DNA from: Roseicella sp. DB1501
GTDB lineage: Bacteria; Pseudomonadota; Alphaproteobacteria; Acetobacterales; Acetobacteraceae
Reading direction: 5' to 3'
NCBI RefSeq assembly: GCF_013112485.1
Contig: NZ_JABFHG010000003.1
Coordinates: forward strand, 434,001 to 498,000
Length of the DNA: 64,000 nt
Notes under the pieces: model-generated
What the model saw: only the letters and a program-made list of their open reading frames with translations
Told to the model about the DNA's origin: nothing
The model's database searches: none
Part shown: in pieces, positions 1-64,000 of the stretch
How the letters are laid out: the number at the start of each line of letters is the position of its first letter
Numbering within the stretch: the first letter of the stretch is position 1
Position numbers and translations under genes: made by a program

Positions 1-1
1 G

Positions 2-3000
2 CTGAAGGCGGTCTGGCACCGCGGCGCGGTCGATGCCGACGGCAAGACCGGCGACGGCGCCGGCATCCATATCGAGATCCCGCAGGACTTCTTCGCCGAG
101 GTGGTGCAGCGCGGCGGCGACCGGCTGCGGCCGGGCCGCATCGCGGTCGGCATGGTCTTCCTGCCGAAGAGCGACCTCGGCGCGCAGGAGCGCTGCCGGC
201 AGATCGTCGAGACCGAGATCCTCTCGGCCGGCTACGCCATCTATTCCTGGCGGCAGGTGCCGATCAACGTCGCCTGCATCGGCGAGAAGGCCAACGCCAC
301 CCGGCCCGAGATCGAGCAGATCCTGGTCTACGACCCGGAGCAGCGCGAGGCGGAGGTCTATGAGCGCGACCTCTACGTCATCCGCCGGCGGATCGAGAAG
401 CAGGCCATCGCCTCGCAGATCCCCGAGCTCTACCTGTGCTCGCTCTCCTCCCGCTCGCTCATCTACAAGGGCATGTTCCTCGCCGAGCACCTGACCGAGT
501 TCTACCCGGACCTGCTGGACGAGCGCTTCGTCAGCCGCTTCGCCATCTACCACCAGCGCTACAGCACCAACACCTTCCCCACCTGGCGGCTGGCGCAGCC
601 CTTCCGCACCATCGCCCATAACGGCGAGATCAACACCGTCCACGGCAACGCCAACTGGATGAAGAGCCACGAGACGCGGCTCTCGCACCAGCTCCTCGAC
701 CCCTATCTCGAGGACATCAAGCCGGTGGTGCAGGCCGGCGGCTCCGACACCGCGACGCTCGACAACGTCTTCGAGCTGCTGGTGCGCGGCGGCCGCGACG
801 CGCCGATGGCCAAGGCCATGCTCATCCCCGAGAGCATCGGCAACAACGCCACCATGCCGGAATCGCACCGCGAGTTCTTCCTCTACTGCAACGCGGTGAT
901 GGAGCCCTGGGACGGCCCGGCCGCCATCTGCGGCACCGATGGCCGCTGGGTGGTCGCCGGCCTCGACCGCAACGGGCTGCGGCCGCTGCGCTACACCCAG
1001 ACCGCGGACGGGCTGCTCATCGTCGGCTCGGAGACCGGCATGGTGAAGCTGCCGGAGGAGGCGATCGTCGCCAAGGGCCGCGTCGGCCCGGGCCAGTGCA
1101 TCGGCGTCGACCTCGCCGATGGCCGCTTCTTCACCGATGCGGCGCTGAAGGACATGCTGGCCGCGCGCCACCCCTTCGGCGACTGGACCAACCGCACCAT
1201 CCGCATCGACGGCATCGTCCGCGCCGAGCAGGGCGAGCCGGTGAGCTTCCAGGGCGAGGAGCTGCGGCGCCGCCAGCTCGCCGTCGGCTACACGCTCGAG
1301 GAGCTGGAGACGATCCTGCACCCGATGGTAGAGGAGGCGGCCGAGGCCGTCGGCTCCATGGGCGACGACACGCCGATCGCCGTGCTCTCGGGCCAGTATC
1401 GCGGGCTGCACCACTATTTCCGCCAGACCTTCAGCCAGGTCACCAACCCGCCGATCGACAGCCTGCGCGAGACGCGGGTGATGACGCTGAAGACCCGGCT
1501 CGGCAATCTCGGGAACATCCTCGACGAGGACCCGACCCAGTGCGACATGCTGATGCTGGACAGCCCGGTTCTGTCGAACGCCGAGTTCTCCAGCATGCGG
1601 CAGTACATGGGCGCGACCGCGCATGAGGTGGATTGCACCTGGCCGGCCGCGGAGGGCGCGGCCGGGCTGCGCCGGGCGCTCGAGCGCATCCGGCACGAGG
1701 CGGAGGAGGGCGTGCGCAGCGGCTGCGCGCATGTGATCCTGACCGACGAGAACCAGGGGCCGGAGCGGGCGCCGATCCCGATGATCCTGGCGGTCGGCGG
1801 CGTCCACTCGCATCTGGTCAAGACCTCGCTGCGCACCTTCACCAGCCTCAACGTCCGCACCGCGGAATGCGTCGATGTGCATTATTTCGCGGTGCTGATC
1901 GGCGCCGGCGCCACTACGGTGAACGCCTATCTGGCGCAGGAGAGCATCGCCGATCGCCACCGGCGCGGGCTGTTCGGCGAGCTGAAGCTCACCGACTGCG
2001 TCGCCCGCTACAAGAAGGCGGTGGACAAGGGGCTGTTGAAGGTGATGTCGAAGATCGGCATCTCCGTGCTCTCGAGCTACCGCGGCGGCATGAATTTCGA
2101 GACGATCGGCCTCTCGCGCGCCCTCGTCGCGGAATTCTTCCCCGGCATCCCGTCGCGCATCTCGGGCATCGGCCTGCAGGGCATCGCCCGCCGCGTGCTG
2201 GCGCTGCACCGCATCGCCTGGGATGCCGATGCGGTGACGCTGCCGGTCGGCGGCCTCTACAAGCTGCGCAAGCGCGGCGAGAGCCATGCCTTCGACGGCG
2301 GCCTGATCCACACGCTGCAGAAGGCGGTGGAGACCGACAGCTACCAGACCTTCAAGCGGTACTCCGAGGCGGTGCGCAAGCTCCCGCCGGTCGCGCTGCG
2401 CGACCTGCTCGACTTCCGCACCGAGGGGGCGACGCCGATCCCGCTCGAGGAGGTGGAGAGCATCACCGAGATCCGCAAGCGCCTGGTCGCGCCCGGCATC
2501 TCGCTCGGGGCGCTGAGCCCGGAGGCGCATGAGACGCTCTCCATCGCCATGAACCGCATCGGCGCCCGCTCGGATTCCGGCGAGGGCGGCGAGGATCCGG
2601 GGCGGGCCAGGCCGCGCCCCAATGGCGACAACCCGAACAGCGCCATCAAGCAGATCGCCTCCGGCCGCTTCGGCGTCACCGCCGAATACCTGAATAACTG
2701 CAAGGAGATCGAGATCAAGGTCGCGCAGGGCGCCAAGCCCGGCGAGGGCGGCCAGCTCCCGGGCTTCAAGGTCACCGGGCTGATCGCCAGGCTGCGGCAC
2801 GCGACGCCGGGGGTGACGCTGATCTCGCCGCCGCCGCACCACGACATCTACTCGATCGAGGATCTGGCGCAGCTCATCTACGACCTGAAGCAGATCAACC
2901 CGGAGGCCTCGGTCTGCGTGAAGCTGGTCTCGCGCAGCGGCATCGGCACCATCGCGGCCGGCGTCGCCAAGGCGAAGGCCGACGCCATCCTGGTCTCCGG

Positions 3001-4366
3001 CCATTCCGGCGGCACCGGCGCCTCGCCGGTCTCCTCGATCAAGTATGCCGGCCTGCCCTGGGAGATGGGGCTGTCGGAGACGCATCAGGTGCTGCAGCTC
3101 AACCGGCTGCGCCACCGCGTGCGGCTGCGCACCGATGGCGGCATCAAGACCGGGCGCGACGTGGTCGTCGCCGCCATGCTCGGCGCCGAGGAGTTCGGCA
3201 TCGGCACCGCCTCCCTGGTCGCCATGGGCTGCATCATGGTCCGGCAGTGCCACAGCAACACCTGCCCGGTCGGCGTCTGCACCCAGGACGAGACGCTGCG
3301 GGAGAAATTCGCCGGCAGCCCGGAGAAGGTGATCAACCTCTTCTCCTTCGTCGCCGAGGAGGTGCGGGAGATCCTCGCCCGGCTCGGCTACCGCAAGCTG
3401 ACCGACGTGATCGGCCGCACCGACCTGCTGAAGCAGGTCAGCCGCGGCTCGGAGGATCTCGACGACCTCGACCTGAACCCGCTGCTGGTCCAGGCCGATG
3501 CCGGCCCGCATGCCGCCTACTGCACGCAGGAAGGCCGCAACGAGGTGCCGGAGACGCTCGATGCCGACATGATCCGCGACGCCGCGGCGCTGTTCGAGCG
3601 CGGCGAGAAGATGCAGTTGCAGTACAACATCCGGAACACCCACCGGGCGATCGGCACCAAGATCAGCAGCAAGATCACCCGGAAATTCGGCATGACCGGC
3701 CTGCAGCCGGGGCATCTGGCCGTGCGCCTGCGCGGCACCGCCGGCCAGTCGCTCGGCGCCTTCGCCGTCCAGGGCCTCAAGCTCGAGGTCTTCGGCGACG
3801 CCAACGACTATGTCGGCAAGGGCCTCTCGGGGGCGAGCATCGTGGTCCGCCCGGCGCCCTCCTCCACCCTGGTCTGGAACGAGAACGCCATCATCGGCAA
3901 CACCTGCCTCTACGGCGCGACGGCGGGCGAGCTCTTCGCCGGCGGCCAGGCGGGCGAGCGCTTCGCGGTGCGCAACTCGGGCGCGACGGCGGTGGTCGAG
4001 GGCTGCGGCGCCAATGGCTGCGAGTACATGACCGGCGGCACGGTCGTCATCCTCGGCCAGGTCGGCGATAATTTCGGCGCCGGCTTCACCGGCGGCATGG
4101 CCTTCCTCTACGACCCGGAGGAGGTCTTCGAGAAGCGGGTGAACCCGGACACCCTGCTCTGGTCCCGCCTCGCCTCCACCCATTGGGAGGGGGTGCTGAG
4201 GGGGCTGGTCGAGCGGCATGCCCGGGAGACCGGCTCCCGCCTCGCCGCCCGGCTGCTGAACAACTGGGCGCAGGAGCGGGAGGCCTTCTGGCACGTCGTG
4301 CCGAAGGAATATGCGAAATACCTGCCGGTGCCGATGCAGGAGGCGGCCGCGGTCGCCGCCGAGTAG
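2..4366 (+). CDS. gltB: Glutamate synthase (NADPH) large subunit, 5' truncated
   Basis: The reading frame is already open at base 2 and runs to TAG at 4364-4366, giving 1454 residues. Full-length GltB is about 1500, so only some 50 N-terminal residues, including the catalytic Cys of the class II amidotransferase domain, lie outside the window. Domains in order are the rest of the glutaminase domain (AVWHRGAVDADGKTGDGAG near the start), the central domain, the FMN-binding synthase barrel (SGHSGGTGASP at about nt 3000), a [3Fe-4S] cysteine cluster (three Cys codons spaced C-x5-C-x4-C within nt 3230-3270) and the C-terminal GXGXG domain. The enzyme makes two glutamates from glutamine and 2-oxoglutarate in ammonia assimilation. 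The partner gene gltD is not visible and is probably upstream. Confidence is very high. Confidence 0.97.
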   Translation: MKAVWHRGAVDADGKTGDGAGIHIEIPQDFFAEVVQRGGDRLRPGRIAVGMVFLPKSDLGAQERCRQIVETEILSAGYAIYSWRQVPINVACIGEKANATRPEIEQILVYDPEQREAEVYERDLYVIRRRIEKQAIASQIPELYLCSLSSRSLIYKGMFLAEHLTEFYPDLLDERFVSRFAIYHQRYSTNTFPTWRLAQPFRTIAHNGEINTVHGNANWMKSHETRLSHQLLDPYLEDIKPVVQAGGSDTATLDNVFELLVRGGRDAPMAKAMLIPESIGNNATMPESHREFFLYCNAVMEPWDGPAAICGTDGRWVVAGLDRNGLRPLRYTQTADGLLIVGSETGMVKLPEEAIVAKGRVGPGQCIGVDLADGRFFTDAALKDMLAARHPFGDWTNRTIRIDGIVRAEQGEPVSFQGEELRRRQLAVGYTLEELETILHPMVEEAAEAVGSMGDDTPIAVLSGQYRGLHHYFRQTFSQVTNPPIDSLRETRVMTLKTRLGNLGNILDEDPTQCDMLMLDSPVLSNAEFSSMRQYMGATAHEVDCTWPAAEGAAGLRRALERIRHEAEEGVRSGCAHVILTDENQGPERAPIPMILAVGGVHSHLVKTSLRTFTSLNVRTAECVDVHYFAVLIGAGATTVNAYLAQESIADRHRRGLFGELKLTDCVARYKKAVDKGLLKVMSKIGISVLSSYRGGMNFETIGLSRALVAEFFPGIPSRISGIGLQGIARRVLALHRIAWDADAVTLPVGGLYKLRKRGESHAFDGGLIHTLQKAVETDSYQTFKRYSEAVRKLPPVALRDLLDFRTEGATPIPLEEVESITEIRKRLVAPGISLGALSPEAHETLSIAMNRIGARSDSGEGGEDPGRARPRPNGDNPNSAIKQIASGRFGVTAEYLNNCKEIEIKVAQGAKPGEGGQLPGFKVTGLIARLRHATPGVTLISPPPHHDIYSIEDLAQLIYDLKQINPEASVCVKLVSRSGIGTIAAGVAKAKADAILVSGHSGGTGASPVSSIKYAGLPWEMGLSETHQVLQLNRLRHRVRLRTDGGIKTGRDVVVAAMLGAEEFGIGTASLVAMGCIMVRQCHSNTCPVGVCTQDETLREKFAGSPEKVINLFSFVAEEVREILARLGYRKLTDVIGRTDLLKQVSRGSEDLDDLDLNPLLVQADAGPHAAYCTQEGRNEVPETLDADMIRDAAALFERGEKMQLQYNIRNTHRAIGTKISSKITRKFGMTGLQPGHLAVRLRGTAGQSLGAFAVQGLKLEVFGDANDYVGKGLSGASIVVRPAPSSTLVWNENAIIGNTCLYGATAGELFAGGQAGERFAVRNSGATAVVEGCGANGCEYMTGGTVVILGQVGDNFGAGFTGGMAFLYDPEEVFEKRVNPDTLLWSRLASTHWEGVLRGLVERHARETGSRLAARLLNNWAQEREAFWHVVPKEYAKYLPVPMQEAAAVAAE

Positions 4367-4432
4367 CGATAATCGGGGGAAGCGTCGTCACGGCGCTTTC
4401 CCCACCGCCGCCCGGATGGCATAAGCCGATCC

Positions 4433-5101
4433 GTGCGTGTCCTATATCACCTCCCGCTTTCGCCCTTTGCGCGCAAAGTCCGCCTGGCAATGGCGGAGAA
4501 GCGCATCCCTTTCGAGCTCCGCGTCGAGCGGGTTTGGGAGAGGCGGCCCGAATTCCTGGAAATGAACCCGGCCTGCACCGTGCCCGTGCTGCAGGAGCCG
4601 ACCGGCCTCGCCATCGCCGACAGCTACGCCATCTGCGAGTACCTGGACGAGGCCTATCCGGATACCGGCCTGCTGGGGCGCACCCTGGCGGAGCGGGCCG
4701 AGACCCGGCGGCTGGTCGCCTGGTTCGACGGCAAGTTCAACCTCGAGGTCACGCGCAACCTGCTCTTCGAGAAGCAGATGAAGCGCATGCTTGGCCGCGG
4801 CAACCCGGATGCCTCGGCGATCCGCGCCGGCTACCAGAACCTGCGGCCGCATCTCGAATATATCGGCTGGCTGGCGGAGACGCGGAGCTGGCTGGCCGGG
4901 GCGCAGCTCAGCCTCGCCGATTTCGCCGCCGCGGCGCATCTCTCGGCGCTGGATTACACGGGCGACATCGACTGGAGCCTGAACGAGGCGGCCAAGGAAT
5001 GGTATGCGCGCTGCAAGTCGCGCCCCTGCTTCCGGGCCCTGCTGGCCGAGCGGGTGAGCGGCCTCACCCCGCCGCAGCACTACGACGACCTGGACTTCTA
5101 G
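4433..5101 (+). CDS. Glutathione S-transferase family protein
   Basis: This 222-residue protein has a thioredoxin-like N-terminal domain (about residues 1-78) with the glutathione-site motif LPLSPFARKVRL (Ser10), then ENPACTVPVL-type and ADSYAICEYLD-type motifs, and an all-helical C-terminal domain (about 85-210). It has the usual length for a soluble GST. The start is GTG at 4433; no earlier in-frame ATG gives the conserved N-terminus MRVLYH. It probably conjugates or reduces electrophilic substrates with glutathione in the cytoplasm; the substrate cannot be told. It lies 66 nt after gltB, and a family A repeat begins 3 nt after its stop. Confidence 0.9.
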   Translation: MRVLYHLPLSPFARKVRLAMAEKRIPFELRVERVWERRPEFLEMNPACTVPVLQEPTGLAIADSYAICEYLDEAYPDTGLLGRTLAERAETRRLVAWFDGKFNLEVTRNLLFEKQMKRMLGRGNPDASAIRAGYQNLRPHLEYIGWLAETRSWLAGAQLSLADFAAAAHLSALDYTGDIDWSLNEAAKEWYARCKSRPCFRALLAERVSGLTPPQHYDDLDF

Positions 5102-5104
5102 CTT

Positions 5105-5205
5105 TCCCCACGAAGCCGCTGCGCGTCTTCGCGGGGGCCCCGGGATTCGCACCTGATCCTCGACGCGTCACGGCCTGCCGTGGCGAAGCCACGGCAGGGC
5201 AACCG
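5105..5205 (+). repeat. Dispersed palindromic repeat family A, copy 1
   Basis: This is one of four related elements of about 100 bp (others at 12617-12715, 37725-37823 and 42043-42142). Hairpin 1 pairs CCCCACGAAG (5106-5115) with CTTCGCGGGG (5127-5136). Hairpin 2 pairs CTGCCGTGGC (5175-5184) with GCCACGGCAG (5188-5197) around a GAA loop. It fills the tail-to-tail gap between the GST gene and the TPR gene, so it may act as a terminator for both strands. Confidence 0.85.
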
Positions 5206-5231
5206 GGGGCGCGACTGCGGCAACGGGCGGC

Positions 5232-6029
5232 TCACCGGCGCTTCGGGCCGGCCTCGTTCAGCGCCAGGTTCTGCTGCGCCAGATCGGCCGCGGCGCTGTC
5301 GGGCGCGACGGCGAGCACCTGCTGCCAGTCCGCCCGCGCCCCCTTCGCATCGCCGCGGAGCTGGCGGAGGATGCCGCGCTCGAGCAACGCCTCGGCATTC
5401 CGCGGGGCGAGCGCCAGGGCGTGGTCCACCGCCTTCGCCGCTTCCGGCAGCCGGTCCAAGTGGCGCAACGCCGCCGCCTGGAAGACGAAGGCCTCGGCCC
5501 GGTCCGGCTCCGCCGCCGTGACGCGCGCCAGGTCCTCGAGCGATTCCCGGTAGCGGCCGAGCGTGCCGAGCGCCACCGCCCGGTCCAGCATCAAGCCGGT
5601 ATCGTCGGGCGCGATGGTCAGCCCCATGGTCGCCGCCGCGAAGGCGCGGCCGGCCTGGTTGGCCAGCATCCAGCCCTGCACCGCCTGGGCGAAGACCGCG
5701 GCGCGCGCCGTGGCGCTGGCGGCACTGTTGCGGGCCAGCGCCTCCAGCCGCTCGGCGGCCTTCTCCGGCTCGCCCAGCGCCAGCATGGCCAGCGCCCCGC
5801 ATTGCTTCGCTCCCTCGCCGCCGCCGGCGCCCTCCCAGCTCTCGGCGAAGCTGAGCGCGCCATCCGGATCGGTGCGGAGCAGGTCGAGGCATTCCTCGTA
5901 TTGCGGCCCCTCGGCGAGGCGCGGGATGTCGGGCGGCAGCGGCAGGGCCTCGTCGGCCGCCCGGGCACCACCCATGGCGAGCAGCAGGGCGATGGCGGCG
6001 CCGAACAGGGCAGGAAAGGGCCGGAACAC
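5232..6029 (-). CDS. Secreted tetratricopeptide repeat protein
   Basis: The 265-residue product begins with a clear signal peptide (FRPFPALFGAAIALLLAMGG then ARA, cleavage near residue 25). The rest is alanine-rich helical TPR-type repeats, for example RAEAFVFQAAALRHLDRLPE and PRNAEALLERGILRQLRGD. TPR domains are protein-interaction scaffolds, so a periplasmic assembly or scaffold role is likely. The partner is unknown. It is transcribed away from the SDR gene across a 47-nt divergent gap. Confidence 0.8.
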   Translation of the reverse strand: MFRPFPALFGAAIALLLAMGGARAADEALPLPPDIPRLAEGPQYEECLDLLRTDPDGALSFAESWEGAGGGEGAKQCGALAMLALGEPEKAAERLEALARNSAASATARAAVFAQAVQGWMLANQAGRAFAAATMGLTIAPDDTGLMLDRAVALGTLGRYRESLEDLARVTAAEPDRAEAFVFQAAALRHLDRLPEAAKAVDHALALAPRNAEALLERGILRQLRGDAKGARADWQQVLAVAPDSAAADLAQQNLALNEAGPKRR

Positions 6030-6076
6030 GCGGCGGAGCCTAGCCGCGCGGGCGAATCCACGCCAGATCGGAGGGC

Positions 6077-6952
6077 ATGACGGAGCGTAATCCTGGAAGG
6101 CTGGTCGTCGCCGGCCTTGGCTATAGCGGCAGCGCCGTGGCGCGGGCCGCCGCGGCGGCGGGCTGGCAGGTGACCGGCACGGCGCGCGATCCGGCCGGCG
6201 CGGCGCCGCCCCCCGGCGTCGATGTCGTCGCCTTCGCGGCGGCCGGACCCGCGATCGCGGCGGCGACGCATCTCCTCGTCACCGCCGCGCCGGGCGAGAC
6301 GGGCGACCCGGTGCTGGCCGCGCATGAGCCGGCGATCCGCGCCGCCCCGGCGCTGCGCTGGATCGGCTATGTCTCGACCACCGGCGTCTATGGCGATCGC
6401 GGCGGCGCCTGGGTGGACGAGGCGACGCCGCCCGCGCCGGGGCAGGGGCGCAGCCAGCGGCGGCTGGCGGCGGAGGAGGCCTGGCGGGCGGCGGCGGCCG
6501 GGCGGGCGCTCGACCTGATGCGGGCCGCCGGCATCTACGGCCCCGGCCGCAGCGCCCTCGACGACCTGCGCGCCGGCCGGGCCCGCCGCATCCACAAGCC
6601 CGGCCATCTCTTCGGCCGCATCCACCGCGACGACATCGCCCATGCCGTGCTCGCCGCCCTGCGCCAGGCGGTGCCGCCCGGGCTGCGGGTGCTGCATCTC
6701 GCGGATGACGAGCCGGCGGAGAATGCCGCGGTGGTGGCGGAGGCGGCGCGGCTGCTCGGCCTCGACCCGCCGCCGCTCATCGACTTCGCCGCGGCGCTGC
6801 CGGCGATGTCGCCCATGGCGCGCAGCTTCTGGGCGGAGAACCGCCGCATCGGCAATGCCGCGACCAAGGCGGCGCTCGGCCTCGCCTGGCGCTATCCGAG
6901 CTACCGCGAGGGGCTGCGGGCGATCCTGGCGGAGGAGTCGGGGGCGGGCTGA
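6077..6952 (+). CDS. NAD(P)-binding SDR / epimerase family protein (YeeZ-like)
   Basis: The protein has 291 residues. The N-terminal Rossmann nucleotide-binding motif reads GLGYSGSAVARAAAAAG (residues 13-29). YVSTTGVYGD in the middle and MRAAGIYGPGR further on are typical of atypical extended SDRs related to YeeZ. Substrate and reaction cannot be assigned from sequence. It converges on the alpha/beta hydrolase gene with only 9 nt between the two stops, one of the few convergent junctions here without a family A repeat. Confidence 0.85.
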   Translation: MTERNPGRLVVAGLGYSGSAVARAAAAAGWQVTGTARDPAGAAPPPGVDVVAFAAAGPAIAAATHLLVTAAPGETGDPVLAAHEPAIRAAPALRWIGYVSTTGVYGDRGGAWVDEATPPAPGQGRSQRRLAAEEAWRAAAAGRALDLMRAAGIYGPGRSALDDLRAGRARRIHKPGHLFGRIHRDDIAHAVLAALRQAVPPGLRVLHLADDEPAENAAVVAEAARLLGLDPPPLIDFAAALPAMSPMARSFWAENRRIGNAATKAALGLAWRYPSYREGLRAILAEESGAG

Positions 6953-6961
6953 AGGCAGCCG

Positions 6962-7717
6962 CTACCCGCCCTCCAGCATCGCCCCCAGCACCCGCCGCAG
7001 CAGCCGCAAATCCTGCGGCCGGGAGAGGCGGTGGTCGCCATCCTTCACCAGCACCACCTGCACATCCGGCCCCTCGATGGCCTCGGCGATGCGCAGCGCG
7101 TGCTCCCAGGGCACGTCCGGGTCCCGCTGGCCCTGCAGCAGCCGGACGGGAACGGCGAGCGGCACGCCCGCCTGCAGCAGCAGGTGGCGGCGTCCCTCCT
7201 CGATCAGCGCGCGGGTGATGGGGTAGGGGTCGCCATAGGCGCTCGGCCGGTGCCAGACGCCCTCGCGCGCCATCGCGGCGCGCGCCTCGGCCGGCAGCGC
7301 CGCCTCGATCCGCGTGGTGAAGTCGGGCGCCGCGGCGATGCCGATCAGCCCGGCGACCCGCTCCCTCTGCCGCAGGGCGAGCAGCAGCGCGATCCAGCCG
7401 CCCATGGAGGAGCCGACAAGGATCTGCGGCCCCTCGGTCAGCGCCGCCAGCACCGCCGCCGCATCCTCGGCCCAGCGGCCGATGGTGCCGTCCACGAAGT
7501 GCCCGCCGCTCGCGCCATGGCCGCTGTAGTCGAAGCGCAGGAAGGCCTGGCCGCGCCCGGCGCAGAAGGCGGAAAGGTCCTCCGCCTTGCTGCCGGTCAT
7601 GTCGCTGTTGAAGCCGCCGAGGAAGACGACGCCCGGGCCCCGCCCGCGCCGCCGCCGCCAGGCGAGGGCGGTGCCGTCGCCGCGGTCGAGCCTGCCCTGC
7701 TCCTCCTCCCCGCTCAT
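6962..7717 (-). CDS. Alpha/beta hydrolase
   Basis: This 251-residue protein has the alpha/beta-hydrolase fold. The likely catalytic triad is Ser104 in GSSMGG, Asp199 in GQRDPDVPW and His229 in DGDHRLSR; FDYSGHGAS supplies the usual HG loop. The ATG at 7715-7717 overlaps the stop of the upstream fumarylacetoacetase-family gene by 4 nt (ATGA), so the two are translationally coupled. That suggests successive hydrolytic steps, perhaps on a ring-cleavage product or an ester. It is probably cytoplasmic, as no signal peptide is seen. Confidence 0.88.
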   Translation of the reverse strand: MSGEEEQGRLDRGDGTALAWRRRRGRGPGVVFLGGFNSDMTGSKAEDLSAFCAGRGQAFLRFDYSGHGASGGHFVDGTIGRWAEDAAAVLAALTEGPQILVGSSMGGWIALLLALRQRERVAGLIGIAAAPDFTTRIEAALPAEARAAMAREGVWHRPSAYGDPYPITRALIEEGRRHLLLQAGVPLAVPVRLLQGQRDPDVPWEHALRIAEAIEGPDVQVVLVKDGDHRLSRPQDLRLLRRVLGAMLEGG

Positions 7718-8883
7718 CGCCGCGGCAGGCCGCGCTGGGCGAGGTTGGCGAGGAGGGCGCCGATGCCGAAGCCCCAGGGCGGGCAGGCATCGGTGCGCGC
7801 CACCTCGTTCACCAGCGCGCCGAGCCGCGGCGTGGCGATGCGCACCAGATCGCCCGGCTTGTGGGTGAAGCCCTGGCCCGGCGCGGTGCGGTCCTTGCTC
7901 GGCGAGAAGGGCGTGCCGAGGAACAGCACCGCCCCGTCCGGATACTGGTGGTGCGGCCCGATGAGCTGGCCGACGATGTCGCGCGGGTCGCGGCTGATGG
8001 CGTTGACCGCGCCCCGCTCCTCCAGCCGGAAGCCGTCGGCGCCGTCGATCGTCAGCGCGATCTCGGCGGCGAGCACGTCGTCCAGCGAGAAGCCGTCGCC
8101 GAAGAGCCGCAGCACCGGCCCCAGGGCGCAGGAGGCGTTGTTGTCCTTGGCGCGGCCGAGCAGCAGGGCGGAGCGGCCCTCGACATCGCGGAGGTTGACG
8201 TCGTTGCCGAGCATCGCGCCGAGGATGGCGCCGCGGGCATTCACCGCCAGCACCGCCTCCGGCTCCGGGTTGCTCCAATGGCTCACCGGATGCACGCCGA
8301 TCAGCGCGCCGGGGCCGACCGCGGCCATCGGCTGGCATTTGGTGAAGATCTCGGCATCCGGGCCGATGCCGACCTCGAGATACTGGCTCCACCAGCCGCG
8401 CTCGACCAGCGCCGCCTTCAGGCGCATCGCCTCCGTGCTGCCCGGCTTCACCGCCGAGAGGTCGTCGCCGATGATGTCGCGGACCTCGGCGCGCACCGCC
8501 TCGGCCTGGCTGGCATCGCCGCGGCAGCGCTCCTCGATCACCCGTTCCAGCATGGAGCGCGCATAGGTCACGCCGCAGGCCTTCACCGCCTGCAGGTCGA
8601 TGGGCGGCAGCAGCCACGGACGATGGGGATCGCGCCGGTCATGCGCGCTGTTGGCGAGCGTCGCGGGCAGGTCGAGCGGCATCGGCACGCCGCGGGCGCG
8701 GATGGCGCCGACCGGATCGGATTCGTTCAGCCAGGCGCTCACCGTGCCGAAGCCCGGCGTCATGTCGAAGGCGGCGCCGCGCAGCACGGCGACCGCGCTC
8801 GGCCCGTCCGGCATCATCACCCGCGCGGCGAAGCAGCCATCCCGCCAATCCTCCGGCAATGCCATCCCTTCGATGCGCGGCAT
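7714..8883 (-). CDS. Fumarylacetoacetate hydrolase family protein
   Basis: The product is 389 residues. GVTYARSMLERVIEER, GDDLSAVKPGS, FTKCQPMAAVG and GTPFSPSKDR are characteristic of the long branch of the FAH superfamily, metal-dependent C-C bond hydrolases or sugar-acid dehydratases. The start at 8883 is chosen because GGGAGGAA lies 5-12 nt upstream of the ATG; a second ATG at 8865 lacks this. It heads a two-gene operon with the overlapping alpha/beta hydrolase and is divergent from the sugar ABC importer at 9079, so a shared catabolic regulon is plausible. The exact substrate is unknown. Confidence 0.87.
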   Translation of the reverse strand: MPRIEGMALPEDWRDGCFAARVMMPDGPSAVAVLRGAAFDMTPGFGTVSAWLNESDPVGAIRARGVPMPLDLPATLANSAHDRRDPHRPWLLPPIDLQAVKACGVTYARSMLERVIEERCRGDASQAEAVRAEVRDIIGDDLSAVKPGSTEAMRLKAALVERGWWSQYLEVGIGPDAEIFTKCQPMAAVGPGALIGVHPVSHWSNPEPEAVLAVNARGAILGAMLGNDVNLRDVEGRSALLLGRAKDNNASCALGPVLRLFGDGFSLDDVLAAEIALTIDGADGFRLEERGAVNAISRDPRDIVGQLIGPHHQYPDGAVLFLGTPFSPSKDRTAPGQGFTHKPGDLVRIATPRLGALVNEVARTDACPPWGFGIGALLANLAQRGLPRR

Positions 8884-9078
8884 TCCGTATTCCTCCCTGC
8901 CGGTCCGGCGCGGCAGCCTAATCGAGTCCGCGCGGGCGGGAAGCCCCCAGGAGCGGTCAGGGGAGGCGGTCAAGGAGGGAGGCCGTGCCGGATGGGCTTG
9001 CCGGCGGGCGGGGTTATGGCCGACCATCGCCCCGCAACAGGGGCGGGCACGCATCCGCCTCCGAACGGGGAGAGGTCC

Positions 9079-10413
9079 ATGCAGGGCATCACGCGCCGCC
9101 AGGCGCTCCGGGCCGGCGCGGCGGCGGTTGCCGCCCCGGCCCTGGTGGAGCGCGCCAATGCGCAGAGCGGCTTCGACTGGCGCCGCTTCCGCGGCGAGCG
9201 GATCGAGGTGACGGTGCAGCTCTCGCCGCGCGGCCAGTTCCTGCAGCGGCACAATGCCGAGTTCGAGGAGCTCACCGGCATCAAGGTCGGGCTGGAGGTG
9301 GTGCCGGAGCAGCAGCACCGGCAGAAGATCATCGTCGAATACGCCTCCGGCCGGCCGAGCTTCGACGTCACCGAGATCAGCCTGCACGTGAACAAGCGAC
9401 AGGTCGGCAAGGCGCGCTGGAACACCGACATCAAGGCGCTGCTCGCCGATCCCTCGCTCACCTCGCCGGATTTCGACTTCGACGACTACGGCAAGGGCAT
9501 GGTGACCTACGCCACCCAGTCCGATGGCCGGCTCGACAGCTGCCCGGCCGGCGCCGACTACTTCATCCTCTACTACAACAAGGCGCTGTTCGAGGCGGCG
9601 AAGCTCGACCTGCCGAAGACCTGGGACGAGATGCAGGAGGTGGCGAAGCGCCTCGCCGATCCGAAGAAGCAGGTCTACGGCCATGTCGGGCGCGGGCTGA
9701 AGAACGCCAATGTCGTGCTCTGGTCGAGCTACCTGCTCGGCACCGCGCAGCGCGACATGATCGACGCCAACCGCCGGCTCATCACCGACACGCCGGATGC
9801 GGTCTGGGCCGGCGAGACCTATCGCAGCTTCATCCGTGACCTCTCGCCGCCCGGCTCCATCGGCTTCAACTGGAACGAGTGCCAGACCACCTTCATGCAG
9901 GGCCGCGCCGCCATGTGGGTGGACGGCATCGGCTTCGCCGCGCCGCTGGAGGACAAGGCGCGCTCGCGCATCGCCGGCCAGGTCGGTTATGCGGTGGTGC
10001 CGAAGGGGCCGGGGCCGCAGCACCATTGCGCGCTGTTCGGCGCCGGCTATGGCATCCCGGAGGCCTCGAAGAAGAAGGGGCCGGCCTGGTTCTACATCCA
10101 ATGGGCGCTCGGCAAGAAGAACCAGCTCGAATGGCTCACCTCCGCCGCCGGCGTGCCGGCCCGCAGCAGCCCCTTCCGCAACGAGGAGGCGATCGGCAAG
10201 AGCCACTTCCCGCGCGAATTCTTCCGGACGCTGGAGGCGAGCGCGCAGATCGCCCGCGCCGGCCTGCCGGAGATCGTGCCTGTCACCCAGTTCCGCGACG
10301 TGATCGGCACGGCGCTGACCAACACCCTCGGCGGCGCCGATGTCGCGGCGGAGCTGAAGCGGGCGACCGCCGAGTTCCGCCCCATCCTCGAGCAGAGCGA
10401 GCGGGAGAGTTGA
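9079..10413 (+). CDS. Extracellular sugar-type ABC transporter substrate-binding protein
   Basis: This 444-residue family 1 solute-binding protein starts with a Tat-like leader (RRQALRAGAAAVAAPALV, RR at residues 6-7) ending at ANAQ. The mature part shows the family signature DYFILYYNKALFEAAKLDLPKTWDEM in outline (PADYFILYYNKALF and LPKTWDEM). GGGGAGAGG lies just upstream of the ATG. It would deliver a sugar or polyol to the two permeases downstream; the ligand is not identifiable. The following GFA gene starts within its stop codon (TGATG). Confidence 0.9.
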   Translation: MQGITRRQALRAGAAAVAAPALVERANAQSGFDWRRFRGERIEVTVQLSPRGQFLQRHNAEFEELTGIKVGLEVVPEQQHRQKIIVEYASGRPSFDVTEISLHVNKRQVGKARWNTDIKALLADPSLTSPDFDFDDYGKGMVTYATQSDGRLDSCPAGADYFILYYNKALFEAAKLDLPKTWDEMQEVAKRLADPKKQVYGHVGRGLKNANVVLWSSYLLGTAQRDMIDANRRLITDTPDAVWAGETYRSFIRDLSPPGSIGFNWNECQTTFMQGRAAMWVDGIGFAAPLEDKARSRIAGQVGYAVVPKGPGPQHHCALFGAGYGIPEASKKKGPAWFYIQWALGKKNQLEWLTSAAGVPARSSPFRNEEAIGKSHFPREFFRTLEASAQIARAGLPEIVPVTQFRDVIGTALTNTLGGADVAAELKRATAEFRPILEQSERES

Positions 10414-10823
10414 TGGCGGGGCGGCACGAGGGCGGCTGCCTCTGCGGCCGGATCCGCTTCCGCGTCACCGGCGATCCGGTCCGGACCTCGGTTTGCCACT
10501 GCGCCTTCTGCCAGCGGCGCAGTGGCAGCGCCTTCGCCGTGCTGCCCCTCTTCAAGACCGAGGCGGTGGAGATGATGGGGGAGCCGCCCTCGACCTACCG
10601 GCATATCTCGGACGAGAGCGGCCGCTGGCTCGAGATCGAGTTCTGCCCGCGCTGCGGCACCAATACCGGCCTGCGGGTGGAGCGCGCGCCGCAGGGGCGC
10701 ATCCTCGCCGGCGGCTGCTTCGACGATCCCGGCTGGTTCCGCGTGGACCGGCATATCTGGACCCGCTCGAAGCGCGACTGGGTGGCGCTGCCCGAGGGCT
10801 GCGTGCTGGAGGAGAAGGGCTGA
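10413..10823 (+). CDS. GFA family (Mss4-like fold) zinc-binding protein
   Basis: The 136-residue protein carries the GFA cysteine pattern: GGCLCGRIRFR (Cys9, Cys11), CHCAFCQRR and FCPRCGTNTG. These bind zinc in glutathione-dependent formaldehyde-activating enzyme (Gfa) homologues and related proteins. Its function here is unclear; formaldehyde activation has been questioned for the family. It is inserted between the binding protein and first permease genes of an ABC importer, overlapping both by one base (TGATG at each end), so it is co-translated with them. This is not a usual component of such operons. Confidence 0.88.
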   Translation: MAGRHEGGCLCGRIRFRVTGDPVRTSVCHCAFCQRRSGSAFAVLPLFKTEAVEMMGEPPSTYRHISDESGRWLEIEFCPRCGTNTGLRVERAPQGRILAGGCFDDPGWFRVDRHIWTRSKRDWVALPEGCVLEEKG

Positions 10824-11743
10824 TGCCGCAGGATGCCGCCATCCTGGCCGCGCCGGCACGGGCGGCCGGCGCCGGCCGGCGTCGCAACTATGCGCGGCGC
10901 TATGCCTGGTTCGTCGTGCCGGCGGCGGCGGTGGTCATCGCCGTCATCCTCTTCCCCTGGCTCTTCACCCTCTACGTCTCGGCCTTCGACTGGCATCTCG
11001 GCAGCGAGCGGCGCTGGGTCGGGCTCGACAACTACGCCCGCCTCTTCGCCGATGCGCGCTTCGGCTGGGCGGTGCTGCGGACCCTGTTCTACACCGCCCT
11101 CGCGGTGGTGGCGCCGATGCTGCTCGGCCTCGCCGCGGCGCTCTGCTTTCACCGCCGCTTCCCGCTGCGCGGCCTGGCGCGCACCGTCTTCATCCTGCCG
11201 ATGATGGCGACGCCGGTCGCCGTCGCCCTGGTCTGGACCATGATGTTCCACCCGCAGCTCGGCGTGCTGAACTGGCTGCTGACGCAGGTGGGGCTGCCGC
11301 CCTCCATGTGGGTCTACAGCGCCGACACCGTCATCCCGACGCTGGTCATCGTCGAGGTCTGGCACTGGACGCCGCTGGTGATGCTGCTGATCCTGGGCGG
11401 CCTCGCCTCGCTGCCGCAGGACCCCTACGAGGCGGCGAAGATCGACGGCGCCAGTGCCTGGCAGGCCTTCCGCCACGTCACCCTGCCGCTGCTGGCGCCC
11501 TTCATCGTCGTCGCGCTCATCATCCGCAGCATCGATGCGCTGAAGGCCTTCGACACCATCTACGTGATCACCCAGGGCGGGCCGGGACAGGCGAGCGAGA
11601 CGATCAACATCTTCCTCTACCTGCAGGCCTTCGCCTTCTACAATGTCGGCTATGCCAGCGCGGTGGTGGTGGTGTTCTTCGCCATCATCATGGCCCTCGC
11701 CGCGCTGCTGCTCTGGACCCGCGCCCGGGTGCGCGTGACATGA
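10823..11743 (+). CDS. Sugar ABC transporter permease 1 (CUT1, MalF/UgpA-type)
   Basis: The 306-residue inner-membrane protein has about six transmembrane segments (first at roughly residues 28-50). The conserved EAA loop reads EAAKIDGASAWQAFRHVTLP, which docks the ATPase. The start at 10823 overlaps the upstream stop (TGATG). It pairs with the next gene to form the channel. No ATPase gene lies in the operon, so an ATPase encoded elsewhere, such as an MsmK/UgpC-type subunit, must be shared. Confidence 0.92.
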   Translation: MPQDAAILAAPARAAGAGRRRNYARRYAWFVVPAAAVVIAVILFPWLFTLYVSAFDWHLGSERRWVGLDNYARLFADARFGWAVLRTLFYTALAVVAPMLLGLAAALCFHRRFPLRGLARTVFILPMMATPVAVALVWTMMFHPQLGVLNWLLTQVGLPPSMWVYSADTVIPTLVIVEVWHWTPLVMLLILGGLASLPQDPYEAAKIDGASAWQAFRHVTLPLLAPFIVVALIIRSIDALKAFDTIYVITQGGPGQASETINIFLYLQAFAFYNVGYASAVVVVFFAIIMALAALLLWTRARVRVT

Positions 11744-12612
11744 GCGGCGCCGCGACCCGTCCCGCGCCGCGGCACGCGCCGCTCCGGTACCGGCTGCGCC
11801 GGCTGCTGGAACGGCTCGGCTTCGGCCTCGCCGTGCTGGCGCTGGTCTCGCCGGCGGTGCTGGTCTTCCTCTGGATGCTGTCGCTCTCGCTGAAGACCGA
11901 GCTCGACAACACGGCCTGGCCGCCGGTCTTCATCCCCGACCCGCCGACGCTCGAGAATTACCGCGAGGTCTTCGCCCGCAACGACTTCCTGCTCTATGCC
12001 TGGAACAGCGTGGTGGTCTCGGTTTCGGCGACCGGCCTCGCCCTGCTGGTCGGCGTGCCGGCGGGCTACGGCATCGCCAAGATGCGGGCGATGCGGGCGG
12101 CGGCGCTGATCCTGATCGCCCGCATCACCCCGGGCCTCTCCTACCTCATCCCGATGTTCCTGCTGTTCCAGTGGCTGGAGCTCACCGGGACGCTGGTGCC
12201 GATCGTCATCTCGCACCTCGTCATCACCGTGCCCATCGTGGTCTGGGTGATGATCTCCTTCTTCGAGGGGCTGCCGGGCGAGCTGGAGGAGGCGGCGCTG
12301 GTCGATGGCGCGACCATCTGGCAGGCCTTCCGGCACGTGGCGATGCCGCTGGCGCGGCCGGGCATTACGGTCGCCACCATCCTCGCCTTCATCTTCTCCT
12401 GGAACAACTTCGTCTTCGCCATGGTGCTGGCGGGGCGGGAGACGCGGACCCTGCCGGTCGCGGTGAACAACATGCTCACCTTCGAGCAGATCGCCTGGGG
12501 CCCGCTCTCGGCCGCGGCGCTGCTGGTCACCCTCCCGGTGCTGTTGCTGACCCTGCTGGCGCAGCGGCAGATCGTCGCCGGGCTGACCGCGGGCGGGGTG
12601 AAGGGGGCGTGA
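11740..12612 (+). CDS. Sugar ABC transporter permease 2 (CUT1, MalG/UgpE-type)
   Basis: The product is 290 residues with about six membrane helices and the EAA loop EEAALVDGATIWQAFRHVAMP. The ATG at 11740 overlaps the stop of permease 1 by 4 nt. It is the last gene of the importer operon. A family A repeat begins 4 nt after its stop codon. Confidence 0.92.
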   Translation: MSGAATRPAPRHAPLRYRLRRLLERLGFGLAVLALVSPAVLVFLWMLSLSLKTELDNTAWPPVFIPDPPTLENYREVFARNDFLLYAWNSVVVSVSATGLALLVGVPAGYGIAKMRAMRAAALILIARITPGLSYLIPMFLLFQWLELTGTLVPIVISHLVITVPIVVWVMISFFEGLPGELEEAALVDGATIWQAFRHVAMPLARPGITVATILAFIFSWNNFVFAMVLAGRETRTLPVAVNNMLTFEQIAWGPLSAAALLVTLPVLLLTLLAQRQIVAGLTAGGVKGA

Positions 12613-12616
12613 TTGT

Positions 12617-12715
12617 TCCCCGCGACGTCGCTGCGCGGCGTCGCAGGGCCTCGGGATTTGCTTCCGGTCGAAGGTCCGTCACAGCCTGCCGCGACGAATC
12701 CGCGTCAGGGCAACG
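12617..12715 (+). repeat. Dispersed palindromic repeat family A, copy 2 (divergent)
   Basis: This is the most diverged family A copy. Hairpin 1 keeps its pairing with different bases (GCGACG with CGTCGC). Hairpin 2 keeps CTG-CCGCG pairing with CGCG-T-CAG with one mismatch. As in the other copies it sits right after the stop of a plus-strand gene in a convergent junction, here facing the S8 protease. The rest of the 12613-12911 gap holds a family C copy and one further hairpin. Confidence 0.75.
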
Positions 12716-12769
12716 GGTGGCGGCGGGCTTGCCGGGATGGGTTGCGTCCGGGCCTGGAGGTCCGGACGC

Positions 12770-12845
12770 CTAGAGCGTGACTCACGCGATCAAGCAACGG
12801 CCTGGACCATGATCCGCGACCCTGTGTGAGCGGATCATGATCCAG
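12770..12845 (+). repeat. Dispersed repeat family C, copy 1 (internally deleted)
   Basis: It begins CTAGAGCGTGA, lacks about 30 nt present in the other two copies, and ends with the palindrome ATGATCCGC (12809-12817) / GCGGATCAT (12830-12838). Copies 2 (15796-15900, inverted) and 3 (18038-18142) share the phrase CAACGGCCTGGACCATGATC. It lies downstream of the S8 protease gene. Confidence 0.85.
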
Positions 12846-12875
12846 CCCTGTTGCGGCAACAGGGATCTCAACGGC

Positions 12876-12905
12876 GCCCGCCCGGGTGTCTCCACCCGGA
12901 CGGGC
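12876..12905 (-). terminator. GC-rich hairpin after the S8 protease gene
   Basis: GCCCGCCCGGGTG pairs with CACCCGGACGGGC around a 4-nt loop with a single mismatch. It lies 7 nt beyond the protease stop codon on the minus strand. There is no T-run, as is common in GC-rich alphaproteobacteria, so a termination role is inferred from position and stem strength only. Confidence 0.55.
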
Positions 12906-12911
12906 CGGGCA

Positions 12912-15581
12912 TCAAACCAGCTCCGCCTCCGCCGTGCGGCCCTCAAGGATGCCGTAGCTGAGGAAGTGCAGCAGCGGGTCGACCCCCGCGGCCGCGACAT
13001 CGGCGTAGCGGTGCAGATAAGCCTCGGTGTCGAAGGCCGCCGAGGGGTCGCGCCCTTCCCGCCAGCCATAGATCTGGTAGTGCAGCAGCGGGTCGAGCCC
13101 GGCCGCGGCGACGTCCGTGTTGTTCGTCAGGTAGAAGTCGGTGTCGAAATAGGCATTCGGGTCGCGCCCCTCCTGCCAGCCATATTCCCGCCAGTGCAGC
13201 ATCGGGTCGACGCCCGCCAGGGCGACGTCCGGGTTGTCCAGCGCGTAGTAGGTGGGATCGAAGTCGCCCTGCAGCGCCTCGCCATCGGCCACCGGGGAGA
13301 AGCGGCGCCCTTCCGTCTGGCCGTATTGCAGCCAGTGCAGCAGCGGGTTCAGCCCGGCCGCCGCGACATCCGGGTTGAAGTGCAGGTAGATCGAGCCGTC
13401 GAAATTGGCCGAGGGGTCATGGCCCTGCTGCCAGCCGACCCAGGCATAGTAGTCGAGCGGGTTCACCCCCGAATCCCGCACGTCCTGGTGGTTCGCCAGG
13501 TAGCTGGTGGTGCTGAACCAGGGATTGGGATCGCGCCCCTGCTGCCAGCCCTCGGTGGCGTAGTGGATGTCGGCGGCGACGCCGGAGGCGTACACATCCG
13601 GGTTGTTCTGCGCGTAGTAGACGCCGCGGACCATCGGGTTGCTGCCGATGGTGATGCTGCCGTCACTGAACTGCAGCGTCTCGACCTCCGAGATGGTGTC
13701 GTAGCTGTCCTTGCCGGCGACCACCACCCAGCGTCCGCTGGCGAACTCGGAATAGGCGTCGAGCGGGCGCAGCAGCTTCACCGTGTCGTGGCCGTCGCCG
13801 CCCTCGGTGACGTTGGCGCCGCGGCCGGGGGCGAAGAGCGTGTCGCCGGCATCGCCGTAGATCACGTCGTCCCCGTCGCCGCCCTGGAACGCGACGACGC
13901 GGGCGGCGGGGTTGATCACCGAGGCCGTGTCGCCGATGTCGAGCTGGTATCCCGGCAGGTCCAGGATCATGCCGCTCGTCACCGCCGCGGCGTTGATCGA
14001 GATCTGGTTGCTGGCCGAGGACAGCATCAGGCGCGAGGAGTCGATGGCGGCGAGGGAGGCGAAGTCGTCCGTGTAGACGAACTCCTTCACGCCGCCCACC
14101 GGTGCGCCCGTGACCTCGATCGTGGCGTCGACCAGGCTCTCGACCACCGATGGGTCCTCGTTCAGGCTGAGGACGGAGAGCTTCCAGGTGCCGTCGATCG
14201 TCTCGCCCCAGAAGCCCGGCGTCGTCAGCGCGAAGCCGCCTTCGGGCCAGGCCATCGCATCCGTGCTCTTGGCGAATTGCAGCAGCGGGATCCGGGTGCC
14301 CGTGGGCGAGATCAGCTCGATCGCGAGGTTACCGGAATTGGGCGTGTCGAGATGCAGCGCCACGCTGACATGCTCGACCGTGCCGCTGCCGGTGAGGTGC
14401 AGCGGGATCGTGGTCCACTGCGCCGAGAGTGTCACGGCGCTGGGCGGCACATAGGCGGTCTCGTAGCTCAACGCGTTCGCGGCGGTCTTCGCGTCGCGGC
14501 CGATATAGCTCTCCGCCAGCCGCACCGCGGCATGCGCATCGACCAGGCCGAACCCGTAGTCGCGGTTGAACATCCGCCCGCCGCCATTCCAGGTGCCGGC
14601 GGCGCTGTTGATCCAGCCCGTCGCGGCCTCATCGGTGAGGCGCGCGGAGCTCGCCAGGATCTCCTGCACGTCCCGGTAGCCCAGCCCGGGATTGGCCTCC
14701 AGCATCAGCGCCACGACGCCGGAGACGAAGGGCGTCGCGGCGGAGGTGCCGTTGAAGTCGTAGGTGTAGTCGCCGGCGCTGCCCGCGGTGGTGTTGTAGC
14801 CGTCCGTGCCGGTGCGGTCCGTGGTGACGATGCCGTTGCCCGGCCGGGTCGCCACCTGGTCGGTCTGCGCGCCGCCCGGCGCCGAGATCAGCAGATCCGC
14901 GCCCGGCGTGCTGTAGGCGGTGGTGACGCCGTTGTTCTGCACCGCGCCGACGCTGATGACATAGGGGAGGTCGAGCTGCAGCTCGAGCACGCCGTCATCG
15001 CCGTCCGCCCGGCCGTTGCCGTTGGCGAAGACGATGATGGTGCCGAGGCCGTTGCGCCCCTGCGTGGCCAGCGCCTCGGCGCCCTCCTCCGGCATGGCGA
15101 AGGGGGTGGTGGCGCCCCAGCTGTTGTTCACCACGTCCATGCCGTCGGCCAGGGCGTGCTGGAAGGCGATGGTGAACTGGTCCGGCCGCACCGGGAAGGG
15201 CAGGTTCGCGCCGAAGCCGACATGATAGACGCCGAGCGTCGCATCCGGCGCGACGCCGACGCCGCCGATGCCGTTGGCCGCCGCGGCGATGATGCCGGCG
15301 ACCGCGGTGCCGTGATTCTCGTCCCGGCCCAGGGGATCGCCGCCCGGCTGGTCCTGCGCCGCGTCCCAGGTGGCAGCCAGGTCGATATTGGCCTGGAGAT
15401 CGGGGTGGTCGAGCTGGACGCCGGAATCGATCACCCCGACCCGGACCCCGCGGCCGGTATAGTCGATCCAGGCTGGCAGGACGTTAATGTCCATGCCGGC
15501 TCCGCCATGCGCCTGCCCGGTGTTGTGCAAGCCCCATTGATGGCGGAAAAGCGGGTCATACGGGATGTTGTTGACTGGCAT
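12912..15581 (-). CDS. S8 (subtilisin/kexin-like) protease with P-domain, RTX-like segment and C-terminal repeats
   Basis: The product is 889 residues. The start at 15581 is preferred over an in-frame ATG at 15629 because GGAGGGGG lies 4-11 nt upstream. The catalytic domain (about 1-370) has Asp52 in GVIDSGV, His90 in ENHGTAVAGI, oxyanion Asn187 in FANGNG and Ser280 in NGTSAATPFVSG. A P/Homo-B domain follows (about 384-492), then an RTX-like stretch (GGDGDDVIYGDAGD). The tail is six repeats of about 38-45 residues of the type YLxxNPDVAAAGxDPLLHYxxYGWxEGRDPxAxFD (about 640-885). No signal peptide is seen, so type I secretion is inferred; no secretion ABC/MFP genes lie nearby. It is probably an extracellular protease. 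Family C repeats in inverted orientation flank it. Confidence 0.92.
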   Translation of the reverse strand: MPVNNIPYDPLFRHQWGLHNTGQAHGGAGMDINVLPAWIDYTGRGVRVGVIDSGVQLDHPDLQANIDLAATWDAAQDQPGGDPLGRDENHGTAVAGIIAAAANGIGGVGVAPDATLGVYHVGFGANLPFPVRPDQFTIAFQHALADGMDVVNNSWGATTPFAMPEEGAEALATQGRNGLGTIIVFANGNGRADGDDGVLELQLDLPYVISVGAVQNNGVTTAYSTPGADLLISAPGGAQTDQVATRPGNGIVTTDRTGTDGYNTTAGSAGDYTYDFNGTSAATPFVSGVVALMLEANPGLGYRDVQEILASSARLTDEAATGWINSAAGTWNGGGRMFNRDYGFGLVDAHAAVRLAESYIGRDAKTAANALSYETAYVPPSAVTLSAQWTTIPLHLTGSGTVEHVSVALHLDTPNSGNLAIELISPTGTRIPLLQFAKSTDAMAWPEGGFALTTPGFWGETIDGTWKLSVLSLNEDPSVVESLVDATIEVTGAPVGGVKEFVYTDDFASLAAIDSSRLMLSSASNQISINAAAVTSGMILDLPGYQLDIGDTASVINPAARVVAFQGGDGDDVIYGDAGDTLFAPGRGANVTEGGDGHDTVKLLRPLDAYSEFASGRWVVVAGKDSYDTISEVETLQFSDGSITIGSNPMVRGVYYAQNNPDVYASGVAADIHYATEGWQQGRDPNPWFSTTSYLANHQDVRDSGVNPLDYYAWVGWQQGHDPSANFDGSIYLHFNPDVAAAGLNPLLHWLQYGQTEGRRFSPVADGEALQGDFDPTYYALDNPDVALAGVDPMLHWREYGWQEGRDPNAYFDTDFYLTNNTDVAAAGLDPLLHYQIYGWREGRDPSAAFDTEAYLHRYADVAAAGVDPLLHFLSYGILEGRTAEAELV

Positions 15582-15959
15582 GGTCCCCCTCCGAAAAGGT
15601 TCGGGAGGCCTGGATAGACGGCTGAACATTACCGGAGATTTATCCGTTCGTCATGTGCACTCTTGCGGAAATGTATCGTGACCGGGGCGGGGAGGCGGGC
15701 GGGACCGGGTCGTGGCGGGAGGCTGGCCGCGTCCCGGCGCGGTTGACGAACCGCCCCTGGGCGCCGAGGAAGCGCCACCGCCCATCGCCCGCCTAGAACC
15801 ATGATCCGCTCACACAGGGTCGCGGATCATGGTCCAGGCCGTTGCTTGATCGCGTGAGGCACGCTTTTCGGTGAGTCCAATTCAAGCGATCACGCTCTAG
15901 GACCTGCGCATGACCGATCCTTGGGACCCCGCCAGCCTTCGCGCCGCGGCGCCCGCCGG
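15582..15959. other. Divergent intergenic region with family C repeat
   Basis: This 378-nt gap separates the minus-strand protease from the plus-strand glycosyltransferase and must hold both promoters. The segment just upstream of the protease (15620-15690) is less GC-rich than the surroundings. Apart from the family C copy at 15796-15900 and a 17-codon ORF at 15910, nothing else could be recognised. Confidence 0.5.
15796..15900 (-). repeat. Dispersed repeat family C, copy 2 (full length, inverted)
   Basis: Read on the minus strand it begins CTAGAGCGTGATCGCTTG and ends with GGACCATGATCCGC...GCGGATCATGGTTC. It matches copy 3 (18038-18142) across its length and includes the block missing from copy 1. 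With copy 1 it brackets the protease gene as an inverted pair about 3 kb apart. Confidence 0.88.
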
Positions 15960-15963
15960 ATGA
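15910..15963 (+). CDS. Possible 17-residue leader ORF before the glycosyltransferase gene
   Basis: ATG at 15910 opens a short frame (MTDPWDPASLRAAAPAG) whose TGA overlaps the ATG of the GT4 gene (ATGA at 15960). The overlap could couple translation. No Shine-Dalgarno is evident, and it may be chance or the relic of a longer gene cut by the repeat insertion that ends 9 nt upstream. Confidence 0.25.
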   Translation: MTDPWDPASLRAAAPAG

Positions 15964-17126
15964 CGGCGGAGACCGGACGGCGCGACCCGGCCGCGATGCC
16001 CACGGTCCTGCAGGTGCTGCCCGCCCTCGAATCCGGCGGGGTGGAGCGCGGCACGCTCGAGATCGCCGATGCGGTGATCCGCGCTGGCGGCCGGGCCCTC
16101 GTCGCCTCGGCCGGCGGGCGGCTGGTCGCGCCGCTCGAGCGGCTCGGCGCCCGCCACGTCACCCTGCCGCTGCGCAGCAAGTCCCCGCTCGGCATCCTGC
16201 GCAATGCCGGGCGACTGGCGGCGCTGGCCGGCGCCGGGGGGGTGGACATCATCCATGCCCGCTCCCGCGCCCCGGCCTGGTCGGCGCTGCTCGCGGCGCG
16301 GCGGAGCGGCGCGCATTTCGTCACCACCTATCACGGCACCTACAACGAAGGCTTTCCGGGCAAGCGGCTCTACAACTCGGTCATGGCGCGGGGCGAGCGG
16401 GTGATCGCCATCAGCCGCTTCATCGCCGAGCACATCCGGCGGGTGCATGGCACCGACCCGGCGCGCATCCGCATCATCCCGCGCGGCGTCGATCCGGCGC
16501 TGTTCGATCCAGATCGGGTGGCGCCCGGCCGCGTCGCGGCGCTGCGCGCGGCCTGGGGCGTGCCGCCGGACCGGCCGGTGATCCTGCTGCCCGGCCGCCT
16601 CGCCCGCTGGAAGGGCCAGGCGGTGCTGGTCGAGGCCATGGCCGCGGTGCCGGAGGCGGCCGCCCTGCTGGTCGGCGGCGGCGGCGAGGCGCTGCGCGGC
16701 GAGCTGGCGGCGCGGATCGCGGCGCTCGGCTTGCAGGGGCGGGTGATCCTCGCCGGCCATGCCGACGACATGCCGGCGGCGCTGCTGCTCGCCGACATCG
16801 TCGTGCACGCCTCGACCGATGCCGAGGCCTTCGGGCGCACGGTGATCGAGGCCCAGGCCATGGCGCGGCCGGTGATCGCCGCCGATCTCGGCGGGCCACG
16901 CGAGACGGTGGAGGAGGGCGTGACCGGCTGGCGCGTGCCGCCGGGCGACCCGGCGGCGCTGGCCGCGGCGCTGCGGCGGGTGCTGGCGATGCCGGCTGCG
17001 GCGCGGGCGGCGATCGGCGCGGCGGCGCGGGCGCATGTGCTCGCCACCACCACCACCGCGGCGATGCAGGCGGCGACGCTCGACCTCTACCGGGAGCTGG
17101 GCCAGCGGGGGCGGGGCCAGCCATGA
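15960..17126 (+). CDS. Glycosyltransferase family 4
   Basis: This 388-residue GT-B fold enzyme has the N-terminal acceptor-domain motif LPALESGGVERGTLEIADA and the C-terminal nucleotide-sugar site, with LLPGRLARWKGQAVLVEA followed by EAFGRTVIEAQAMARPVIA (the E-x7-E motif). An in-frame TTG at 15921 would add 13 residues; ATG 15960 is preferred because it matches the family N-terminus and overlaps the preceding small ORF. It probably adds a sugar to LPS core or another surface glycan at the cytoplasmic face. It is translationally coupled (ATGA) to the family 9 transferase downstream. Confidence 0.9.
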   Translation: MTAETGRRDPAAMPTVLQVLPALESGGVERGTLEIADAVIRAGGRALVASAGGRLVAPLERLGARHVTLPLRSKSPLGILRNAGRLAALAGAGGVDIIHARSRAPAWSALLAARRSGAHFVTTYHGTYNEGFPGKRLYNSVMARGERVIAISRFIAEHIRRVHGTDPARIRIIPRGVDPALFDPDRVAPGRVAALRAAWGVPPDRPVILLPGRLARWKGQAVLVEAMAAVPEAAALLVGGGGEALRGELAARIAALGLQGRVILAGHADDMPAALLLADIVVHASTDAEAFGRTVIEAQAMARPVIAADLGGPRETVEEGVTGWRVPPGDPAALAAALRRVLAMPAAARAAIGAAARAHVLATTTTAAMQAATLDLYRELGQRGRGQP

Positions 17127-18040
17127 GCGAGCGCATCCTGGTCATCAAGCTCGCCGCCCTCGGCGACATCGTGCAGGCCTTCGGGCCCTTCGCCGCCATC
17201 CGGGCGCATCACCCCGGCGCCCATATCACTCTGCTGACCACGCCGCCCTATGCCGAGCTGGCGCGGCTCAGCCCCTGGTTCGACGCGGTCTGGACCGATG
17301 GCCGCCCCGCCGCCTCCGACCTGCGCGGGTTGTGGCGCCTCGGCCGCCGCCTGCGGGCCGCCCGCTTCGACCGGGTCTACGACCTGCAGACCTCCTCCCG
17401 CTCCTCGCGCTACCGGCTCCTCGTCGGGCGCGGCGCCGAGTGGTCCGGCATCGCGCGCGGCGCCAGCCACCCGCATGCCAACCCGCTGCGCGACCTGATG
17501 CACACCATCGAGCGGCAACGCGAGCAGCTCGAGATGGCCGGCATCCGGGATTTCCCCGCCCCCGACCTCACCTGGCTGGATGGCGACATCGCCGATCTCG
17601 GCCTGCCGCCGCGCTTCGCCCTGCTGGTCCCCGGCGCCTCGCCGCTGCGGCCGGGCAAGCGCTGGCCGGTGGCGAATTACGCGGCCCTGGCGGCGGGGCT
17701 GGATTGCCCGGTGGCGGTGGTCGGCGGCGCGTCGGAAGGCCCGCTGGCAGCGGCGATCCTGGCCGCCGCGCCGGGCGGCACCGACCTCACCGGCCGCACC
17801 AGTCTGGCGCGGCTCGGCGCCGTGGCGCGCCGCGCCGCCTTCGCGGTGGGGAACGACACCGGCCCGACGCATCTGATCGCCGCCGCCGGCTGCCCGACGC
17901 TGGCGCTGTTCGGCGCCGAGAGCGACCCGGCGCTCTGCGCCCCGCGCGGCCGCGCCGTCGCGGTGCTGCAGCGGGACAGCCTGGCGCGGCTGACGGTCGC
18001 CGAGGCGCGGGCGGCGCTGGCCGGGCTGGTGGCGCGGTAG
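17123..18040 (+). CDS. Glycosyltransferase family 9 (heptosyltransferase-like)
   Basis: The protein is 305 residues with the hallmark N-terminus RILVIKLAALGDIVQAFGPF and the C-terminal donor-site motif VGNDTGPTHLIAAAGCPTLALFG. Both are typical of ADP-heptose:LPS heptosyltransferases. It likely acts in LPS core assembly with the adjacent GT4 enzyme. Its ATG overlaps the upstream stop by 4 nt. Its TAG stop is the first three bases of family C repeat copy 3. Confidence 0.9.
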   Translation: MSERILVIKLAALGDIVQAFGPFAAIRAHHPGAHITLLTTPPYAELARLSPWFDAVWTDGRPAASDLRGLWRLGRRLRAARFDRVYDLQTSSRSSRYRLLVGRGAEWSGIARGASHPHANPLRDLMHTIERQREQLEMAGIRDFPAPDLTWLDGDIADLGLPPRFALLVPGASPLRPGKRWPVANYAALAAGLDCPVAVVGGASEGPLAAAILAAAPGGTDLTGRTSLARLGAVARRAAFAVGNDTGPTHLIAAAGCPTLALFGAESDPALCAPRGRAVAVLQRDSLARLTVAEARAALAGLVAR

Positions 18041-18142
18041 AGCGTGACCGCTTGAGGCGAAATCACCGGAAAGCGTGAAGCACGCGATCAAACAACGGCC
18101 TGGACCATGATCCGCGACCCTGTGTGAGCGGATCATGGTCTG
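18038..18142 (+). repeat. Dispersed repeat family C, copy 3
   Basis: The full-length copy starts TAGAGCGTGACCGCTTGAGG and ends with GGACCATGATCCGC...GCGGATCATGGTC (perfect 13-bp arms GACCATGATCCGC/GCGGATCATGGTC). The first three bases serve as stop codon of the GT9 gene. It fills much of the 245-nt gap before the MFS gene. Confidence 0.88.
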
Positions 18143-18285
18143 GGCGCACCGGATCGCCCGCACGCCCTGCCGGACCACTGCCGCGCCATGTCCGCGGACC
18201 GGCCGGGCCGGATGTCCGGCCGGCGAAGATCCGTCTGTCGCCGGCCCGCGGCGCGCCGTTCAATGCCGGGAGACGGCCCGGAACC

Positions 18286-19521
18286 ATGCCCATGTCGATC
18301 GCCGGAGAACGCCGCCTGGCCGATGCCCCGCCCATGCCCAGCCCCACGGGCGCGGCGCGGCGGAGCCTGCTGGTCGCCTGCGCCGCGCATGCCCTGCATG
18401 ACGGCTACACTGACCTGATCTACCTCCTGCTGCCGCTCTGGCAGGCGGAGTTCGGGCTCGGCTTCGCGGTGCTCGCGGCGCTGCGCGGCACCTATGTCGG
18501 GAGCATGGCGCTGCTGCAGATCCCGGTCGGCCATCTCGCCGGGCACCGGTTCAGCGCCCGCGGCCTGCTGGCGCTCGGCACCGTGCTGGCGGCGCTGGGC
18601 TATGCGGTCGCCGGCGCCTCGGGCGGGCTGGCGGGCCTCGTTCTCGGCCTGGCGCTGTCCGGCGCGGGGTCGAGCACGCAGCATCCCATCGCCTCGGCCG
18701 TGGTCTCTCGCGCCTATGGGACGGCGGCGCGGGGGCCGCTCGGGACCTATAATTTCGCCGGCGACCTCGGCAAGGCCGCCCTGCCCGCCACCACCTCGCT
18801 GCTGCTGGCCTGGCTGTCCTGGCGGCCGACACTCTGGCTTCTCGCCGGCTTCGGCATCGCCTGCGCCGCGCTGATCGCCCTCGGCCTGCCGCGCCGCGCC
18901 GGGATGGCGCCGGCGCGGTGCGATGCCGCGTCGCCAGCGGCGGGGCCGGGCGGGGCGCGGGGCGGCTTCGCGCTGCTGCTGGGCATCGGCGTGCTCGACA
19001 GCGCCGTCCGCATGGGGCTGCTCACCTTCCTGCCCTTCCTGTTGCAGGCGAAGGGCGCCGACATGCCGATGGTCGGCTTCGCGCTGTCGCTGGTCTTCCT
19101 CGGCGGCGCCGCCGGCAAGTTCGTCTGCGGCCTGCTCGGCGCTCGCTTCGGCGTGCTCTGGGTGGTGCTGGCCACGGAGGGCGGGACCGCCTTGCTCATC
19201 CTCGGCCTGCTGGCGCTGCCGCTGGGCTCGGCGCTCGCCGTGCTGCCGCTGCTCGGGATGCTGCTGAACGGCACCTCCTCGGTGCTCTACGGCACTGTCC
19301 CGGAGCTGACGGCGGCCGCGAAGGCCGAGCGCGCCTTCGCGGTGTTCTACACCGGCACCATCGGCTCGGGCGCCGTCGCGCCGGTGCTGTATGGCTGGCT
19401 CGGCGACGGGGTCGGGGTGCCCTGGGCGACGGTAGCGACGGCCGGCACCGCCCTGGCGACGCTGCCGTTGGCCGCCCTGCTGGTGCCCCGCCTCGCCCAG
19501 GACCGCCGGCCCCACGGTTGA
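18286..19521 (+). CDS. MFS transporter (fosmidomycin-resistance-like)
   Basis: The 411-residue protein has about 12 hydrophobic segments. AAHALHDGYTDLIYLLLPLW near the N-terminus and LALSGAGSSTQHPIAS in TM4-5 are typical of the Fsr-type branch of the major facilitator superfamily, which exports drugs or metabolites by proton antiport. The start at 18286 follows GGGAGA; ATG 18292 is an alternative. The substrate is unknown. It converges on sugE with a 10-nt gap. Confidence 0.85.
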   Translation: MPMSIAGERRLADAPPMPSPTGAARRSLLVACAAHALHDGYTDLIYLLLPLWQAEFGLGFAVLAALRGTYVGSMALLQIPVGHLAGHRFSARGLLALGTVLAALGYAVAGASGGLAGLVLGLALSGAGSSTQHPIASAVVSRAYGTAARGPLGTYNFAGDLGKAALPATTSLLLAWLSWRPTLWLLAGFGIACAALIALGLPRRAGMAPARCDAASPAAGPGGARGGFALLLGIGVLDSAVRMGLLTFLPFLLQAKGADMPMVGFALSLVFLGGAAGKFVCGLLGARFGVLWVVLATEGGTALLILGLLALPLGSALAVLPLLGMLLNGTSSVLYGTVPELTAAAKAERAFAVFYTGTIGSGAVAPVLYGWLGDGVGVPWATVATAGTALATLPLAALLVPRLAQDRRPHG

Positions 19522-19531
19522 CGCGGCGCGA

Positions 19532-19852
19532 TCAGGCCGGGCTTGAGAGCTTCATCAGCACGAGGCCGCCGAGGATCAGCCCGGCCGCGAGCAGCCGGGC
19601 GGCGCTGGCCGCCTCGCCGAGGAAGAGGATGCCGGCGAGGAAGGCGCCGAGCGCCCCGATCCCGGTCCAGACCGCATAGGCGGTGCCGAGGGGCAGGCTG
19701 CGCATCGCCATGGCCAGCAGACCGAAGCTCACCACCATGGCGGCGAGGGTGACGAGGCTGGGCCAGAGGCGGGTGAAGCCGCCCGACTGCTTCATGGTGA
19801 AGGCCCAGAGGACCTCGAACAGACCGGCGGTGACGAGAAGGATCCAGGCCAT
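19532..19852 (-). CDS. sugE: SugE/Gdx-type SMR exporter (probable guanidinium exporter)
   Basis: The protein is 106 residues with four transmembrane helices. Glu13 in [16 protein letters not shown] is the proton/substrate residue of small multidrug resistance transporters. [19 protein letters not shown] places it in the SugE/Gdx branch, whose characterised members export guanidinium. An in-frame ATG at 19927 would add 25 residues, but GGGAGG sits 5 nt before the ATG at 19852, fixing the short start. The leader holds a hairpin with an ACGG loop that resembles half of a guanidine-II riboswitch. Confidence 0.9.
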
Positions 19853-19876
19853 AGCAGCCTCCCTCGGTGCAAGCTG

Positions 19877-19890
19877 CCGGGCCGTCCCGG
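19877..19890 (-). promoter_or_regulatory. Possible half guanidine-II (mini-ykkC) riboswitch hairpin in the sugE leader
   Basis: On the minus strand CCGGG-ACGG-CCCGG forms a 5-bp hairpin that contains the GGGACGRCCC pattern of each guanidine-II hairpin. It lies 13 nt before the sugE Shine-Dalgarno (19858-19863). The class normally has two such ACGR hairpins. The upstream neighbour here is a different hairpin (CATGGG/CCCATG arms, about 19911-19938) with no ACGR loop. The call rests on one hairpin plus the gene context. Confidence 0.35.
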
Positions 19891-19942
19891 ACTTGGACCT
19901 CATGGGCGACCCCTTCGGGCAACCCATGGCGGGGGAGGACGT

Positions 19943-19995
19943 GGCCTCGCGCCCCTCAGATGGGGCGAGGCCGGGCGGCGATCAAGCCGCCCGGC
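19943..19995 (-). terminator. Tandem hairpins after the RTX gene
   Basis: GCCGGGCGGC (19970-19979) pairs perfectly with GCCGCCCGGC (19986-19995). Next to it GGCCTCGCGCCCC pairs with GGGGCGAGGCC (19943-19972, small bulge), overlapping slightly, so the two may be alternative folds. The first begins 7 nt after the RTX stop codon on the minus strand. It probably separates the RTX transcript from sugE. Confidence 0.6.
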
Positions 19996-20001
19996 TCTCC
20001 A

Positions 20002-22038
20002 TCACACCAGCGCGTAGTAGCTGAGCGTCACCGTGACGCCGTCGCGGCTGTCGATATTGGCGTTCACCGTGCTGCTCAGATCCGCCGTCACGGTGAGCGT
20101 GCCATCCGCCGCTTCCGCCTGCATCGCGCTGCCGGAGATGGCGTAGGCCTTGGCGAGCGTGACCTGCTCGCTGCCGGCGCCGAGCAGGAGGTTGGTCAGG
20201 CCGAGGACCACCCCATTGGCGCTCTTCACGGAATCAGCGGTCTGGACGTCGAGCACCTGCGACTGCCCGGCGAAGCCCAGCGCGACATATTCGTGGTTGG
20301 TCAGGAGAAGGTTGATCAGCAGCCCGTCGGAGTCGAGGTCGCCCGTGGCGGCAACGGTCAGCGTGGCGGCCTGCCCGTCCGAGGGCAGCAGCCCGTTGAG
20401 GGCGAGACTGAAGTCCTGCCCGGCCGTGACCTGGGTCGCCGACTGGGTGTAGCTCACCAGGCGCGAGACCTCGTCAATCACCTGCACGGTGACGGAGGTG
20501 TCAAGCGTCGCGCCATGGCTGTCCGTCGCCCGCAGCCCGACGACGTGCTGGGTCGCCGTCTCGTAGTCCAGCGACGCCTTGGTCACGAGCTGGTTGCCCA
20601 CCACCTCGAACAGGCTGGCCTTGTCGCCGGTCACCGCAAAGCTCACCGCATCGCCGTCCGGATCGATCGCCGAGAGGGTGCCGACCACGGTGCCGGCCGC
20701 CAGGTTCTCCCGCACGCTGCCGCCGGTGAGCGAGACCGAGCTCGGCGCGTCGTTGACGCCGCCGGTCATCGTCACCCGCGCCGTCGCATCGCCGGTGTCG
20801 CCATCGGCATCGGTGACGCGATAGGTGAAGCTCATCGTGTCCGAGCCGCCCTGCGGCAGATAGGCGAAGTCGGCGGCGGTGTAGCTGAGGGTGACGGTAT
20901 TGTCGGCGTTCAGCACCAGGCTGCCATGCGCCGGGCCGCTCAGCAGCGTTACCGAGCGCACCAGGTCCGGCACGTTGTCGTTCCCCAGCAGGTCCAGCGT
21001 CACCGAGCCGGCCTGCAGCGTGGCGGTGGCGCTGTCGTCCTGCGCCGCGACGGCGTCGTCCTGGGCGGTGAGGGTGACGCCCGCCACCGTCACGTCGAAG
21101 CCCTCGACCCGGGTGACGGTGGTGTGCAGGGCATTGGCGTAATAGGTGACGGTCTGGGCGTCGGCGCCGGCGATATGGGCCTGGATGCCGGCGATGTCGG
21201 CCTGGATGGCGCCGTCGAACCACTGCGCCCGGGTCAGATGGAGGTGCAGCGTGTCCCAGCCATCCTGGCCGTCAATCAGGTCGTAGCCGGTGGCGGGCGC
21301 CGCCGCGGCGGTCTGCTTGATGCTGTCGTCGCCCGCCCCGGCGAGCACCGTGTCCTGGCCGGCGCTGGAATCGATGGTGTCGTTGCCGGCGCCGCCGATG
21401 ATGAGGTCGTCGCCATTGCCGGCCATGAGGAGGTCGGCGCCGTCGCCGCCATCGAGCGTATCGGCGCCGTCGCCGCCGAGCAGCGTATCGGCGCCGGCAT
21501 CGCCGTGCAGCGCATCGGCATCGGCGCCGCCGGTCAGCGAATCATTGCCCTCGCCGCCATGCAGGATGTTCATCCCGGCGCCGCCGTTCAGCCGATCGTC
21601 GCCATCGCCGCCGTAGAGCAGATCGTTGCCGTTGCCGCCGGTGATCGCGTCGTTGTCGGCGCCGCCATCGATGGTGTCGTTGCCGTCGTCGCCGTTCAGC
21701 TGGTCGGCGCCGGCGCCGCCCGAGAGCAGGTCGTCATCGGCGCCGCCATTGGCGGTGTCGTTGCCCTCGCCGCCATCGAGCGTGTCGTTGCCGGTGCCGC
21801 CGGAGAGGGCATCGTGGCCGATGCCGCCATCGAGGCTGTCATGGCCCTCATTGCCGACCAGCTGGTCGTTGCCGTCCTCGCCATACAGGGTGTCGTTGCC
21901 GGTGCTGCCGACCGCCCGGTCGGCGCCGCCGCCGGCCCAGACGCGGTTGGCGCCGCCCGCGCCGCCGCGGCTGGAGACGTCGATGTAATCCGCGTTGTTC
22001 GTGCTGCCCGCGCCGGTGGCGATGGAAATCGTGCCCAT
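20002..22038 (-). CDS. RTX calcium-binding protein with cadherin/Ig-like domains
   Basis: The product is 678 residues. Residues about 25-230 are near-continuous RTX nonapeptides (GGxGNDxLx, e.g. GGTGNDTLDGGEGNDTANGG), roughly twenty units. Then come a VCBS/Ig-like segment (about 340-420), a cadherin-like domain (about 430-520, SAIDPDGDAVSFAVTGD) and a beta-rich C-terminal domain. No signal peptide is present, which fits type I secretion, although RTX repeats here are N-terminal rather than C-terminal. AGGA lies 8 nt before the ATG. It is likely a secreted adhesin or surface-layer protein. Strong hairpins follow its stop. Confidence 0.85.
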   Translation of the reverse strand: MGTISIATGAGSTNNADYIDVSSRGGAGGANRVWAGGGADRAVGSTGNDTLYGEDGNDQLVGNEGHDSLDGGIGHDALSGGTGNDTLDGGEGNDTANGGADDDLLSGGAGADQLNGDDGNDTIDGGADNDAITGGNGNDLLYGGDGDDRLNGGAGMNILHGGEGNDSLTGGADADALHGDAGADTLLGGDGADTLDGGDGADLLMAGNGDDLIIGGAGNDTIDSSAGQDTVLAGAGDDSIKQTAAAAPATGYDLIDGQDGWDTLHLHLTRAQWFDGAIQADIAGIQAHIAGADAQTVTYYANALHTTVTRVEGFDVTVAGVTLTAQDDAVAAQDDSATATLQAGSVTLDLLGNDNVPDLVRSVTLLSGPAHGSLVLNADNTVTLSYTAADFAYLPQGGSDTMSFTYRVTDADGDTGDATARVTMTGGVNDAPSSVSLTGGSVRENLAAGTVVGTLSAIDPDGDAVSFAVTGDKASLFEVVGNQLVTKASLDYETATQHVVGLRATDSHGATLDTSVTVQVIDEVSRLVSYTQSATQVTAGQDFSLALNGLLPSDGQAATLTVAATGDLDSDGLLINLLLTNHEYVALGFAGQSQVLDVQTADSVKSANGVVLGLTNLLLGAGSEQVTLAKAYAISGSAMQAEAADGTLTVTADLSSTVNANIDSRDGVTVTLSYYALV

Positions 22039-22295
22039 TTGCAGGTCCTCGCTAATTGGTCGTTACCGATCCGACAGGTTTGGAGGTTGCACAGAACACT
22101 CCAACCACGGGTAGAATTTCCAGCATGGACAAATATGAAGACCTCGCGAGGCGCGGCGCTCCCCATCTTTCCTGCGCGTCGCCCCGGCGCGGCCCGCAAG
22201 GGCATGGCAGTCCCGCCCGGCCGATGCTTGACGCCGCCGGGCTCGCCTGCCCATGGTCCGCGCCCCCGGTCCGCCTGATGGAGACACCCCGACCG

Positions 22296-24251
22296 ATGCC
22301 TGCGATCACCCTGCCCGACGGTTCCGTGCGCCGTTTCGATGCGCCGGTGACGGGCACCGAGATCGCGCAGGCGATCGGCCCGGGCCTCGCCAAGGCGGCG
22401 CTCGCCATGCAGGTGGACGGCGTGACGCGCGACCTCGCCATGCCGGTCGAGCACGACGCCGCGGTGCGCTTCATCACGCGCCGCGACCCCGAGGCGCTGG
22501 AGATGATCCGCCACGACGCGGCGCATGTGCTGGCCGAGGCGGTGCAGGCGCTCTATCCCGGCACGCAGGTGACGATCGGGCCGGCGATCGAGAACGGCTT
22601 CTATTACGACTTCGCCCGCAACGAGCCCTTCACGCCCGAGGATTTCGCGGCGATCGAGGCAAAGATGCGCGAGATCGTGGCGCGCAACGCGCCCTTCCTG
22701 CGCAGCGTGATGCCGCGCGAGGAGGCGATCGCCTTCTTCGAGGCGAAGGGCGAGAAGTACAAGGCCGAGCTCATCCGCGACCTGCCGCAGGGCGAGGAGA
22801 TCAGCCTCTATTCCCAGGGCGACTGGATCGATCTCTGCCGCGGCCCGCACATGCGCGGCACGGGCGATGTCGGCACCGCCTTCAAGCTGATGAAGGTGGC
22901 CGGCGCCTATTGGCGGGGCGACCACCGCAACGCCATGCTGAGCCGCATCTACGGCACCGCCTGGCGCGATCAGAAGGAGCTCGACGCCCATCTCCACCAG
23001 CTGGAGGAGGCGGAGAAGCGCGACCACCGCAAGATCGGCAAGGAGATGGACCTCTTCCACCTGCAGGAGGAGGCGGTCGGCTCCATCTTCTGGCACCCCA
23101 AGGGCTGGAAGCTCTACCGGGTGCTCGAGGACTACATGCGCCGCCGGCTGGACGCGGCCGACTACCGCGAGGTGCGGACGCCGCAACTCGTCGACCGCAA
23201 GCTCTGGATCGCCTCCGGCCACTGGGAGAAGTTCCGCGAGAGCATGTTCATCGCGACGGTCGAGGACGAGTCCGAGAAGGACCGCGTGCTGGCGCTGAAG
23301 CCGATGAACTGCCCCTGCCACGTGCAAATCTTCAACCAGGGCCTGCGCAGCTACCGCGAGCTGCCGCTGCGCATGGCCGAGTTCGGCGCCTGCCACCGCT
23401 ACGAGCCCTCGGGCGCGCTGCACGGCATCATGCGGGTGCGCGCCTTCACCCAGGACGACGCGCATATCTTCTGCGCCGAGGAGCAGATCGCCGAGGAGAC
23501 GGTGCGCTTCGTCGCGCTGCTCAGCTCGGTCTATCGCGACCTCGGCTTCGAGAGCTTCCAGGTGAAGTTCTCCGACCGGCCGGAGAAGCGGGCCGGGACG
23601 GATGCGGTCTGGGACCAGGCCGAGGGCGCGCTGCGCGAGGCCTGCCGGATCGCCGGGGTCGAGTACACGCTGAACCCGGGGGAGGGCGCCTTCTACGGGC
23701 CGAAGCTGGAATTCGTGCTGCGCGACGCCATCGGCCGCGACTGGCAGTGCGGCACGCTGCAGGTCGATTTCGTCCTGCCCGAGCGGCTGGAGGCGGAATA
23801 CGTGGCCGAGGACGGGACGCGCAAGCGCCCGGTCATGCTGCACCGGGCCATCCTCGGCAGCTTCGAGCGCTTCATCGGCATCCTGATCGAGCAGCATGCC
23901 GGCCGCTTCCCGCTCTGGCTGGCGCCGGTGCAGGTGGTGGTGGCGACCATCGTGGACGAGGCGGCGCCCTTCGCGCGCGAGGCCGCGGCGGCGCTGCAGG
24001 CGGCGGGGCTGCGGGTCGAACTGGATCTGCGCAACGAGAAGATCAACCGCAAGGTGGTGGACCATATCGAGCAGCGCGTGCCGGTGCTCGCCGTGGTCGG
24101 AAGGCGAGAGGCGGAGGAGCGCGCCCTGGTGCTGCGCCGCCTGCCGGGCCGCGAGCAGGCGGCGCTGCCGCTCGCCGAGGCCGTGGCGAGCCTGGCGCGG
24201 GAGGCGACGCCGCCCGACCGGGTGCCCGAGGGGGTGGTTGCAGCGGGCTAA
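22296..24251 (+). CDS. thrS: Threonyl-tRNA synthetase
   Basis: This 651-residue class II synthetase has a TGS domain (about 1-60), an editing domain with HDAAH (His73, His77), the catalytic core with the zinc site around [10 protein letters not shown], motif 2 [18 protein letters not shown] and a C-terminal anticodon-binding domain ([17 protein letters not shown]). It charges tRNA-Thr and edits mischarged Ser. ATG 22296 gives the standard N-terminus; the open frame extends upstream without conservation. infC follows 53 nt downstream, the usual thrS-infC order, but rpmI-rplT are not next. Confidence 0.97.
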
Positions 24252-24304
24252 GTCAAGCCCCATAACAGGCCGCTGAGCCGTTTCCACAGCGACAGGAGAG
24301 GACC

Positions 24305-24844
24305 ATAGCAAGAGGACCCATTTCGAATCAGCCGCCGACCCGCGACGGCCCGCGGGTCAATGAGGACATCCGCGTCCCGCAGGTGCGGCTGATCGACCAG
24401 GACGGCGAGATGATCGGCGTGATGTCGGCGCGCGACGCGCTGATGCGGGCCTATGATGTCGGGCTCGACCTGCTCGAGATCAGCCCGAACGCGGTGCCGC
24501 CCGTCTGCAAGATCACCGACTACGGCAAGTTCAAGTACGAGCAGCAGAAGAAGGCCAACGAGGCCCGCAAGAAGCAGAAGGTCGTCGAGATCAAGGAAGT
24601 CAAGGTTCGTCCGAACATCGACGACCACGACTACGACGTGAAGATGCGCCAGATGAAGTCCTTCATCAGCGAGGGCGACAAGGTGAAGGTCACGCTCCGC
24701 TTCCGCGGCCGCGAGATGGCGCACCAGGATCTCGGCATCAAGGTGCTGGAGCGGATCCGGGTTGAGCTGGGCGAGACCATCAAGGTCGAGCAGATGCCGC
24801 GGCTGGAGAACCGGCAGATGATCATGGTGCTGGCGCCGAAGTAA
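24305..24844 (+). CDS. infC: Translation initiation factor IF-3, non-canonical ATA start
   Basis: The protein is 179 residues, the same size as E. coli IF3. The conserved N-terminus [20 protein letters not shown] is encoded upstream of the first canonical start (GTG 24383), in frame with ATA at 24305-24307. AGGAGAGG (24294-24301) places its core 6 nt before this ATA; no ATG, GTG or TTG is available in the conserved region. IF3 genes characteristically use AUU-type starts that IF3 itself discriminates against, giving autoregulation. An ATT at 24320 is too far from the Shine-Dalgarno. [18 protein letters not shown] and [15 protein letters not shown] mark the N- and C-domains. Confidence 0.93.
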
Positions 24845-24902
24845 CGGCACCGCCGCCGATGCGGCAGCGCATCGGCCCCCATGGAGGCCGGCGCGGGCCG
24901 TA

Positions 24903-24918
24903 GGCCCCCTTTGGGGCC
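24903..24918 (+). terminator. Hairpin in the infC-ffh gap
   Basis: GGCCCC-CTTT-GGGGCC is a perfect 6-bp hairpin about 60 nt after the infC stop. It sits inside a larger potential fold (GCCGGCGCGGG with a CCCGCCGGC block). The 24845-25111 gap has no other recognisable feature. Termination is a positional guess. Confidence 0.35.
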
Positions 24919-25111
24919 ACTGGCGCCACCCGCCGGCCCGGTTTCCCTTGACGCCGGGCCCGCCGGGGCGTAGCAGCCCCGCTCCCGGGATGTTCCCGAC
25001 CGAGGTCCCCTGCCGGGCGGGGGGCTCCGCCGCTCCGCGAAGACTCGCGCAGCGGCGCGTTTCCATTTGGGGCCTTTCCGGCCCCGCAGGCGAGGGGGCA
25101 AGGCAGGCCGC

Positions 25112-26509
25112 ATGTTCGAGGCCCTGTCCGGCAGGCTGAATGGCGTCTTCGACCGGCTGCGCCGCCGTGGCGCGCTCTCGGAGGCCGATGTGCAGGAGGC
25201 GCTGCGCGAGGTCCGCGTGGCCCTGCTGGAGGCCGATGTCGCCCTGCCCGTGGTCAAGGACCTGACCACGAAGGTGCGCGAGCGCGCCATCGGCCAGGAG
25301 GTGCTGAAGAGCGTCTCCCCGGCGCAGCAGGTGATCAAGGTCGTCCATGACGCGCTGGTGGAGGCGCTCGGCGGCGGCGAGGCGGATACCGGCGCCCGCG
25401 GCCTCGACCTCAACGCCCCCGCCCCGGTGCCGCTGCTGATGGTCGGCCTGCAGGGCTCGGGCAAGACCACCACCTCGGGCAAGATCGCGCTGCGGCTGAA
25501 GGGCCGCGACAAGAAGAAGGTGCTGCTCGCCTCGCTCGACGTGCACCGCCCGGCGGCGCAACTCCAGCTCGAGACGCTGGCGAAGCAGGTGGGCGTCGCC
25601 AGCCTGCCGATCGTCGCCGGCCAGACGCCGCTCGAGATCGCGGCGCGGGCCATGGACCTCGCCCGGCGCGAGCTGTTCGACGTGGTGGTGCTCGACACCG
25701 CCGGGCGGCTCGCGATCGACGAGGCGCTGATGGCCGAGGTCGCGGCGGTGAAGACCTTCGCCAGGCCGCACGAGACGCTGCTCGTCGTCGATGCCATGAC
25801 CGGCCAGGACGCGGTGAACACCGCCCGCGCCTTTCAGGACAAGGTCGGCGTCAGCGGCATCGTCATGACCCGGATCGACGGCGATGCCCGCGGCGGCGCC
25901 GCGCTCTCGATGCGGGCCGTCACCGGCGCCCCGATCAAGCTGCTCGGCGCCGGCGAGAAGCTCGACGCGCTCGAGGATTTCCACCCCGACCGCATCGCCG
26001 GCCGCATCCTCGGCATGGGCGACATCGTCTCCCTCGTCGAGCGCGCCGCCGAGACCATCGACCGCGACGAGGCCGAGAAGCTGGCCGCGCGGATGCAGAA
26101 GGGGCAGTTCAGCCTCGAGGACTATGCCAGCCAGCTGAAGCAGATCGGCAAGATGGGCTCGCTCTCCGGCATCCTCGGCATGCTGCCCGGCATCGGCAAG
26201 ATGAAGCAGCAGATCGAGGGCGCGAACCTCGACAACGGCATGCTGAAGCGCCAAGCGGCGATCATCGGCTCGATGACGCCGCAGGAGCGGCGCAAGCCCG
26301 ACCTCATCAAGGCCAGCCGCAAGAAGCGCATCGCCGCCGGCAGCGGCACCTCTGTGCAGGAGGTGAACAAGCTGCTGAAGAATTTCGACGACATGTCCGC
26401 GATGATGAAGCGGATGAACAAGCTCGGCCAGAAAGGGCTGATGCGCGGCGGCCTCGGCGCGCTCATGCCCAAGGGGATGCAGCTCCCCGGCGGCCGGAAG
26501 CCTTTCTAG
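25112..26509 (+). CDS. ffh: Signal recognition particle GTPase Ffh
   Basis: The product is 465 residues. An N-domain helical bundle is followed by the GTPase G domain: P-loop GLQGSGKTTT (112-121), the DTAGR motif, and TRIDGDARGG. A methionine-rich M domain then binds 4.5S RNA and signal sequences (LSGILGMLPGIGKMKQQ), with the usual LPGG tail. It targets nascent membrane proteins to FtsY/SecYEG. It begins the ffh-rpsP-rimM-trmD-rplS operon. Confidence 0.97.
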   Translation: MFEALSGRLNGVFDRLRRRGALSEADVQEALREVRVALLEADVALPVVKDLTTKVRERAIGQEVLKSVSPAQQVIKVVHDALVEALGGGEADTGARGLDLNAPAPVPLLMVGLQGSGKTTTSGKIALRLKGRDKKKVLLASLDVHRPAAQLQLETLAKQVGVASLPIVAGQTPLEIAARAMDLARRELFDVVVLDTAGRLAIDEALMAEVAAVKTFARPHETLLVVDAMTGQDAVNTARAFQDKVGVSGIVMTRIDGDARGGAALSMRAVTGAPIKLLGAGEKLDALEDFHPDRIAGRILGMGDIVSLVERAAETIDRDEAEKLAARMQKGQFSLEDYASQLKQIGKMGSLSGILGMLPGIGKMKQQIEGANLDNGMLKRQAAIIGSMTPQERRKPDLIKASRKKRIAAGSGTSVQEVNKLLKNFDDMSAMMKRMNKLGQKGLMRGGLGALMPKGMQLPGGRKPF

Positions 26510-26535
26510 ATCAAGACCAGGAGTGACCTGAGACC

Positions 26536-26877
26536 ATGGGCCTGAAGATCCGCCTCGCGCGCGCCGGCGCCAAGAAGCGCCCCTACTACCACATCGTGGT
26601 GGCCGACAGCCGCAGCCCGCGCGACGGCCGCTTCATCGAGAAGATCGGCAGCTACAACCCGATGCTCCCCTCCGACCATGCCGAGCGCGTGCGCCTGCAG
26701 GACGAGCGGGTGAGCCACTGGATCGGCCAGGGCGCGGTCGCCACCGACCGGGTGGCGAAGTTCCTTGGCAAGGCCGGCCTGGCGCCGATGCCGGAATTCC
26801 CGGAGCAGCCGAAGAAGTCGGCGCCGAAGAAGAAGGCGCAGGAGCGCGCCGCCGCGGCCGCCGCCGCGGCGGGCTGA
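26536..26877 (+). CDS. rpsP: 30S ribosomal protein S16
   Basis: The 113-residue protein has the S16 signature [20 protein letters not shown] at residues 2-21 and [16 protein letters not shown]. Its C-terminus is extended and rich in Lys and Ala. AGGAGTGA lies upstream of the ATG. It stabilises the 5' domain of 16S rRNA. It is 26 nt from ffh and 27 nt from rimM, so co-transcription is likely. Confidence 0.97.
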
Positions 26878-26904
26878 ACGGAGCCTGAGGGCGGGCCATA
26901 GGCG

Positions 26905-27462
26905 ATGGGCGCGAAGCGCATCCTGGTCGGGGAGATCGGCAGGCCGCACGGCGTGCGCGGCTTGGTGAAGCTGCGCAGCTTCACCGCCGATCCCGCCGCC
27001 ATCGCCGCCTACGGCCCGCTGACCGACGAGACGGGCGGGCGCCGCTTCGCGCTCACCCTGCTCGCCGAGGGCCTCGCCCGCATCGAGGGCGTCGCCGACC
27101 GCGACGCCGCGGCGCGGCTGACCGGCACCCGCCTCTACGTGGCGCGCGACAGCCTGCCGCCGCCGGAGGCGGAGGAATACTACCTCGCCGACCTGATCGG
27201 CCTCGCCGCCGAGACCGAGGCGGGCGAGCGGCTCGGCCGCGTCCGCGCGGTCGAGGAGCACGGCGCCGGCGCCTTCCTGGTGCTGGAGGATGCACCAGGG
27301 GGTGGGCCGACGGGCGAGCGCCTGATCCCCTTCACCCGCGCCGCGGTGCCGGTGGTCGACATCGCCGGCGGCCGGCTGGTCGTCGCGCCGCCGGAGGAGA
27401 TCACCGTGCCGCCCGGCAGCGGCGATGACGGTGGCGGCGATGATGGCGAGGCGGCGGCATGA
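26905..27462 (+). CDS. rimM: Ribosome maturation factor RimM
   Basis: The protein is 185 residues. The RimM N-domain motif [20 protein letters not shown] is followed by a PRC-barrel domain with [11 protein letters not shown] and [13 protein letters not shown]. RimM assists assembly of the 30S head. Its stop overlaps the trmD ATG by 4 nt. Confidence 0.95.
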
Positions 27463-28343
27463 GCTGGCGCGCCACCATCCTCACCCTCTTCCCGGAGATG
27501 TTCCCGGGCCCGCTCGGCCAGTCGCTCGCGGGGCGGGCGCTGCGCGAGGGGCGCTGGCGGATCGACAGCCTCGACATCCGCGGCTTCGCCACCGACCGCC
27601 ACCGGACGGTGGACGACACGCCCTTCGGCGGCGGCGCCGGCATGGTGATGCGCCCCGACGTGCTGGACGCCGCCCTGGCGGCAGCGATGGCCGAGGATGC
27701 GGCGCCAGGGGAGGTGTTGGGGGAGGCGCCAGGGGAGGTGCCGGGAGCGCCCGATCGCGGAGCGCCGCAGGGCGCGGAGCGTGAATCGGTCGCCCGACGC
27801 GTATCCCGCCCCGCCCTCTACCTCACGCCGCGCGGCCGGGTGCTCGACCAGGCGCTGGTGCGCCAGCTCGCCGCCGGGCCGGGCGTGATCCTGCTCTGCG
27901 GCCGCTACGAAGGCGTCGATCAGCGCGTCATCGAGGCGCGGGAGCTGATCGAGGTCTCGGTCGGCGACTACGTCCTCTCGGGCGGCGAGACGGCGGCGAT
28001 GGTGCTGCTCGATGCCTGCGTCCGGCTGCTGCCGGGGGTGATGGGCGGCGCCGGCAGCGCCGAGGAGGAAAGCTTCTCGGCCGGCGGGCGCGAGGCGTTG
28101 CTGGAATACCCGCACTATACCCGGCCGGCCGAGTGGCAGGGCCGCGCGGTGCCGCCGGTCTTGCTCTCCGGCCACCATGCCGAGGTGGCGCGCTGGCGCC
28201 AGGCGGAGGCGGAGCGGATCACTCGCGAGCGCCGGCCCGATCTCTGGGCCCGCTACGCGAAGGGTGCGCCTGCGGCGGGCACCGAACCCCCACGGAATGT
28301 TGCGGAGGCGGAGGCCATGGACGGCCGACCTGCCGCCGCCTAA
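27459..28343 (+). CDS. trmD: tRNA (guanine-N1)-methyltransferase with a repeat-built insertion
   Basis: The product is 294 residues, against about 240-255 for typical TrmD. SPOUT trefoil-knot motifs are present: [55 protein letters not shown]. It methylates G37 of tRNA to prevent frameshifting. Residues about 81-116, between the knot's first part and the strand ALYLTPRGR, are an extra Pro/Gly/Glu-rich segment. It is encoded by two 24-nt tandem repeats and a palindrome. Because the gene is essential in most bacteria, the insertion must be tolerated. The C-terminal tail (about 25 residues) is also long. Confidence 0.95.
27701..27793 (+). repeat. In-frame tandem repeat plus palindrome inside trmD
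   Basis: Two 24-nt units beginning GGCGCCAGGGGAGGTG (27701-27724 and 27725-27748) encode APGEVLGE and APGEVPGA. They are followed by an imperfect palindrome whose outer arms are GCGCCCGAT (about 27747) and ATCGGTCGC (to 27793), with an inner GCGCC/GGCGC stem. The whole block is a multiple of three and adds about 31-36 residues. Confidence 0.75.
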
Positions 28344-28365
28344 AGAACAAGGAAAGGACCAGACC

Positions 28366-28782
28366 ATGAACCTGCTGCAGCAATTCGAGGCCGAGCAGAC
28401 CTCGCGCCTCCTCGCCGCCCGCGCCGTGCCCGAATTCGGCCCGGGCGACACCGTCCGCGTGATGGTGAAGGTGGTCGAGGGCGAGCGCACCCGCACCCAG
28501 GCCTATGAGGGCGTGGTGATCGCGCGCAGCAACAAGGGCGTGAACAGCAACTTCACCGTCCGCAAGCTCTCCTATGGCGAGGGCGTGGAGCGCGTCTTCC
28601 CGCTCTACTCCCCCTCCATCGCGGAGATCGCCGTGGTCCGCCGCGGCAAGGTCCGGCGCGCGAAGCTCTATTACCTGCGCGGCCGCACCGGCAAGTCCGC
28701 CCGCATCCAGGAGCGGACCACCACCAACGCCCAGGCCGCGGCGAAGGCCGCCGCCGCCGCCACGGCCGGGCAGCAGGCGTAA
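28366..28782 (+). CDS. rplS: 50S ribosomal protein L19
   Basis: This 138-residue protein has L19 motifs [42 protein letters not shown] and [16 protein letters not shown]. An Ala-rich tail of about 20 residues follows. GGAAAGGA lies 6-13 nt before the ATG. L19 sits at the 30S-50S interface. A strong hairpin follows its stop and probably ends the ribosomal operon. Confidence 0.97.
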
Positions 28783-28792
28783 GAAGGACAGG

Positions 28793-28820
28793 GCGCCCCG
28801 CGCGGCACGGCGCGGGGCGC
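28793..28820 (+). terminator. Perfect 11-bp hairpin between rplS and leuC
   Basis: GCGCCCCGCGC (28793-28803) pairs perfectly with GCGCGGGGCGC (28810-28820) around the loop GGCACG. It starts 10 nt after the rplS stop and ends 22 nt before the leuC ATG. It may terminate or attenuate read-through into leuC. No T-run follows. Confidence 0.6.
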
Positions 28821-28842
28821 GGAATGCAGACAGGAACACGTC

Positions 28843-30276
28843 ATGTCAGGGCAGAAGCCGCGCACTCTCTTCGACAAGATCTGGGACGCCCATGTGGTGG
28901 AGACCCTCCCGGACGGCACGGCGCTTCTCTACATCGACCTTCACCTGACGCATGAGGTGACGACGCCGCAGGCCTTCGACGGGCTGCGCCAGGCCGGCCG
29001 CAAGGTCCGGCGGCCGGAGGCGACGCTCGGCGTCATCGACCACAACATCGCCACCGACGCCTCCCGCTACACCGGCATCGTCGATCCCGAGAGCCGGCTG
29101 CAGGTCGAGACGCTGGAGAAGAACGCCGCCGAGTTCGGCATGCCGCTGATCCCGCTGCTCGACCAGCGGCAGGGCATCGTGCATGTCATCGGCCCGGAGC
29201 TCGGCCGCTCGCTGCCCGGCATGACCATCGTCTGCGGCGACAGCCACACCAGCACGCATGGCGCCATGGGCGCGCTCGCCTTCGGCATCGGCACCTCGGA
29301 GGTCGAGCACGTGCTCGCCACCCAGACGCTGCTGCAGAAGCCAGCGAAGAACATGCAGGTGCTGGTCGAGGGCAACCTGGCCGTCGGCTGCACCGCCAAG
29401 GACATCGTGCTGGCGATCATCGGCCGCATCGGCACGGCGGGCGGCACCGGCCATGTCATCGAATATGCCGGCGACGCCATCCGCGCCCTCGACATGGCCG
29501 GGCGCATGACGGTCTGCAACATGTCGATCGAGGGCGGCGCCCGGGCCGGCATGGTGGCGCCGGACGACACCACCTACGACTATGTCCGCACCCGCCCCTT
29601 CGCGCCGAAGGGCGAGGCGCTGGAGCGCGCGATCGAGTATTGGCGCAGCCTGCCGAGCGACCCTGGCGCGCATTTCGATACCGTGGTGCGGCTGGACGCG
29701 CATGCGATCGCGCCGCAGGTCACCTGGGGCACCAGCCCGGAGGACGTGCTGCCGATCACCGGCGTGGTGCCGGACCCGGAAGCGGCGGCGGACGAGGCGC
29801 GGCGCGAGCAGATGCGGCGCAAGATGCAGTATATGGGCCTCGCCCCGGGGCAGCGGCTGCAGGACCTGAAGGTGGACGTGGTCTTCGTCGGCTCCTGCAC
29901 CAACAGCCGGATCGAGGATATCCGCGCCGCCGCCGCCATCGCCCGTGGCCGCAAGGTGGCGGACGGGGTGCGGGCCATGGTGGTGCCCGGCTCCGGCCTG
30001 GTGAAGGCGCAGGCGGAGGAGGAGGGGCTCGACCGCATCCTGCGCGAGGCGGGCTTCGAATGGCGCGAGGCCGGCTGCTCCATGTGTCTCGGCATGAACC
30101 CGGACAAGCTGACGCCGGGCCAGCGCTGCGCCAGCACCAGCAACCGCAATTTCGAGGGCCGCCAGGGCCCGGGCGGGCGCACCCATCTGCTCTCGCCCGC
30201 CATGGCCGCCGCCGCGGCGATCGCCGGCCGCCTGGCCGATGTCCGCGACTACCAGCCGAAGAAGGGGGATGTCTGA
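28843..30276 (+). CDS. leuC: 3-isopropylmalate dehydratase large subunit
   Basis: The product is 477 residues and starts [12 protein letters not shown]. Aconitase-family cluster ligands lie in GSCTNSR and [32 protein letters not shown] is the substrate-site region (in part [11 protein letters not shown]). With LeuD it isomerises 2-isopropylmalate to 3-isopropylmalate in leucine synthesis. Its stop overlaps leuD by one base (TGATG). Confidence 0.97.
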
Positions 30277-30914
30277 TGCAGGCCTTCACCACCCTGACCG
30301 GCATCGCCGCGCCGCTGCCCAAGGCGAATGTCGATACCGACCAGATCATCCCGGCCCGCTTCCTGAAGTCGATCAGCCGCAGCGGCTTCGGCAAGAACCT
30401 CTTCGCCAATTTCCGCTACCGCGAGGACGGGTCGGAGAACCCGGACTTCGTCCTCAACCAGGAGCCCTACCGCAAAGCCGAGATCCTCATCGCCTTCGAG
30501 AATTTCGGCTGCGGCTCCTCGCGCGAGCATGCGCCCTGGGCGCTGCTCGATTTCGGCATCCGCTGCGTCATCGCGCCCGACTTCGCCGACATCTTCCACA
30601 ACAACAGCTTCAAGAACGGCGTCCTGCCGGTGAAGCTGCCGCGCGAGGTGTGCGAGCAGCTGATGGAGGATGCGCGGATGGGAGGCAATGCCCGCCTCAC
30701 CGTGGATCTGGAGCGCGAGGTGGTGGTGCGGCCGAACGGCGAGGAGATCCCCTTCAAGATCGACCCGCTGCGCCGGCACCTGCTGCTGAACGGCCTCGAC
30801 GATATCGGCCAGACCATGCAGCACGCCCCGGCGATCGACGCCTTCGAGGCGAAGCGCGCCGCGGCGCAGCCCTGGCTCGCCGGCGCGGCCGGGACCACGC
30901 CGGCCGGCGCCTGA
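30276..30914 (+). CDS. leuD: 3-isopropylmalate dehydratase small subunit
   Basis: The 212-residue swivel-domain subunit has [34 protein letters not shown] and [16 protein letters not shown], all diagnostic of LeuD. It forms the active dehydratase with LeuC. Start and stop spacing show coupling to leuC; leuB follows after 81 nt containing a GCCGCCCGCCGGGCGGC hairpin. Confidence 0.97.
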
Positions 30915-30995
30915 GCCGCCGCCCGCCGCGCCGCGCGGCGGCGTCCTCGGGATGAAGCATGCGCCGCCCGCCGGGCGGCGAGGACGGAGACGACC

Positions 30996-32111
30996 ATGCC
31001 TGCGAACAAGAAGCTCCTGGTGCTGCCGGGCGACGGCATCGGGCCCGAGGTGATGCACGAGGTGCGCCGCGTCATCGACTGGATGGACCGCCGCCGCGCC
31101 CTCTCCTTCGAGATCGAGGAAGGCCTGGTCGGCGGCGGCGCCATCGACGCCGTCGGCTCGCCCTGCCCGGACGAGACGGTGGCCAAGGCGAAGGCGGCCG
31201 ATGCGGTGCTGTTCGGCAGCGTCGGCGGGCCGAAATGGGACAGCCTGCCCTTCGAGCAGCGGCCGGAACTTGGCATCCTGCGGCTGCGCAAGGATCTCGG
31301 CCTCTTCGCCAATCTCCGCCCGGCGCTGGTGATGGACCCGCTGGCCGAGGCCTCCTCGCTGAAGCCCGACATCGTCCGCGGCGTCGACATCATGGTGGTG
31401 CGCGAGACGGTCGGCGGCATCTATTTCGGCGAGCCGCGCGGCGTCGAGACGCTGCCCGACGGCAAGCGCCGCGGCTTCGACACCGATGTCTACCACGAGG
31501 ACGAGATCGCCCGCGTCGCCCGCATCGCCTTCGACCTGGCGCGCAAGCGGCGCAACAAGGTGACGAGCGTCGAGAAGGCCAATGTCATGCAGTCCGGCCG
31601 GCTCTGGCGCGCCGTGGTCGGCGAGGTACGGAAGGCCGAGTACCCGGATGTCGAGCTCGAAAACATGTACGCCGACAACTGCGCCATGCAGCTCTGCAGC
31701 CGGCCGAAGCAGTTCGACGTCATCCTCGGCAACAACCTGTTCGGCGACGTGCTCTCCGACCTCGCCGCGGCGCTGACCGGCTCGCTCGGCATGCTGCCCT
31801 CCGCGACGCTCGGCGCGGTGGACCCCGCCACGGGCAAGCGGCACGCGCTCTACGAGCCGATCCACGGCTCGGCGCCCGACATCGCCGGCAAGGGCATCGC
31901 CAATCCCTGCGCCCAGATGCTCTCCTTCGCCATGCTGCTGCGCTGGAGCTTCGGGCTCGAGGAGGATGCGGCGCTGCTCGAGACGGCGATCGAGAAGGTC
32001 CTCGCCGGCGGGCTGCGCACCGCCGACATCATGCAGCCCGGCATGGCCCGGGTCGGCACCTCGGTGATGGGCGAGGCGGTGCTGCGCGAGCTCGACAAGC
32101 TCGCCGGCTGA
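30996..32111 (+). CDS. leuB: 3-isopropylmalate dehydrogenase
   Basis: This 371-residue enzyme has [20 protein letters not shown] at the N-terminus, the substrate loop [19 protein letters not shown] in part, and the metal/NAD region [12 protein letters not shown] and [18 protein letters not shown]. It oxidises and decarboxylates 3-isopropylmalate with NAD+. It completes leuCDB. A tRNA-Arg gene begins 80 nt downstream on the same strand. Confidence 0.97.
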
Positions 32112-32190
32112 TCCATTTCGGACGGCGGAGGGGGGTTGCGCGGCCGCGCCGCCTCCGCTATTCCGCCCGCCTCGCCACAAGGCGGGATGC

Positions 32191-32267
32191 GCGCCCGTAG
32201 CTCAGCTGGATAGAGCACCAGACTACGAATCTGGGGGTCAGGAGTTCGAATCTCTTCGGGCGCGCCA
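32191..32267 (+). tRNA. tRNA-Arg (anticodon ACG)
   Basis: The 77-nt cloverleaf has acceptor GCGCCCG paired with CGGGCGC, D-arm GCTC/GAGC, anticodon stem CCAGA/TCTGG with loop CTACGAA, TTCGAAT T-loop, discriminator G and encoded CCA. ACG would be read as ICG after deamination and decode CGU/CGC/CGA. Confidence 0.96.
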
Positions 32268-32309
32268 TTTTCCTTCATTGTCGCGGGAATGGTCTGGCCC
32301 CACCTTGGA

Positions 32310-32356
32310 GCGCCGGCAGCTCAGCGGGACAGGGCACCGGATTTCGAATCTGGGAC
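32310..32356 (+). pseudogene. 5' tRNA-Arg fragment
   Basis: GCGCCGGCAGCTCAGCGGGA and the following bases to CCGGATTTCGAATCTGGGA match the 5' half of the two neighbouring tRNA-Arg genes: acceptor strand, D-arm and anticodon arm with a TCG-type loop (TTTCGAA). The T-arm and the 3' acceptor strand are missing. It is most likely a tRNA duplicate left by integration or deletion of a mobile element. Confidence 0.6.
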
Positions 32357-32546
32357 GGCCCGCTTCCGAGCTTCTGCTGTTGGTCGGTTTCCCCAAGCTT
32401 GGCGGCTTGCACCGCTGGACAGAGGCGAGCGGACGCTGGACCCGCTGGCGGCGCAGCTGGCCCTCGCCCTGGAACGCGACCCTGCGCTCGCGGAAGCCAT
32501 CACCGCCCGGTTCGGCGCTCGGTAGATTGCTGCCAATGGCGACAAC

Positions 32547-32855
32547 TCAGGAGGCGGGCTCGCTCTGGCGCTGCGCCGGCCTGACGGTGAGCTGGAGGTC
32601 CAGGGCCTTGATGACGCGCAGGATGGTGTCGAGCGACGGATTGCCGTCACGCGCCAGGGCTCGGTACAGCGCCGGCCGGGACAGGTGCGCATCGGTTGCG
32701 ATCCGGCTCATGCCGAGCGCACGGGCTACGGTGCCGAGGCCCTCAGCGATTTCGGCCGCATCTCCGCTCTCGAAGGAGAGGCGCAGGTATTCGGCCCGGC
32801 TTTCCTCGTCGGTGAGGTAATCGGCGGGATCGAATGGGTTCGTCATGATAGGCAT
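32547..32855 (-). CDS. Antitoxin of a HigBA-like module (XRE-type helix-turn-helix)
   Basis: The 102-residue protein has a C-terminal helix-turn-helix of the addiction-module antidote family: LGTVARALGMSRIATDAHLS then RPALYRALARDGNPSLDTIL. GGAGGG lies 9 nt before the ATG at 32855; a second ATG at 32846 is possible. It should bind and neutralise the toxin encoded directly upstream and repress the operon. The toxin-first order is typical of HigBA-type systems. Confidence 0.85.
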   Translation of the reverse strand: MPIMTNPFDPADYLTDEESRAEYLRLSFESGDAAEIAEGLGTVARALGMSRIATDAHLSRPALYRALARDGNPSLDTILRVIKALDLQLTVRPAQRQSEPAS

Positions 32856-32882
32856 TGGGGGAAACCCTCCAGGTGGCGTGAG

Positions 32883-33173
32883 TTAGAGATCGGCGGCCAT
32901 GGCCTGCGCCTTGGCGATGTCGCGGCTCTGGCTGTCCTTATCGCCGCCGCAAAGCAGCACGACGATGGTTTGGCCACGGCGGGTGAAGTAGACCCGGTAT
33001 CCCGGCCCTACGGCGATCCGCAGTTCCGAGACGCCGCCACCAACTGACTTGGCATCGCCGAAGTTGCCGCTACGCAGCCGGACGACACGCTTGGCAATGG
33101 CGGCGCGCCCGGTACCGGATCGAAGCGCACTCAACCAGTTCTTGAACTCGGATGTTTCGTGCACTTCGATCAT
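32883..33173 (-). CDS. Toxin of a HigBA-like module (RelE/ParE superfamily)
   Basis: The 96-residue protein matches the phage-derived Gp49/HigB2-like toxin branch: EFKNWLSALRSGTGRAAIAK, LRIAVGPGYRVYFTRRG and VVLLCGGDKDSQSRDIAKA. Such toxins cleave mRNA at the ribosome. ATG 33173 gives the family N-terminus, although the frame is open for another 83 codons. It is 27 nt upstream of the antitoxin gene. It lies between two tRNA-Arg genes together with a tRNA fragment, suggesting acquisition on a mobile element. Confidence 0.85.
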   Translation of the reverse strand: MIEVHETSEFKNWLSALRSGTGRAAIAKRVVRLRSGNFGDAKSVGGGVSELRIAVGPGYRVYFTRRGQTIVVLLCGGDKDSQSRDIAKAQAMAADL

Positions 33174-33189
33174 GACACGGTTTGTACCC

Positions 33190-33233
33190 TGTAGGGGACA
33201 GTCATGCGAGCTTTTTGTGGCTTGTATGGGACA
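33190..33233 (-). promoter_or_regulatory. Probable operator of the toxin-antitoxin operon
   Basis: Two direct copies, TGTAGGGGACA (33190-33200) and TGTATGGGACA (33223-33233), are spaced by 33 nt, about three helical turns, just upstream of the toxin ATG. The first also lies in a near-palindrome (TGTACCCTGTAGGGGACA) and the second in CTTGT...ACAAG. They are plausible sites for autorepression by the antitoxin. Confidence 0.45.
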
Positions 33234-33585
33234 AGATGGCTCTATGCCCAACCAGCCTGTGGGCGCAGCCGTCCAGCCCTTCGTCCCGGACGAGGCCCAG
33301 CGCCAAGCGTGGTGGCCGCTGCCGCTGGAAAGCAGCGCCGCATCAGCGGGCCTCTCCAAGCCATCCTCTCGGTGTGAGCCGGGCTGAGCCGGGCTCACAT
33401 ATGGCTCACACCTAGTTCCCACAGCAGGGCTCGATCGGTCTGTCAGGCCGCCGCACCGCCTAGCGCCACCAGCCGCGACCTACCGCGATCCAGCAGAAAA
33501 AAGCGTCGCAATTTCAGGGCGGAAAGAGGCGCCTCGCATGGGGTGGCCTCGTCATGCCCTCGGAAATGCGATAGGCCTTGCGAGG
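33234..33585. other. Gene-free island between the toxin-antitoxin module and tRNA-Arg(UCG)
   Basis: No convincing gene was seen. The stretch holds the inverted repeat GGTGTGAGCC (33371-33380) / GGCTCACACC (33403-33412) with an internal third copy GGCTCACA (33392-33399), and it carries the tRNA-Arg promoter region. Confidence 0.5.
33371..33412. repeat. Perfect 10-bp inverted repeat with nested third unit
   Basis: GGTGTGAGCC and GGCTCACACC form perfect arms 22 nt apart, with GGCTCACA nested between them. It could be a regulator site or part of an old attachment or recombination site; nothing nearby settles which. Confidence 0.45.
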
Positions 33586-33662
33586 GCGCCCGTAGCTCAA
33601 CTGGACAGAGCACCAGACTTCGGATCTGGGGGTTAGGGGTTCAAATCCTCTCGGGCGCGCCA
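33586..33662 (+). tRNA. tRNA-Arg (anticodon UCG)
   Basis: The 77-nt cloverleaf has acceptor GCGCCCG/CGGGCGC, D-arm GCTC/GAGC, anticodon stem CCAGA/TCTGG with loop CTTCGGA, T-loop TTCAAAT, discriminator G and encoded CCA. It shares most of its sequence with the tRNA-Arg(ACG) gene 1.3 kb upstream, so the two may be duplicates. Confidence 0.95.
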
Positions 33663-33902
33663 CGCCGCCTGCCGGCCCGCCGCTCCCCCCAGCCGCCGCC
33701 ACCCCCGCCATTCGGCCATTCCGCGGCAACCCCCGCCAACGAAGCCCCGCCTGCCGCGTTGTGCAGTGCATGGCGATGCGCCGGGCCCCTCTGCCACCCG
33801 CTGGGCCATGGCTCCGCATGTCCTGCAGTCAGCGCCCCTGCCGGAAGGGCCTCCCCGGACAGGCCCCTGGCGCCTCGCCCCGAACCGGAAGGAGCGGAGA
33901 CC

Positions 33903-34409
33903 ATGCCCATGCGGATCAACGGAGCCGAGGCCGCCCTGCCGCCCGATCCACGCGTCTCGCTGCTCGACCTGCTGCGCGAGACGCTGCACCTGCACGGCAC
34001 CAAGAAGGGCTGCAACCAGGGCGCCTGCGGGGCCTGCACCGTGCTCCTCGACGGCGAGCGCATCCTGTCCTGCCTGACGCTCGCGGTGCAGTGCGAGGGC
34101 CGGTCGGTCACGACGATCGAGGGCCTGGGCGGCGAGCAGGGCCTGCACCCGCTGCAGGAGGCCTTCATCGAGCACGACGCCTTCCAATGCGGCTACTGCA
34201 CGCCCGGCCAGATCTGCTCGGCGGTCGGCATGGCGGCGGAGCTGCGGCGCGGCGTCCCGAGCCTTGTCACCGCCGACCTGGACGCGCCCGGGATCGCCCC
34301 GGACCCGGCCGAGCTGCGGGAGCGGATGAGCGGCAATCTCTGCCGCTGCGGCTCGCATAACGGCATCATCGCCGCGATCGCCGCGCATTGCGCGGGAGCC
34401 GCCGAATGA
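33903..34409 (+). CDS. Aldehyde oxidoreductase [2Fe-2S] subunit (PaoA/YagT-like)
   Basis: The 168-residue protein has two cluster sites: plant-type ferredoxin Cys37, Cys42, Cys45 and Cys57, and the helical-domain cluster Cys96-x2-Cys99 with Cys147-x-Cys149. GGAAGGAG lies upstream of ATG 33903. It passes electrons from the molybdenum centre to FAD. Unlike E. coli PaoA it has no Tat leader, so the complex is probably cytoplasmic. Its stop overlaps the FAD subunit gene by 4 nt. Confidence 0.92.
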   Translation: MPMRINGAEAALPPDPRVSLLDLLRETLHLHGTKKGCNQGACGACTVLLDGERILSCLTLAVQCEGRSVTTIEGLGGEQGLHPLQEAFIEHDAFQCGYCTPGQICSAVGMAAELRRGVPSLVTADLDAPGIAPDPAELRERMSGNLCRCGSHNGIIAAIAAHCAGAAE

Positions 34410-35392
34410 CCCCCTTCCGCTATGCCCGCGCCACCGAGGCGGGCGAGGCGGTGCGGCTCGCCGCCGAGGCCGGCGCCCGATATCTCGGCGGCGGCACCAA
34501 CCTCGTCGACCTGATGCGCGAGACGATCGAGCGGCCCGCCGCGCTGATCGACGTCACCGGCCTCGCCGCCACGATCAAGGAGACCGAGGCGGGGGGCCTC
34601 CGCATCGGCGCCGCCGCGCGCAACACCGCGCTGGCCGAGCACCGCGCGGTCCGCAGCCGCTACCCGGCCCTGGCCCGCGCCATCCTGGCCGGCGCCTCGG
34701 CGCAGATCCGCAACATGGCGACGGTCGGCGGCAACATCCTGCAGCGGACCCGCTGCACCTATTTCTATGACGATGCCGGCGCGCGCTGCAACAAGCGCAA
34801 CCCGGGCGAGGGCTGCGACGCCATCGACGGCTTCAACCGGTCGCATGCGATCCTCGGCGCCTCGCCCGCCTGCGTGGCGACGCATCCCTCCGACATGTGC
34901 GTCGCCCTCGCCGCCTTCGACGCGGTGGTGCATCTCGCCGGACCGGCCGGCGCGCGGCAGATGCCGCTGACCGAGCTGCACCGCCTGCCCGGCGGTCATC
35001 CCGAGATCGAGACCGCGCTGCGGCCGGGCGAGCTGATCACCGCCATCGAGCTGCCGCCCCTGCCGATCGCGGCGCGCTCCACCTATCGCAAGGTGCGGGA
35101 CCGGGCGAGCTATGCCTTCGCGCTGGTCTCGGTCGCCGCCGCGCTGGACGTGCGGGACGGCCGCGTCGCCGATGTCCGGCTGGCGCTCGGCGGCGTCGCG
35201 CACAAGCCCTGGCGCGCGCGGCGGGCGGAGGAGGCGCTGCGCGGCGGCCCCGCCACCGCCGCGGCCTTCCGGGTGGCGGCGGAGGCGGAGCTCGCCCCCG
35301 CCGCGCCGCTGCGGGACAACGGATTCAAGATCGAGCTGGCGACGCGCACGATCGCCGCCGTCCTCGGCGAACTGGCGGGAGAAGCCGCATGA
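34406..35392 (+). CDS. Aldehyde oxidoreductase FAD subunit with extra [4Fe-4S] site (PaoB/YagS-like)
   Basis: The 328-residue protein binds FAD through RYLGGGTNLVDLMRE and ATVGGNILQRT. Directly after this it has a cysteine-rich loop: Cys117 (RTRCTYFYD), Cys128 (ARCNKRNPG), Cys137 (GEGCDAIDG) and Cys156 (SPACVATHPSD). This matches the additional [4Fe-4S] site known from E. coli PaoB and absent from ordinary xanthine dehydrogenase FAD subunits. The match supports a PaoABC-type aldehyde oxidase over xanthine dehydrogenase. Confidence 0.92.
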   Translation: MTPFRYARATEAGEAVRLAAEAGARYLGGGTNLVDLMRETIERPAALIDVTGLAATIKETEAGGLRIGAAARNTALAEHRAVRSRYPALARAILAGASAQIRNMATVGGNILQRTRCTYFYDDAGARCNKRNPGEGCDAIDGFNRSHAILGASPACVATHPSDMCVALAAFDAVVHLAGPAGARQMPLTELHRLPGGHPEIETALRPGELITAIELPPLPIAARSTYRKVRDRASYAFALVSVAAALDVRDGRVADVRLALGGVAHKPWRARRAEEALRGGPATAAAFRVAAEAELAPAAPLRDNGFKIELATRTIAAVLGELAGEAA

Positions 35393-37722
35393 GCATCCTG
35401 GAGAACGCCAAGCAGACCGTGCAGGGCGCGGCGCAGGCGGCGATGAAGAAGGCGATCGCCCTGGCGCCCGATTCCTGGCTGCCCGGCGGCCAGCCCGACC
35501 CGCTCATCCGCCAGCAGCACGGGCTGATCGGGGCGCCCGTCTCGCGCCTCGACGGACCGCTGAAGGTGCGCGGCCAGGCGCCCTTCGCCGCCGAGTTTCC
35601 GCTCGATGGCATGGTCTATGCCGCGATCGCCTTCAGCGCGGTGGCCAAGGGCCGCATCGCCGCGCTCGACCTCGCCGCCGCGGAGGCCGCGCCCGGCGTT
35701 GTCCTGGTGATGACGCATGCGAACACGCCGCGCCTGCAGCCCATGCCGCTCTTCCTGACGGCGGAGAAGGCCGCGGGCGGCGACGACCTGCCGGTGATGC
35801 AGGACGACCGCATCCACTGGAACGGCCAGCCCATCGCGGTGGTGCTGGCCGAGACGCAGGAGCAGGCGGACCATGCCTCCTCCCTGATCCGCGCGACCTA
35901 CGAGGCGGAGCCGGCGACCATCGCCTTCGCCGAGGCCAAGGCGCAGGGCACCGAGCCCGGCCAGTTCATGGGCCAGCCGCTGAAGCTCGAGAAGGGCGAT
36001 GCCGAGGCGGCGCTGGCGGCATCGCCGGTCTCGGTGGATGCGACCTATGTGACGCCGCGCCACAACCACAACCCGATCGAGCCGCATGCGGCGACGCTCG
36101 CCTGGGATGGCGACCGGCTGCTGCTGCACGACGCCTCCCAGGCGGTCGCCCACACAGCCTGGTCGCTCGCCCAGGTCTTCGGCATCGAGGAGAAGCAGGT
36201 CCGCGTCACCTCGCCCTTCGTCGGCGGCGGCTTCGGCTCCAAGACGCTCTGGCAGCACCAGGTGCTCGGCGCGGCCGCGGCGAAGCTCGCGGGCCGGCCG
36301 GTGCGCATCGCCCTCTCGCGCGAGGGCATGCACCGGATGATCGGCGGCCGCACCCTGACGGAGCAGCGGGTCGCCATCGGCGCGCAGCCGGATGGCCGGT
36401 TCGAGGCGATCATTCATACCGGCACGGTGGCGATGACGCGGCACAACGCCCTGCCCGAGCCCTTCATCCTGCCGACGCGGAGCGCCTATGCCGCCGGCAG
36501 CCTGAAGCTGGACGTGGAGGTGGCGTACATGGACATGCTCGCCAACACCTTCATGCGGGCGCCGGGCGAGGCCGTCGGCACCTTCGCGCTCGAATGCGCG
36601 ATCGACGAGCTGGCGGCGAAGCTCGGCATGGATCCGGTCGAGCTGCGGATCCGCAACGAGCCGGAGCGGGACCCGGTCGAGGGCACGCCCTTCTCCGCCC
36701 GCCACATCGTCGAGGCCTGGCGCGCCGGCGCCGAGCGGTTCGGCTGGAGCCGGCGCAACCCGACCCCCGGCGCGGTGCGGGACGGGGAGTGGCTGGTCGG
36801 CCTCGGCTGCGCCACCGCCACCTATCCCTATTACCGGATGCCCGGCGGCGCGGCGCGCCTCACCCTGACGCGGGACGGCCGCGTGCGGGTGGAGATCGCG
36901 GCGCATGAGATGGGCATGGGCACCGCCACGGCGCAGAGCCAGGTGGTGGCCGAGCGGCTCGGCCTGCCGCTCGAGGCGGTGAGCTTCGCCTATGGCGATT
37001 CCTCGCTGCCCGGTGTCGTCCTCGCCGGCGGCTCGCAGCAGACGGCGGCGATCGGCGCGGCGGTGGCGGCGGCGCATCGCGTGCTGGTGGCCGAGCTGCT
37101 GCAGCTCGCCGGCAATGATTCGCCGCTGGCCGGACTGAAGCCGGAGGAGGTTGGCGGCCTCGATGGCGGCCTTGCCGGGCTGGAGGAGCCCGCGCGCCGG
37201 GAGAGCTACGCCTCCATCCTCGCCCGCGCCGGGCGCGAGGCGGTGGTGGCCGAGGCCAGCGCGCCGCCGCCGCTCGAGACGCAGCATTGGTCGATGCATT
37301 CCCACGGCGCGATGTTCTGCGAGGCGCGCGTCAACCGCATCACCGGCGAGCCGCGGATCAGCCGCTTCCTGGGCTCGATGGATTGCGGCCGCATCCTCAA
37401 CGCCAAGACCGCGGCGAGCCAGTTCCGCGGCGGCATCATCATGGGCCTCGGCCTGGCGCTGATGGAGGAGACGCAGTTCGACGAGCGCAAGGGGCGGATC
37501 ATGAATCCGAGCCTCGCCGAGTACCATGTGCCGGTGCATATGGACGTGCCGGAGATCGACGTGATCTGGACCGACATCCCCGATCCGCACGCCCCGATGG
37601 GCGCGCGGGGCGTCGGCGAGATCGGCATCACCGGCACCGGCGCGGCGGTGGCGAACGCCATCTTCAACGCCACCGGCCGGCGGGTGCGCGACCTGCCGAT
37701 CACGCTCGACAAGCTGCTGTGA
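35389..37722 (+). CDS. Aldehyde oxidoreductase molybdopterin subunit (PaoC/YagR-like)
   Basis: The product is 777 residues of the xanthine oxidase family large subunit: PVSRLDGPLKVRGQAPFAAE at the N-terminus, then SPFVGGGFGSKTLWQHQ, ANTFMRAPGEAVGTFALECA and GARGVGEIGITGTGAAVANA near the C-terminus. The last contains the catalytic Glu region that binds the Mo cofactor. It would oxidise aldehydes to acids. Start overlaps the FAD gene by 4 nt. No PaoD/XdhC-type cofactor-insertion chaperone is seen in the window. A family A repeat starts 2 nt after its stop. Confidence 0.92.
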   Translation: MSILENAKQTVQGAAQAAMKKAIALAPDSWLPGGQPDPLIRQQHGLIGAPVSRLDGPLKVRGQAPFAAEFPLDGMVYAAIAFSAVAKGRIAALDLAAAEAAPGVVLVMTHANTPRLQPMPLFLTAEKAAGGDDLPVMQDDRIHWNGQPIAVVLAETQEQADHASSLIRATYEAEPATIAFAEAKAQGTEPGQFMGQPLKLEKGDAEAALAASPVSVDATYVTPRHNHNPIEPHAATLAWDGDRLLLHDASQAVAHTAWSLAQVFGIEEKQVRVTSPFVGGGFGSKTLWQHQVLGAAAAKLAGRPVRIALSREGMHRMIGGRTLTEQRVAIGAQPDGRFEAIIHTGTVAMTRHNALPEPFILPTRSAYAAGSLKLDVEVAYMDMLANTFMRAPGEAVGTFALECAIDELAAKLGMDPVELRIRNEPERDPVEGTPFSARHIVEAWRAGAERFGWSRRNPTPGAVRDGEWLVGLGCATATYPYYRMPGGAARLTLTRDGRVRVEIAAHEMGMGTATAQSQVVAERLGLPLEAVSFAYGDSSLPGVVLAGGSQQTAAIGAAVAAAHRVLVAELLQLAGNDSPLAGLKPEEVGGLDGGLAGLEEPARRESYASILARAGREAVVAEASAPPPLETQHWSMHSHGAMFCEARVNRITGEPRISRFLGSMDCGRILNAKTAASQFRGGIIMGLGLALMEETQFDERKGRIMNPSLAEYHVPVHMDVPEIDVIWTDIPDPHAPMGARGVGEIGITGTGAAVANAIFNATGRRVRDLPITLDKLL

Positions 37723-37724
37723 GC

Positions 37725-37823
37725 TCCCCACGAAACCGCTTCGCGGCTTCGTGGGGGCCCCGGGAGTCCCTCGGTGCCCAAGAGGCGGCACAGCCTGCCG
37801 AGGCGAAGCCTCGGCAGGGCAAC
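37725..37823 (+). repeat. Dispersed palindromic repeat family A, copy 3
   Basis: Hairpin 1 pairs CCCCACGAA-A-CCG with CGG-C-TTCGTGGGG, the fullest pairing of the four copies (the A/C mismatch of copies 1 and 4 is A-T here). Hairpin 2 is CTGCCGAGGC-GAA-GCCTCGGCAG. It occupies nearly the whole junction between the molybdopterin subunit gene and the convergent ATPase gene. Confidence 0.88.
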
Positions 37824-37850
37824 GGGCGGCGACGAGGTTGAGGGGCGCTC

Positions 37851-38774
37851 CTACCCTCGCCGCGCCGCCTCCAGCAGCGCGTCCAGCGTCACCGCCCGGC
37901 CATCCGCCAGCGGCACCGCCCGCACCCCGCGCGCCAGCATGGCGGCGAGCGCGTCGCGCAGCGAGGCGCCCTCCGGCAGCCGCTCCCCCGGCATGGCCTG
38001 CCCCGTCGCCGCCCCCTCGGCCGGCAGCAGCGCCAGGCGTTGCAGCGCCCGGTCGCTGCCGAGGAAGCCGGCGACGAAAGCATCCGCCGGATGCGCCAGC
38101 AGCGCCGCCGCCGGCGCATGCTGCGCCAGCCGCCCGTCGCGCAGCACCGCGACCGCATCGCCGAGCCGCACCGCCTCGTCCAGGTCGTGGGTGACGATCA
38201 GCACGGTCTTGCGGAGCTGCTTCAGCAGCCGCAGCACCTCCTCCTGCAGATGCGCCCGCACCACCGGATCGACCGCGCCGAAGGGCTCGTCCATCAGCAG
38301 CACCGGCGGGTCGCCGGCCAGCGCCCGGGCGACGCCGACCCGCTGCCGCTCGCCGCCCGAGAGCTGGTGCGGCCGGCGCGCGGCGAAGCGGCCGGGATCG
38401 AGCCCGGCCATGGCCAGCACCTCCTCCACCCGCGCGGCGATGCGCGGCGCCGGCCAGCCGAGGAGGCGCGGCACCGTCGCCACGTTCTCGGCGACGCTGC
38501 GGTGCGGGAACAGCCCGACTTCCTGGATGACATAGCCGATGCCGCGCCGCAGCCGCACCGGGTCCAGGCGCAGCGCATCCTCGCCGCCGATGCGCAGCCG
38601 CCCGCCGCTCGGCTCGATGAGGCGGTTGACCATGCGCAGCGTCGTCGTCTTGCCCGAGCCCGAGGGACCGATCAGGGCGCAGCTCGTCCCCTCCGGCACC
38701 GAGAGCGTCAGGTCCTCCACCGCGGCGGCGCCGGCGCCGGGCCAGCGCTTGGTCAGCCCTTCGAGCTCGATCAT
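37851..38774 (-). CDS. Osmoprotectant (glycine betaine/choline) ABC transporter ATPase
   Basis: The 307-residue ATPase has Walker A GPSGSGKTT (36-44), signature LSGGERQRVGVARAL (138-152) and Walker B VLLMDEP (158-164). The QEVGLFPHRSVAENVA Q-loop is typical of the OpuCA/ProV branch. About 60 C-terminal residues resemble a reduced CBS-like regulatory tail. Its ATG overlaps the stop of the preceding permease, whose end has been rebuilt by a family B repeat. It is last in the four-gene importer operon. Confidence 0.92.
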   Translation of the reverse strand: MIELEGLTKRWPGAGAAAVEDLTLSVPEGTSCALIGPSGSGKTTTLRMVNRLIEPSGGRLRIGGEDALRLDPVRLRRGIGYVIQEVGLFPHRSVAENVATVPRLLGWPAPRIAARVEEVLAMAGLDPGRFAARRPHQLSGGERQRVGVARALAGDPPVLLMDEPFGAVDPVVRAHLQEEVLRLLKQLRKTVLIVTHDLDEAVRLGDAVAVLRDGRLAQHAPAAALLAHPADAFVAGFLGSDRALQRLALLPAEGAATGQAMPGERLPEGASLRDALAAMLARGVRAVPLADGRAVTLDALLEAARRG

Positions 38775-39571
38775 GCGCCTTCGATCCGACGGCTGTTGCT
38801 CGCGGACCGGTCCCCTGACCGGTCCGAGGCCTCGAACGAAGCCTGCCGCATGTGCGGCGAAGCCAGGCGAACCGGAGGTTCGCGCCCGGCGCCAGGGGGG
38901 CGCTGGATGGGGGCCGTTGCTGTGTCAACGGCAACGGGCACGCGTACGAGATGGCGCTCCAACAGGCCGAAGCCGGCCTCCGTGCCGAGGGCGAGCAGGG
39001 CGATGGCGAGCGCGCCCACCAGCATCCGCCCGGTATCCAGCAGCGCCAGCCCCTGCGTCACCAGGTCGCCGAGCCCGCCGCCGCCGATGAAGGTGGCGAG
39101 CGCCGCGGCCGAGACCACCTGCACCGCGGCGATGCGCAAGCCGGCGAAGACCAGCGGCGCGGCCAGCGGCAGCTCCACCTGCCAGGCGCGCTGCCAGCGC
39201 CCCATGCCGAGGCCGCGCGCCGCCTCCAGCGCCGCCGCATCGGCGCCCCTGAGGCCGATCACCGTGTTCACCAGCACCGGCGGCAAGGCGAGCAGGGCGA
39301 GGGCGATGACGGAGGGGGTGAAGCCGACGCCGAGCAGCGGCAGCAGCGCCGCCAGCACGGCGAGGCTCGGGATGGTGCGTAGCGCCCCGGCCAGCGCCAT
39401 CGCCGCCTCCGCCAGCCGCGCCCGGCGCGCCACCAGCAGCCCGGCCGGCAGGGCGATGGCGATGCCGATGCCGAGCCCGGTGAAGGAGAGCAGCAGATGC
39501 TGCCATGCCGCGCCGAGGAAGGCGCCGGGATGGCCGGCGAGCCAGGCGGCGCCGTCGGCGATCGCCCCCAT
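38771..39571 (-). CDS. Osmoprotectant ABC transporter permease 1, C-terminus extended by a repeat
   Basis: The product is 266 residues. Residues 1-212 are a normal OpuCB/YehW-type permease with about six helices and the loop EAARGLGMGRWQRAWQVELP. The final 54 residues are hydrophilic and unlike a permease end, and residues about 227-257 are encoded by family B repeat copy 1. The original stop was presumably displaced while the 4-nt overlap with the ATPase gene was kept. The ATG at 39571 overlaps the stop of the upstream permease. Confidence 0.9.
   Translation of the reverse strand: MGAIADGAAWLAGHPGAFLGAAWQHLLLSFTGLGIGIAIALPAGLLVARRARLAEAAMALAGALRTIPSLAVLAALLPLLGVGFTPSVIALALLALPPVLVNTVIGLRGADAAALEAARGLGMGRWQRAWQVELPLAAPLVFAGLRIAAVQVVSAAALATFIGGGGLGDLVTQGLALLDTGRMLVGALAIALLALGTEAGFGLLERHLVRVPVAVDTATAPIQRPPGAGREPPVRLASPHMRQASFEASDRSGDRSASNSRRIEGA
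38802..38891 (+). repeat. Dispersed repeat family B, copy 1 (inside a permease gene)
   Basis: GGACCGGTC (38804-38812) pairs perfectly with GACCGGTCC (38817-38825). GGCCTCGAACGAAGCC (38828-38843) forms a second hairpin around GAAC. The phrase GGCGAAGCCAGGC and a terminal GCGCCCGGCG are shared with copies at 51931 and 61628. It is translated on the opposite strand as the permease tail. Confidence 0.8.
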
Positions 39572-40188
39572 CAGGCGAGCGCCGGCAGCCGCCGCTGCAC
39601 CGCGCCGAGCCCGGCATCGAGCAGCAGCGCCATCAGCGTGACGAGGCCGGCGCCGACCAGGATCTTCTCGGTATGTCCCTGGTCGAGCCCGGTCAGGATC
39701 AGCGTGCCGAGCCCGCCGGCGCTGATATAGGCGGCGACCGTCGCCGCCGAGACCAGCGTCACCGTGGCGACCCGCAACCCGCCGAGCAGCGCCGGCAGGG
39801 CGAGCGGCAGCTCCACCCGCCAGAGCCGCTGCGCCGAGGTCAGCCCCATGCCCGTCGCCGCCTCCAGCACCGCGGGCGGCGCCGCGGCGAGGCCGGCGAC
39901 CAGCGCCCGCAGCAGCACCGGCACGGCATAGGTGACGAGGGCGAGCAGCGCCGGCGGCAGGCCGAGGCCGAGCACCGGCACCAGCAGGGCGAAGAGGGCC
40001 AGCGTCGGCAGGCTGTAGAGCAGCGAGGCGGCGCCCAGCACCAGCGCCCGCAGCCGCTGGTGCCGCGCCACCAGCAGCCCGGCCGGCAGCGCCACCAGCA
40101 GCGCGATGCCGAGCGCCGCCAGCACCAGTTCGAGATGCACCAGCACCGCCCAGCCGATGGTGTCGAGGTTGCGCAGCGTCCAGCGCAT
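39571..40188 (-). CDS. Osmoprotectant ABC transporter permease 2
   Basis: This 205-residue membrane protein has about five helices and the coupling loop EAATGMGLTSAQRLWRVELP. It is of OpuCD/YehY type. It forms a heterodimeric channel with the 38771-39571 product, to which it is related. Start and stop each overlap a neighbour by 1 to 4 nt, so the four genes are translated as a chain. Confidence 0.92.
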   Translation of the reverse strand: MRWTLRNLDTIGWAVLVHLELVLAALGIALLVALPAGLLVARHQRLRALVLGAASLLYSLPTLALFALLVPVLGLGLPPALLALVTYAVPVLLRALVAGLAAAPPAVLEAATGMGLTSAQRLWRVELPLALPALLGGLRVATVTLVSAATVAAYISAGGLGTLILTGLDQGHTEKILVGAGLVTLMALLLDAGLGAVQRRLPALA

Positions 40189-41099
40189 CAGCCGAGGCCC
40201 TGCGCCGCCAGGAAGCGCGCCGCCACCTCGCGCGGCTCGTCGCCATCCTGGTCCACCTGCCGGTTCAGCTCCTGCGCCACCCGGTTGTCGAGCCGGGCGC
40301 CGATGCGCTCGAGCGGCGCGGCGAGGCCGGGCCACGCCGCCAGCGCCGCCTGCCGCACCACGGCGGCGAGCTGGTAGGGCGGCCAGAGATGCCGGTCGTC
40401 CCGCAGCACCGTGTAGCCGCCGACGGCGATCTGCCAGTCGGTCGCATAGGCGTTCACCACATCCGCCTGGCCGTGCTGCAGCGCGGCGTAGCGCAGGCCG
40501 AGGGCGGCGAATTGCCGGAAGCGGCCGAAGCGCATGCCATAGACCCGCTGCAGCCCCGGCAGCCCGTCGGCGCGGTCGGCGAACTCGTTGCCGGCGGCGA
40601 GCGTCAGCCCGGGCGCGGCGCGGGCGAGGTCGGAGAGGGTGATGAGGCCGAGGCGCTTCGCCGTCGCCGGCAGCACCAGCAGCGCATTGCCGTTGTCGAT
40701 GCCCGAGGGGGCGAGCCAGGTGCAGCGGAATTCCCGCTCGTAGCCGGCGCGGACCTTGCGCAGCACCGCCTCCGCCGTCCCCTCCGGCGGCTGCTTCAGC
40801 ACCACGCCGAGGCCGGTGCCGGTGTATTCCGGGTAGAGGTCGATCTCGCCCGCGACCAGCGCCTGCTGCGCGATGGCGGTGCCGCCGAGGTTCAGCCGCC
40901 GCTCGACCCGCGCCCCGGCCCGTTCCAGCCCCTGGGCGAAGAGCTCGCCGACCACGAGCTGCTCGGTGAAGTTCTTCGACCCCACGCGCAGCAGCGGCGC
41001 CGCCCGGGCGGGACGCGCCAGCAAGGCGGGCAGGGCGAGCAGCCCGCGCCGTGCCAGGGCATGGCCGGGGGAGAGGCCGGGGGGCGGCGGGCGGTTCAT
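40188..41099 (-). CDS. Glycine betaine/choline-type ABC substrate-binding protein (OsmF/OpuAC-like)
   Basis: The 303-residue protein has a signal region (RRGLLALPALLARPARA) followed by the family start LRVGSKNFTEQLVVGELFAQ and EIDLYPEYTGTGL, the classic quaternary-amine binding features. It would capture betaine-like solutes in the periplasm. It is the first gene of the operon and is divergent from the inositol-phosphatase-family gene with a gap of about 120 nt. Confidence 0.92.
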   Translation of the reverse strand: MNRPPPPGLSPGHALARRGLLALPALLARPARAAPLLRVGSKNFTEQLVVGELFAQGLERAGARVERRLNLGGTAIAQQALVAGEIDLYPEYTGTGLGVVLKQPPEGTAEAVLRKVRAGYEREFRCTWLAPSGIDNGNALLVLPATAKRLGLITLSDLARAAPGLTLAAGNEFADRADGLPGLQRVYGMRFGRFRQFAALGLRYAALQHGQADVVNAYATDWQIAVGGYTVLRDDRHLWPPYQLAAVVRQAALAAWPGLAAPLERIGARLDNRVAQELNRQVDQDGDEPREVAARFLAAQGLG

Positions 41100-41220
41100 T
41101 GCGGGAGACTAGGCTGGGTTCGGCGCGGCTGGGAATGCCCAGTTGGGAATGCCCGGCAGGCGCGCCTTGACCATGGCCCGCCGCCGGCCGCCAATGGGCC
41201 GGCGGCGGGAAGGAGGCGGG

Positions 41221-42060
41221 ATGCGGTTCACCACCGGCGATGCGCGGCGGCTCGGCGCCATCCTGGCCGAGGCGGCGCGGGCCGAGATCATGCCGCGCTT
41301 CACCCGCCTCGCCGCCGGGGAGGTGCGCGAGAAGACCTCCGCCTTCGACGTGGTGACCGAGGCCGACGAGGCGGCGGAGCGCCGGGCGAGCGCCGCCATC
41401 CTCCGCGCCTGGCCCGGCGCCGCCGTCATCGGCGAGGAGGCGAGCGAGCGCGATCCCGCGCTGCTGGACAGCCTCGGCACGGCCGAGCTCGCCATCCTGC
41501 TGGACCCGCTGGACGGCACCCGGAACTTCACCGCCGGCCTGCCGCTCTTCGGCATCATGGCGGCGGCGGTGGTGCGGGGCGAGGTGGTGATGGCCGCCCT
41601 CCACGACCCGCTCTGCCGCGACACCGCGCTGGCGCTGCGCGGCGAGGGCGCCTGGCGCGAGGCGGAGGACGGGCGGCAGGCGGCGCTGCGGGTCGCCGCG
41701 CCGGTGCCGGTCGGGCGGATGGAGGCGATCATCGGCACCAATTTCCTGCCCGAGCCGCTGCGTGGCACCGTCAACGGCAATCTCGCGCGGCTCGGCATGA
41801 GCGCCTGGCTGCGCTGCGCGGCGCAGGAATACCGCATGGCGGCGGCGGGGCATTGCCACCTGCTCTTCTACAACCGGCTGATGCCCTGGGACCACGCGCC
41901 GGGCTGGCTGCTGCACCGCGAGGCGGGCGGCCACAGCGCGCAGTTCGACGGCTCGCCCTATCGGCCGGTGGCGCGGAGCGGCGGCCTGATCTGCGCCCCC
42001 GATGCGGCGAGCTGGGCGGCGGCGCGCGAGGCACTCCTCCAATCCCCACGAAGTCGCTGA
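41221..42060 (+). CDS. Inositol monophosphatase family protein
   Basis: The 279-residue Mg-dependent phosphatase has GEEAS (about 71-75), DPLDGTRNF (95-103) and WDHAPGWLL, the three metal and substrate motifs of the IMPase/HisN/CysQ superfamily. Substrate is uncertain (inositol phosphate, histidinol phosphate or another). GGAAGGAGG precedes ATG 41221. The last five residues (SPRSR) and the TGA stop are encoded by family A repeat copy 4. Confidence 0.88.
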   Translation: MRFTTGDARRLGAILAEAARAEIMPRFTRLAAGEVREKTSAFDVVTEADEAAERRASAAILRAWPGAAVIGEEASERDPALLDSLGTAELAILLDPLDGTRNFTAGLPLFGIMAAAVVRGEVVMAALHDPLCRDTALALRGEGAWREAEDGRQAALRVAAPVPVGRMEAIIGTNFLPEPLRGTVNGNLARLGMSAWLRCAAQEYRMAAAGHCHLLFYNRLMPWDHAPGWLLHREAGGHSAQFDGSPYRPVARSGGLICAPDAASWAAAREALLQSPRSR

Positions 42061-42142
42061 CGCGCCTTCGCGGGGGCCCCGGGATTCGCTCCTGATCCTG
42101 GCTGCGTCACAGCCTGCCGAGGCGAAGCCTCGGCAGGGCAAC
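42043..42142 (+). repeat. Dispersed palindromic repeat family A, copy 4 (overlaps a gene end)
   Basis: Hairpin 1 is CCCCACGAAG/CTTCGCGGGG; hairpin 2 is CTGCCGAGGC-GAA-GCCTCGGCAG. It is close to copy 1 over its full length. Unlike the other copies it begins inside the plus-strand gene and supplies its stop codon; it ends 11 nt from the stop of the convergent methyltransferase gene. Confidence 0.88.
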
Positions 42143-42153
42143 GGGAGGCGTCT

Positions 42154-42984
42154 TCAAACCGCGCGGGCGATGATCTCGGTGGGGGCGATCAGGCCGGCTT
42201 CGAGGTTGCCGATCATGGCGCGCGCCTTCAGCGGCGCCGTCTCGCCCATCAGCAGATGCAGGCCGAGCGGCGACGGGCCGCCCGCATCCGCCGCCGCCAC
42301 GCGCATGCGCTGGAAGAAGGCGATGGCGAAGGCGCGCCGGCTGCGCACCGCCTCCACCGCGAAGCCCGCCGCCTCCAGCAGCCGGCGATAGGTGTCGGCG
42401 CCCTCGACGAAGCTGGTCGCCGCGCCCTCTGCCCAGGGCACGGGAAAGGCGAGGTCGCCCTCGCCCTCGCGCATCACGTCGTAGAGGCCGAAGACGCCGC
42501 TCGGGCGCAGCACGCGCCGCGCCTCGGCGAAGAGCCGCGCCTTGTCGGCGATGTTCATGCCGACATGCAGCAGCGTCGCCGCATCGAAGCTCGCCTCGGC
42601 GAAGGGCAGGTCGAGGGCGCTGCCCTGGTGGAACGCGGTCTGCCCGCCGAGGCCGACGCGCCGGGCCAGCGCCGTGGCGCAGCGCACGTAATCCTCCGTC
42701 AGGTCGAGGCCGGTGACCCGGCAGCCCCGCTCGCCGGCGAAGAACCGCGCGGCGCCGCCGAGGCCGCAGCCGATATCGAGCAGCGCCATGCCGGGGGCGA
42801 GCCGCATGGCATCGGCCAGGTCGCGCGTCGCCGCCCGGCCGCCGATATGGAACTCGTCGACCGGCGCCAGGTCCTCGGGCGCGAGATGCTCGACATCCTT
42901 CCCCATGACGGCGAGGGCGGCGAGGATGGTGTGTTCCAGCGACTCCCGGGCGTAGTGTTGGGCGACGGTGGATTCCAGGTCCAT
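42154..42984 (-). CDS. SAM-dependent class I methyltransferase
   Basis: The product is 276 residues. The SAM-binding motif I is LLDIGCGLGGAARFF (68-82), followed by VTGLDLTEDYV and a post-motif LPFAEASFDAATLLHVGMNI. It resembles UbiE/sarcosine-dimethylglycine-type methyltransferases; with the osmoprotectant importer nearby a role in betaine metabolism is possible but unproven. The frame is open upstream, but ATG 42984 gives the conserved start. Confidence 0.85.
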   Translation of the reverse strand: MDLESTVAQHYARESLEHTILAALAVMGKDVEHLAPEDLAPVDEFHIGGRAATRDLADAMRLAPGMALLDIGCGLGGAARFFAGERGCRVTGLDLTEDYVRCATALARRVGLGGQTAFHQGSALDLPFAEASFDAATLLHVGMNIADKARLFAEARRVLRPSGVFGLYDVMREGEGDLAFPVPWAEGAATSFVEGADTYRRLLEAAGFAVEAVRSRRAFAIAFFQRMRVAAADAGGPSPLGLHLLMGETAPLKARAMIGNLEAGLIAPTEIIARAV

Positions 42985-43091
42985 GAATCGGGGTCTCGCT
43001 GGCAGGAGGCGCCGGATGCGGCGGGCCGGTAGCCTTAAGGCGGGCGACGGCCTCCCTTCCATGCGCTGGCGCACGGCGGGGCGGCGACAAT

Positions 43092-43435
43092 TCAGCGCGG
43101 GTGCTTGCCGGCGAGGGTCAGCGCCACGGCGGCGCGGATCAGCGCCTGGAAGGCGGCCGGGTCGATCCGCGCGCCCTCGCGCAGGTCGATGGCGCGGCGG
43201 GTTGTTGCCTTCGAGGCTGGCATTGAACAGGCCGGCCGGGTCCGCCAGCGCGGCGCCCCTGGCGAAGGTGAGGTTGACCACCGCCTTGCAGGTCTACCCG
43301 GTGCAGAGGATGCCGGCATGCGACCAGACCGGCACGCCGCGTCACTTCCAGTCCTCGGCCACGTCCGGGTTGGTCTGGTGGGTCAGGGCGCTGAGTTGGG
43401 CGAGCAGGGCGCCGTGTCAGTCGGTGAGGGCGCAG
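43092..43435 (-). pseudogene. DUF1801-family protein, decayed
   Basis: Translation on the minus strand gives HGALLAQLSALTHQTNPDVA, RGVPVWSHAGILCTG, KAVVNLTFARGAALADPAGL and RRAIDLREGARIDPAAFQAL in order, matching the DUF1801 domain. It is broken by TGA codons where Trp is expected (two), a TAG where Glu is expected (before CKAVVNL), a small deletion, and a one-base insertion at about 43203. No intact version is present. It overlaps the end of the antitoxin gene region. Confidence 0.8.
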
Positions 43436-43690
43436 TCATTGGCGCCCTGTATCGCGGAACGACTTCAACACCTCCCAGGAGAGCGACTCGCCGCGGCTTG
43501 CGATGGACCGGCGCAGCGCGCGCAGGCTCGCCATCGCCCTGGCGATCTCCGCCTCGCGGCCGGCAGCCTCCAGTACGGGGCGGGCGATGGGGCAGCCATG
43601 GCGGGTGACGACGATCGTCTCGCCGCGCTCGACCACATCGGGGAGCCGAGGCAGGTGGGTTTTGGCTGCTGAGGGCGGGATGTCACGCAT
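43436..43690 (-). CDS. Orphan Phd/YefM-type antitoxin
   Basis: The 84-residue protein starts MRDIPPSAAKTHLPRLPDVV and continues ERGETIVVTRHGCPIARPVL, the standard Phd/YefM fold seen in VapBC-like modules. The usual toxin gene (VapC/Doc) should follow directly, but only the DUF1801 pseudogene does. It may be a relic whose toxin was deleted, or it may still counter a homologous toxin elsewhere. Whether it is expressed is unknown. Confidence 0.8.
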   Translation of the reverse strand: MRDIPPSAAKTHLPRLPDVVERGETIVVTRHGCPIARPVLEAAGREAEIARAMASLRALRRSIASRGESLSWEVLKSFRDTGRQ

Positions 43691-43815
43691 GGGAACCGTT
43701 GTTACGAATTAATTCTATGCTATGCAATATGATATCGACCTATCTTCTCAACAAATCAGTATTATATCCGCTCCGTCCCGACCTAGTTTCCGCACAAGAT
43801 AATATAGGAAATAAA

Positions 43816-44748
43816 ATGCCGAGAATTCCCAGGAAAATACTTGAAGCTGTGATTTATCTCTTTCCAGATGAGGAAAGCGCAAAAAGGGGTTCACCAAATG
43901 GCGGAACTGGATTCCTTGTGGGAATGCCAGTTAAGGATCTATCGGGACAATATTTCGTCTACGCTGTGACAAACTGGCATGTCGCGCTAGGGGAGGGATG
44001 CTCAACGATTCGGATAAATAAGCATGATGGAGGGACTGAAATATTTTCTTTTGAACCAGATGAATGGATTGGTAGCAAAAAATATGATATTGCAATAATA
44101 CCCTTAGAAAATTTAGACGAAAAAATTCATAAAGTTTCTGTTATTCCGACTACTATGTTTGCAACGCGAGATGTCGTGAGTGATTGTGGAATTAGCCTCG
44201 GAGACGACGTTTACATGATCGGACGATTTATTGATCATGACGGCACAAAAATTAACGTTCCATCTGCTAGATTTGGAAATATTAGTATCATGCCTACCTT
44301 CTTGCCGCAGGGTATGCATTTCGGGCCTGCTGAGACTTACTGTATTGATCTGCATTCTAGGACTGGCTATTCTGGCTCACCGGTATTCATGTATCGAACA
44401 TTTACTTCAGATCTTGAGGGTGATCCAATAGAAAAGCAAAGATTTATTCCTGGATCTAGTTTACAATTATTGCCGGATCTACTTCATAAATTCCTTGGTA
44501 TACATTTCGCCCAATTTCCTGAAATATTCCGATTGACGGCGGCGGATTCGGCGCAAATACAAACTCACGAGGGTAGAGTTCCCTTGTTGACCGGGGCCCA
44601 AATTAATGGATTAAGTGGTATGACATGCGTATTGCCAGCATGGGCGGTTTTGGAATGTCTCGACGATCCAAAACTGCGAAAGGAAAGGAATTGCGCATTG
44701 GAAGCTCTTGAGCAAACCGAAGAAAATGCTTCAGATCCTAATGAATAG
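43816..44748 (+). CDS. AT-rich, foreign trypsin-like serine peptidase
   Basis: The product is 310 residues. ATG 43816 is chosen because AGGAA lies 6 nt upstream; the frame opens earlier (TTG 43699, ATG 43717) without support. The triad is His55 in VTNWHVA, Asp91 in KKYDIAIIP and Ser186 in TGYSGSPVF, a chymotrypsin-fold arrangement. No signal peptide is seen, so it is probably cytoplasmic. Base composition (about 40% GC) and codon use are quite unlike the 70%+ GC neighbours, indicating recent transfer. About 100 residues after the peptidase domain have no recognised match. It lies among an orphan antitoxin, a pseudogene and a broken transposase. Its role is unknown; a stress or phage-response protease is one possibility. 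Confidence 0.85.
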   Translation: MPRIPRKILEAVIYLFPDEESAKRGSPNGGTGFLVGMPVKDLSGQYFVYAVTNWHVALGEGCSTIRINKHDGGTEIFSFEPDEWIGSKKYDIAIIPLENLDEKIHKVSVIPTTMFATRDVVSDCGISLGDDVYMIGRFIDHDGTKINVPSARFGNISIMPTFLPQGMHFGPAETYCIDLHSRTGYSGSPVFMYRTFTSDLEGDPIEKQRFIPGSSLQLLPDLLHKFLGIHFAQFPEIFRLTAADSAQIQTHEGRVPLLTGAQINGLSGMTCVLPAWAVLECLDDPKLRKERNCALEALEQTEENASDPNE

Positions 44749-45105
44749 CGTAGGGCAAACTATGAAGGTACCAATTTTCTAACTAAACATATTGGCTAAG
44801 TTGATTTTAAAAATCAGAAGAATTTCACTAAGATTTGGGGCGTTTTGTATTATTTGTGCTAGGCAAATTTTGCAGTTTCGATGCAGGTGCGCCGGCTATA
44901 CGTCCAGATGCCCCCCGTATTTGGACGCAAGCTCCAGCCTCGTCCTGAAGGAATGGTACGTTTAAGTCTGGCAGGAGAGCAGACTTCTAGCCTCAAAGGC
45001 TGGCAATCAGATGCGCATGCTAAAGCGACATTTAGCCCATTTCCCTTGCACCTAAGAAAAAATTCCTCCATCCTCCCCGGCCCCGCCCCCCGCCGGAGGC
45101 CCCAC
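44749..45105. other. AT-rich to intermediate-GC gene-free stretch
   Basis: The foreign composition continues to about 45060 and then returns abruptly to high GC. TGATTTTAAAAATCA (about 44800) is a near-palindrome that might end the peptidase transcript. No gene, terminal inverted repeat or attachment site was recognised. Confidence 0.4.
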
Positions 45106-45705
45106 ATGCCCCTCCCGCCCCCTCCCACCGCCACTACACCCCCCGCCGCCCCTGGGCCCCGCTCACCGACGCCGCCTGGGCCGCCATCGAGCCGCATCTC
45201 CGCGCCGTCACCCCGCATCAGGGCCGCCCGCTCGCCGATGCCCGCGGCCGGATCGACGCCATGTTCCTCATCGCCGCCTCCGGCCAGCCCTGGCGCAGCC
45301 TGCCCGAGGCCTATGGCCGGCCGGATACCGTCAGCCGGCATTTCCGCCGCCTCGCCCAGGCCGTGGATGCGCCTGCTCGCCGCCTGCGCCGCGCCGGAGG
45401 CGCCGCCCGCGCTGCGGCGGATCGAATTCTTCCTGGTCCGCGCCGCCCGCCGCGCCATGCGGGTGCTCGGCCTGCCGGCGGCCGAGGCGGCGGAACGGCT
45501 CGGCCTGCTCAGCGCCATGCCGGTGCTGCCGATGTATCTCTGCCGCCCCGTCCTGTTCCGCTGGGCCGAGGCCTGGCTGCACGCCCTGCTCCTCCGTCAC
45601 CGCGCGGACCCCTTCGCCCTGCCGCGCCGGCGCGCCCGGCTCTGGCTCAAGGTGATGCGCTTCTATGCCGGCAAGCCCTGGCACCGCCGCTGGGCCGAGC
45701 CATGA
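45106..45705 (+). pseudogene. IS5-type (DUF4096-like) transposase, frameshifted
   Basis: The N-terminal transposase-like sequence RHYTPRRPWAPLTDAAWAAI then EPHLRAVTPHQGRPLADARG and PDTVSRHFRRLAQA lies in a different frame from the ATG at 45106 (which has GGAGG upstream) and from the downstream part MRLLAACAAPEAPPALRRIE to the stop at 45705. Two compensating frameshifts, one in a C-run near 45120 and one near 45363, are needed to read a single protein. No terminal inverted repeats were found. It marks the right edge of the accessory region. Confidence 0.6.
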
Positions 45706-45831
45706 GCCGCGGGCCATGCGGGGGCTTTGTCCGAATCCGGCGGAAGGGCACCGCCCTGCCGCAAAATCGCGCGCCCGAGGCCGCCCTGCTGGCGTTTCCG
45801 CCCCGCGCCGATCTGCTCTAGCGTTCCCGGC

Positions 45832-46674
45832 ATGTGCGAACTTCTCGGCATGAGCGCCAATGTCCCGACCGATATCTGCTTCAGCTTCGCCGGGCTGATG
45901 CGGCGCGGCGGGCAGACCGGGCCGCATGCCGATGGCTGGGGCATCGCCTTCTACGAGGACAAGGGCTGCCGCAGCTTCCATGATCCGCACCCCTCGGCGC
46001 GGTCCGAGGTGGCGCAATTCGTCCGCCGCCACCCGATCAAGAGCCGCATCGTCATCAGCCATATCCGCCGCGCCAATCGCGGCCGCATGGCGCTCGAGAA
46101 CACGCATCCCTTCCAGCGCGAGCTCTGGGGCCGGCCCTGGAGCTTCGCGCATAACGGCCAGCTCAAGGGGGTGAAGCGCTGGCGGCTCGGCGCCTATGCG
46201 CCGATCGGCACGACCGACAGCGAGCACGCCTTCTGCTGGCTGATGGAGCAGCTCCGCCTCCGCTTCCCGGCGCCGCCCGCGGCCCGCGCGCTGGACGCGG
46301 CGGTGGAGGAGCTGGCGCGGCGGCTGGCGGTGCTCGGCGTCTTCAACATGCTGCTCTCGGACGGGCGCAGCCTGTTCTGCCATTGCAGCACGAAGCTCGC
46401 CTGGCTGACCCGGCGCGCGCCCTTCGGCCCGGCGACGCTGCTGGACGAGGACCTGACGGTGAACTTCGCGCAGGAGACCACGCCGCGGGACGTCGTCACC
46501 GTGGTCGCCACCCGGCCGCTGACCCGCGACGAGGCGTGGACGGTGGTGGAACCCGGCGCCTGCGTGGTGTTTCGCGATGGGGAGCCGGTGCCGCTGCCGC
46601 GGCGGCGCGCCGGCCCGCCGGCCGCGCGGGCCGCCCGCAACGGCGCGACGCGCCCGGCCCCCGAGGGGGCCTGA
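45832..46674 (+). CDS. Class II glutamine amidotransferase (YafJ-like)
   Basis: The 280-residue Ntn hydrolase has Cys2 ([14 protein letters not shown]) as the expected nucleophile after Met removal, then [18 protein letters not shown] and AHNGQLKG. It has only the glutaminase domain, so the acceptor and product are unknown. An open frame extends upstream but the ATG at 45832 is fixed by the catalytic Cys. It is followed by a tiny ORF and the HemD-like gene on the same strand. Confidence 0.88.
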
Positions 46675-46676
46675 CC

Positions 46677-46733
46677 ATGGCGGCGGTCGGGATGGCGGTC
46701 GAGCCCGGAGACAGGAAGGGGATGACGGCATGA
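46677..46733 (+). CDS. Possible 18-residue coupling ORF before the HemD-like gene
   Basis: ATG 46677 begins 2 nt after the amidotransferase stop and ends in a TGA that overlaps the next ATG (ATGA at 46730). It could carry ribosomes from one gene to the next. It has no recognisable product. Confidence 0.3.
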   Translation: MAAVGMAVEPGDRKGMTA

Positions 46734-47566
46734 GCGAGGTAGCGGCAGGGGGCGCGCTGGCCGGCAAGCGGGTGATGGTGCCGGAGACGCGCGAGCTGGA
46801 GGTGCTGGCGCGGATGCTGGAGCGGCACGGCGCCGAGGCGCTGCGCTGCCCGCTCGTCGCCATCATCGACGCGCCCGATCCCGCCCCCGTCGAGGCCTGG
46901 CTGCGCCGCTTCGTCGCCACCCCGCCGGACGACCTCATCCTGCTGACCGGGGAGGGGCTGTCGCGCCTGCTCGGCGTGGCGCAGCGGGCGGGGATCGAGG
47001 CCGAGTTCCGCGCCGCCCTGGCCGGCGTGCGGCGCATCACCCGCGGGCCGAAGCCGCAGGCGCGGCTGCGCAGCATTGGCCTCGGCTCCGACCTCGCCGC
47101 CGCCGAGCCGACCACGGCGGGCGTCATCGCCACCCTCGCGGCGCAGCCGATGCGGGGGCGGCGGGTCGGCGTGCAGCTCTACCCGGACAACCCGAACCAC
47201 GCGCTGCTCGAGGCGCTGCGCGGCGCCGGGGCCGAGCCCGATCCGGTGCTGCCCTATGCCTATGCCTCGCGCGAGGACGATGCCCGGGTGCTGGCGATGC
47301 TGGAGGAGATGGCGGCCGGGCGGATCGACCTCGCCGTCTTCACCTCCACCCCGCAGGTGCGGCGGCTGAGCGCCCTCGCCCCGCCCGAGCGGCTGCGCGA
47401 GGCCCTCGCCCAGACCCGCCTCGCCGCGGTCGGGCCGCTGGTGGGAGAGGCGCTGCAGGCGGCCGGCGGCCGGGTCTCGGTGATGCCGGCGGAGAGTTTC
47501 CACATGAAGCCGATGGTGAATGCCATCCTATCCGCGATGGGCGCGGCGCCCGACGCGCGGGCTTAA
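46730..47566 (+). CDS. Uroporphyrinogen-III synthase family protein
   Basis: The 278-residue protein has the two-domain HemD pattern: GKRVMVPETRELEVLARMLE at the start, LTGEGLSRLL, the hinge RRVGVQLYPDNPNHALLEAL and VFTSTPQVRRL in the second domain, and AAVGPLVGEALQAAGGRV near the end. HemD closes hydroxymethylbilane into uroporphyrinogen III for haem and cobalamin. No other hem genes are adjacent, so it may be a paralogue (such homologues are found as nitrate/tetrapyrrole-related proteins). AGGAAGGGG precedes the ATG. Confidence 0.75.
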   Translation: MSEVAAGGALAGKRVMVPETRELEVLARMLERHGAEALRCPLVAIIDAPDPAPVEAWLRRFVATPPDDLILLTGEGLSRLLGVAQRAGIEAEFRAALAGVRRITRGPKPQARLRSIGLGSDLAAAEPTTAGVIATLAAQPMRGRRVGVQLYPDNPNHALLEALRGAGAEPDPVLPYAYASREDDARVLAMLEEMAAGRIDLAVFTSTPQVRRLSALAPPERLREALAQTRLAAVGPLVGEALQAAGGRVSVMPAESFHMKPMVNAILSAMGAAPDARA

Positions 47567-47576
47567 TGCGATGGGT

Positions 47577-47599
47577 GTGCGTTCAATATATTGACGCAC
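47577..47599. promoter_or_regulatory. Palindromic operator-like site
   Basis: GTGCGT-T-CAATATATTG-ACGCAC has perfect 6-bp arms around a 10-bp palindrome, interrupted by a single extra T. It is an AT-rich core in a high-GC background, 11 nt after the HemD-like gene. It looks like a dimeric regulator site, possibly for a promoter of the small ORF at 47717. Confidence 0.5.
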
Positions 47600-47716
47600 G
47601 CGCCGATGGCGTGAATCATGGCGCCATGCCGGCCCGGCGCCGGCGGAGACGCCGATGCCTGCCAGCCCATCCCTGCCCGTTGCCTGGAGCGCCGCCTTCC
47701 GCCGGGGCCGCCGGCG

Positions 47717-47881
47717 ATGAGCCCGGCCCTGCTGCTCGCCCTGCCGCTGCCGCCGGTCGAGGCGGCGCTGCTGCTGACCTTCGCCGCGGCCCTCGCCCTC
47801 GCCGCCGCGGCGCCGGCCGAGCCGCCGCCCGACGAGGCGGCGACCACGGCCGCGGTCTTCGCCCTGCACGGCTGCGTCTGA
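47717..47881 (+). CDS. Small hydrophobic protein, uncharacterised
   Basis: The 54-residue ORF has one strongly hydrophobic stretch (VEAALLLTFAAALALAAAAP) and an acidic segment (EPPPDEAATT). It is preceded by a palindromic operator-like site at 47577 and followed within 9 nt by a strong hairpin, which together suggest a real transcription unit. No family was recognised; it may be a small membrane protein or a chance ORF. Confidence 0.35.
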   Translation: MSPALLLALPLPPVEAALLLTFAAALALAAAAPAEPPPDEAATTAAVFALHGCV

Positions 47882-47889
47882 GCCAAGCC

Positions 47890-47917
47890 GGGGCGGCGGG
47901 GCCGCTCGCGCCGCCCC
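47890..47917. terminator. GC hairpin at a convergent junction
   Basis: GGGGCGGCG (47890-47898) pairs perfectly with CGCCGCCCC (47909-47917). It lies between the plus-strand small ORF and the minus-strand cupin gene and could terminate both directions. No family A repeat is present at this junction. Confidence 0.55.
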
Positions 47918-47973
47918 GCCGTTCCGTCATCTGTTCCGGGTGGTCTGGCGATGCCGCCGGACGCGCGTCGGCG

Positions 47974-48471
47974 TCAGACCCCGCCGGTCTTGTGGATCGG
48001 GTCGATCCAGAGCACCTCTTCCGGCTTCTCCACCGGCTCGATATCGAGGTTCACCACCACCGCCTCGTTGTCGGAGCGGACGAGGACGCAGCGCAGCGTC
48101 TCGTCGGTGGAGGCGTTGATCTCCTGGTGCGGCACGAAGGGCGGCACGAAGATGAAGTCGCCCGGCCCGGCCTCGGCGACGAATTCCAGCTTCTCCCCCC
48201 AGCGCATGCGGGCGCGGCCGGAGACGATGTAGATCACGCTCTCCAGCTCGCCATGGTGATGCGCGCCGGTCTTGGCGTTCGGGTGGATGTGCACCGTGCC
48301 GGCCCAGATCTTCTGCGCGCCCACGCGGGCGGCGTTGATCGCCGCGGCGCGGTTCATGCCCGGCGTCTGCGCCGTGTTGGCGTCGAGCTGGTCGCCCGGG
48401 ATCACCCGCACGCCCGAATGCTTCCAGCCATCGGGCGGCGCGTCGTGGCTGTGGTGACCGTCATGCGGCAT
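47974..48471 (-). CDS. Cupin domain protein
   Basis: The 165-residue single-domain cupin has motif 1 HIHPNAKTGAHHHGELESVI, with histidines for a metal, and motif 2 GDFIFVPPFVPHQ. The N-terminus is His-rich (MPHDGHHSHDA). GGAGGA precedes the ATG. Cupins of this size are metal-dependent oxygenases, isomerases or sensors; the reaction is not predictable. It lies 57 nt downstream of the cysteine synthase gene on the same strand. Confidence 0.85.
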   Translation of the reverse strand: MPHDGHHSHDAPPDGWKHSGVRVIPGDQLDANTAQTPGMNRAAAINAARVGAQKIWAGTVHIHPNAKTGAHHHGELESVIYIVSGRARMRWGEKLEFVAEAGPGDFIFVPPFVPHQEINASTDETLRCVLVRSDNEAVVVNLDIEPVEKPEEVLWIDPIHKTGGV

Positions 48472-48528
48472 CGGACATCCTCCGGGATGGGGGCCTTGCG
48501 GCCGGAAATCAGGTGGCGCCCCGCCGGC

Positions 48529-49551
48529 TCAGAGGCCAGCGAAGAGCTCAGTCGAGAGATAGCGCTCCGCGAAGGAAGGCGCGATCCCGACGACCAGGCC
48601 GCCAAGCATCTCGCGCGCCACCTGCAGCGCGGCATGCAGCATGGCGCCGGAGGAGATGCCGACCGGCAGACCCTCGAGCTGGGCGCAGCGCCGCGCCGCG
48701 GCGAAGGCCTCGCGCTCGCCGACGCGAATCACCGCATCCAGCGCATCGAGGTCGAGCACCGTCGGCTTGAAGCCGGCGCCGATGCCCTGGATGCCGTGCG
48801 GCCCGGGCTCGTCGCCCGACAGCACGGCGCTCTCGGCCGGCTCGACGCCGATGACGCGCAGCCCCGGCTTGCGCGGCTTCAGGGCGCGGGCGATACCGCT
48901 GACGGTGCCGCCGGTGCCGACGCCGCCGATGACGACATCGACCTGCCCGGCGGTGTCGGCCCAGATCTCCTCGGCGGTGGTGGCGGCATGGATCGCGGGA
49001 TTGGCCGGGTTGTCGAACTGCCGCGGCATCCAGGCATCGGGCGTCGCCGCGACGATCGCCTCGGCCCGGGCGATGGCGCCCGCCATGCCGCGCCGCGCCG
49101 GGGTGAGCTCCACCTCGCCGCCCATCAGCCGGATCATCTTGCGCCGCTCGATGCTTGCGCCATCCGGCATGACGACGATCAGCCGGTAGCCCTTGGCGGC
49201 GGCGACGAAGGCCAGCGCGATGCCGGTATTGCCCGAGGTCGGCTCGACCAGGGTGGAGCGGCCGGGGGCGATCAGCCCCTCGCGCTCCGCCGCCTCGACC
49301 ATGGCAAGGCCGATGCGGTCCTTCACTGAGCCGAGCGGGTTGAAGAATTCCAGCTTGATCGCGAGCTCGGCCGCCAGCCCTTCCGCCGCCTGCAGCCGCT
49401 TCAGCCGTACCAGCGGCGTCGAGCCGACGATGTCGAGCACGCTGTCATAGATACGCCCATGCGCCGGCAACGGCTCGGTCCCATGCGGATCGGGGTCCGG
49501 GCGGGGGGCGCGTCGGGGAAGGGTCGGCGTGTCCGGCATGCGGTTGCGCAT
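48529..49551 (-). CDS. Cysteine synthase family, PLP-dependent
   Basis: The 340-residue fold-type II PLP enzyme has Lys77 in NPLGSVKDRIG (Schiff base), PTSGNTGIALA (about 104-114) for the substrate carboxylate and GGVGTGGTVSGIAR for the PLP phosphate. It should make cysteine from O-acetylserine and sulfide. The first 30 residues are an extra Pro/Arg-rich extension; ATG at 49551 or 49539 are both possible, with no clear Shine-Dalgarno. It is divergent from the acyl-CoA synthetase gene. Confidence 0.9.
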   Translation of the reverse strand: MRNRMPDTPTLPRRAPRPDPDPHGTEPLPAHGRIYDSVLDIVGSTPLVRLKRLQAAEGLAAELAIKLEFFNPLGSVKDRIGLAMVEAAEREGLIAPGRSTLVEPTSGNTGIALAFVAAAKGYRLIVVMPDGASIERRKMIRLMGGEVELTPARRGMAGAIARAEAIVAATPDAWMPRQFDNPANPAIHAATTAEEIWADTAGQVDVVIGGVGTGGTVSGIARALKPRKPGLRVIGVEPAESAVLSGDEPGPHGIQGIGAGFKPTVLDLDALDAVIRVGEREAFAAARRCAQLEGLPVGISSGAMLHAALQVAREMLGGLVVGIAPSFAERYLSTELFAGL

Positions 49552-49776
49552 ATCACCCTTCGGGGCGGTGGATCAGAGGCCCCGAGCGGGAAAGTGAAGC
49601 CCATCGGAGAAAAATCCCGCCCGGCAGCCGGAGGATCGGGCGGCCTGGGCAGGGGCCGCTGCCGCATGCCAAGCTGCCCGCAGCGCATCCCAACAGGCTT
49701 GGTCCGGCATGCGCGCAACGAAACAGGACGGGCGCCCGCGCAGGGGGCGACCTGCCGAGGGGGAACGACCGAGGCC

Positions 49777-51915
49777 ATGGCCATGCCGCCCACCCGCCTG
49801 CCGATCGCGCATATCGTCAATCCGCGCTCCGTCGCGGTCATCGGCGCCTCGGAGGATGTCGGGAAATTCGGTGGCCGGGTGATCCACTACCTGATCCGCC
49901 ACGGCTTTCCCGGCCGGCTGCTGCCGATCAACCCGTCCCGCCCGACGATCCGCGGCCTGCCGGCCTATCCCGGCATCGCTGCGGCGCCCGGGCCGGTCGA
50001 CGTGGCGATCCTCGCCGTGCCGGCCGCCGCCCTGCTGCGCGAGATCGAGGCCTGCGCCGCGGCCGGGGTCGGCGCCTGCATCGTCATCACCGGCAAGCTC
50101 GCCGATGCCGGCCCCGATGGCGCGGCGCTGGAGGCACAGGTGCGCGAGGTCGCCGCTGCGGGCGGCATGCGCCTCGTCGGGCCGAACTGCCTCGGCATCT
50201 TCAACGTCACCGACCGGGCCATGCTCTCCTCCTCCCTCGCCCTCGAGGTGGAGCGGGTGAAACCCGGCGGCATCGGCATGGTCAGCCAGTCGGGCGCGCT
50301 GATGGGGGCGCTGGTCTCGCTCGGCCACCGGCACGGCGCCGGCTTCAGCCGCTGCATCTCGGTCGGCAACCAGGCGGATCTCGAGCTCTGCGACTTTCTC
50401 GACTACCTGATCGAGGACCCGGCGACGCACGTCATCACCCTCTACATCGAGGGGCTGAAGGACCCGGCGCGCCTCGCCCCGCTGCTGCGCCGGGCGCGGG
50501 CCGCCGGCAAGCCGGTGCTCTGCGTCAAGGCCGGGCGCAGCGAGGCCGGGGCGCAGGCGGCGCGCAGCCACACCGCGAGCCTCGCCGGCAGCCATGCCGC
50601 CTTCGCCGCGGTCTGCCGCGAGGCGGGGGCGGTGCTGCTCGACGATCCCGCCATCATGGTGCTCGCCGCCGACATGCTGGACCGCCAGCCGCCGCTGCCG
50701 CGCCCCGGGATGGGCGTCGCCGTGGTCGCCTCCTCCGGCGGCAGCACGGTGACGACGACCGACATGCTCGCCGGCTTCGGCCTGCGCACGGCGCGGATGG
50801 GGCCGGCGACGCGGGCGGAGATGGCCCGCTGGATGCCGGCGAGCCATGTCCACCTGCCGCTCGACACCGGCAGCTTCCACGACAACACCAGCGAGACGGC
50901 GCTGGCCGGCTGCCTGCGCGCCTTCATGGCCGATCCCGATATCGGCGCCGTGCTGGTGCCGATGACGACGCAGCCGGCCATGGCGCAGCGCGCCGCCCTG
51001 CTGCCGCCGCTGGCGCGCGAGGGCGGCCGGCCGCTGCTCTACGTGATGATGGCCGGCGAGGTGGGCGATGCCGCGCGGGCGGCGATGCAGGCGGCCGACT
51101 TCCCCTATTGCGACCATGTGGCGCAGGCGCTGGCCGTGCTGCGCGCCCTGGAGGCGGAGGCCGAGGGCCGCGACCGCCACGCTCTGCCGCCGCCGCAGCG
51201 CCCGCCCGGCGCCAGCCCCCTGGAAGGGCCGTTGCCAGAGGGAAGAGGCGGGGGGGCGCTCACCGAGGCGGAGACCAAGCGCCTCGTCGCTGCCTACGGC
51301 CTGCCGGTGACGCGCGAGACCGAGGTGGCGAGCGAGGCCGAGGCGGTGGCGGCGGCCGAGGCGATCGGCTTCCCGGTGGTGCTGAAGGGCGTCAGCCGCG
51401 CCGTGGTGCACAAGAGCGATCTCGGCCTGGTCCGGCTCGGCCTCGGCGATGCCGCCGCGCTGCGCGAGGCCTTCGCCGCGCTGCAGGCGGCGCCGGTGAC
51501 GCTCGAGGGCGTGCTGGTGCAGGAGATGGCGCGCGGCGAGGCGGAGCTGATCCTCGGCGCCCGGCACGAACCTGGGCTCGGCCCGCTGGTGCTGGTCGGC
51601 ACCGGCGGCGTGCTGGTCGAGGTGCTGCGCGACGTGCAGCTCGCCCCGGCGCCGCTGCGGCCGGAGGATGCGATGGCGATGCTGCGCCGCCTCGGCCTCT
51701 GGCCGGTGCTGGCCGGGGTGCGCGGCCGGCCGCCGCTCGATGTCGCGGCGGCTGCCGAGGCGCTGGTGCGGCTCTCCTGGCTCGCCGCCGATCTCGGGCC
51801 GCAGCTGGTGGAGCTCGACCTCAACCCGCTCCTGCTGCGCGCCGAGGGGCAGGGCTGCATCGCCGTCGATGCCCGGGCCACCTTGCAACCGGCGGATACG
51901 GAGGGCGCGACATGA
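49777..51915 (+). CDS. Acyl-CoA synthetase (NDP-forming), acetate-CoA ligase family
   Basis: The 712-residue fusion protein has a CoA-binding Rossmann domain (NPRSVAVIGASEDVGKFGGR near the N-terminus), succinyl-CoA-ligase-like domains (GGIGMVSQSGALMG and KAGRSEAGAQAARSHTASLA, the latter with the phosphorylated His region) and a C-terminal ATP-grasp domain (GFPVVLKGVSRAVVHKSDLG). It interconverts an acid and its acyl-CoA with ATP/ADP. A Pro/Gly-rich linker (about 470-495) precedes the ATP-grasp part. With the hydratase and TctC-type protein downstream it forms a carboxylate-catabolism operon. Confidence 0.9.
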   Translation: MAMPPTRLPIAHIVNPRSVAVIGASEDVGKFGGRVIHYLIRHGFPGRLLPINPSRPTIRGLPAYPGIAAAPGPVDVAILAVPAAALLREIEACAAAGVGACIVITGKLADAGPDGAALEAQVREVAAAGGMRLVGPNCLGIFNVTDRAMLSSSLALEVERVKPGGIGMVSQSGALMGALVSLGHRHGAGFSRCISVGNQADLELCDFLDYLIEDPATHVITLYIEGLKDPARLAPLLRRARAAGKPVLCVKAGRSEAGAQAARSHTASLAGSHAAFAAVCREAGAVLLDDPAIMVLAADMLDRQPPLPRPGMGVAVVASSGGSTVTTTDMLAGFGLRTARMGPATRAEMARWMPASHVHLPLDTGSFHDNTSETALAGCLRAFMADPDIGAVLVPMTTQPAMAQRAALLPPLAREGGRPLLYVMMAGEVGDAARAAMQAADFPYCDHVAQALAVLRALEAEAEGRDRHALPPPQRPPGASPLEGPLPEGRGGGALTEAETKRLVAAYGLPVTRETEVASEAEAVAAAEAIGFPVVLKGVSRAVVHKSDLGLVRLGLGDAAALREAFAALQAAPVTLEGVLVQEMARGEAELILGARHEPGLGPLVLVGTGGVLVEVLRDVQLAPAPLRPEDAMAMLRRLGLWPVLAGVRGRPPLDVAAAAEALVRLSWLAADLGPQLVELDLNPLLLRAEGQGCIAVDARATLQPADTEGAT

Positions 51916-52088
51916 TGCCGGACGCATGGCGTTCCGACCTGGGGCCCGCAGGGCCGAGCACCCGAACGGGTGCCGCCGGTCGCGCCTTTTGGCGCGCCTG
52001 TCGGCGCGACGCGGCGAAGCCAGGCCGCCGCGGGCGGCGCCCGGCGTTTGAGGGGCAGGACGGTGAAGCCGTCCTGCGCTCCGCATGA
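51912..52088 (+). CDS. 58-residue ORF built from a family B repeat
   Basis: ATG 51912 overlaps the stop of the acyl-CoA synthetase gene and its TGA overlaps the ATG of the next gene at 52085 (ATGA at both ends). The product is Arg/Ala/Gly-rich (e.g. AAKPGRRGRRPAFEGQDGEA) with no recognised domain. Nearly all of it is encoded by the repeat at 51931-52046 and a further hairpin (CAGGACGG/CCGTCCTG, about 52055-52076). It may simply keep ribosomes moving through the repeat. Confidence 0.35.
   Translation: MMPDAWRSDLGPAGPSTRTGAAGRAFWRACRRDAAKPGRRGRRPAFEGQDGEAVLRSA
51931..52046 (+). repeat. Dispersed repeat family B, copy 3 (within an operon)
   Basis: GCACCCGAACGGGTGC (51958-51973) is the counterpart of the GAAC-loop hairpins in copies 1 and 2 with compensatory stem changes. 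GTCGCGCC with GGCGCGAC forms another stem. GGCGAAGCCAGGC and GCGCCCGGCG near the end are shared with copy 1. The 5' part is more diverged. Confidence 0.65.
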
Positions 52089-53056
52089 TCCGCCGCCGCC
52101 TGCTGCCGGCGCTGCTCGCCGCGCCCGGCCTGCTGCCGCGCCGCGCCGGCGCCCAGGGGGCCGAGGCCTGGCCGGACCGGCCGATCACCCTCATCGTCCC
52201 CTATCCGCCGGGCGGCAGCACCGACAATGTCGCGCGGCCGATCCAGCAGCCGCTCTCGGCCGCGCTCGGCCAGTCCATCGTCATCGAGAATCGCGGCGGC
52301 GCCGGCGGCTCGATCGGCGCCGCCCTGGTCGCACAGGCCAAGCCGGACGGCTACACCCTGCTGGTCTGGCCGACCGCGGTGCTGACCATCAGCCCGCACA
52401 TGCTGACGCTGCCCTACGACGCCGCGCGCGACTTCACGCCCATCGCCATGCTCGCCTTCTCCGACGGCGTGGTGGCGATGCACCCCTCGGTGCCGGTGCG
52501 CAGCATCCAGGACCTCGTCGCCTATGCGAAGGCGCATCCCGGCAAGCTGCGCTTCAGCAGCGCCGGGAACGGCACCATCACCCAGATGACCGGCGAGATC
52601 TTCGCCCATGCCGCCGGGATCAAGCTGGAGCACATCCCCTATCGCGGCTCGGCGCCGGCGCTGACGGCGGTGCTGGCGGGCGATGTCGAGCTGCAATTCG
52701 ACCCGGTCGCCATCCCGGCGGTGAAAGACGGGCGCCTCATCGGCCTCGCCACCACCGGCGAGACGCGCAGCCCGCAGCTTCCCGACCTGCCGACCCTGCG
52801 CGAGCTCGGCCTCTATGGCGAGGGCGGGCTCTCCTTCTTCGCCCTCGCCGGCCCGGCCGGGCTGCCGCCGGTGATCGTCGCGCGGCTGGTCGCGGCGCTC
52901 GGACCGGTGCTGGCCCTGCCGGAGGTGGCGCGGGCGATGGCACCGGTCGGGCTGCGGCCGCATCTCGAGGCGGGCGAGGCCTTCGCCCGGCGGATCACGC
53001 AGGACCGCGCCCTGTTCGGCGCGGCGGTGCAAAGGACGGGAGCGAGCGTGCAATGA
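52085..53056 (+). CDS. TctC/Bug-type periplasmic substrate-binding protein
   Basis: The 323-residue protein has a signal region (RRRLLPALLAAPGLLPRRAGA) and the family marks WPDRPITLIVPYPPGGSTDN and IENRGGAGGSIGAALVAQA. Such proteins bind carboxylates for tripartite tricarboxylate transporters, but TctA and TctB are not nearby. In this operon it would supply the substrate of the acyl-CoA synthetase. Its stop overlaps the enoyl-CoA hydratase start. Confidence 0.88.
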   Translation: MIRRRLLPALLAAPGLLPRRAGAQGAEAWPDRPITLIVPYPPGGSTDNVARPIQQPLSAALGQSIVIENRGGAGGSIGAALVAQAKPDGYTLLVWPTAVLTISPHMLTLPYDAARDFTPIAMLAFSDGVVAMHPSVPVRSIQDLVAYAKAHPGKLRFSSAGNGTITQMTGEIFAHAAGIKLEHIPYRGSAPALTAVLAGDVELQFDPVAIPAVKDGRLIGLATTGETRSPQLPDLPTLRELGLYGEGGLSFFALAGPAGLPPVIVARLVAALGPVLALPEVARAMAPVGLRPHLEAGEAFARRITQDRALFGAAVQRTGASVQ

Positions 53057-53796
53057 GCTTCGAACATATCAAGGTCTGGGAGGAGGGCCCGGTCACGGTC
53101 GTGGCGCTGAACCGGCCGGAGAAGGGCAATGCCATCTCGAAGCGGATGGCCGAGGAGGTGCAGGCGGCGATGACCGACTTCGCCGCCTCCGACCAGAAGG
53201 TGGCGGTGCTGACGGCGATGGGCAGCAAGGCCTTCTCCTTCGGCGCCGACGTGACCGAGCCGCCGGAGCTCTGGCGGGCGGTGCCGAATTCCGGCTGGCA
53301 GACCGACAAGCCGCTGATCGCCGCGGTGGAGGGCTGGTGCATCGGCGGCGCGCTGGTGCTGGCGATGATGGCCGATCTCGCGGTCTGCGGCAGCACGGCG
53401 CGCTTCTACTATCCGGAGGCGAAGATCGGCCTGACCGGCGGCATGATCGCCGCGCTGCCCTCGCGCATCCCGCACAAGATCGCCATGGAGATGATGCTGC
53501 TCTGCCGCGTCTTCGAGGCGGAGCGGGCCGAGCGCGTCGGGCTGGTGAACGAGGTGGTGCCGGAGGGCGGGGCGCTGGCGCGCGCGATCGAGTGGGGCAA
53601 GGAGATGGCCGGCTTCGCGCCGCTCGTCACCGGCACCCTGAAGCGCATGGTGCTCGACGACATCCTGCCGAGCGGCCCCTCCGAGCAATGGGCGCGGCAT
53701 GGCGCGCGGCTGGCCTCGATCCGCGACTCGGAGGATTTCCGCGAGGGCTCGGCCGCCTTCCGCGAGAAGCGGCCGCCGCAATTTCACGGACGCTAG
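53053..53796 (+). CDS. Enoyl-CoA hydratase/isomerase family protein
   Basis: The 247-residue crotonase-fold protein has LNRPEKGNAISKRM and the oxyanion-hole regions KAFSFGADVTE and EGWCIGGALVLAMMADLAVC. YPEAKIGLTGGMIAALPSRI corresponds to the active-site helix. It would hydrate or isomerise an acyl-CoA made by the synthetase upstream. ATG overlaps the TctC stop by 4 nt. Confidence 0.9.
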   Translation: MSFEHIKVWEEGPVTVVALNRPEKGNAISKRMAEEVQAAMTDFAASDQKVAVLTAMGSKAFSFGADVTEPPELWRAVPNSGWQTDKPLIAAVEGWCIGGALVLAMMADLAVCGSTARFYYPEAKIGLTGGMIAALPSRIPHKIAMEMMLLCRVFEAERAERVGLVNEVVPEGGALARAIEWGKEMAGFAPLVTGTLKRMVLDDILPSGPSEQWARHGARLASIRDSEDFREGSAAFREKRPPQFHGR

Positions 53797-53909
53797 GATA
53801 GTCCCCTGTGCCGGATGCCCGGCCCTGGGCTGCCGCTCGCGCATTGCGCCCCGCTTCACCCGGCGCCACAAGGGCGGGACCGGGAGCGGTGAGGCGCTGA
53901 GGGGGATTC

Positions 53910-55172
53910 ATGGCGGCGGATGCGGCGGTGCGGCTGGCGGAACTGGTCTTCGCGGCCCTGCGCGAGGCCTCGGAGGATCCGCCCGGCGTCAGCCGCGCCA
54001 GCTATGGCGAAGGCGAGCGGGCGGCGCATGCCATCTGCCGCGCCGCCGGCGAGGAGATCGGGCTGGAGGTGGAGGCCGATCCGGTCGGCACCCTCTCCAT
54101 GACCCTGCCGGGGATGAACCGTGACCTGCCGCCGGTCGTCATCGGCTCGCATCTCGACGCCGTGCCGCATGGCGGCAATTTCGACGGCGCCGCCGGGGTG
54201 GTGATGGGCCTGGCGCTGGCCGCGCGGCTGCGGCGGCAGGGGCGCGCGCTGCCGCGCGACCTGGTGGTGCTCGGCATCCGCGCCGAGGAGATGTGCTGGT
54301 TTCCCATGCTCTATCTCGGCAGCCGCGCCGCCTTCGGCCTGCTGCCGCCGGAGGCCCCCGACACGCTGCGGCGAACCGACAGTGGCCGGACGCTGGCCGA
54401 GCACATGGCGGAGGAAGGGTTCGACCCGGACTTCATCCGCCAGTCCCGCGCCTCGCTCGACCCCTCCTTCATCCATGCCTTCCTCGAGCCGCATATCGAG
54501 CAGGGACCGATGCTGGTCGAGGCCGGGCTGCCGGCGGCGATCGTCACCGGCATCCGCGGCAGCGTGCGCTTCCGCGCCGGCCGGGCGCGCGGCGCCTGGG
54601 CGCATGCCGGGGCGGTGCCGCGGCAGGGACGGCGCGACGCGGTGCTGGCCGTCGCGCATCTGGCGGGGGCGCTGGAGCGCTTCTGGATCGAGGCCGAGGC
54701 CGAGGGACGCGACCTGGTGCTGACCATGGGCGAGTTCTCGACCGATCCGGCGATGCACGGGCCGACCAAGGTGCCGGGCGAGGTGGGCTTCACCCTCGAC
54801 ATCCGCAGCGAGGATGCCGGCGTGCTGCAGGATGTCGAGGCGCTGCTGCAGGAGGAGGCGGTGCGCATCGCCGCCGAGCGCGGCGTGGCGCTCGAGACCG
54901 GGCCACGGCTCTACGTGCCGCCGGCGATCATGGATGCGCGGCTGCGCCGGGCGCTGGCCGAGGGCGCGGCGGTGGCCGGGGTGCCGGTGATGAGCATGGC
55001 CTCCGGCGCCGGGCACGATGCGCTGACCTTCGCCGGGCTCGGCGTGCCGACGGCGATGCTGTTCATCCGCAACGAGAATGGCAGCCACAACCCGGCCGAG
55101 GCGATGGCGATGGCGGATTTCGCCGCGGCGCTCGACGTGCTGGCGGCCTCGATCGGGGCCATCGCGGCCTGA
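53910..55172 (+). CDS. M20-family amidohydrolase (allantoate amidohydrolase/carbamoylase type)
   Basis: The 420-residue metal-dependent hydrolase has VIGSHLDAVPHGGNFDGAAG (metal ligands His and Asp), RAEEMCWFP (Glu-Glu), LEPHIEQGPMLVEAG and SGAGHDALTFA near the C-terminus. It belongs to the AllC/hydantoinase-carbamoylase group that hydrolyses carbamoyl or ureido groups. The PuuE-like allantoinase candidates next to it make an allantoin pathway plausible. It begins 113 nt after the hydratase gene, same strand. Confidence 0.88.
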   Translation: MAADAAVRLAELVFAALREASEDPPGVSRASYGEGERAAHAICRAAGEEIGLEVEADPVGTLSMTLPGMNRDLPPVVIGSHLDAVPHGGNFDGAAGVVMGLALAARLRRQGRALPRDLVVLGIRAEEMCWFPMLYLGSRAAFGLLPPEAPDTLRRTDSGRTLAEHMAEEGFDPDFIRQSRASLDPSFIHAFLEPHIEQGPMLVEAGLPAAIVTGIRGSVRFRAGRARGAWAHAGAVPRQGRRDAVLAVAHLAGALERFWIEAEAEGRDLVLTMGEFSTDPAMHGPTKVPGEVGFTLDIRSEDAGVLQDVEALLQEEAVRIAAERGVALETGPRLYVPPAIMDARLRRALAEGAAVAGVPVMSMASGAGHDALTFAGLGVPTAMLFIRNENGSHNPAEAMAMADFAAALDVLAASIGAIAA

Positions 55173-55227
55173 TCCTTGCAGGCCGCGGGCGCGACGATGC
55201 TCGCCGCGACCGAGGGGGATTGCCTGC

Positions 55228-56127
55228 ATGCGCCGTGACCTGACTGGCTATGGCCTCGCCCCACCCCGCCTCGCCTGGCCCGGCGATGCGCCGCTCGCCG
55301 TCTCCCTGGTGGTGAATTACGAGGAGGGGGCGGAGATGGCGGTGGAGGCGGGCGATGCCGAGAACGAGCGCATCGGCGAGGTGGTCAGCGTCGTGCCGCC
55401 GGGTCGCCGCGACCTCGGGCAGGAGGGCATCTTCTCCTACGGCACCCGGGCCGGCCTCGGCCGCTTCCTCGAGGCCTTCGACCGCCACGGGGTGAAGGTC
55501 ACCTGGTTCATGTGCGGCCGGGCGGTGGAGCGGACGCCCGAGCTGGCGCGGGCATGCGTCGCGCGTGGGCATGAGGCGGCGAACCATGGCTGGGTCTGGC
55601 GACCGCATGCCGACTACCCGAGCCGCGAGGCGGAGGAGGCGGGGCTGCTGCGCGCCACCGAGGCGATCGCGGCGGCGACGGGCGAGCGGCCGGTCGGCTT
55701 CTTCTGCCGCGGCAGCGCCAGCCCCTGGACGCGCGGGCTGCTGGCGCGGCACGGCTATCTCTACGACAGCAACGCCTTCGACGACGACCTGCCCTATTGG
55801 GACCGCGAGGTGGCCGGCGGGCCGATGCTGGTGCTGCCCTATGCGCTCGACTGCAACGACATGAAATTCTTCCACCCCAACGGCTTCGTCCTGCCGCAGC
55901 ATTTCGTCGACTATGCCGAGGCGGCGATCGACCAGCTGATCGAGGAGGGCGAGCGGGGCGTGCCGAAAGTGCTCAGCATCGGCCTGCATCTGCGCATCTG
56001 CGGCCGCCCGGCCCGCTTCCGGGCGGTGGAGGGCATCCTGCGGCTGCTCGCGGCGCGGCGCGGCAAGGTCTGGGTGGCGCGGCGGCGCGACATCGCGGCG
56101 GCGGCGCGGGCGCAGCTGCCGGGGTGA
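55228..56127 (+). CDS. Polysaccharide deacetylase family, PuuE-like paralogue 1
   Basis: The 299-residue NodB-homology protein has VNYEEGAEMAVEAGDAENE in place of the canonical TFDDG motif, as in PuuE allantoinases, then IFSYGTRAGLGRFLEAFDRH, ANHGWVW and LPYALDCNDMKFF. It is less close to PuuE than the next gene (NHGWVW rather than SHGLRW). PuuE enzymes hydrolyse allantoin to allantoate without metal. ATG 55228 is preferred from the conserved start RRDLTGYG. It converges with paralogue 2, 16 nt between stops. Confidence 0.85.
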   Translation: MRRDLTGYGLAPPRLAWPGDAPLAVSLVVNYEEGAEMAVEAGDAENERIGEVVSVVPPGRRDLGQEGIFSYGTRAGLGRFLEAFDRHGVKVTWFMCGRAVERTPELARACVARGHEAANHGWVWRPHADYPSREAEEAGLLRATEAIAAATGERPVGFFCRGSASPWTRGLLARHGYLYDSNAFDDDLPYWDREVAGGPMLVLPYALDCNDMKFFHPNGFVLPQHFVDYAEAAIDQLIEEGERGVPKVLSIGLHLRICGRPARFRAVEGILRLLAARRGKVWVARRRDIAAAARAQLPG

Positions 56128-56143
56128 GGCGATCTGCCGCCCA

Positions 56144-57067
56144 TCAGGCCGACAGCCCGGAGAGCGTCCGCCAGTGCCGCGCGATGTCCATCCGCCGGGC
56201 GATCCAGACGCCCGGCGCCTGCGTGACATGCTCGAGCAGCCGCTCGAGGCCGCGGATGCGCCCAGGCCGGCCGATGGTGCGCAGATGCAGCCCGACCGAC
56301 ATCATCCGCGGCGCCGCCTGCCCCTCGCGCAGCAGCCAGTCGAAGGCGCCGATGCAGTAGTTGGAGAAATCCTCGGCCTGCACGAAGCCCTGGCCGGGGG
56401 CGAAGCGCATGTCGTTAGTGTCGAAGGCATAGGGCAGGATCACATGCGGCCGGCCCACCACCCGCACCAGCCGCGGCAGGTCGTCGTCATAGGCATCCGA
56501 ATCGTAGAGGAAGCCGCCCGCCTCGGCGAGCAGCCGGCGGGTGTTGACCGAGGATGCGGATTTGGTGTGCCAGCCGACCGGGCGGGTGCCCGTCGCCTCG
56601 GTCAGGGCCGCGACGGTGCGGGCGATCACCGCCCGCTCGGTCGCCTCCGGCATGCCGGCATGCATCTCCCAGCGCCAGCCATGCGCGCTCACCTCATGCC
56701 CGGCGGCGGCCGGGGCGGCGGCGAGGATCGGCGTCGCGGCGACCGCGCGACCGCAGCAGGAGAAGGTGGCCGGGACGCCGAAGCGCTGCAGCAGGTCGAG
56801 GATGCGCCACAGCCCGACCCGCGCGCCATAGGCGAAATGCGTCTCCATGCAGGGGTCGGGCGCGCCCTCGACGATCTGGCGCGTCTCCGGGATGGCCTCG
56901 TTGCGTTCGTCGCCGCTGGCGAGCGAGAGCTCGGCCCCCTCCTCGACATTGACGACGAAGGAGAGGGCGAGGCGGGCGCCGTCCGGCCAGCGCGGATCGG
57001 GCGGCTGGCGGCCATAGCCGGCCAGGTCGCGGTCACGCCGGGGCATGCCGCCGGGCGGCTGGGTCAT
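56144..57067 (-). CDS. Polysaccharide deacetylase family, PuuE-like paralogue 2 (allantoinase candidate)
   Basis: The 307-residue protein has FVVNVEEGAELSLASGDERN, THFAYGARVGLWRILDLLQR, AHGWRWEMHAGMPE, LYDSDAYDDDLPRLV, LPYAFDTNDMRFA and WIARRMDIARHW, all closely matching PuuE-type allantoinases. GGAGA precedes the ATG at 57067. It is transcribed toward paralogue 1. The pair with the M20 enzyme suggests ureide breakdown; no other purine pathway gene is visible. Confidence 0.87.
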   Translation of the reverse strand: MTQPPGGMPRRDRDLAGYGRQPPDPRWPDGARLALSFVVNVEEGAELSLASGDERNEAIPETRQIVEGAPDPCMETHFAYGARVGLWRILDLLQRFGVPATFSCCGRAVAATPILAAAPAAAGHEVSAHGWRWEMHAGMPEATERAVIARTVAALTEATGTRPVGWHTKSASSVNTRRLLAEAGGFLYDSDAYDDDLPRLVRVVGRPHVILPYAFDTNDMRFAPGQGFVQAEDFSNYCIGAFDWLLREGQAAPRMMSVGLHLRTIGRPGRIRGLERLLEHVTQAPGVWIARRMDIARHWRTLSGLSA

Positions 57068-57191
57068 GGAGCGTCTCCGCCGATCCTGGCGCCCCATGAT
57101 GGCGCGCCGTGGCGGCGAGTTTGGCAATCGGCATGCCAGCGGCGCAACAGCGTCGCCCGCGGGTGCGGGCGCGGCCCCGCCGCCGGACCGC

Positions 57192-57216
57192 GCAGCCTGC
57201 GCAGCCGGCAGGCTGC
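57192..57216 (-). terminator. Hairpin downstream of the histidine kinase gene
   Basis: GCAGCCTG (57192-57199) pairs perfectly with CAGGCTGC (57209-57216). It lies about 30 nt past the kinase stop on the minus strand, before the PuuE-like gene. A run of nine C (57227-57235) separates it from the stop. Confidence 0.5.
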
Positions 57217-57245
57217 GGCAAGCCTGCCCCCCCCCGCGATCCGCC

Positions 57246-60161
57246 TTAGTGCAAGACGGCGACCGGCGCGGCGCCATCATCCGCCGCCGCATCGGCCGCG
57301 AGCACGGCGATGGTCTCCGCCGTCACCGCGAGCACGGCCTCGCGCTGCCGCATCGCCTCCTCGGGCGTGATCCGGCTCGCCTCGCCCTGCAGCCGCCGGG
57401 CGACCATCGCCAGGCGCGCCGCACCGAGCGTGGCCGCGGCACCGGCCAGGCGATGCGCCGCCGGCACCAGCCGCTCGGGCACCGACGAATCGGCCTGCCG
57501 CAGCGCCTCGGCCCCCGCCTGCAGCTCACGCAGGAACTCGCCGAAGAGGCTGCGCGCCGCCTCGGGATCGAGGCCGGGCACGGCGAGTCTGGCGCCGTCG
57601 CGCCGCTGCAGCAGCGGCGTCTGCATGAGGCCGGGCGGCGGCGCCTGGGGGGCGGGCGGCGAGGCGGCGGCCTCGCCGGTCAGCCGGGCCAGCATGGCGA
57701 CCAGCGCCTCCCGCTCGATCGGCTTGGCGAGATGCGCATCCATCCCGGCCTCGCGGCAGGCGGCGATATCCTCGCTGAAGGCGCTCGCGGTCACCGCCAG
57801 CACCGGCACGCGGGCGACCGGGCCTGGCAGCGCGCGGATGCGGCGCGTCGCCTCGAGCCCGTCCATGCCGGGCATCATCACATCCATCAGCACCAGGTCG
57901 AAGGGCGCCTCCGCCGGCGCCTCGCGCAGCGTCTCCACGGCCATGGCGCCGTCGCTGACGCATTGCGCGGTGTGGCCGGCGGATTCCAGCAGGGCGCGAG
58001 CCACGGCGAGGTTCGCCGGCACGTCGTCGGCGACCAGCACGTGCAGCCGGCGATGCGTCGCAGCGGCCGGCGTCGCGGCGGGCCTGGCGGCGGGCTGCAG
58101 CACCCGCAGGCGCAGCTCCACCCAGAAGATGGCGCCGGTGCCGGTCGGCGAGGCGGCATGCGCCTCGCAGCCGATGCTGCCGCCCATCTGGTCGGCGATG
58201 CCGGCGGCGATGGCGAGACCAAGCCCGGTGCCGCCGGCCCGGCCGTGGTCGAGCTGCACGAAATCGCCGAAAATGGCGCGGCGCTCGGCCTCCGGCACGC
58301 CCGGCCCCGTGTCCCGCACCTCGATCCTGAGCGGCACCGTCCCGTCCGCGCCCGCCGTGCCGAGCGCCCGCGCCGCGAGCTCGACCCGGCCGCCGGGCGG
58401 GGTGAACTTCACCGCGTTGGAGAGGAGGTTCAGCACGAGTTGCCGCAGCCGCGTCTGGTCCGTCTCGACCAGCGGCGGCAGGGCCGGGGAGAGGTCGAGG
58501 GCGATCGTCACCTGCTTCTCCACCGCCGCCTGGCGCACCAGCGTGGTGCAGTCGCGCAGCAGGTCGGGCAGCTCGGCGGCGGACAGGCGCAGCTCCAGCC
58601 GGCCGGCCTCGACCTTGGCGAGGTCGAGCACGTCATTGGCCACCGAGACCAGGTGCCGGCCGGCTGCTTCCAGGGTCTGCGCCCGGGCCCGCTGCTCGCC
58701 CGAGAGCGCCGGGTCGCGCGCCAGCACCTGGGCGAGGCCCAGCACGCCGTTCAGCGGGGTGCGCAGCTCGTGGCTCATCCGGGCGAGGAAGCGGGACTTC
58801 GCCTCGGTCGCCGCGGCGGCGGTGTCGCGCGCCAGGGCGAGGTCGGCCATGGCGTGCTTGAGCGCGGTGATGTCGGTGCGGATGCCGACGGTGCCGCCGC
58901 CCGGCGTGCTGCGCTCGGTCACCAGCACCCAGCGCCCGTCCGGCAGCAGCCGCTCCATGCTCGGATGGTTGCCGCGGTGCCAGGCCTTGATCTCGGCGAC
59001 GAAGGCCTCGATGTCCTCGCTCGCCTGCGGATACTGGCCGCGCCGGGCGCCCTCGCGGATGATGTCCTCGAAGCGCGCGCCGGGCACGATGAAGGGCGCG
59101 CTGACGGCGTAGAGGTCGCGGTAGCGCTGGTTGCAGATCACCAGCCGGTCCTCGACGTCGAACATCACGAAGCCGTCCGGCAGGCTCTCGATCGCGCTCT
59201 CCAGCAGGCCGCGGGCGGCCGCGCGCTCGGCCTCGATCCGCTCACGCTGCCGAAGCGCCAGGTGCAGGGCGAGGCCGAGCGCGCCGATCAGCAGGATGGA
59301 GACGAGGGCGATCAGGTGCAGGCGCTGGCGGTCCTGCTCGTAGGCGGCATAGGCGGCGGCGATCTCGAGGCTGGCGACCACATGGATGTCGCGGTAGAGC
59401 GTCGGCCGGGCGGCGGCCAGGACCTCCTCGGCCGTGAAGCGCCCGGGCATCTCGGCGGCGACGCCGTCCGGCGGCAGGGCGCTGTCGAGCGGCCGGAGAT
59501 GCCGCCCGACCCGGGTCTCGTCATGCGGCAGGCTGGCGAGGAGCTGGGCGTTGCTCCGCTCGACGGCGATGCGCAGGCCCGGCTGCTCGCCGACCGGGGC
59601 GAGCATGGTGGTGACGAGCGAGGTCGGCACCTCCGCCGCCGCGACCATCGTCTTGTTGTTCGGCAGGTCGAGGGCGCGGAGGAAGAACAGCGTCCACTCC
59701 CCGGTGTTCGCGCTGCGGATCGGCCCGCTGATCACCGCCGCGCCGCTGCGGCGCGCCTCGGCCAGCCGCTCGGGATCGATCGGCGAGGACTTCATGCGCG
59801 AGCCGGGCAGCGCCGTCGCCCAGGGGCGCCCGTCCGGCTGCAGCAGCAGCAGGTCGCGGAAATTGAGGTTCTGGAAGTTCAGCTCCCGCAGCATCCGGTT
59901 CGCGGCGGCGGGATCGATGTTCCCGTCCGGGCCGAGCTGGCCGATGAGCTGCGACAGCCCGGCCAGCATGCCGTCCACGGCGAGGAAATGCCGGTTCACC
60001 GTGCTCTCGGCCACCCGCGCGACGCGCTCGACCGTCTGCATCCCGGTCTGCCGGGCGCTGCTCTCGAGCCGGTTCAGCAGCAGGCTCGTGCCGACGAAGA
60101 TGGTCAGCAGCACGAGGCCGCAGGACAGGGTGACGGCGATGCGGAGACGATGGACCAGCAT
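57246..60161 (-). CDS. Hybrid histidine kinase with periplasmic sensor, PAS, receiver and HPt domains
   Basis: The 971-residue inner-membrane protein has TM1 about 10-30, a periplasmic double-Cache-like sensor about 35-280, TM2 about 283-303 and a PAS domain about 315-435. The HisKA domain has His464 (RMSHELRTPLNG); the ATPase has the N box around Asn582 with DTGPGVPE and GGTGLGLAI. The receiver has Asp760 (LVLMDVMMPGMDG), and a C-terminal HPt domain has His903 (AAHRLAGAAATLG). All phosphorelay steps up to HPt are in one chain; the final response regulator is not in view. It starts 6 nt after a DctP-like binding protein gene, which may be its co-sensor. Confidence 0.95.
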   Translation of the reverse strand: MLVHRLRIAVTLSCGLVLLTIFVGTSLLLNRLESSARQTGMQTVERVARVAESTVNRHFLAVDGMLAGLSQLIGQLGPDGNIDPAAANRMLRELNFQNLNFRDLLLLQPDGRPWATALPGSRMKSSPIDPERLAEARRSGAAVISGPIRSANTGEWTLFFLRALDLPNNKTMVAAAEVPTSLVTTMLAPVGEQPGLRIAVERSNAQLLASLPHDETRVGRHLRPLDSALPPDGVAAEMPGRFTAEEVLAAARPTLYRDIHVVASLEIAAAYAAYEQDRQRLHLIALVSILLIGALGLALHLALRQRERIEAERAAARGLLESAIESLPDGFVMFDVEDRLVICNQRYRDLYAVSAPFIVPGARFEDIIREGARRGQYPQASEDIEAFVAEIKAWHRGNHPSMERLLPDGRWVLVTERSTPGGGTVGIRTDITALKHAMADLALARDTAAAATEAKSRFLARMSHELRTPLNGVLGLAQVLARDPALSGEQRARAQTLEAAGRHLVSVANDVLDLAKVEAGRLELRLSAAELPDLLRDCTTLVRQAAVEKQVTIALDLSPALPPLVETDQTRLRQLVLNLLSNAVKFTPPGGRVELAARALGTAGADGTVPLRIEVRDTGPGVPEAERRAIFGDFVQLDHGRAGGTGLGLAIAAGIADQMGGSIGCEAHAASPTGTGAIFWVELRLRVLQPAARPAATPAAATHRRLHVLVADDVPANLAVARALLESAGHTAQCVSDGAMAVETLREAPAEAPFDLVLMDVMMPGMDGLEATRRIRALPGPVARVPVLAVTASAFSEDIAACREAGMDAHLAKPIEREALVAMLARLTGEAAASPPAPQAPPPGLMQTPLLQRRDGARLAVPGLDPEAARSLFGEFLRELQAGAEALRQADSSVPERLVPAAHRLAGAAATLGAARLAMVARRLQGEASRITPEEAMRQREAVLAVTAETIAVLAADAAADDGAAPVAVLH

Positions 60162-60167
60162 GCGCGC

Positions 60168-61364
60168 TCAGTCCGTCTTCGCGTAGATGCCGCGGGCCTT
60201 GCCCATGATGCTGTTCCAGGTGTCGGCGCAGTCGGCGCCGCAGCGTTGCACCCAGGCGGGCAGCACGGTGTTGGTGAGCCATTGCCGGCGGCGCTGCTGC
60301 TCCTCCGGCCGGTCCTCGACGATCGTCATCTGGCCGCGGGTGCCGGCGAGGCATTCCGGCCGGCCGGCATTGCAGAGCAGCCCGTCCTCGGTTTCCTGCG
60401 CCGCGCCGTCCCAGATATCCTGCTGCAACCCGGCCAGCCCCTGCTTGATGGCGGCCCGCGCCTGTTCCGGCAGCGCCAGCCAGGCGCGCTCATTGGCGGC
60501 GAAGATCGAGGCGCCCCAGCTGATGGCGGTGCGCGAGACATGCGTCGTCACCTCCTGCAGGCCGATGGCGTTGCCCGAGAGGGTGCCGGTGATCGCGCAA
60601 TGCACAACGCCAGCGCGGATCGAGGAGACGATCGAAGCGAAGGGGGTGACGACCGGCGTCGCGCCGAGCGCCTCGATCAGCTCCGACTGGCCGACCGAGG
60701 AGACGCGCACGCGCCGCCCGGCCAGGTCGCTGAGGCCGCCGAAGGGCTTCTGGCAGAACATCACCTGCGCCGGATAGGTGTAGATGGCGAGAAGCTCCAC
60801 GCCGTAGCGGTCGTGCAGCAGCTGCTCCAGCCGCGGTCGCCAGAGCCGCTCCGTCTCACGCAGCGTGGCGATGTCCGGGTTGATCAGCGGCAGGTCGATG
60901 GCGTTGAGCTCCGGCTCGTCCGCCGCGGCGAGGGCGAGCAGCACCGTGCCGAAGGGCACCACGCCGAGCCGGATGAGCTGCAGCATCTCCTGGCCGCGGA
61001 TGCCGCTGCGATCGAAGGGCGCGATCTCCGCCTGCACCCGGCCATTGGTGAGGCCCGGCACGCGCTCGGTCCAGAAGGGCTCCTCGTAGCGGACGTACTG
61101 GCTGACCGAGGCGAGGCCGCCCACCACCTTGATGCGGATCGGCGGATCTTCCGCCGCCGCCGGCAGGCTGCCGAGCAGGCACAGGCCGAGCATCGCCAGG
61201 GTGGAGCGGGCCCAGGTGGAGCGGGCCCAGGTGGCAAGGACCGGCGCGCCGGCGCCCGGCCGCGCGATGCCGGAGGCGATCCTTTGCCCTGCGCGCCAGG
61301 CAAGGGCCGCCAGCCAGGCGCGGCGGCGCGGCGCGGGCGGGCGACCGGCAGGCCGCTCCGTCAT
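60168..61364 (-). CDS. DctP-family (TRAP-type) solute-binding protein
   Basis: The 398-residue protein has its hydrophobic signal segment at about residues 55-75 (LAMLGLCLLGSLPAAAEDP), behind an unusually long Arg/Ala-rich leader with a duplicated WARST. The mature part has FGGLSDLAGRRVRVSSVGQS and EALGATPVV typical of TRAP binding proteins. ATG 61364 is chosen; GTG 61418 or ATG 61400 would add up to 18 residues and a later internal start would give a normal signal peptide. No DctQM permease genes are adjacent; the next gene is a sensor kinase 6 nt away, so it may serve signalling. Confidence 0.82.
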   Translation of the reverse strand: MTERPAGRPPAPRRRAWLAALAWRAGQRIASGIARPGAGAPVLATWARSTWARSTLAMLGLCLLGSLPAAAEDPPIRIKVVGGLASVSQYVRYEEPFWTERVPGLTNGRVQAEIAPFDRSGIRGQEMLQLIRLGVVPFGTVLLALAAADEPELNAIDLPLINPDIATLRETERLWRPRLEQLLHDRYGVELLAIYTYPAQVMFCQKPFGGLSDLAGRRVRVSSVGQSELIEALGATPVVTPFASIVSSIRAGVVHCAITGTLSGNAIGLQEVTTHVSRTAISWGASIFAANERAWLALPEQARAAIKQGLAGLQQDIWDGAAQETEDGLLCNAGRPECLAGTRGQMTIVEDRPEEQQRRRQWLTNTVLPAWVQRCGADCADTWNSIMGKARGIYAKTD

Positions 61365-61733
61365 CCGTTCACGGCCGCATGCCGGAAGGTACAACGCCAT
61401 GACGCCGTGCACTATCACGCTTGCCCCACATGAAACCAGCAGGTTGTGGCACGGCGCCGACCCGACCTTGCCGGTGCCGGGCCCGATGGCCGCCCTGCGT
61501 CAAGGCTGAGAGGCCATGCCCATGGGGCCATCCGGGCAGAATGCCCCGGCGGAAGCTTCCGGTTTCTTGACGCGGGCGGAAGGACGTCGCCGCCCGCGGC
61601 GGGCCGGCGCCGACGCTCACATACCAGCGGACCGGTCTCCTGACCGGTCCGAGGCCCCGAACGGGGCCCGCGGCCTATGCTGCGACGCCAAGCAGGCCGG
61701 AGGCTTGCGCCCGGCGTCTGAGGGCCGCCTGCG
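61365..61733. other. Intergenic region with family B repeat
   Basis: The 369-nt gap between two minus-strand genes holds the family B copy at 61628-61716 just beyond the oxygenase stop. The remainder should hold the promoter of the DctP-kinase operon. No gene was recognised. Confidence 0.5.
61628..61716 (+). repeat. Dispersed repeat family B, copy 2
   Basis: GGACCGGTC and GACCGGTCC (61629-61650) form a perfect 9-bp hairpin as in copy 1. GGCCCCGAACGGGGCC (61653-61668) is a perfect stem around the GAAC loop. It ends GCGCCCGGCG 18 nt before the oxygenase stop codon. Confidence 0.82.
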
Positions 61734-62732
61734 TCACGCGCCCTGCAGCGCCACGCCGGCGGCGGAGGCACCGCGCTGGTCGTAATTCGCGCCGGAATAC
61801 TCGGTCATGAATTGCGGATAGGTGAAGGGCGGGTAGCGCGGCGGGTTGTCCGGGGTGACACAGGTCGGGATGGGCGCCATCACCGCGTCGTAGTCGCAAT
61901 CCATGAAGAAGGGGATGGCGTAGCGCTCCTGGCCCGAGCGGTTGGTGACGCGGTGCGGCGTGGCGAGGAAGACATGGTTGGTCCAGCGCCGCAACATCAT
62001 GCCGCCATTGACCAGGAAGGCGCCCTCCGGCGCCGGGGCGTCGATCCAGCGCCCGTCCGGCAGGCGCAGCGACAGGCCCGGCACCCGGTTCTGCGCCAGG
62101 ATGGTCATGAAGGAGGTGTCGGCATGCGGCGCCAGGCCCCATTCATCCGCCGCTGCGGTCGGCTCCTGCTGCGAGTAGTGGGTCATGCGCAGCGTGAACA
62201 TCGGCTCGCGGAACTTGTCGTCGAACCAGTCCGGCGGCAGGCCGAGCGCGGCAGCATAGATCGGCACCAGCCGCCGGCCCAGCCCCTCCATCGCCGCGGC
62301 GTAGTCGAGCGCCACCTCGCGGAAGCCGGGCAGCGCCGCCGGCCAGCGGTTCACCCCGCGAAAGCGCCGGCCGGCCAGCACGTCCGGATGGTCCGGCGGC
62401 AGCTCGCGCTTGAAGAAGACCGCCTCGTTGGCATTGGGCTTCTTGACGCCCTCGACCGCGTTCATCCGCGTGGTGTTGCCGCGGAAGGGCAGGTAGCCCT
62501 GGTTGTGCTCGTTGAAGGGCAAAGCGAGCTTCGCCTCCAGCGGCTGGGCATGGAAGCGGGCCGCGGCGGCGAAGGCGGCCTCGACCAGCGGCTCCGGCAC
62601 GCCGGTGTTGCGGACGAAGTAGAAGCCCACCTCGGTGAAGGCGCGGCGCAGCTGCGCCCCCAGCGCGTCGAGCGCGCCGGGCCTGCCTTCCAGCAGCGGC
62701 GCGAGGTCGAGAATCGGGATCTCATCGGCCAT
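61734..62732 (-). CDS. Fe(II)/2-oxoglutarate-dependent oxygenase (isopenicillin N synthase-like)
   Basis: The 332-residue protein has an N-terminal DIOX_N-like domain (IPILDLAPLLEG; AFTEVGFYFVRNTGVP) and a jelly-roll core with the iron triad His203, Asp205 (APHADTSFMT) and His260 (ATPHRV). Arg270 (ERYAIPFF) is the probable co-substrate carboxylate ligand. It would hydroxylate or oxidise a small molecule; the substrate is unknown. It is divergent from the ABC exporter gene at 62902. Confidence 0.92.
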   Translation of the reverse strand: MADEIPILDLAPLLEGRPGALDALGAQLRRAFTEVGFYFVRNTGVPEPLVEAAFAAAARFHAQPLEAKLALPFNEHNQGYLPFRGNTTRMNAVEGVKKPNANEAVFFKRELPPDHPDVLAGRRFRGVNRWPAALPGFREVALDYAAAMEGLGRRLVPIYAAALGLPPDWFDDKFREPMFTLRMTHYSQQEPTAAADEWGLAPHADTSFMTILAQNRVPGLSLRLPDGRWIDAPAPEGAFLVNGGMMLRRWTNHVFLATPHRVTNRSGQERYAIPFFMDCDYDAVMAPIPTCVTPDNPPRYPPFTYPQFMTEYSGANYDQRGASAAGVALQGA

Positions 62733-62901
62733 GATCGGGGCTCCCAGGTCGCGGAACGGGCGGCGGAAGGGAGGAGCCTAGGCAGGCTTGCCCGCGACGC
62801 CAATCGGCTTCGTGCGGTGCAGCATGGCCTGGACCGGCCCCATGACCTGGACCGGTCCAGGGCGGCGCCCGCATGATGCCGGCGGCAGGCGGGGGGATGG
62901 C

Positions 62902-64000
62902 GTGACGGAGGGGATCGGGCGGCGCGGCATGCCCGCGAGATTGGCCGCGCTGCGCCGGCTGCTGCCCTATCTCCGGCCCTATCGCGGCCGGGTGGCGCTG
63001 GCCACGGTCTTCCTGGTGCTCGGCGCCGGCTTCGTGCTCGGCATCGGCCAGGGGGTCCGGCAACTGGTCGATCGCGGCTTCGCCGCCGGCAACGCCGCGG
63101 CGCTCGACCGCACCACCCTGCTGCTGCTCGGCGTCGTCGCCGGCTTCGCGGTGACGAGCGCCAGCCGCTACTGGCTGGTCTCCTGGCTCGGCGAGCGGGT
63201 GGCGGGCGACCTCCGGCGGGAGGTCTTCGACCACGTCCTGCGCCTCTCGCCCGCCTGGTTCGAGACGGCGCGGACCGGCGACATCCTCTCCCGCCTGACC
63301 GCCGACGTGACGCTGCTGCAGTCCCTCATCGGCTCGGCCGTCTCGCTCGGCCTGCGCAACCTGATGACCGGGATCGGCGCCTTCGGCATGCTGCTGGTGA
63401 CCAGCCCGAAGCTCGCCGGCGTGGTGGCGCTGGTGCTGCCGCTGGTGCTCGGCCCCATGTTGATCTTCGGCCGGCGGGAGAAGCGCCTCTCCCGCGCCGC
63501 GCAGGAGCGCATCGCCGATCTCGGCGACCAGGCGGAGGAGGCGTTGGCGGGGCTGCGCACCGTGCAGGCCTTCACCGCCGAGCCGGAGCAGCGCGCCCGC
63601 TTCGCCGGGCGGGTGGAGGCCTCGGTCGCCGCCGCGATGCGGCGGATCGGCAGCCGCTCGCTCTTCAACCTCGTCGTCATCCTGCTCGGCTTCGGCGCCG
63701 TCGTTTTCGGGCTGTGGATCGGCGGGCGGGACGTGATCGCCGGGCGGACGACGGCGGGCGAGCTCTCGGCCTTCGTGCTCTATGCCGTGCTGCTGGCCAG
63801 CGCCGGCGCCTCGCTCAGCGAGGTCTGGGGCGAGGTGCAGCGCGCCGCCGGCGCCGCCGAGCGGGTGCTCGACCTGCTGGCGGTGCGGCCGCAGATCACC
63901 GCCCCGGCGGCGCCCCTGCCGCTGCCGGAGCCGCCGCGCGGGCGCATCGCCTTCGAGGCGGTGACCTTCGCCTATCCGGCGCGGCCCGACCTGCCCTCGC
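62902..64000 (+). CDS. ABC exporter, fused membrane and ATPase domains, 3' truncated
   Basis: The frame is open to the window end (366 codons). GTG 62902 follows a GGGGGG run by 5 nt; ATG 62929 is the alternative. The type I exporter membrane domain spans about residues 15-310, with six helices and ERVAGDLRREVFDHVLRLSP, ARTGDILSRLTADVTLLQS and QAEEALAGLRTVQAFTAEP in the intracellular loops. The ATPase domain has just begun (RIAFEAVTFAYPARPDLPS) and is cut before the Walker A motif. It is of MsbA/LipA-type architecture; substrate may be a lipid, drug or peptide. Confidence 0.92.
   Translation, partial: MTEGIGRRGMPARLAALRRLLPYLRPYRGRVALATVFLVLGAGFVLGIGQGVRQLVDRGFAAGNAAALDRTTLLLLGVVAGFAVTSASRYWLVSWLGERVAGDLRREVFDHVLRLSPAWFETARTGDILSRLTADVTLLQSLIGSAVSLGLRNLMTGIGAFGMLLVTSPKLAGVVALVLPLVLGPMLIFGRREKRLSRAAQERIADLGDQAEEALAGLRTVQAFTAEPEQRARFAGRVEASVAAAMRRIGSRSLFNLVVILLGFGAVVFGLWIGGRDVIAGRTTAGELSAFVLYAVLLASAGASLSEVWGEVQRAAGAAERVLDLLAVRPQITAPAAPLPLPEPPRGRIAFEAVTFAYPARPDLPS

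Follow-up and report, generated by a model that had tools for sequence, protein, structure and literature searches.

A two-hairpin palindromic repeat positioned next to stop codons in the genome of Roseicella sp. DB1501

The 5.99-Mb genome of Roseicella sp. DB1501 contains at least 150 copies of a two-hairpin palindromic repeat, and the true rule that governs their placement is a fixed polarity relative to the upstream gene and its stop codon, not location in convergent junctions. On balance, we favour the view that this REP-like palindromic element has undergone multiplication in some Roseomonadaceae and provides the preceding gene with a ready-made 3' end.

The repeat unit and its four copies in the window

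The window, i.e. the whole stretch of DNA analysed, comprises 64,000 nucleotides of this genome. The four copies that the first-pass annotation had recognized at positions 5105, 12617, 37725 and 42043 are real, and all are located on the plus strand between convergent genes. The length of 100 bp given for them covers only the core; alignment of the copies defines a unit of ~130 nt consisting of hairpin 1, a linker, hairpin 2 and a tail 3' of hairpin 2, which is the less conserved part. Both stems are GC-rich and 11-15 bp long, with 3-nt loops. The copies are as follows (scores from CM R1, whose training set included all four).

5105..5238, plus strand, copy 1 (114 bits; also sequence and alignment), hairpin 1 at ~5105-5137 and hairpin 2 at ~5174-5198
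12617..12747, plus strand, copy 2 (111 bits; also sequence)
37725..37856, plus strand, copy 3 (133 bits; also BLASTN query and sequence)
42043..42175, plus strand, copy 4 (119 bits)

The flanking genes, called with our own gene caller and assigned to families by Pfam, are listed below.

4490..5101, plus strand, upstream of copy 1, glutathione S-transferase family (GST_N_2)
5232..6029, minus strand, convergent partner at copy 1, TPR protein
11740..12612, plus strand, upstream of copy 2, ABC transporter permease (BPD_transp_1)
12912..15581, minus strand, convergent partner at copy 2, subtilase-family protease
35389..37722, plus strand, upstream of copy 3, molybdopterin-dependent dehydrogenase
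37851..38774, minus strand, convergent partner at copy 3, ABC transporter ATPase
41221..42060, plus strand, upstream of copy 4, inositol-monophosphatase family
42154..42984, minus strand, convergent partner at copy 4, methyltransferase

With copy 3 as the sole query, BLASTN identified another 40 genomic matches (E ≤6e-19 for 39 of these), which places the four window copies far beyond chance; copy 2 is the only window copy missing from these matches. In Rfam, at the gathering score, the repeat had no match, two tRNAs being the sole matches in the window, and no published description of the family was found in the literature searched, in which subscription journals were thinly covered. A GANTC methylation site is present in 93 of 148 linkers (14.5 expected after shuffling), but by our reading it decays like the adjacent positions and thus probably reflects shared ancestry.

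Copies 1, 2 and 3 begin 3, 4 and 2 nt past the TAG, TGA and TGA stop codons, respectively, of their upstream genes, in agreement with the 2-4 nt initially proposed. The start of copy 4 had been placed inside the 3' end of its gene, and this gene indeed extends 18 nt into hairpin 1, the source of its final codons (SPRSR) and of its stop codon (42058-42060). In G024, a close relative, the stop at this site is the same and likewise lies within hairpin 1, which is followed by a second hairpin 1. Homologues of the gene with ~62% identity have their own stop at about the same point, and judging from these sequences the native stop appears to have been replaced at copy 4.

According to our gene calls, eight convergent junctions are present in the window, four of which carry the repeat. 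The first-pass annotation had remarked that convergent junctions with almost no gap lack it; this is correct for three, whose gaps of 9-16 nt are too small for the repeat, but the fourth repeat-free junction has a gap of 92 nt.

Placement, polarity and variation among relatives

The earlier proposal that the repeat occurs only in tail-to-tail junctions did not survive the genome-wide scoring of flanking genes that had been set beforehand. The 148 copies that could be classified comprise 91 in convergent junctions, 54 in tandem junctions on the strand of the genes, 3 in tandem junctions on the opposite strand and none in divergent junctions; copies between tandem genes are thus common (57/148), whereas the absence from divergent junctions stands. 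Likewise, the shared orientation noted for the four window copies does not extend to the genome, where the 91 convergent copies divide into 60 plus and 31 minus in the arbitrary orientation of the contigs. A same-strand gene lies upstream of 145 of the 148 copies, and hairpin 1 starts 0-6 nt past its stop in 118 of these 145, most commonly at 3-4 nt. In 17 of the 27 copies outside this range, inspection revealed intervening repeat material, namely extra hairpin-1 units (nine copies), hairpin-1 remnants (two) or an inserted second repeat (six); the remaining 10 have no such material to account for the distance. The exceptions to the rule are the three tandem-opposite copies and a solo hairpin 1 located in a divergent junction; a search for upstream coding frames gave no convincing one at any of these sites.

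This distribution is far from random. When 37 elements were placed randomly on contig C1 by Monte Carlo simulation, ~5.0 convergent, 10.3 tandem-same, 10.3 tandem-opposite and 11.3 divergent positions were expected, compared with 25, 12, 0 and 0 observed, and 27 of the 37 copies start 0-6 nt past a stop against an expectation of 0.78 within 6 nt. Preferential insertion at gene ends, as suggested earlier, is therefore strongly supported by the genome-wide counts, and it is also backed by occupied and empty sites between close relatives.

Gain or loss of the repeat was observed between such relatives: it is missing from G024 at 4 of 10 comparable junctions, and the G024 copy at C17:11963-12094 occupies a site that is empty in DB1501. 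Orthologous sites also vary in the number of hairpin-1 units, indicating that local remodelling occurs as well. Within the genus, presence is all-or-none: two genomes carry at least 150 and 141 copies, respectively, and three carry none, and the repeat is thus not essential at the genes concerned. The same stop-adjacent placement recurs in other genera. Of 26 loci in nine other genomes, 25 could be classified (three of them from the same genus), and 23 have a same-strand upstream gene, 19 within 6 nt. A search with the exact hairpin-1 pattern yielded 28 loci; genes were called on both sides at 26, and a same-strand gene lies upstream at 25 of the 26. The two sets overlap by five loci.

The genes that carry the repeat also differ at their stop codons. 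TGA is used by 47 of 118 repeat-bearing genes but by 218 of 302 control genes (C1 genes that lack the element and have a gap of ≥50), TAG and TAA being far commoner at genes with the repeat. An AT-rich stretch lies beside hairpin 1 on its outer side only and corresponds to the stop codon plus spacer; at least five of the eight positions are A or T in 70 of 118 copies and in 33 of 302 controls. Post-stop flanks in element-free relatives look GC-rich by eye.

Several of these observations are also consistent with a selfish repeat that is brought to stop codons by a putative enzyme, its placement reflecting target choice and its hairpins being kept for the mobility machinery. The all-or-none presence within one genus, the occupied and empty sites, the genus-specific variants of hairpin 2, the AT-rich leader and shifted choice of stop codon where sites are filled, and the apparent replacement of the native stop at copy 4 would all fit this explanation. 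However, a Y1/RAYT-type transposase (PF01797) was found in none of the 10 carrier genomes, in a search confined to this family that gave matches in 5 of 14 control genomes, E. coli among them. Neither target duplications nor terminal inverted repeats, the hallmarks of a MITE, were seen by eye in the empty/filled comparisons, in which intergenic DNA was too diverged to align; moreover, the spacing of 0-6 nt is variable, unlike a fixed target site, and the differing hairpin-1 numbers at orthologous sites point to local remodelling. We regard this explanation as possible but less likely than a ready-made 3' end. A similarly tentative proposal is that of a stop-codon-targeted mobile 3' UTR, delivered in one orientation by a putative mover, which would have taken over the stop region and 3' UTR of >100 genes in one clade, sister species having none.

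Hairpin conservation and possible roles in RNA

In the alignment of copies, both stems were shown to be kept by compensatory change. In this alignment, which was fitted to the structure, both-side changes were found at 12 of 19 stem pairs (6.1 in shuffles) and 94.0% of cells are paired (88.9% in shuffles), and among pair types that pair the strongest covariation is located in the stems. A hairpin in the tail followed by a T tract was considered as a gene-strand terminator and dropped, since covariation of the tail stem did not exceed that in shuffles.

Of 134 copies, 106 have a hairpin 1 whose stability is greater on the strand opposite the gene, and in 112 of 133 the gene strand gives the better fold of the tail. 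Mismatches were compared as a possible sign of strand-specific RNA folding. Those in hairpin 1, excluding the end pair, comprise 37 G.U and 160 A.C, and those in hairpin 2 comprise 20 and 45, respectively. The A.C excess in hairpin 1, and with it the difference in stability, comes from three positions shared among copies (6-28, 9-25 and 11-23), the other pairs, again without the end pair, giving 30 G.U and 29 A.C; the end pair 1-33 opposes the trend, with 92 T.G. Twenty-two rows from other genera gave 4 G.U and 25 A.C in hairpin 1, mostly at the same positions, and no A.C excess in hairpin 2 (2 and 1).

Under the favoured reading as a REP-like 3' end, the repeat would act in RNA, with its hairpins working at transcript ends. 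Hairpins 1 and 2 may cap the message of the upstream gene as a barrier to 3' exonucleases, or they may mark where trimming of a longer transcript stops once Rho-type termination has occurred. Between convergent genes, these palindromes are also part of the opposing transcript and could limit its run into the neighbouring gene, and the AT-rich stop-plus-spacer beside hairpin 1 could be a weak-hybrid release point for opposite-strand transcripts. In line with this reading, strong hairpins are also about twice as frequent 0-9 nt past the stop as farther away among the 302 element-free genes, a modest excess, and T tracts are rare there.

A bidirectional terminator role of the repeat is possible, but we consider it improbable that the element is a canonical bidirectional intrinsic terminator, with a hairpin and a U tract on both strands, that has spread as a cassette. 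The convergent bias on C1 (25 of 102 convergent junctions occupied versus 12 of 428 tandem) and the AT-rich outer flank of hairpin 1 favour such a terminator, and there is an alphaproteobacterial precedent with A-enriched 5' flanks at convergent and in-line genes in the available part of PMC7566282. On the gene strand, however, the hairpins are followed by GCCCC (hairpin 1) or AACGGG, not by a T tract; the possible tail hairpin lacks covariation, the outer AT stretch is only moderately T-rich on the opposite strand (mean 2.4 T of 8), and tandem junctions harbour 57 of the 148 copies. The sequences do not support canonical U-tract termination.

A DNA-level element, i.e. a nucleoid, gyrase or replication protein site tolerated only at gene ends, could account for the GTCACA and CAACGGG motifs that are conserved outside the stems near hairpin 2 among copies of the DB1501 genome, but is very unlikely, given that it does not predict the strict polarity toward the stop or the tandem bias (54 versus 3), that the flank sequence near hairpin 2 differs from genus to genus, and that no link to local GC skew is apparent on C1, with agreement in 7 of the 19 convergent copies listed. 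The contigs are unordered, and this skew is uninformative on the orientation of the element relative to replication.

Comparison with known repeats and terminators

Clustering at gene ends is a known property of REP-like repeats, and whether this reflects targeting or selection is in question. The tight anchoring described here, together with carrier and non-carrier genomes in one genus with comparable junctions, makes this question testable, and the repeat provides a natural set of 3'-end swaps for gauging hairpins without a U tract in a high-GC genome. Liang, Rudd and Deutscher reportedly dealt with a translational role of REPs located near stop codons.

As far as the available text of PMC3733652 describes them, the GTAG, RAYT-associated REP/BIME elements are likewise high-copy extragenic palindromes located 3' of convergent or tandem genes, frequently no more than 20 bp from a stop codon, and roles at the mRNA level have been proposed for them. 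The repeat described here shares their extragenic location 3' of genes and their rarity in divergent junctions (0/148 copies, with one solo hairpin 1). Unlike REP/BIME, it is a ~130-nt unit with two unlike hairpins and a fixed polarity to the stop codon, and no conserved GTAG was seen at the palindrome foot on inspection of the 31-copy and 135-copy consensus. A RAYT-mobilized REP is ruled out by the absence of PF01797 from the 10 carrier genomes searched.

CGTC-tagged REPs are also palindromes found at the 3' ends of alphaproteobacterial genes, and they lack a dedicated transposase; according to the same partial source (PMC3733652), their stems of 8-9 bp open with A-T pairs, their loops measure 4-5 nt, their tails are CCA, and they are absent from Acetobacteraceae. 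The longer, GC-rich stems and 3-nt loops found here differ from these. A CGTC does occur at a distance of 4 nt from the stem of hairpin 2 in 106 of 135 DB1501 copies and at that spot in 9 of 11 Roseicella frigidaeris rows, but in none of 43 rows from other genera; membership among CGTC-REPs is ruled out by the stem, the loop and the position of the tag, which is not adjacent to the stem.

The Bor, Ype and Efa repeated stem-loops are similarly found near coding regions, Ype and Efa near gene 3' ends, and mRNA stabilization has been proposed for such repeats (PMC1590033, in the part available). They belong to other taxa and seem to be of other kinds, a distinction drawn from their description, not from sequence, and the available part of that paper (PMC1590033) describes for them no stop-codon anchoring like that observed here. 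Finally, the bidirectional intrinsic terminators of Zymomonas, as presented in the accessible portion of PMC7566282, share with the present element a hairpin at convergent junctions and an A-enriched 5' flank, whereas the element described here lacks a U tract, forms a repeated family and occupies many tandem sites as well.

Structure and copy number of the repeat unit

The first-pass annotation had correctly positioned the four window copies (5105, 12617, 37725 and 42043), which are all on the plus strand, all between convergent genes, and alike along their full length, with a mean column identity of 80% (138 columns including flanks, mutual alignment). The unit, delimited by aligning 30 BLASTN loci and copy 2, is about 130 nt long rather than the 100 bp originally assigned to it. 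It comprises, in order, hairpin 1 (TCCCC...GGGGG), GCCCC, a linker, GTCACA, hairpin 2 (GCCTGCCG...CGGCAGGGC), AACGGG, and a variable tail, and has no Rfam match. Searching the genome by BLASTN with copy 3 returned at least 41 matches, itself included (40 of 212 candidates scored); among the matches listed, 39 besides itself have E values of 6e-19 or better, and copy 2 is absent. A covariance model built from 31 copies of this genome identified at least 150 copies (151 matches, 150 candidates scored), and the true number is probably higher.

In an alignment of 135 copies (100 sources searched), which was fitted to the structure and thus leans towards it, both-sided changes were found in 12 of 19 stem pairs, against 6.1 in shuffles. 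A scan of all column pairs placed stem pairs 10-24, 77-87, and 8-26 within the top four; the other, 12-22, lies inside hairpin 1 and does not keep standard pairing on the gene strand, where it covaries but is mostly non-Watson-Crick (C-G 57, T.C 43, C.T 21). The opposite strand reads G-C, G.A, and A.G at this pair. In 106 of 134 copies the better hairpin-1 fold is the one on the opposite strand to the gene, but this bias is not relied on because the excess is due to three shared positions. GANTC, a possible CcrM methylation site, occurs in 93 of 148 linkers (model columns 39-45), with all four bases found at N.

Placement relative to genes

Placement was analyzed in the whole of contig C1 of this genome (702,909 nt), which served as an unbiased sample, and in 100 stretches around other listed copies, with genes called by a self-trained script. 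At a model score of at least 31.6 bits, C1 contains 37 copies, 25 in convergent junctions, 12 in tandem junctions on the genes' strand, and none in tandem-opposite or divergent positions; the background comprises 102 convergent, 428 tandem, and 103 divergent junctions. Twenty-seven of the 37 start 0-6 nt past a stop codon. Under random insertion into the intergenic space of C1, 0.78 of 37 copies would lie no more than 6 nt from a stop and 11.3 would land in divergent junctions, and among 20,000 such runs none gave zero divergent copies and none gave 25 or more convergent ones.

Two of the 150 copies listed genome-wide are too close to contig ends for classing; among the other 148, 91 are convergent, 54 tandem on the same strand, 3 tandem on the opposite strand, and none divergent. 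The proposal that the family is confined to convergent junctions does not hold: 57 copies are tandem, even if divergent ones are absent. A convergent junction fits a rule tying hairpin 1 to an upstream stop in either orientation, so the informative observations are the tandem ratio (54 versus 3) and the stop distance, which is 0-6 nt in 118 of 145 copies (convergent, 71/91; tandem, 47/54). Among the 27 outside this range, the printed sequences of nine carry one or two extra hairpin-1 units right after the stop; two others have hairpin-1 remnants there, six have a second repeat between stop and element, and 10 lack such an explanation. The rule is broken by the three tandem-opposite copies, behind whose stop-like triplets no convincing coding frame was found, and by a hairpin 1 standing alone in a divergent junction (C1:161613).

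Stop-codon usage differs between the 118 genes with an element at 0-6 nt (TAG 49, TGA 47, TAA 22) and the 302 C1 genes that lack it and are followed by a gap of 50 nt or more (TGA 218, TAG 66, TAA 18; Fisher p = 1.4e-9). An AT-rich stop and spacer (five or more A/T in eight positions) was found at 70/118 copies versus 33/302 controls. The spacer sequence is not fixed, GAAC being the most frequent tetramer ahead of hairpin 1 (19/148).

Other repeats were also observed. The second, palindromic, CTAG-bounded and of about 106 bp (TAGACCATGATCCGC...GATCACGCTCTAG), lies in the window at about 12771-12840, about 15798-15899, and 18038-18139, has many copies in this genome (90-96% identical), and is present in the same-genus genome G024; in six element copies it separates the stop codon from hairpin 1, which makes it look like a MITE with CTAG targets. 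A third (AGCAGATCCCGTTCGAGTGG...CACTCGAACGGG) and a fourth (TACCGAGGGCACGAAGG...CTTCGTGCC) repeated hairpin directly follow several C1 stops without the main element:

Genes ending near 265,532, 368,094, and 425,716, minus strand: third/fourth hairpin, first group
Gene ending near 428,194, plus strand: third/fourth hairpin, first group
Near 187,064 and 266,481, minus strand: third/fourth hairpin, second group

A 27-nt direct repeat array (window 21325-21982) lies inside the coding region of gene 20002-22038 (minus strand).

Occurrence in relatives and empty sites

Under stricter filters, 150 genomes sampled across the family yielded 10 with model matches, representing 6 of 102 genera, one of them through just one match; among 385 sampled across the class, the single genome matched was this one. 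Within the genus, normal filters gave 141 copies in G024, at least 150 here, and none in G112, G150, and G151. An exact hairpin-1 pattern, which favours perfect hairpins, was scanned over genome contigs (own-genome or near records may be missing) and found 28 stretches, from Siccirubricoccus phaeus and soli, Belnapia moabensis and mucosa, a Roseomonas mucosa MAG, Falsiroseomonas algicola and oryziterrae, Roseicella frigidaeris, and an uncultured Craurococcus. Shared exact 400-mers identify G024 as R. frigidaeris or very near, and the relatives' genomes G036 and G063 as B. mucosa and S. phaeus, respectively; a taxonomy look-up of Roseicella, Siccirubricoccus, and Belnapia places all three in Roseomonadaceae. 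Our genome is accordingly likely to be a Roseicella as well. Of 26 relatives' loci, one too short to class, 23/25 have a same-strand upstream gene and 19/25 lie within 6 nt of it (three are from G024, and the G044 and G124 loci are identical). Both neighbours were called at 26/28 exact-pattern loci, 25/26 with a same-strand upstream gene; five loci are common to both sets.

The upstream genes of 11 copies were sought in G024, G112, and G150, and for one stretch in G151. Copy 3 has no usable G024 match, leaving 10 junctions, at which G024 carries the element at five (one being only a hairpin-1 remnant in our genome), a tail remnant at one, and none at four. The other three genomes have it at none of the recovered junctions, some identified by matches of 62-78% identity that may be paralogues, as expected from their zero copies. 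Conversely, G024 copy C17:11963-12094 separates two aligned stretches that abut in our genome, where the model finds none. At several empty sites the stop is at the same codon, followed by other DNA. At copy 4, hairpin 1 encodes the SPRSR terminus of our protein and that of R. frigidaeris, whereas homologues (about 62% identical) have a stop of their own two residues past the shared ALL/TLL. No target duplication is readable at occupied/empty sites, where intergenic DNA does not align. The element is a polarised, stop-anchored, structured repeat that has been gained or lost on a recent time-scale.

Possible function and comparison with known repeats

We infer that the element functions as a message end. 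A function combined with spread is the reading we somewhat favour, because the spacing varies and because unrelated hairpins sit at that position in some of the remaining genes. In element-free genes, such hairpins are roughly twice as dense 0-9 nt past the stop as they are further off, seldom with a T tract, so the element fits a gene-end style found elsewhere in this genome. That targeting alone produces the placement seems rather doubtful on the same two observations, although the two readings are not exclusive.

According to PMC3733652, GTAG termini provide TAG stops, REPs lie mainly between convergent or unidirectional genes, where their distance from the 3' end is often <20 bp, and the CGTC-REPs of alphaproteobacteria are without transposase and missing from Acetobacteraceae; PMC1590033 describes a general preference of stem-loops for 3' ends. 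The Y1/RAYT family, which mobilises GTAG-REPs, is absent from all 10 carrier genomes tested. Compared with REPs as described in PMC3733652, the element is alike in behaviour but lacks the defining sequence features tested.
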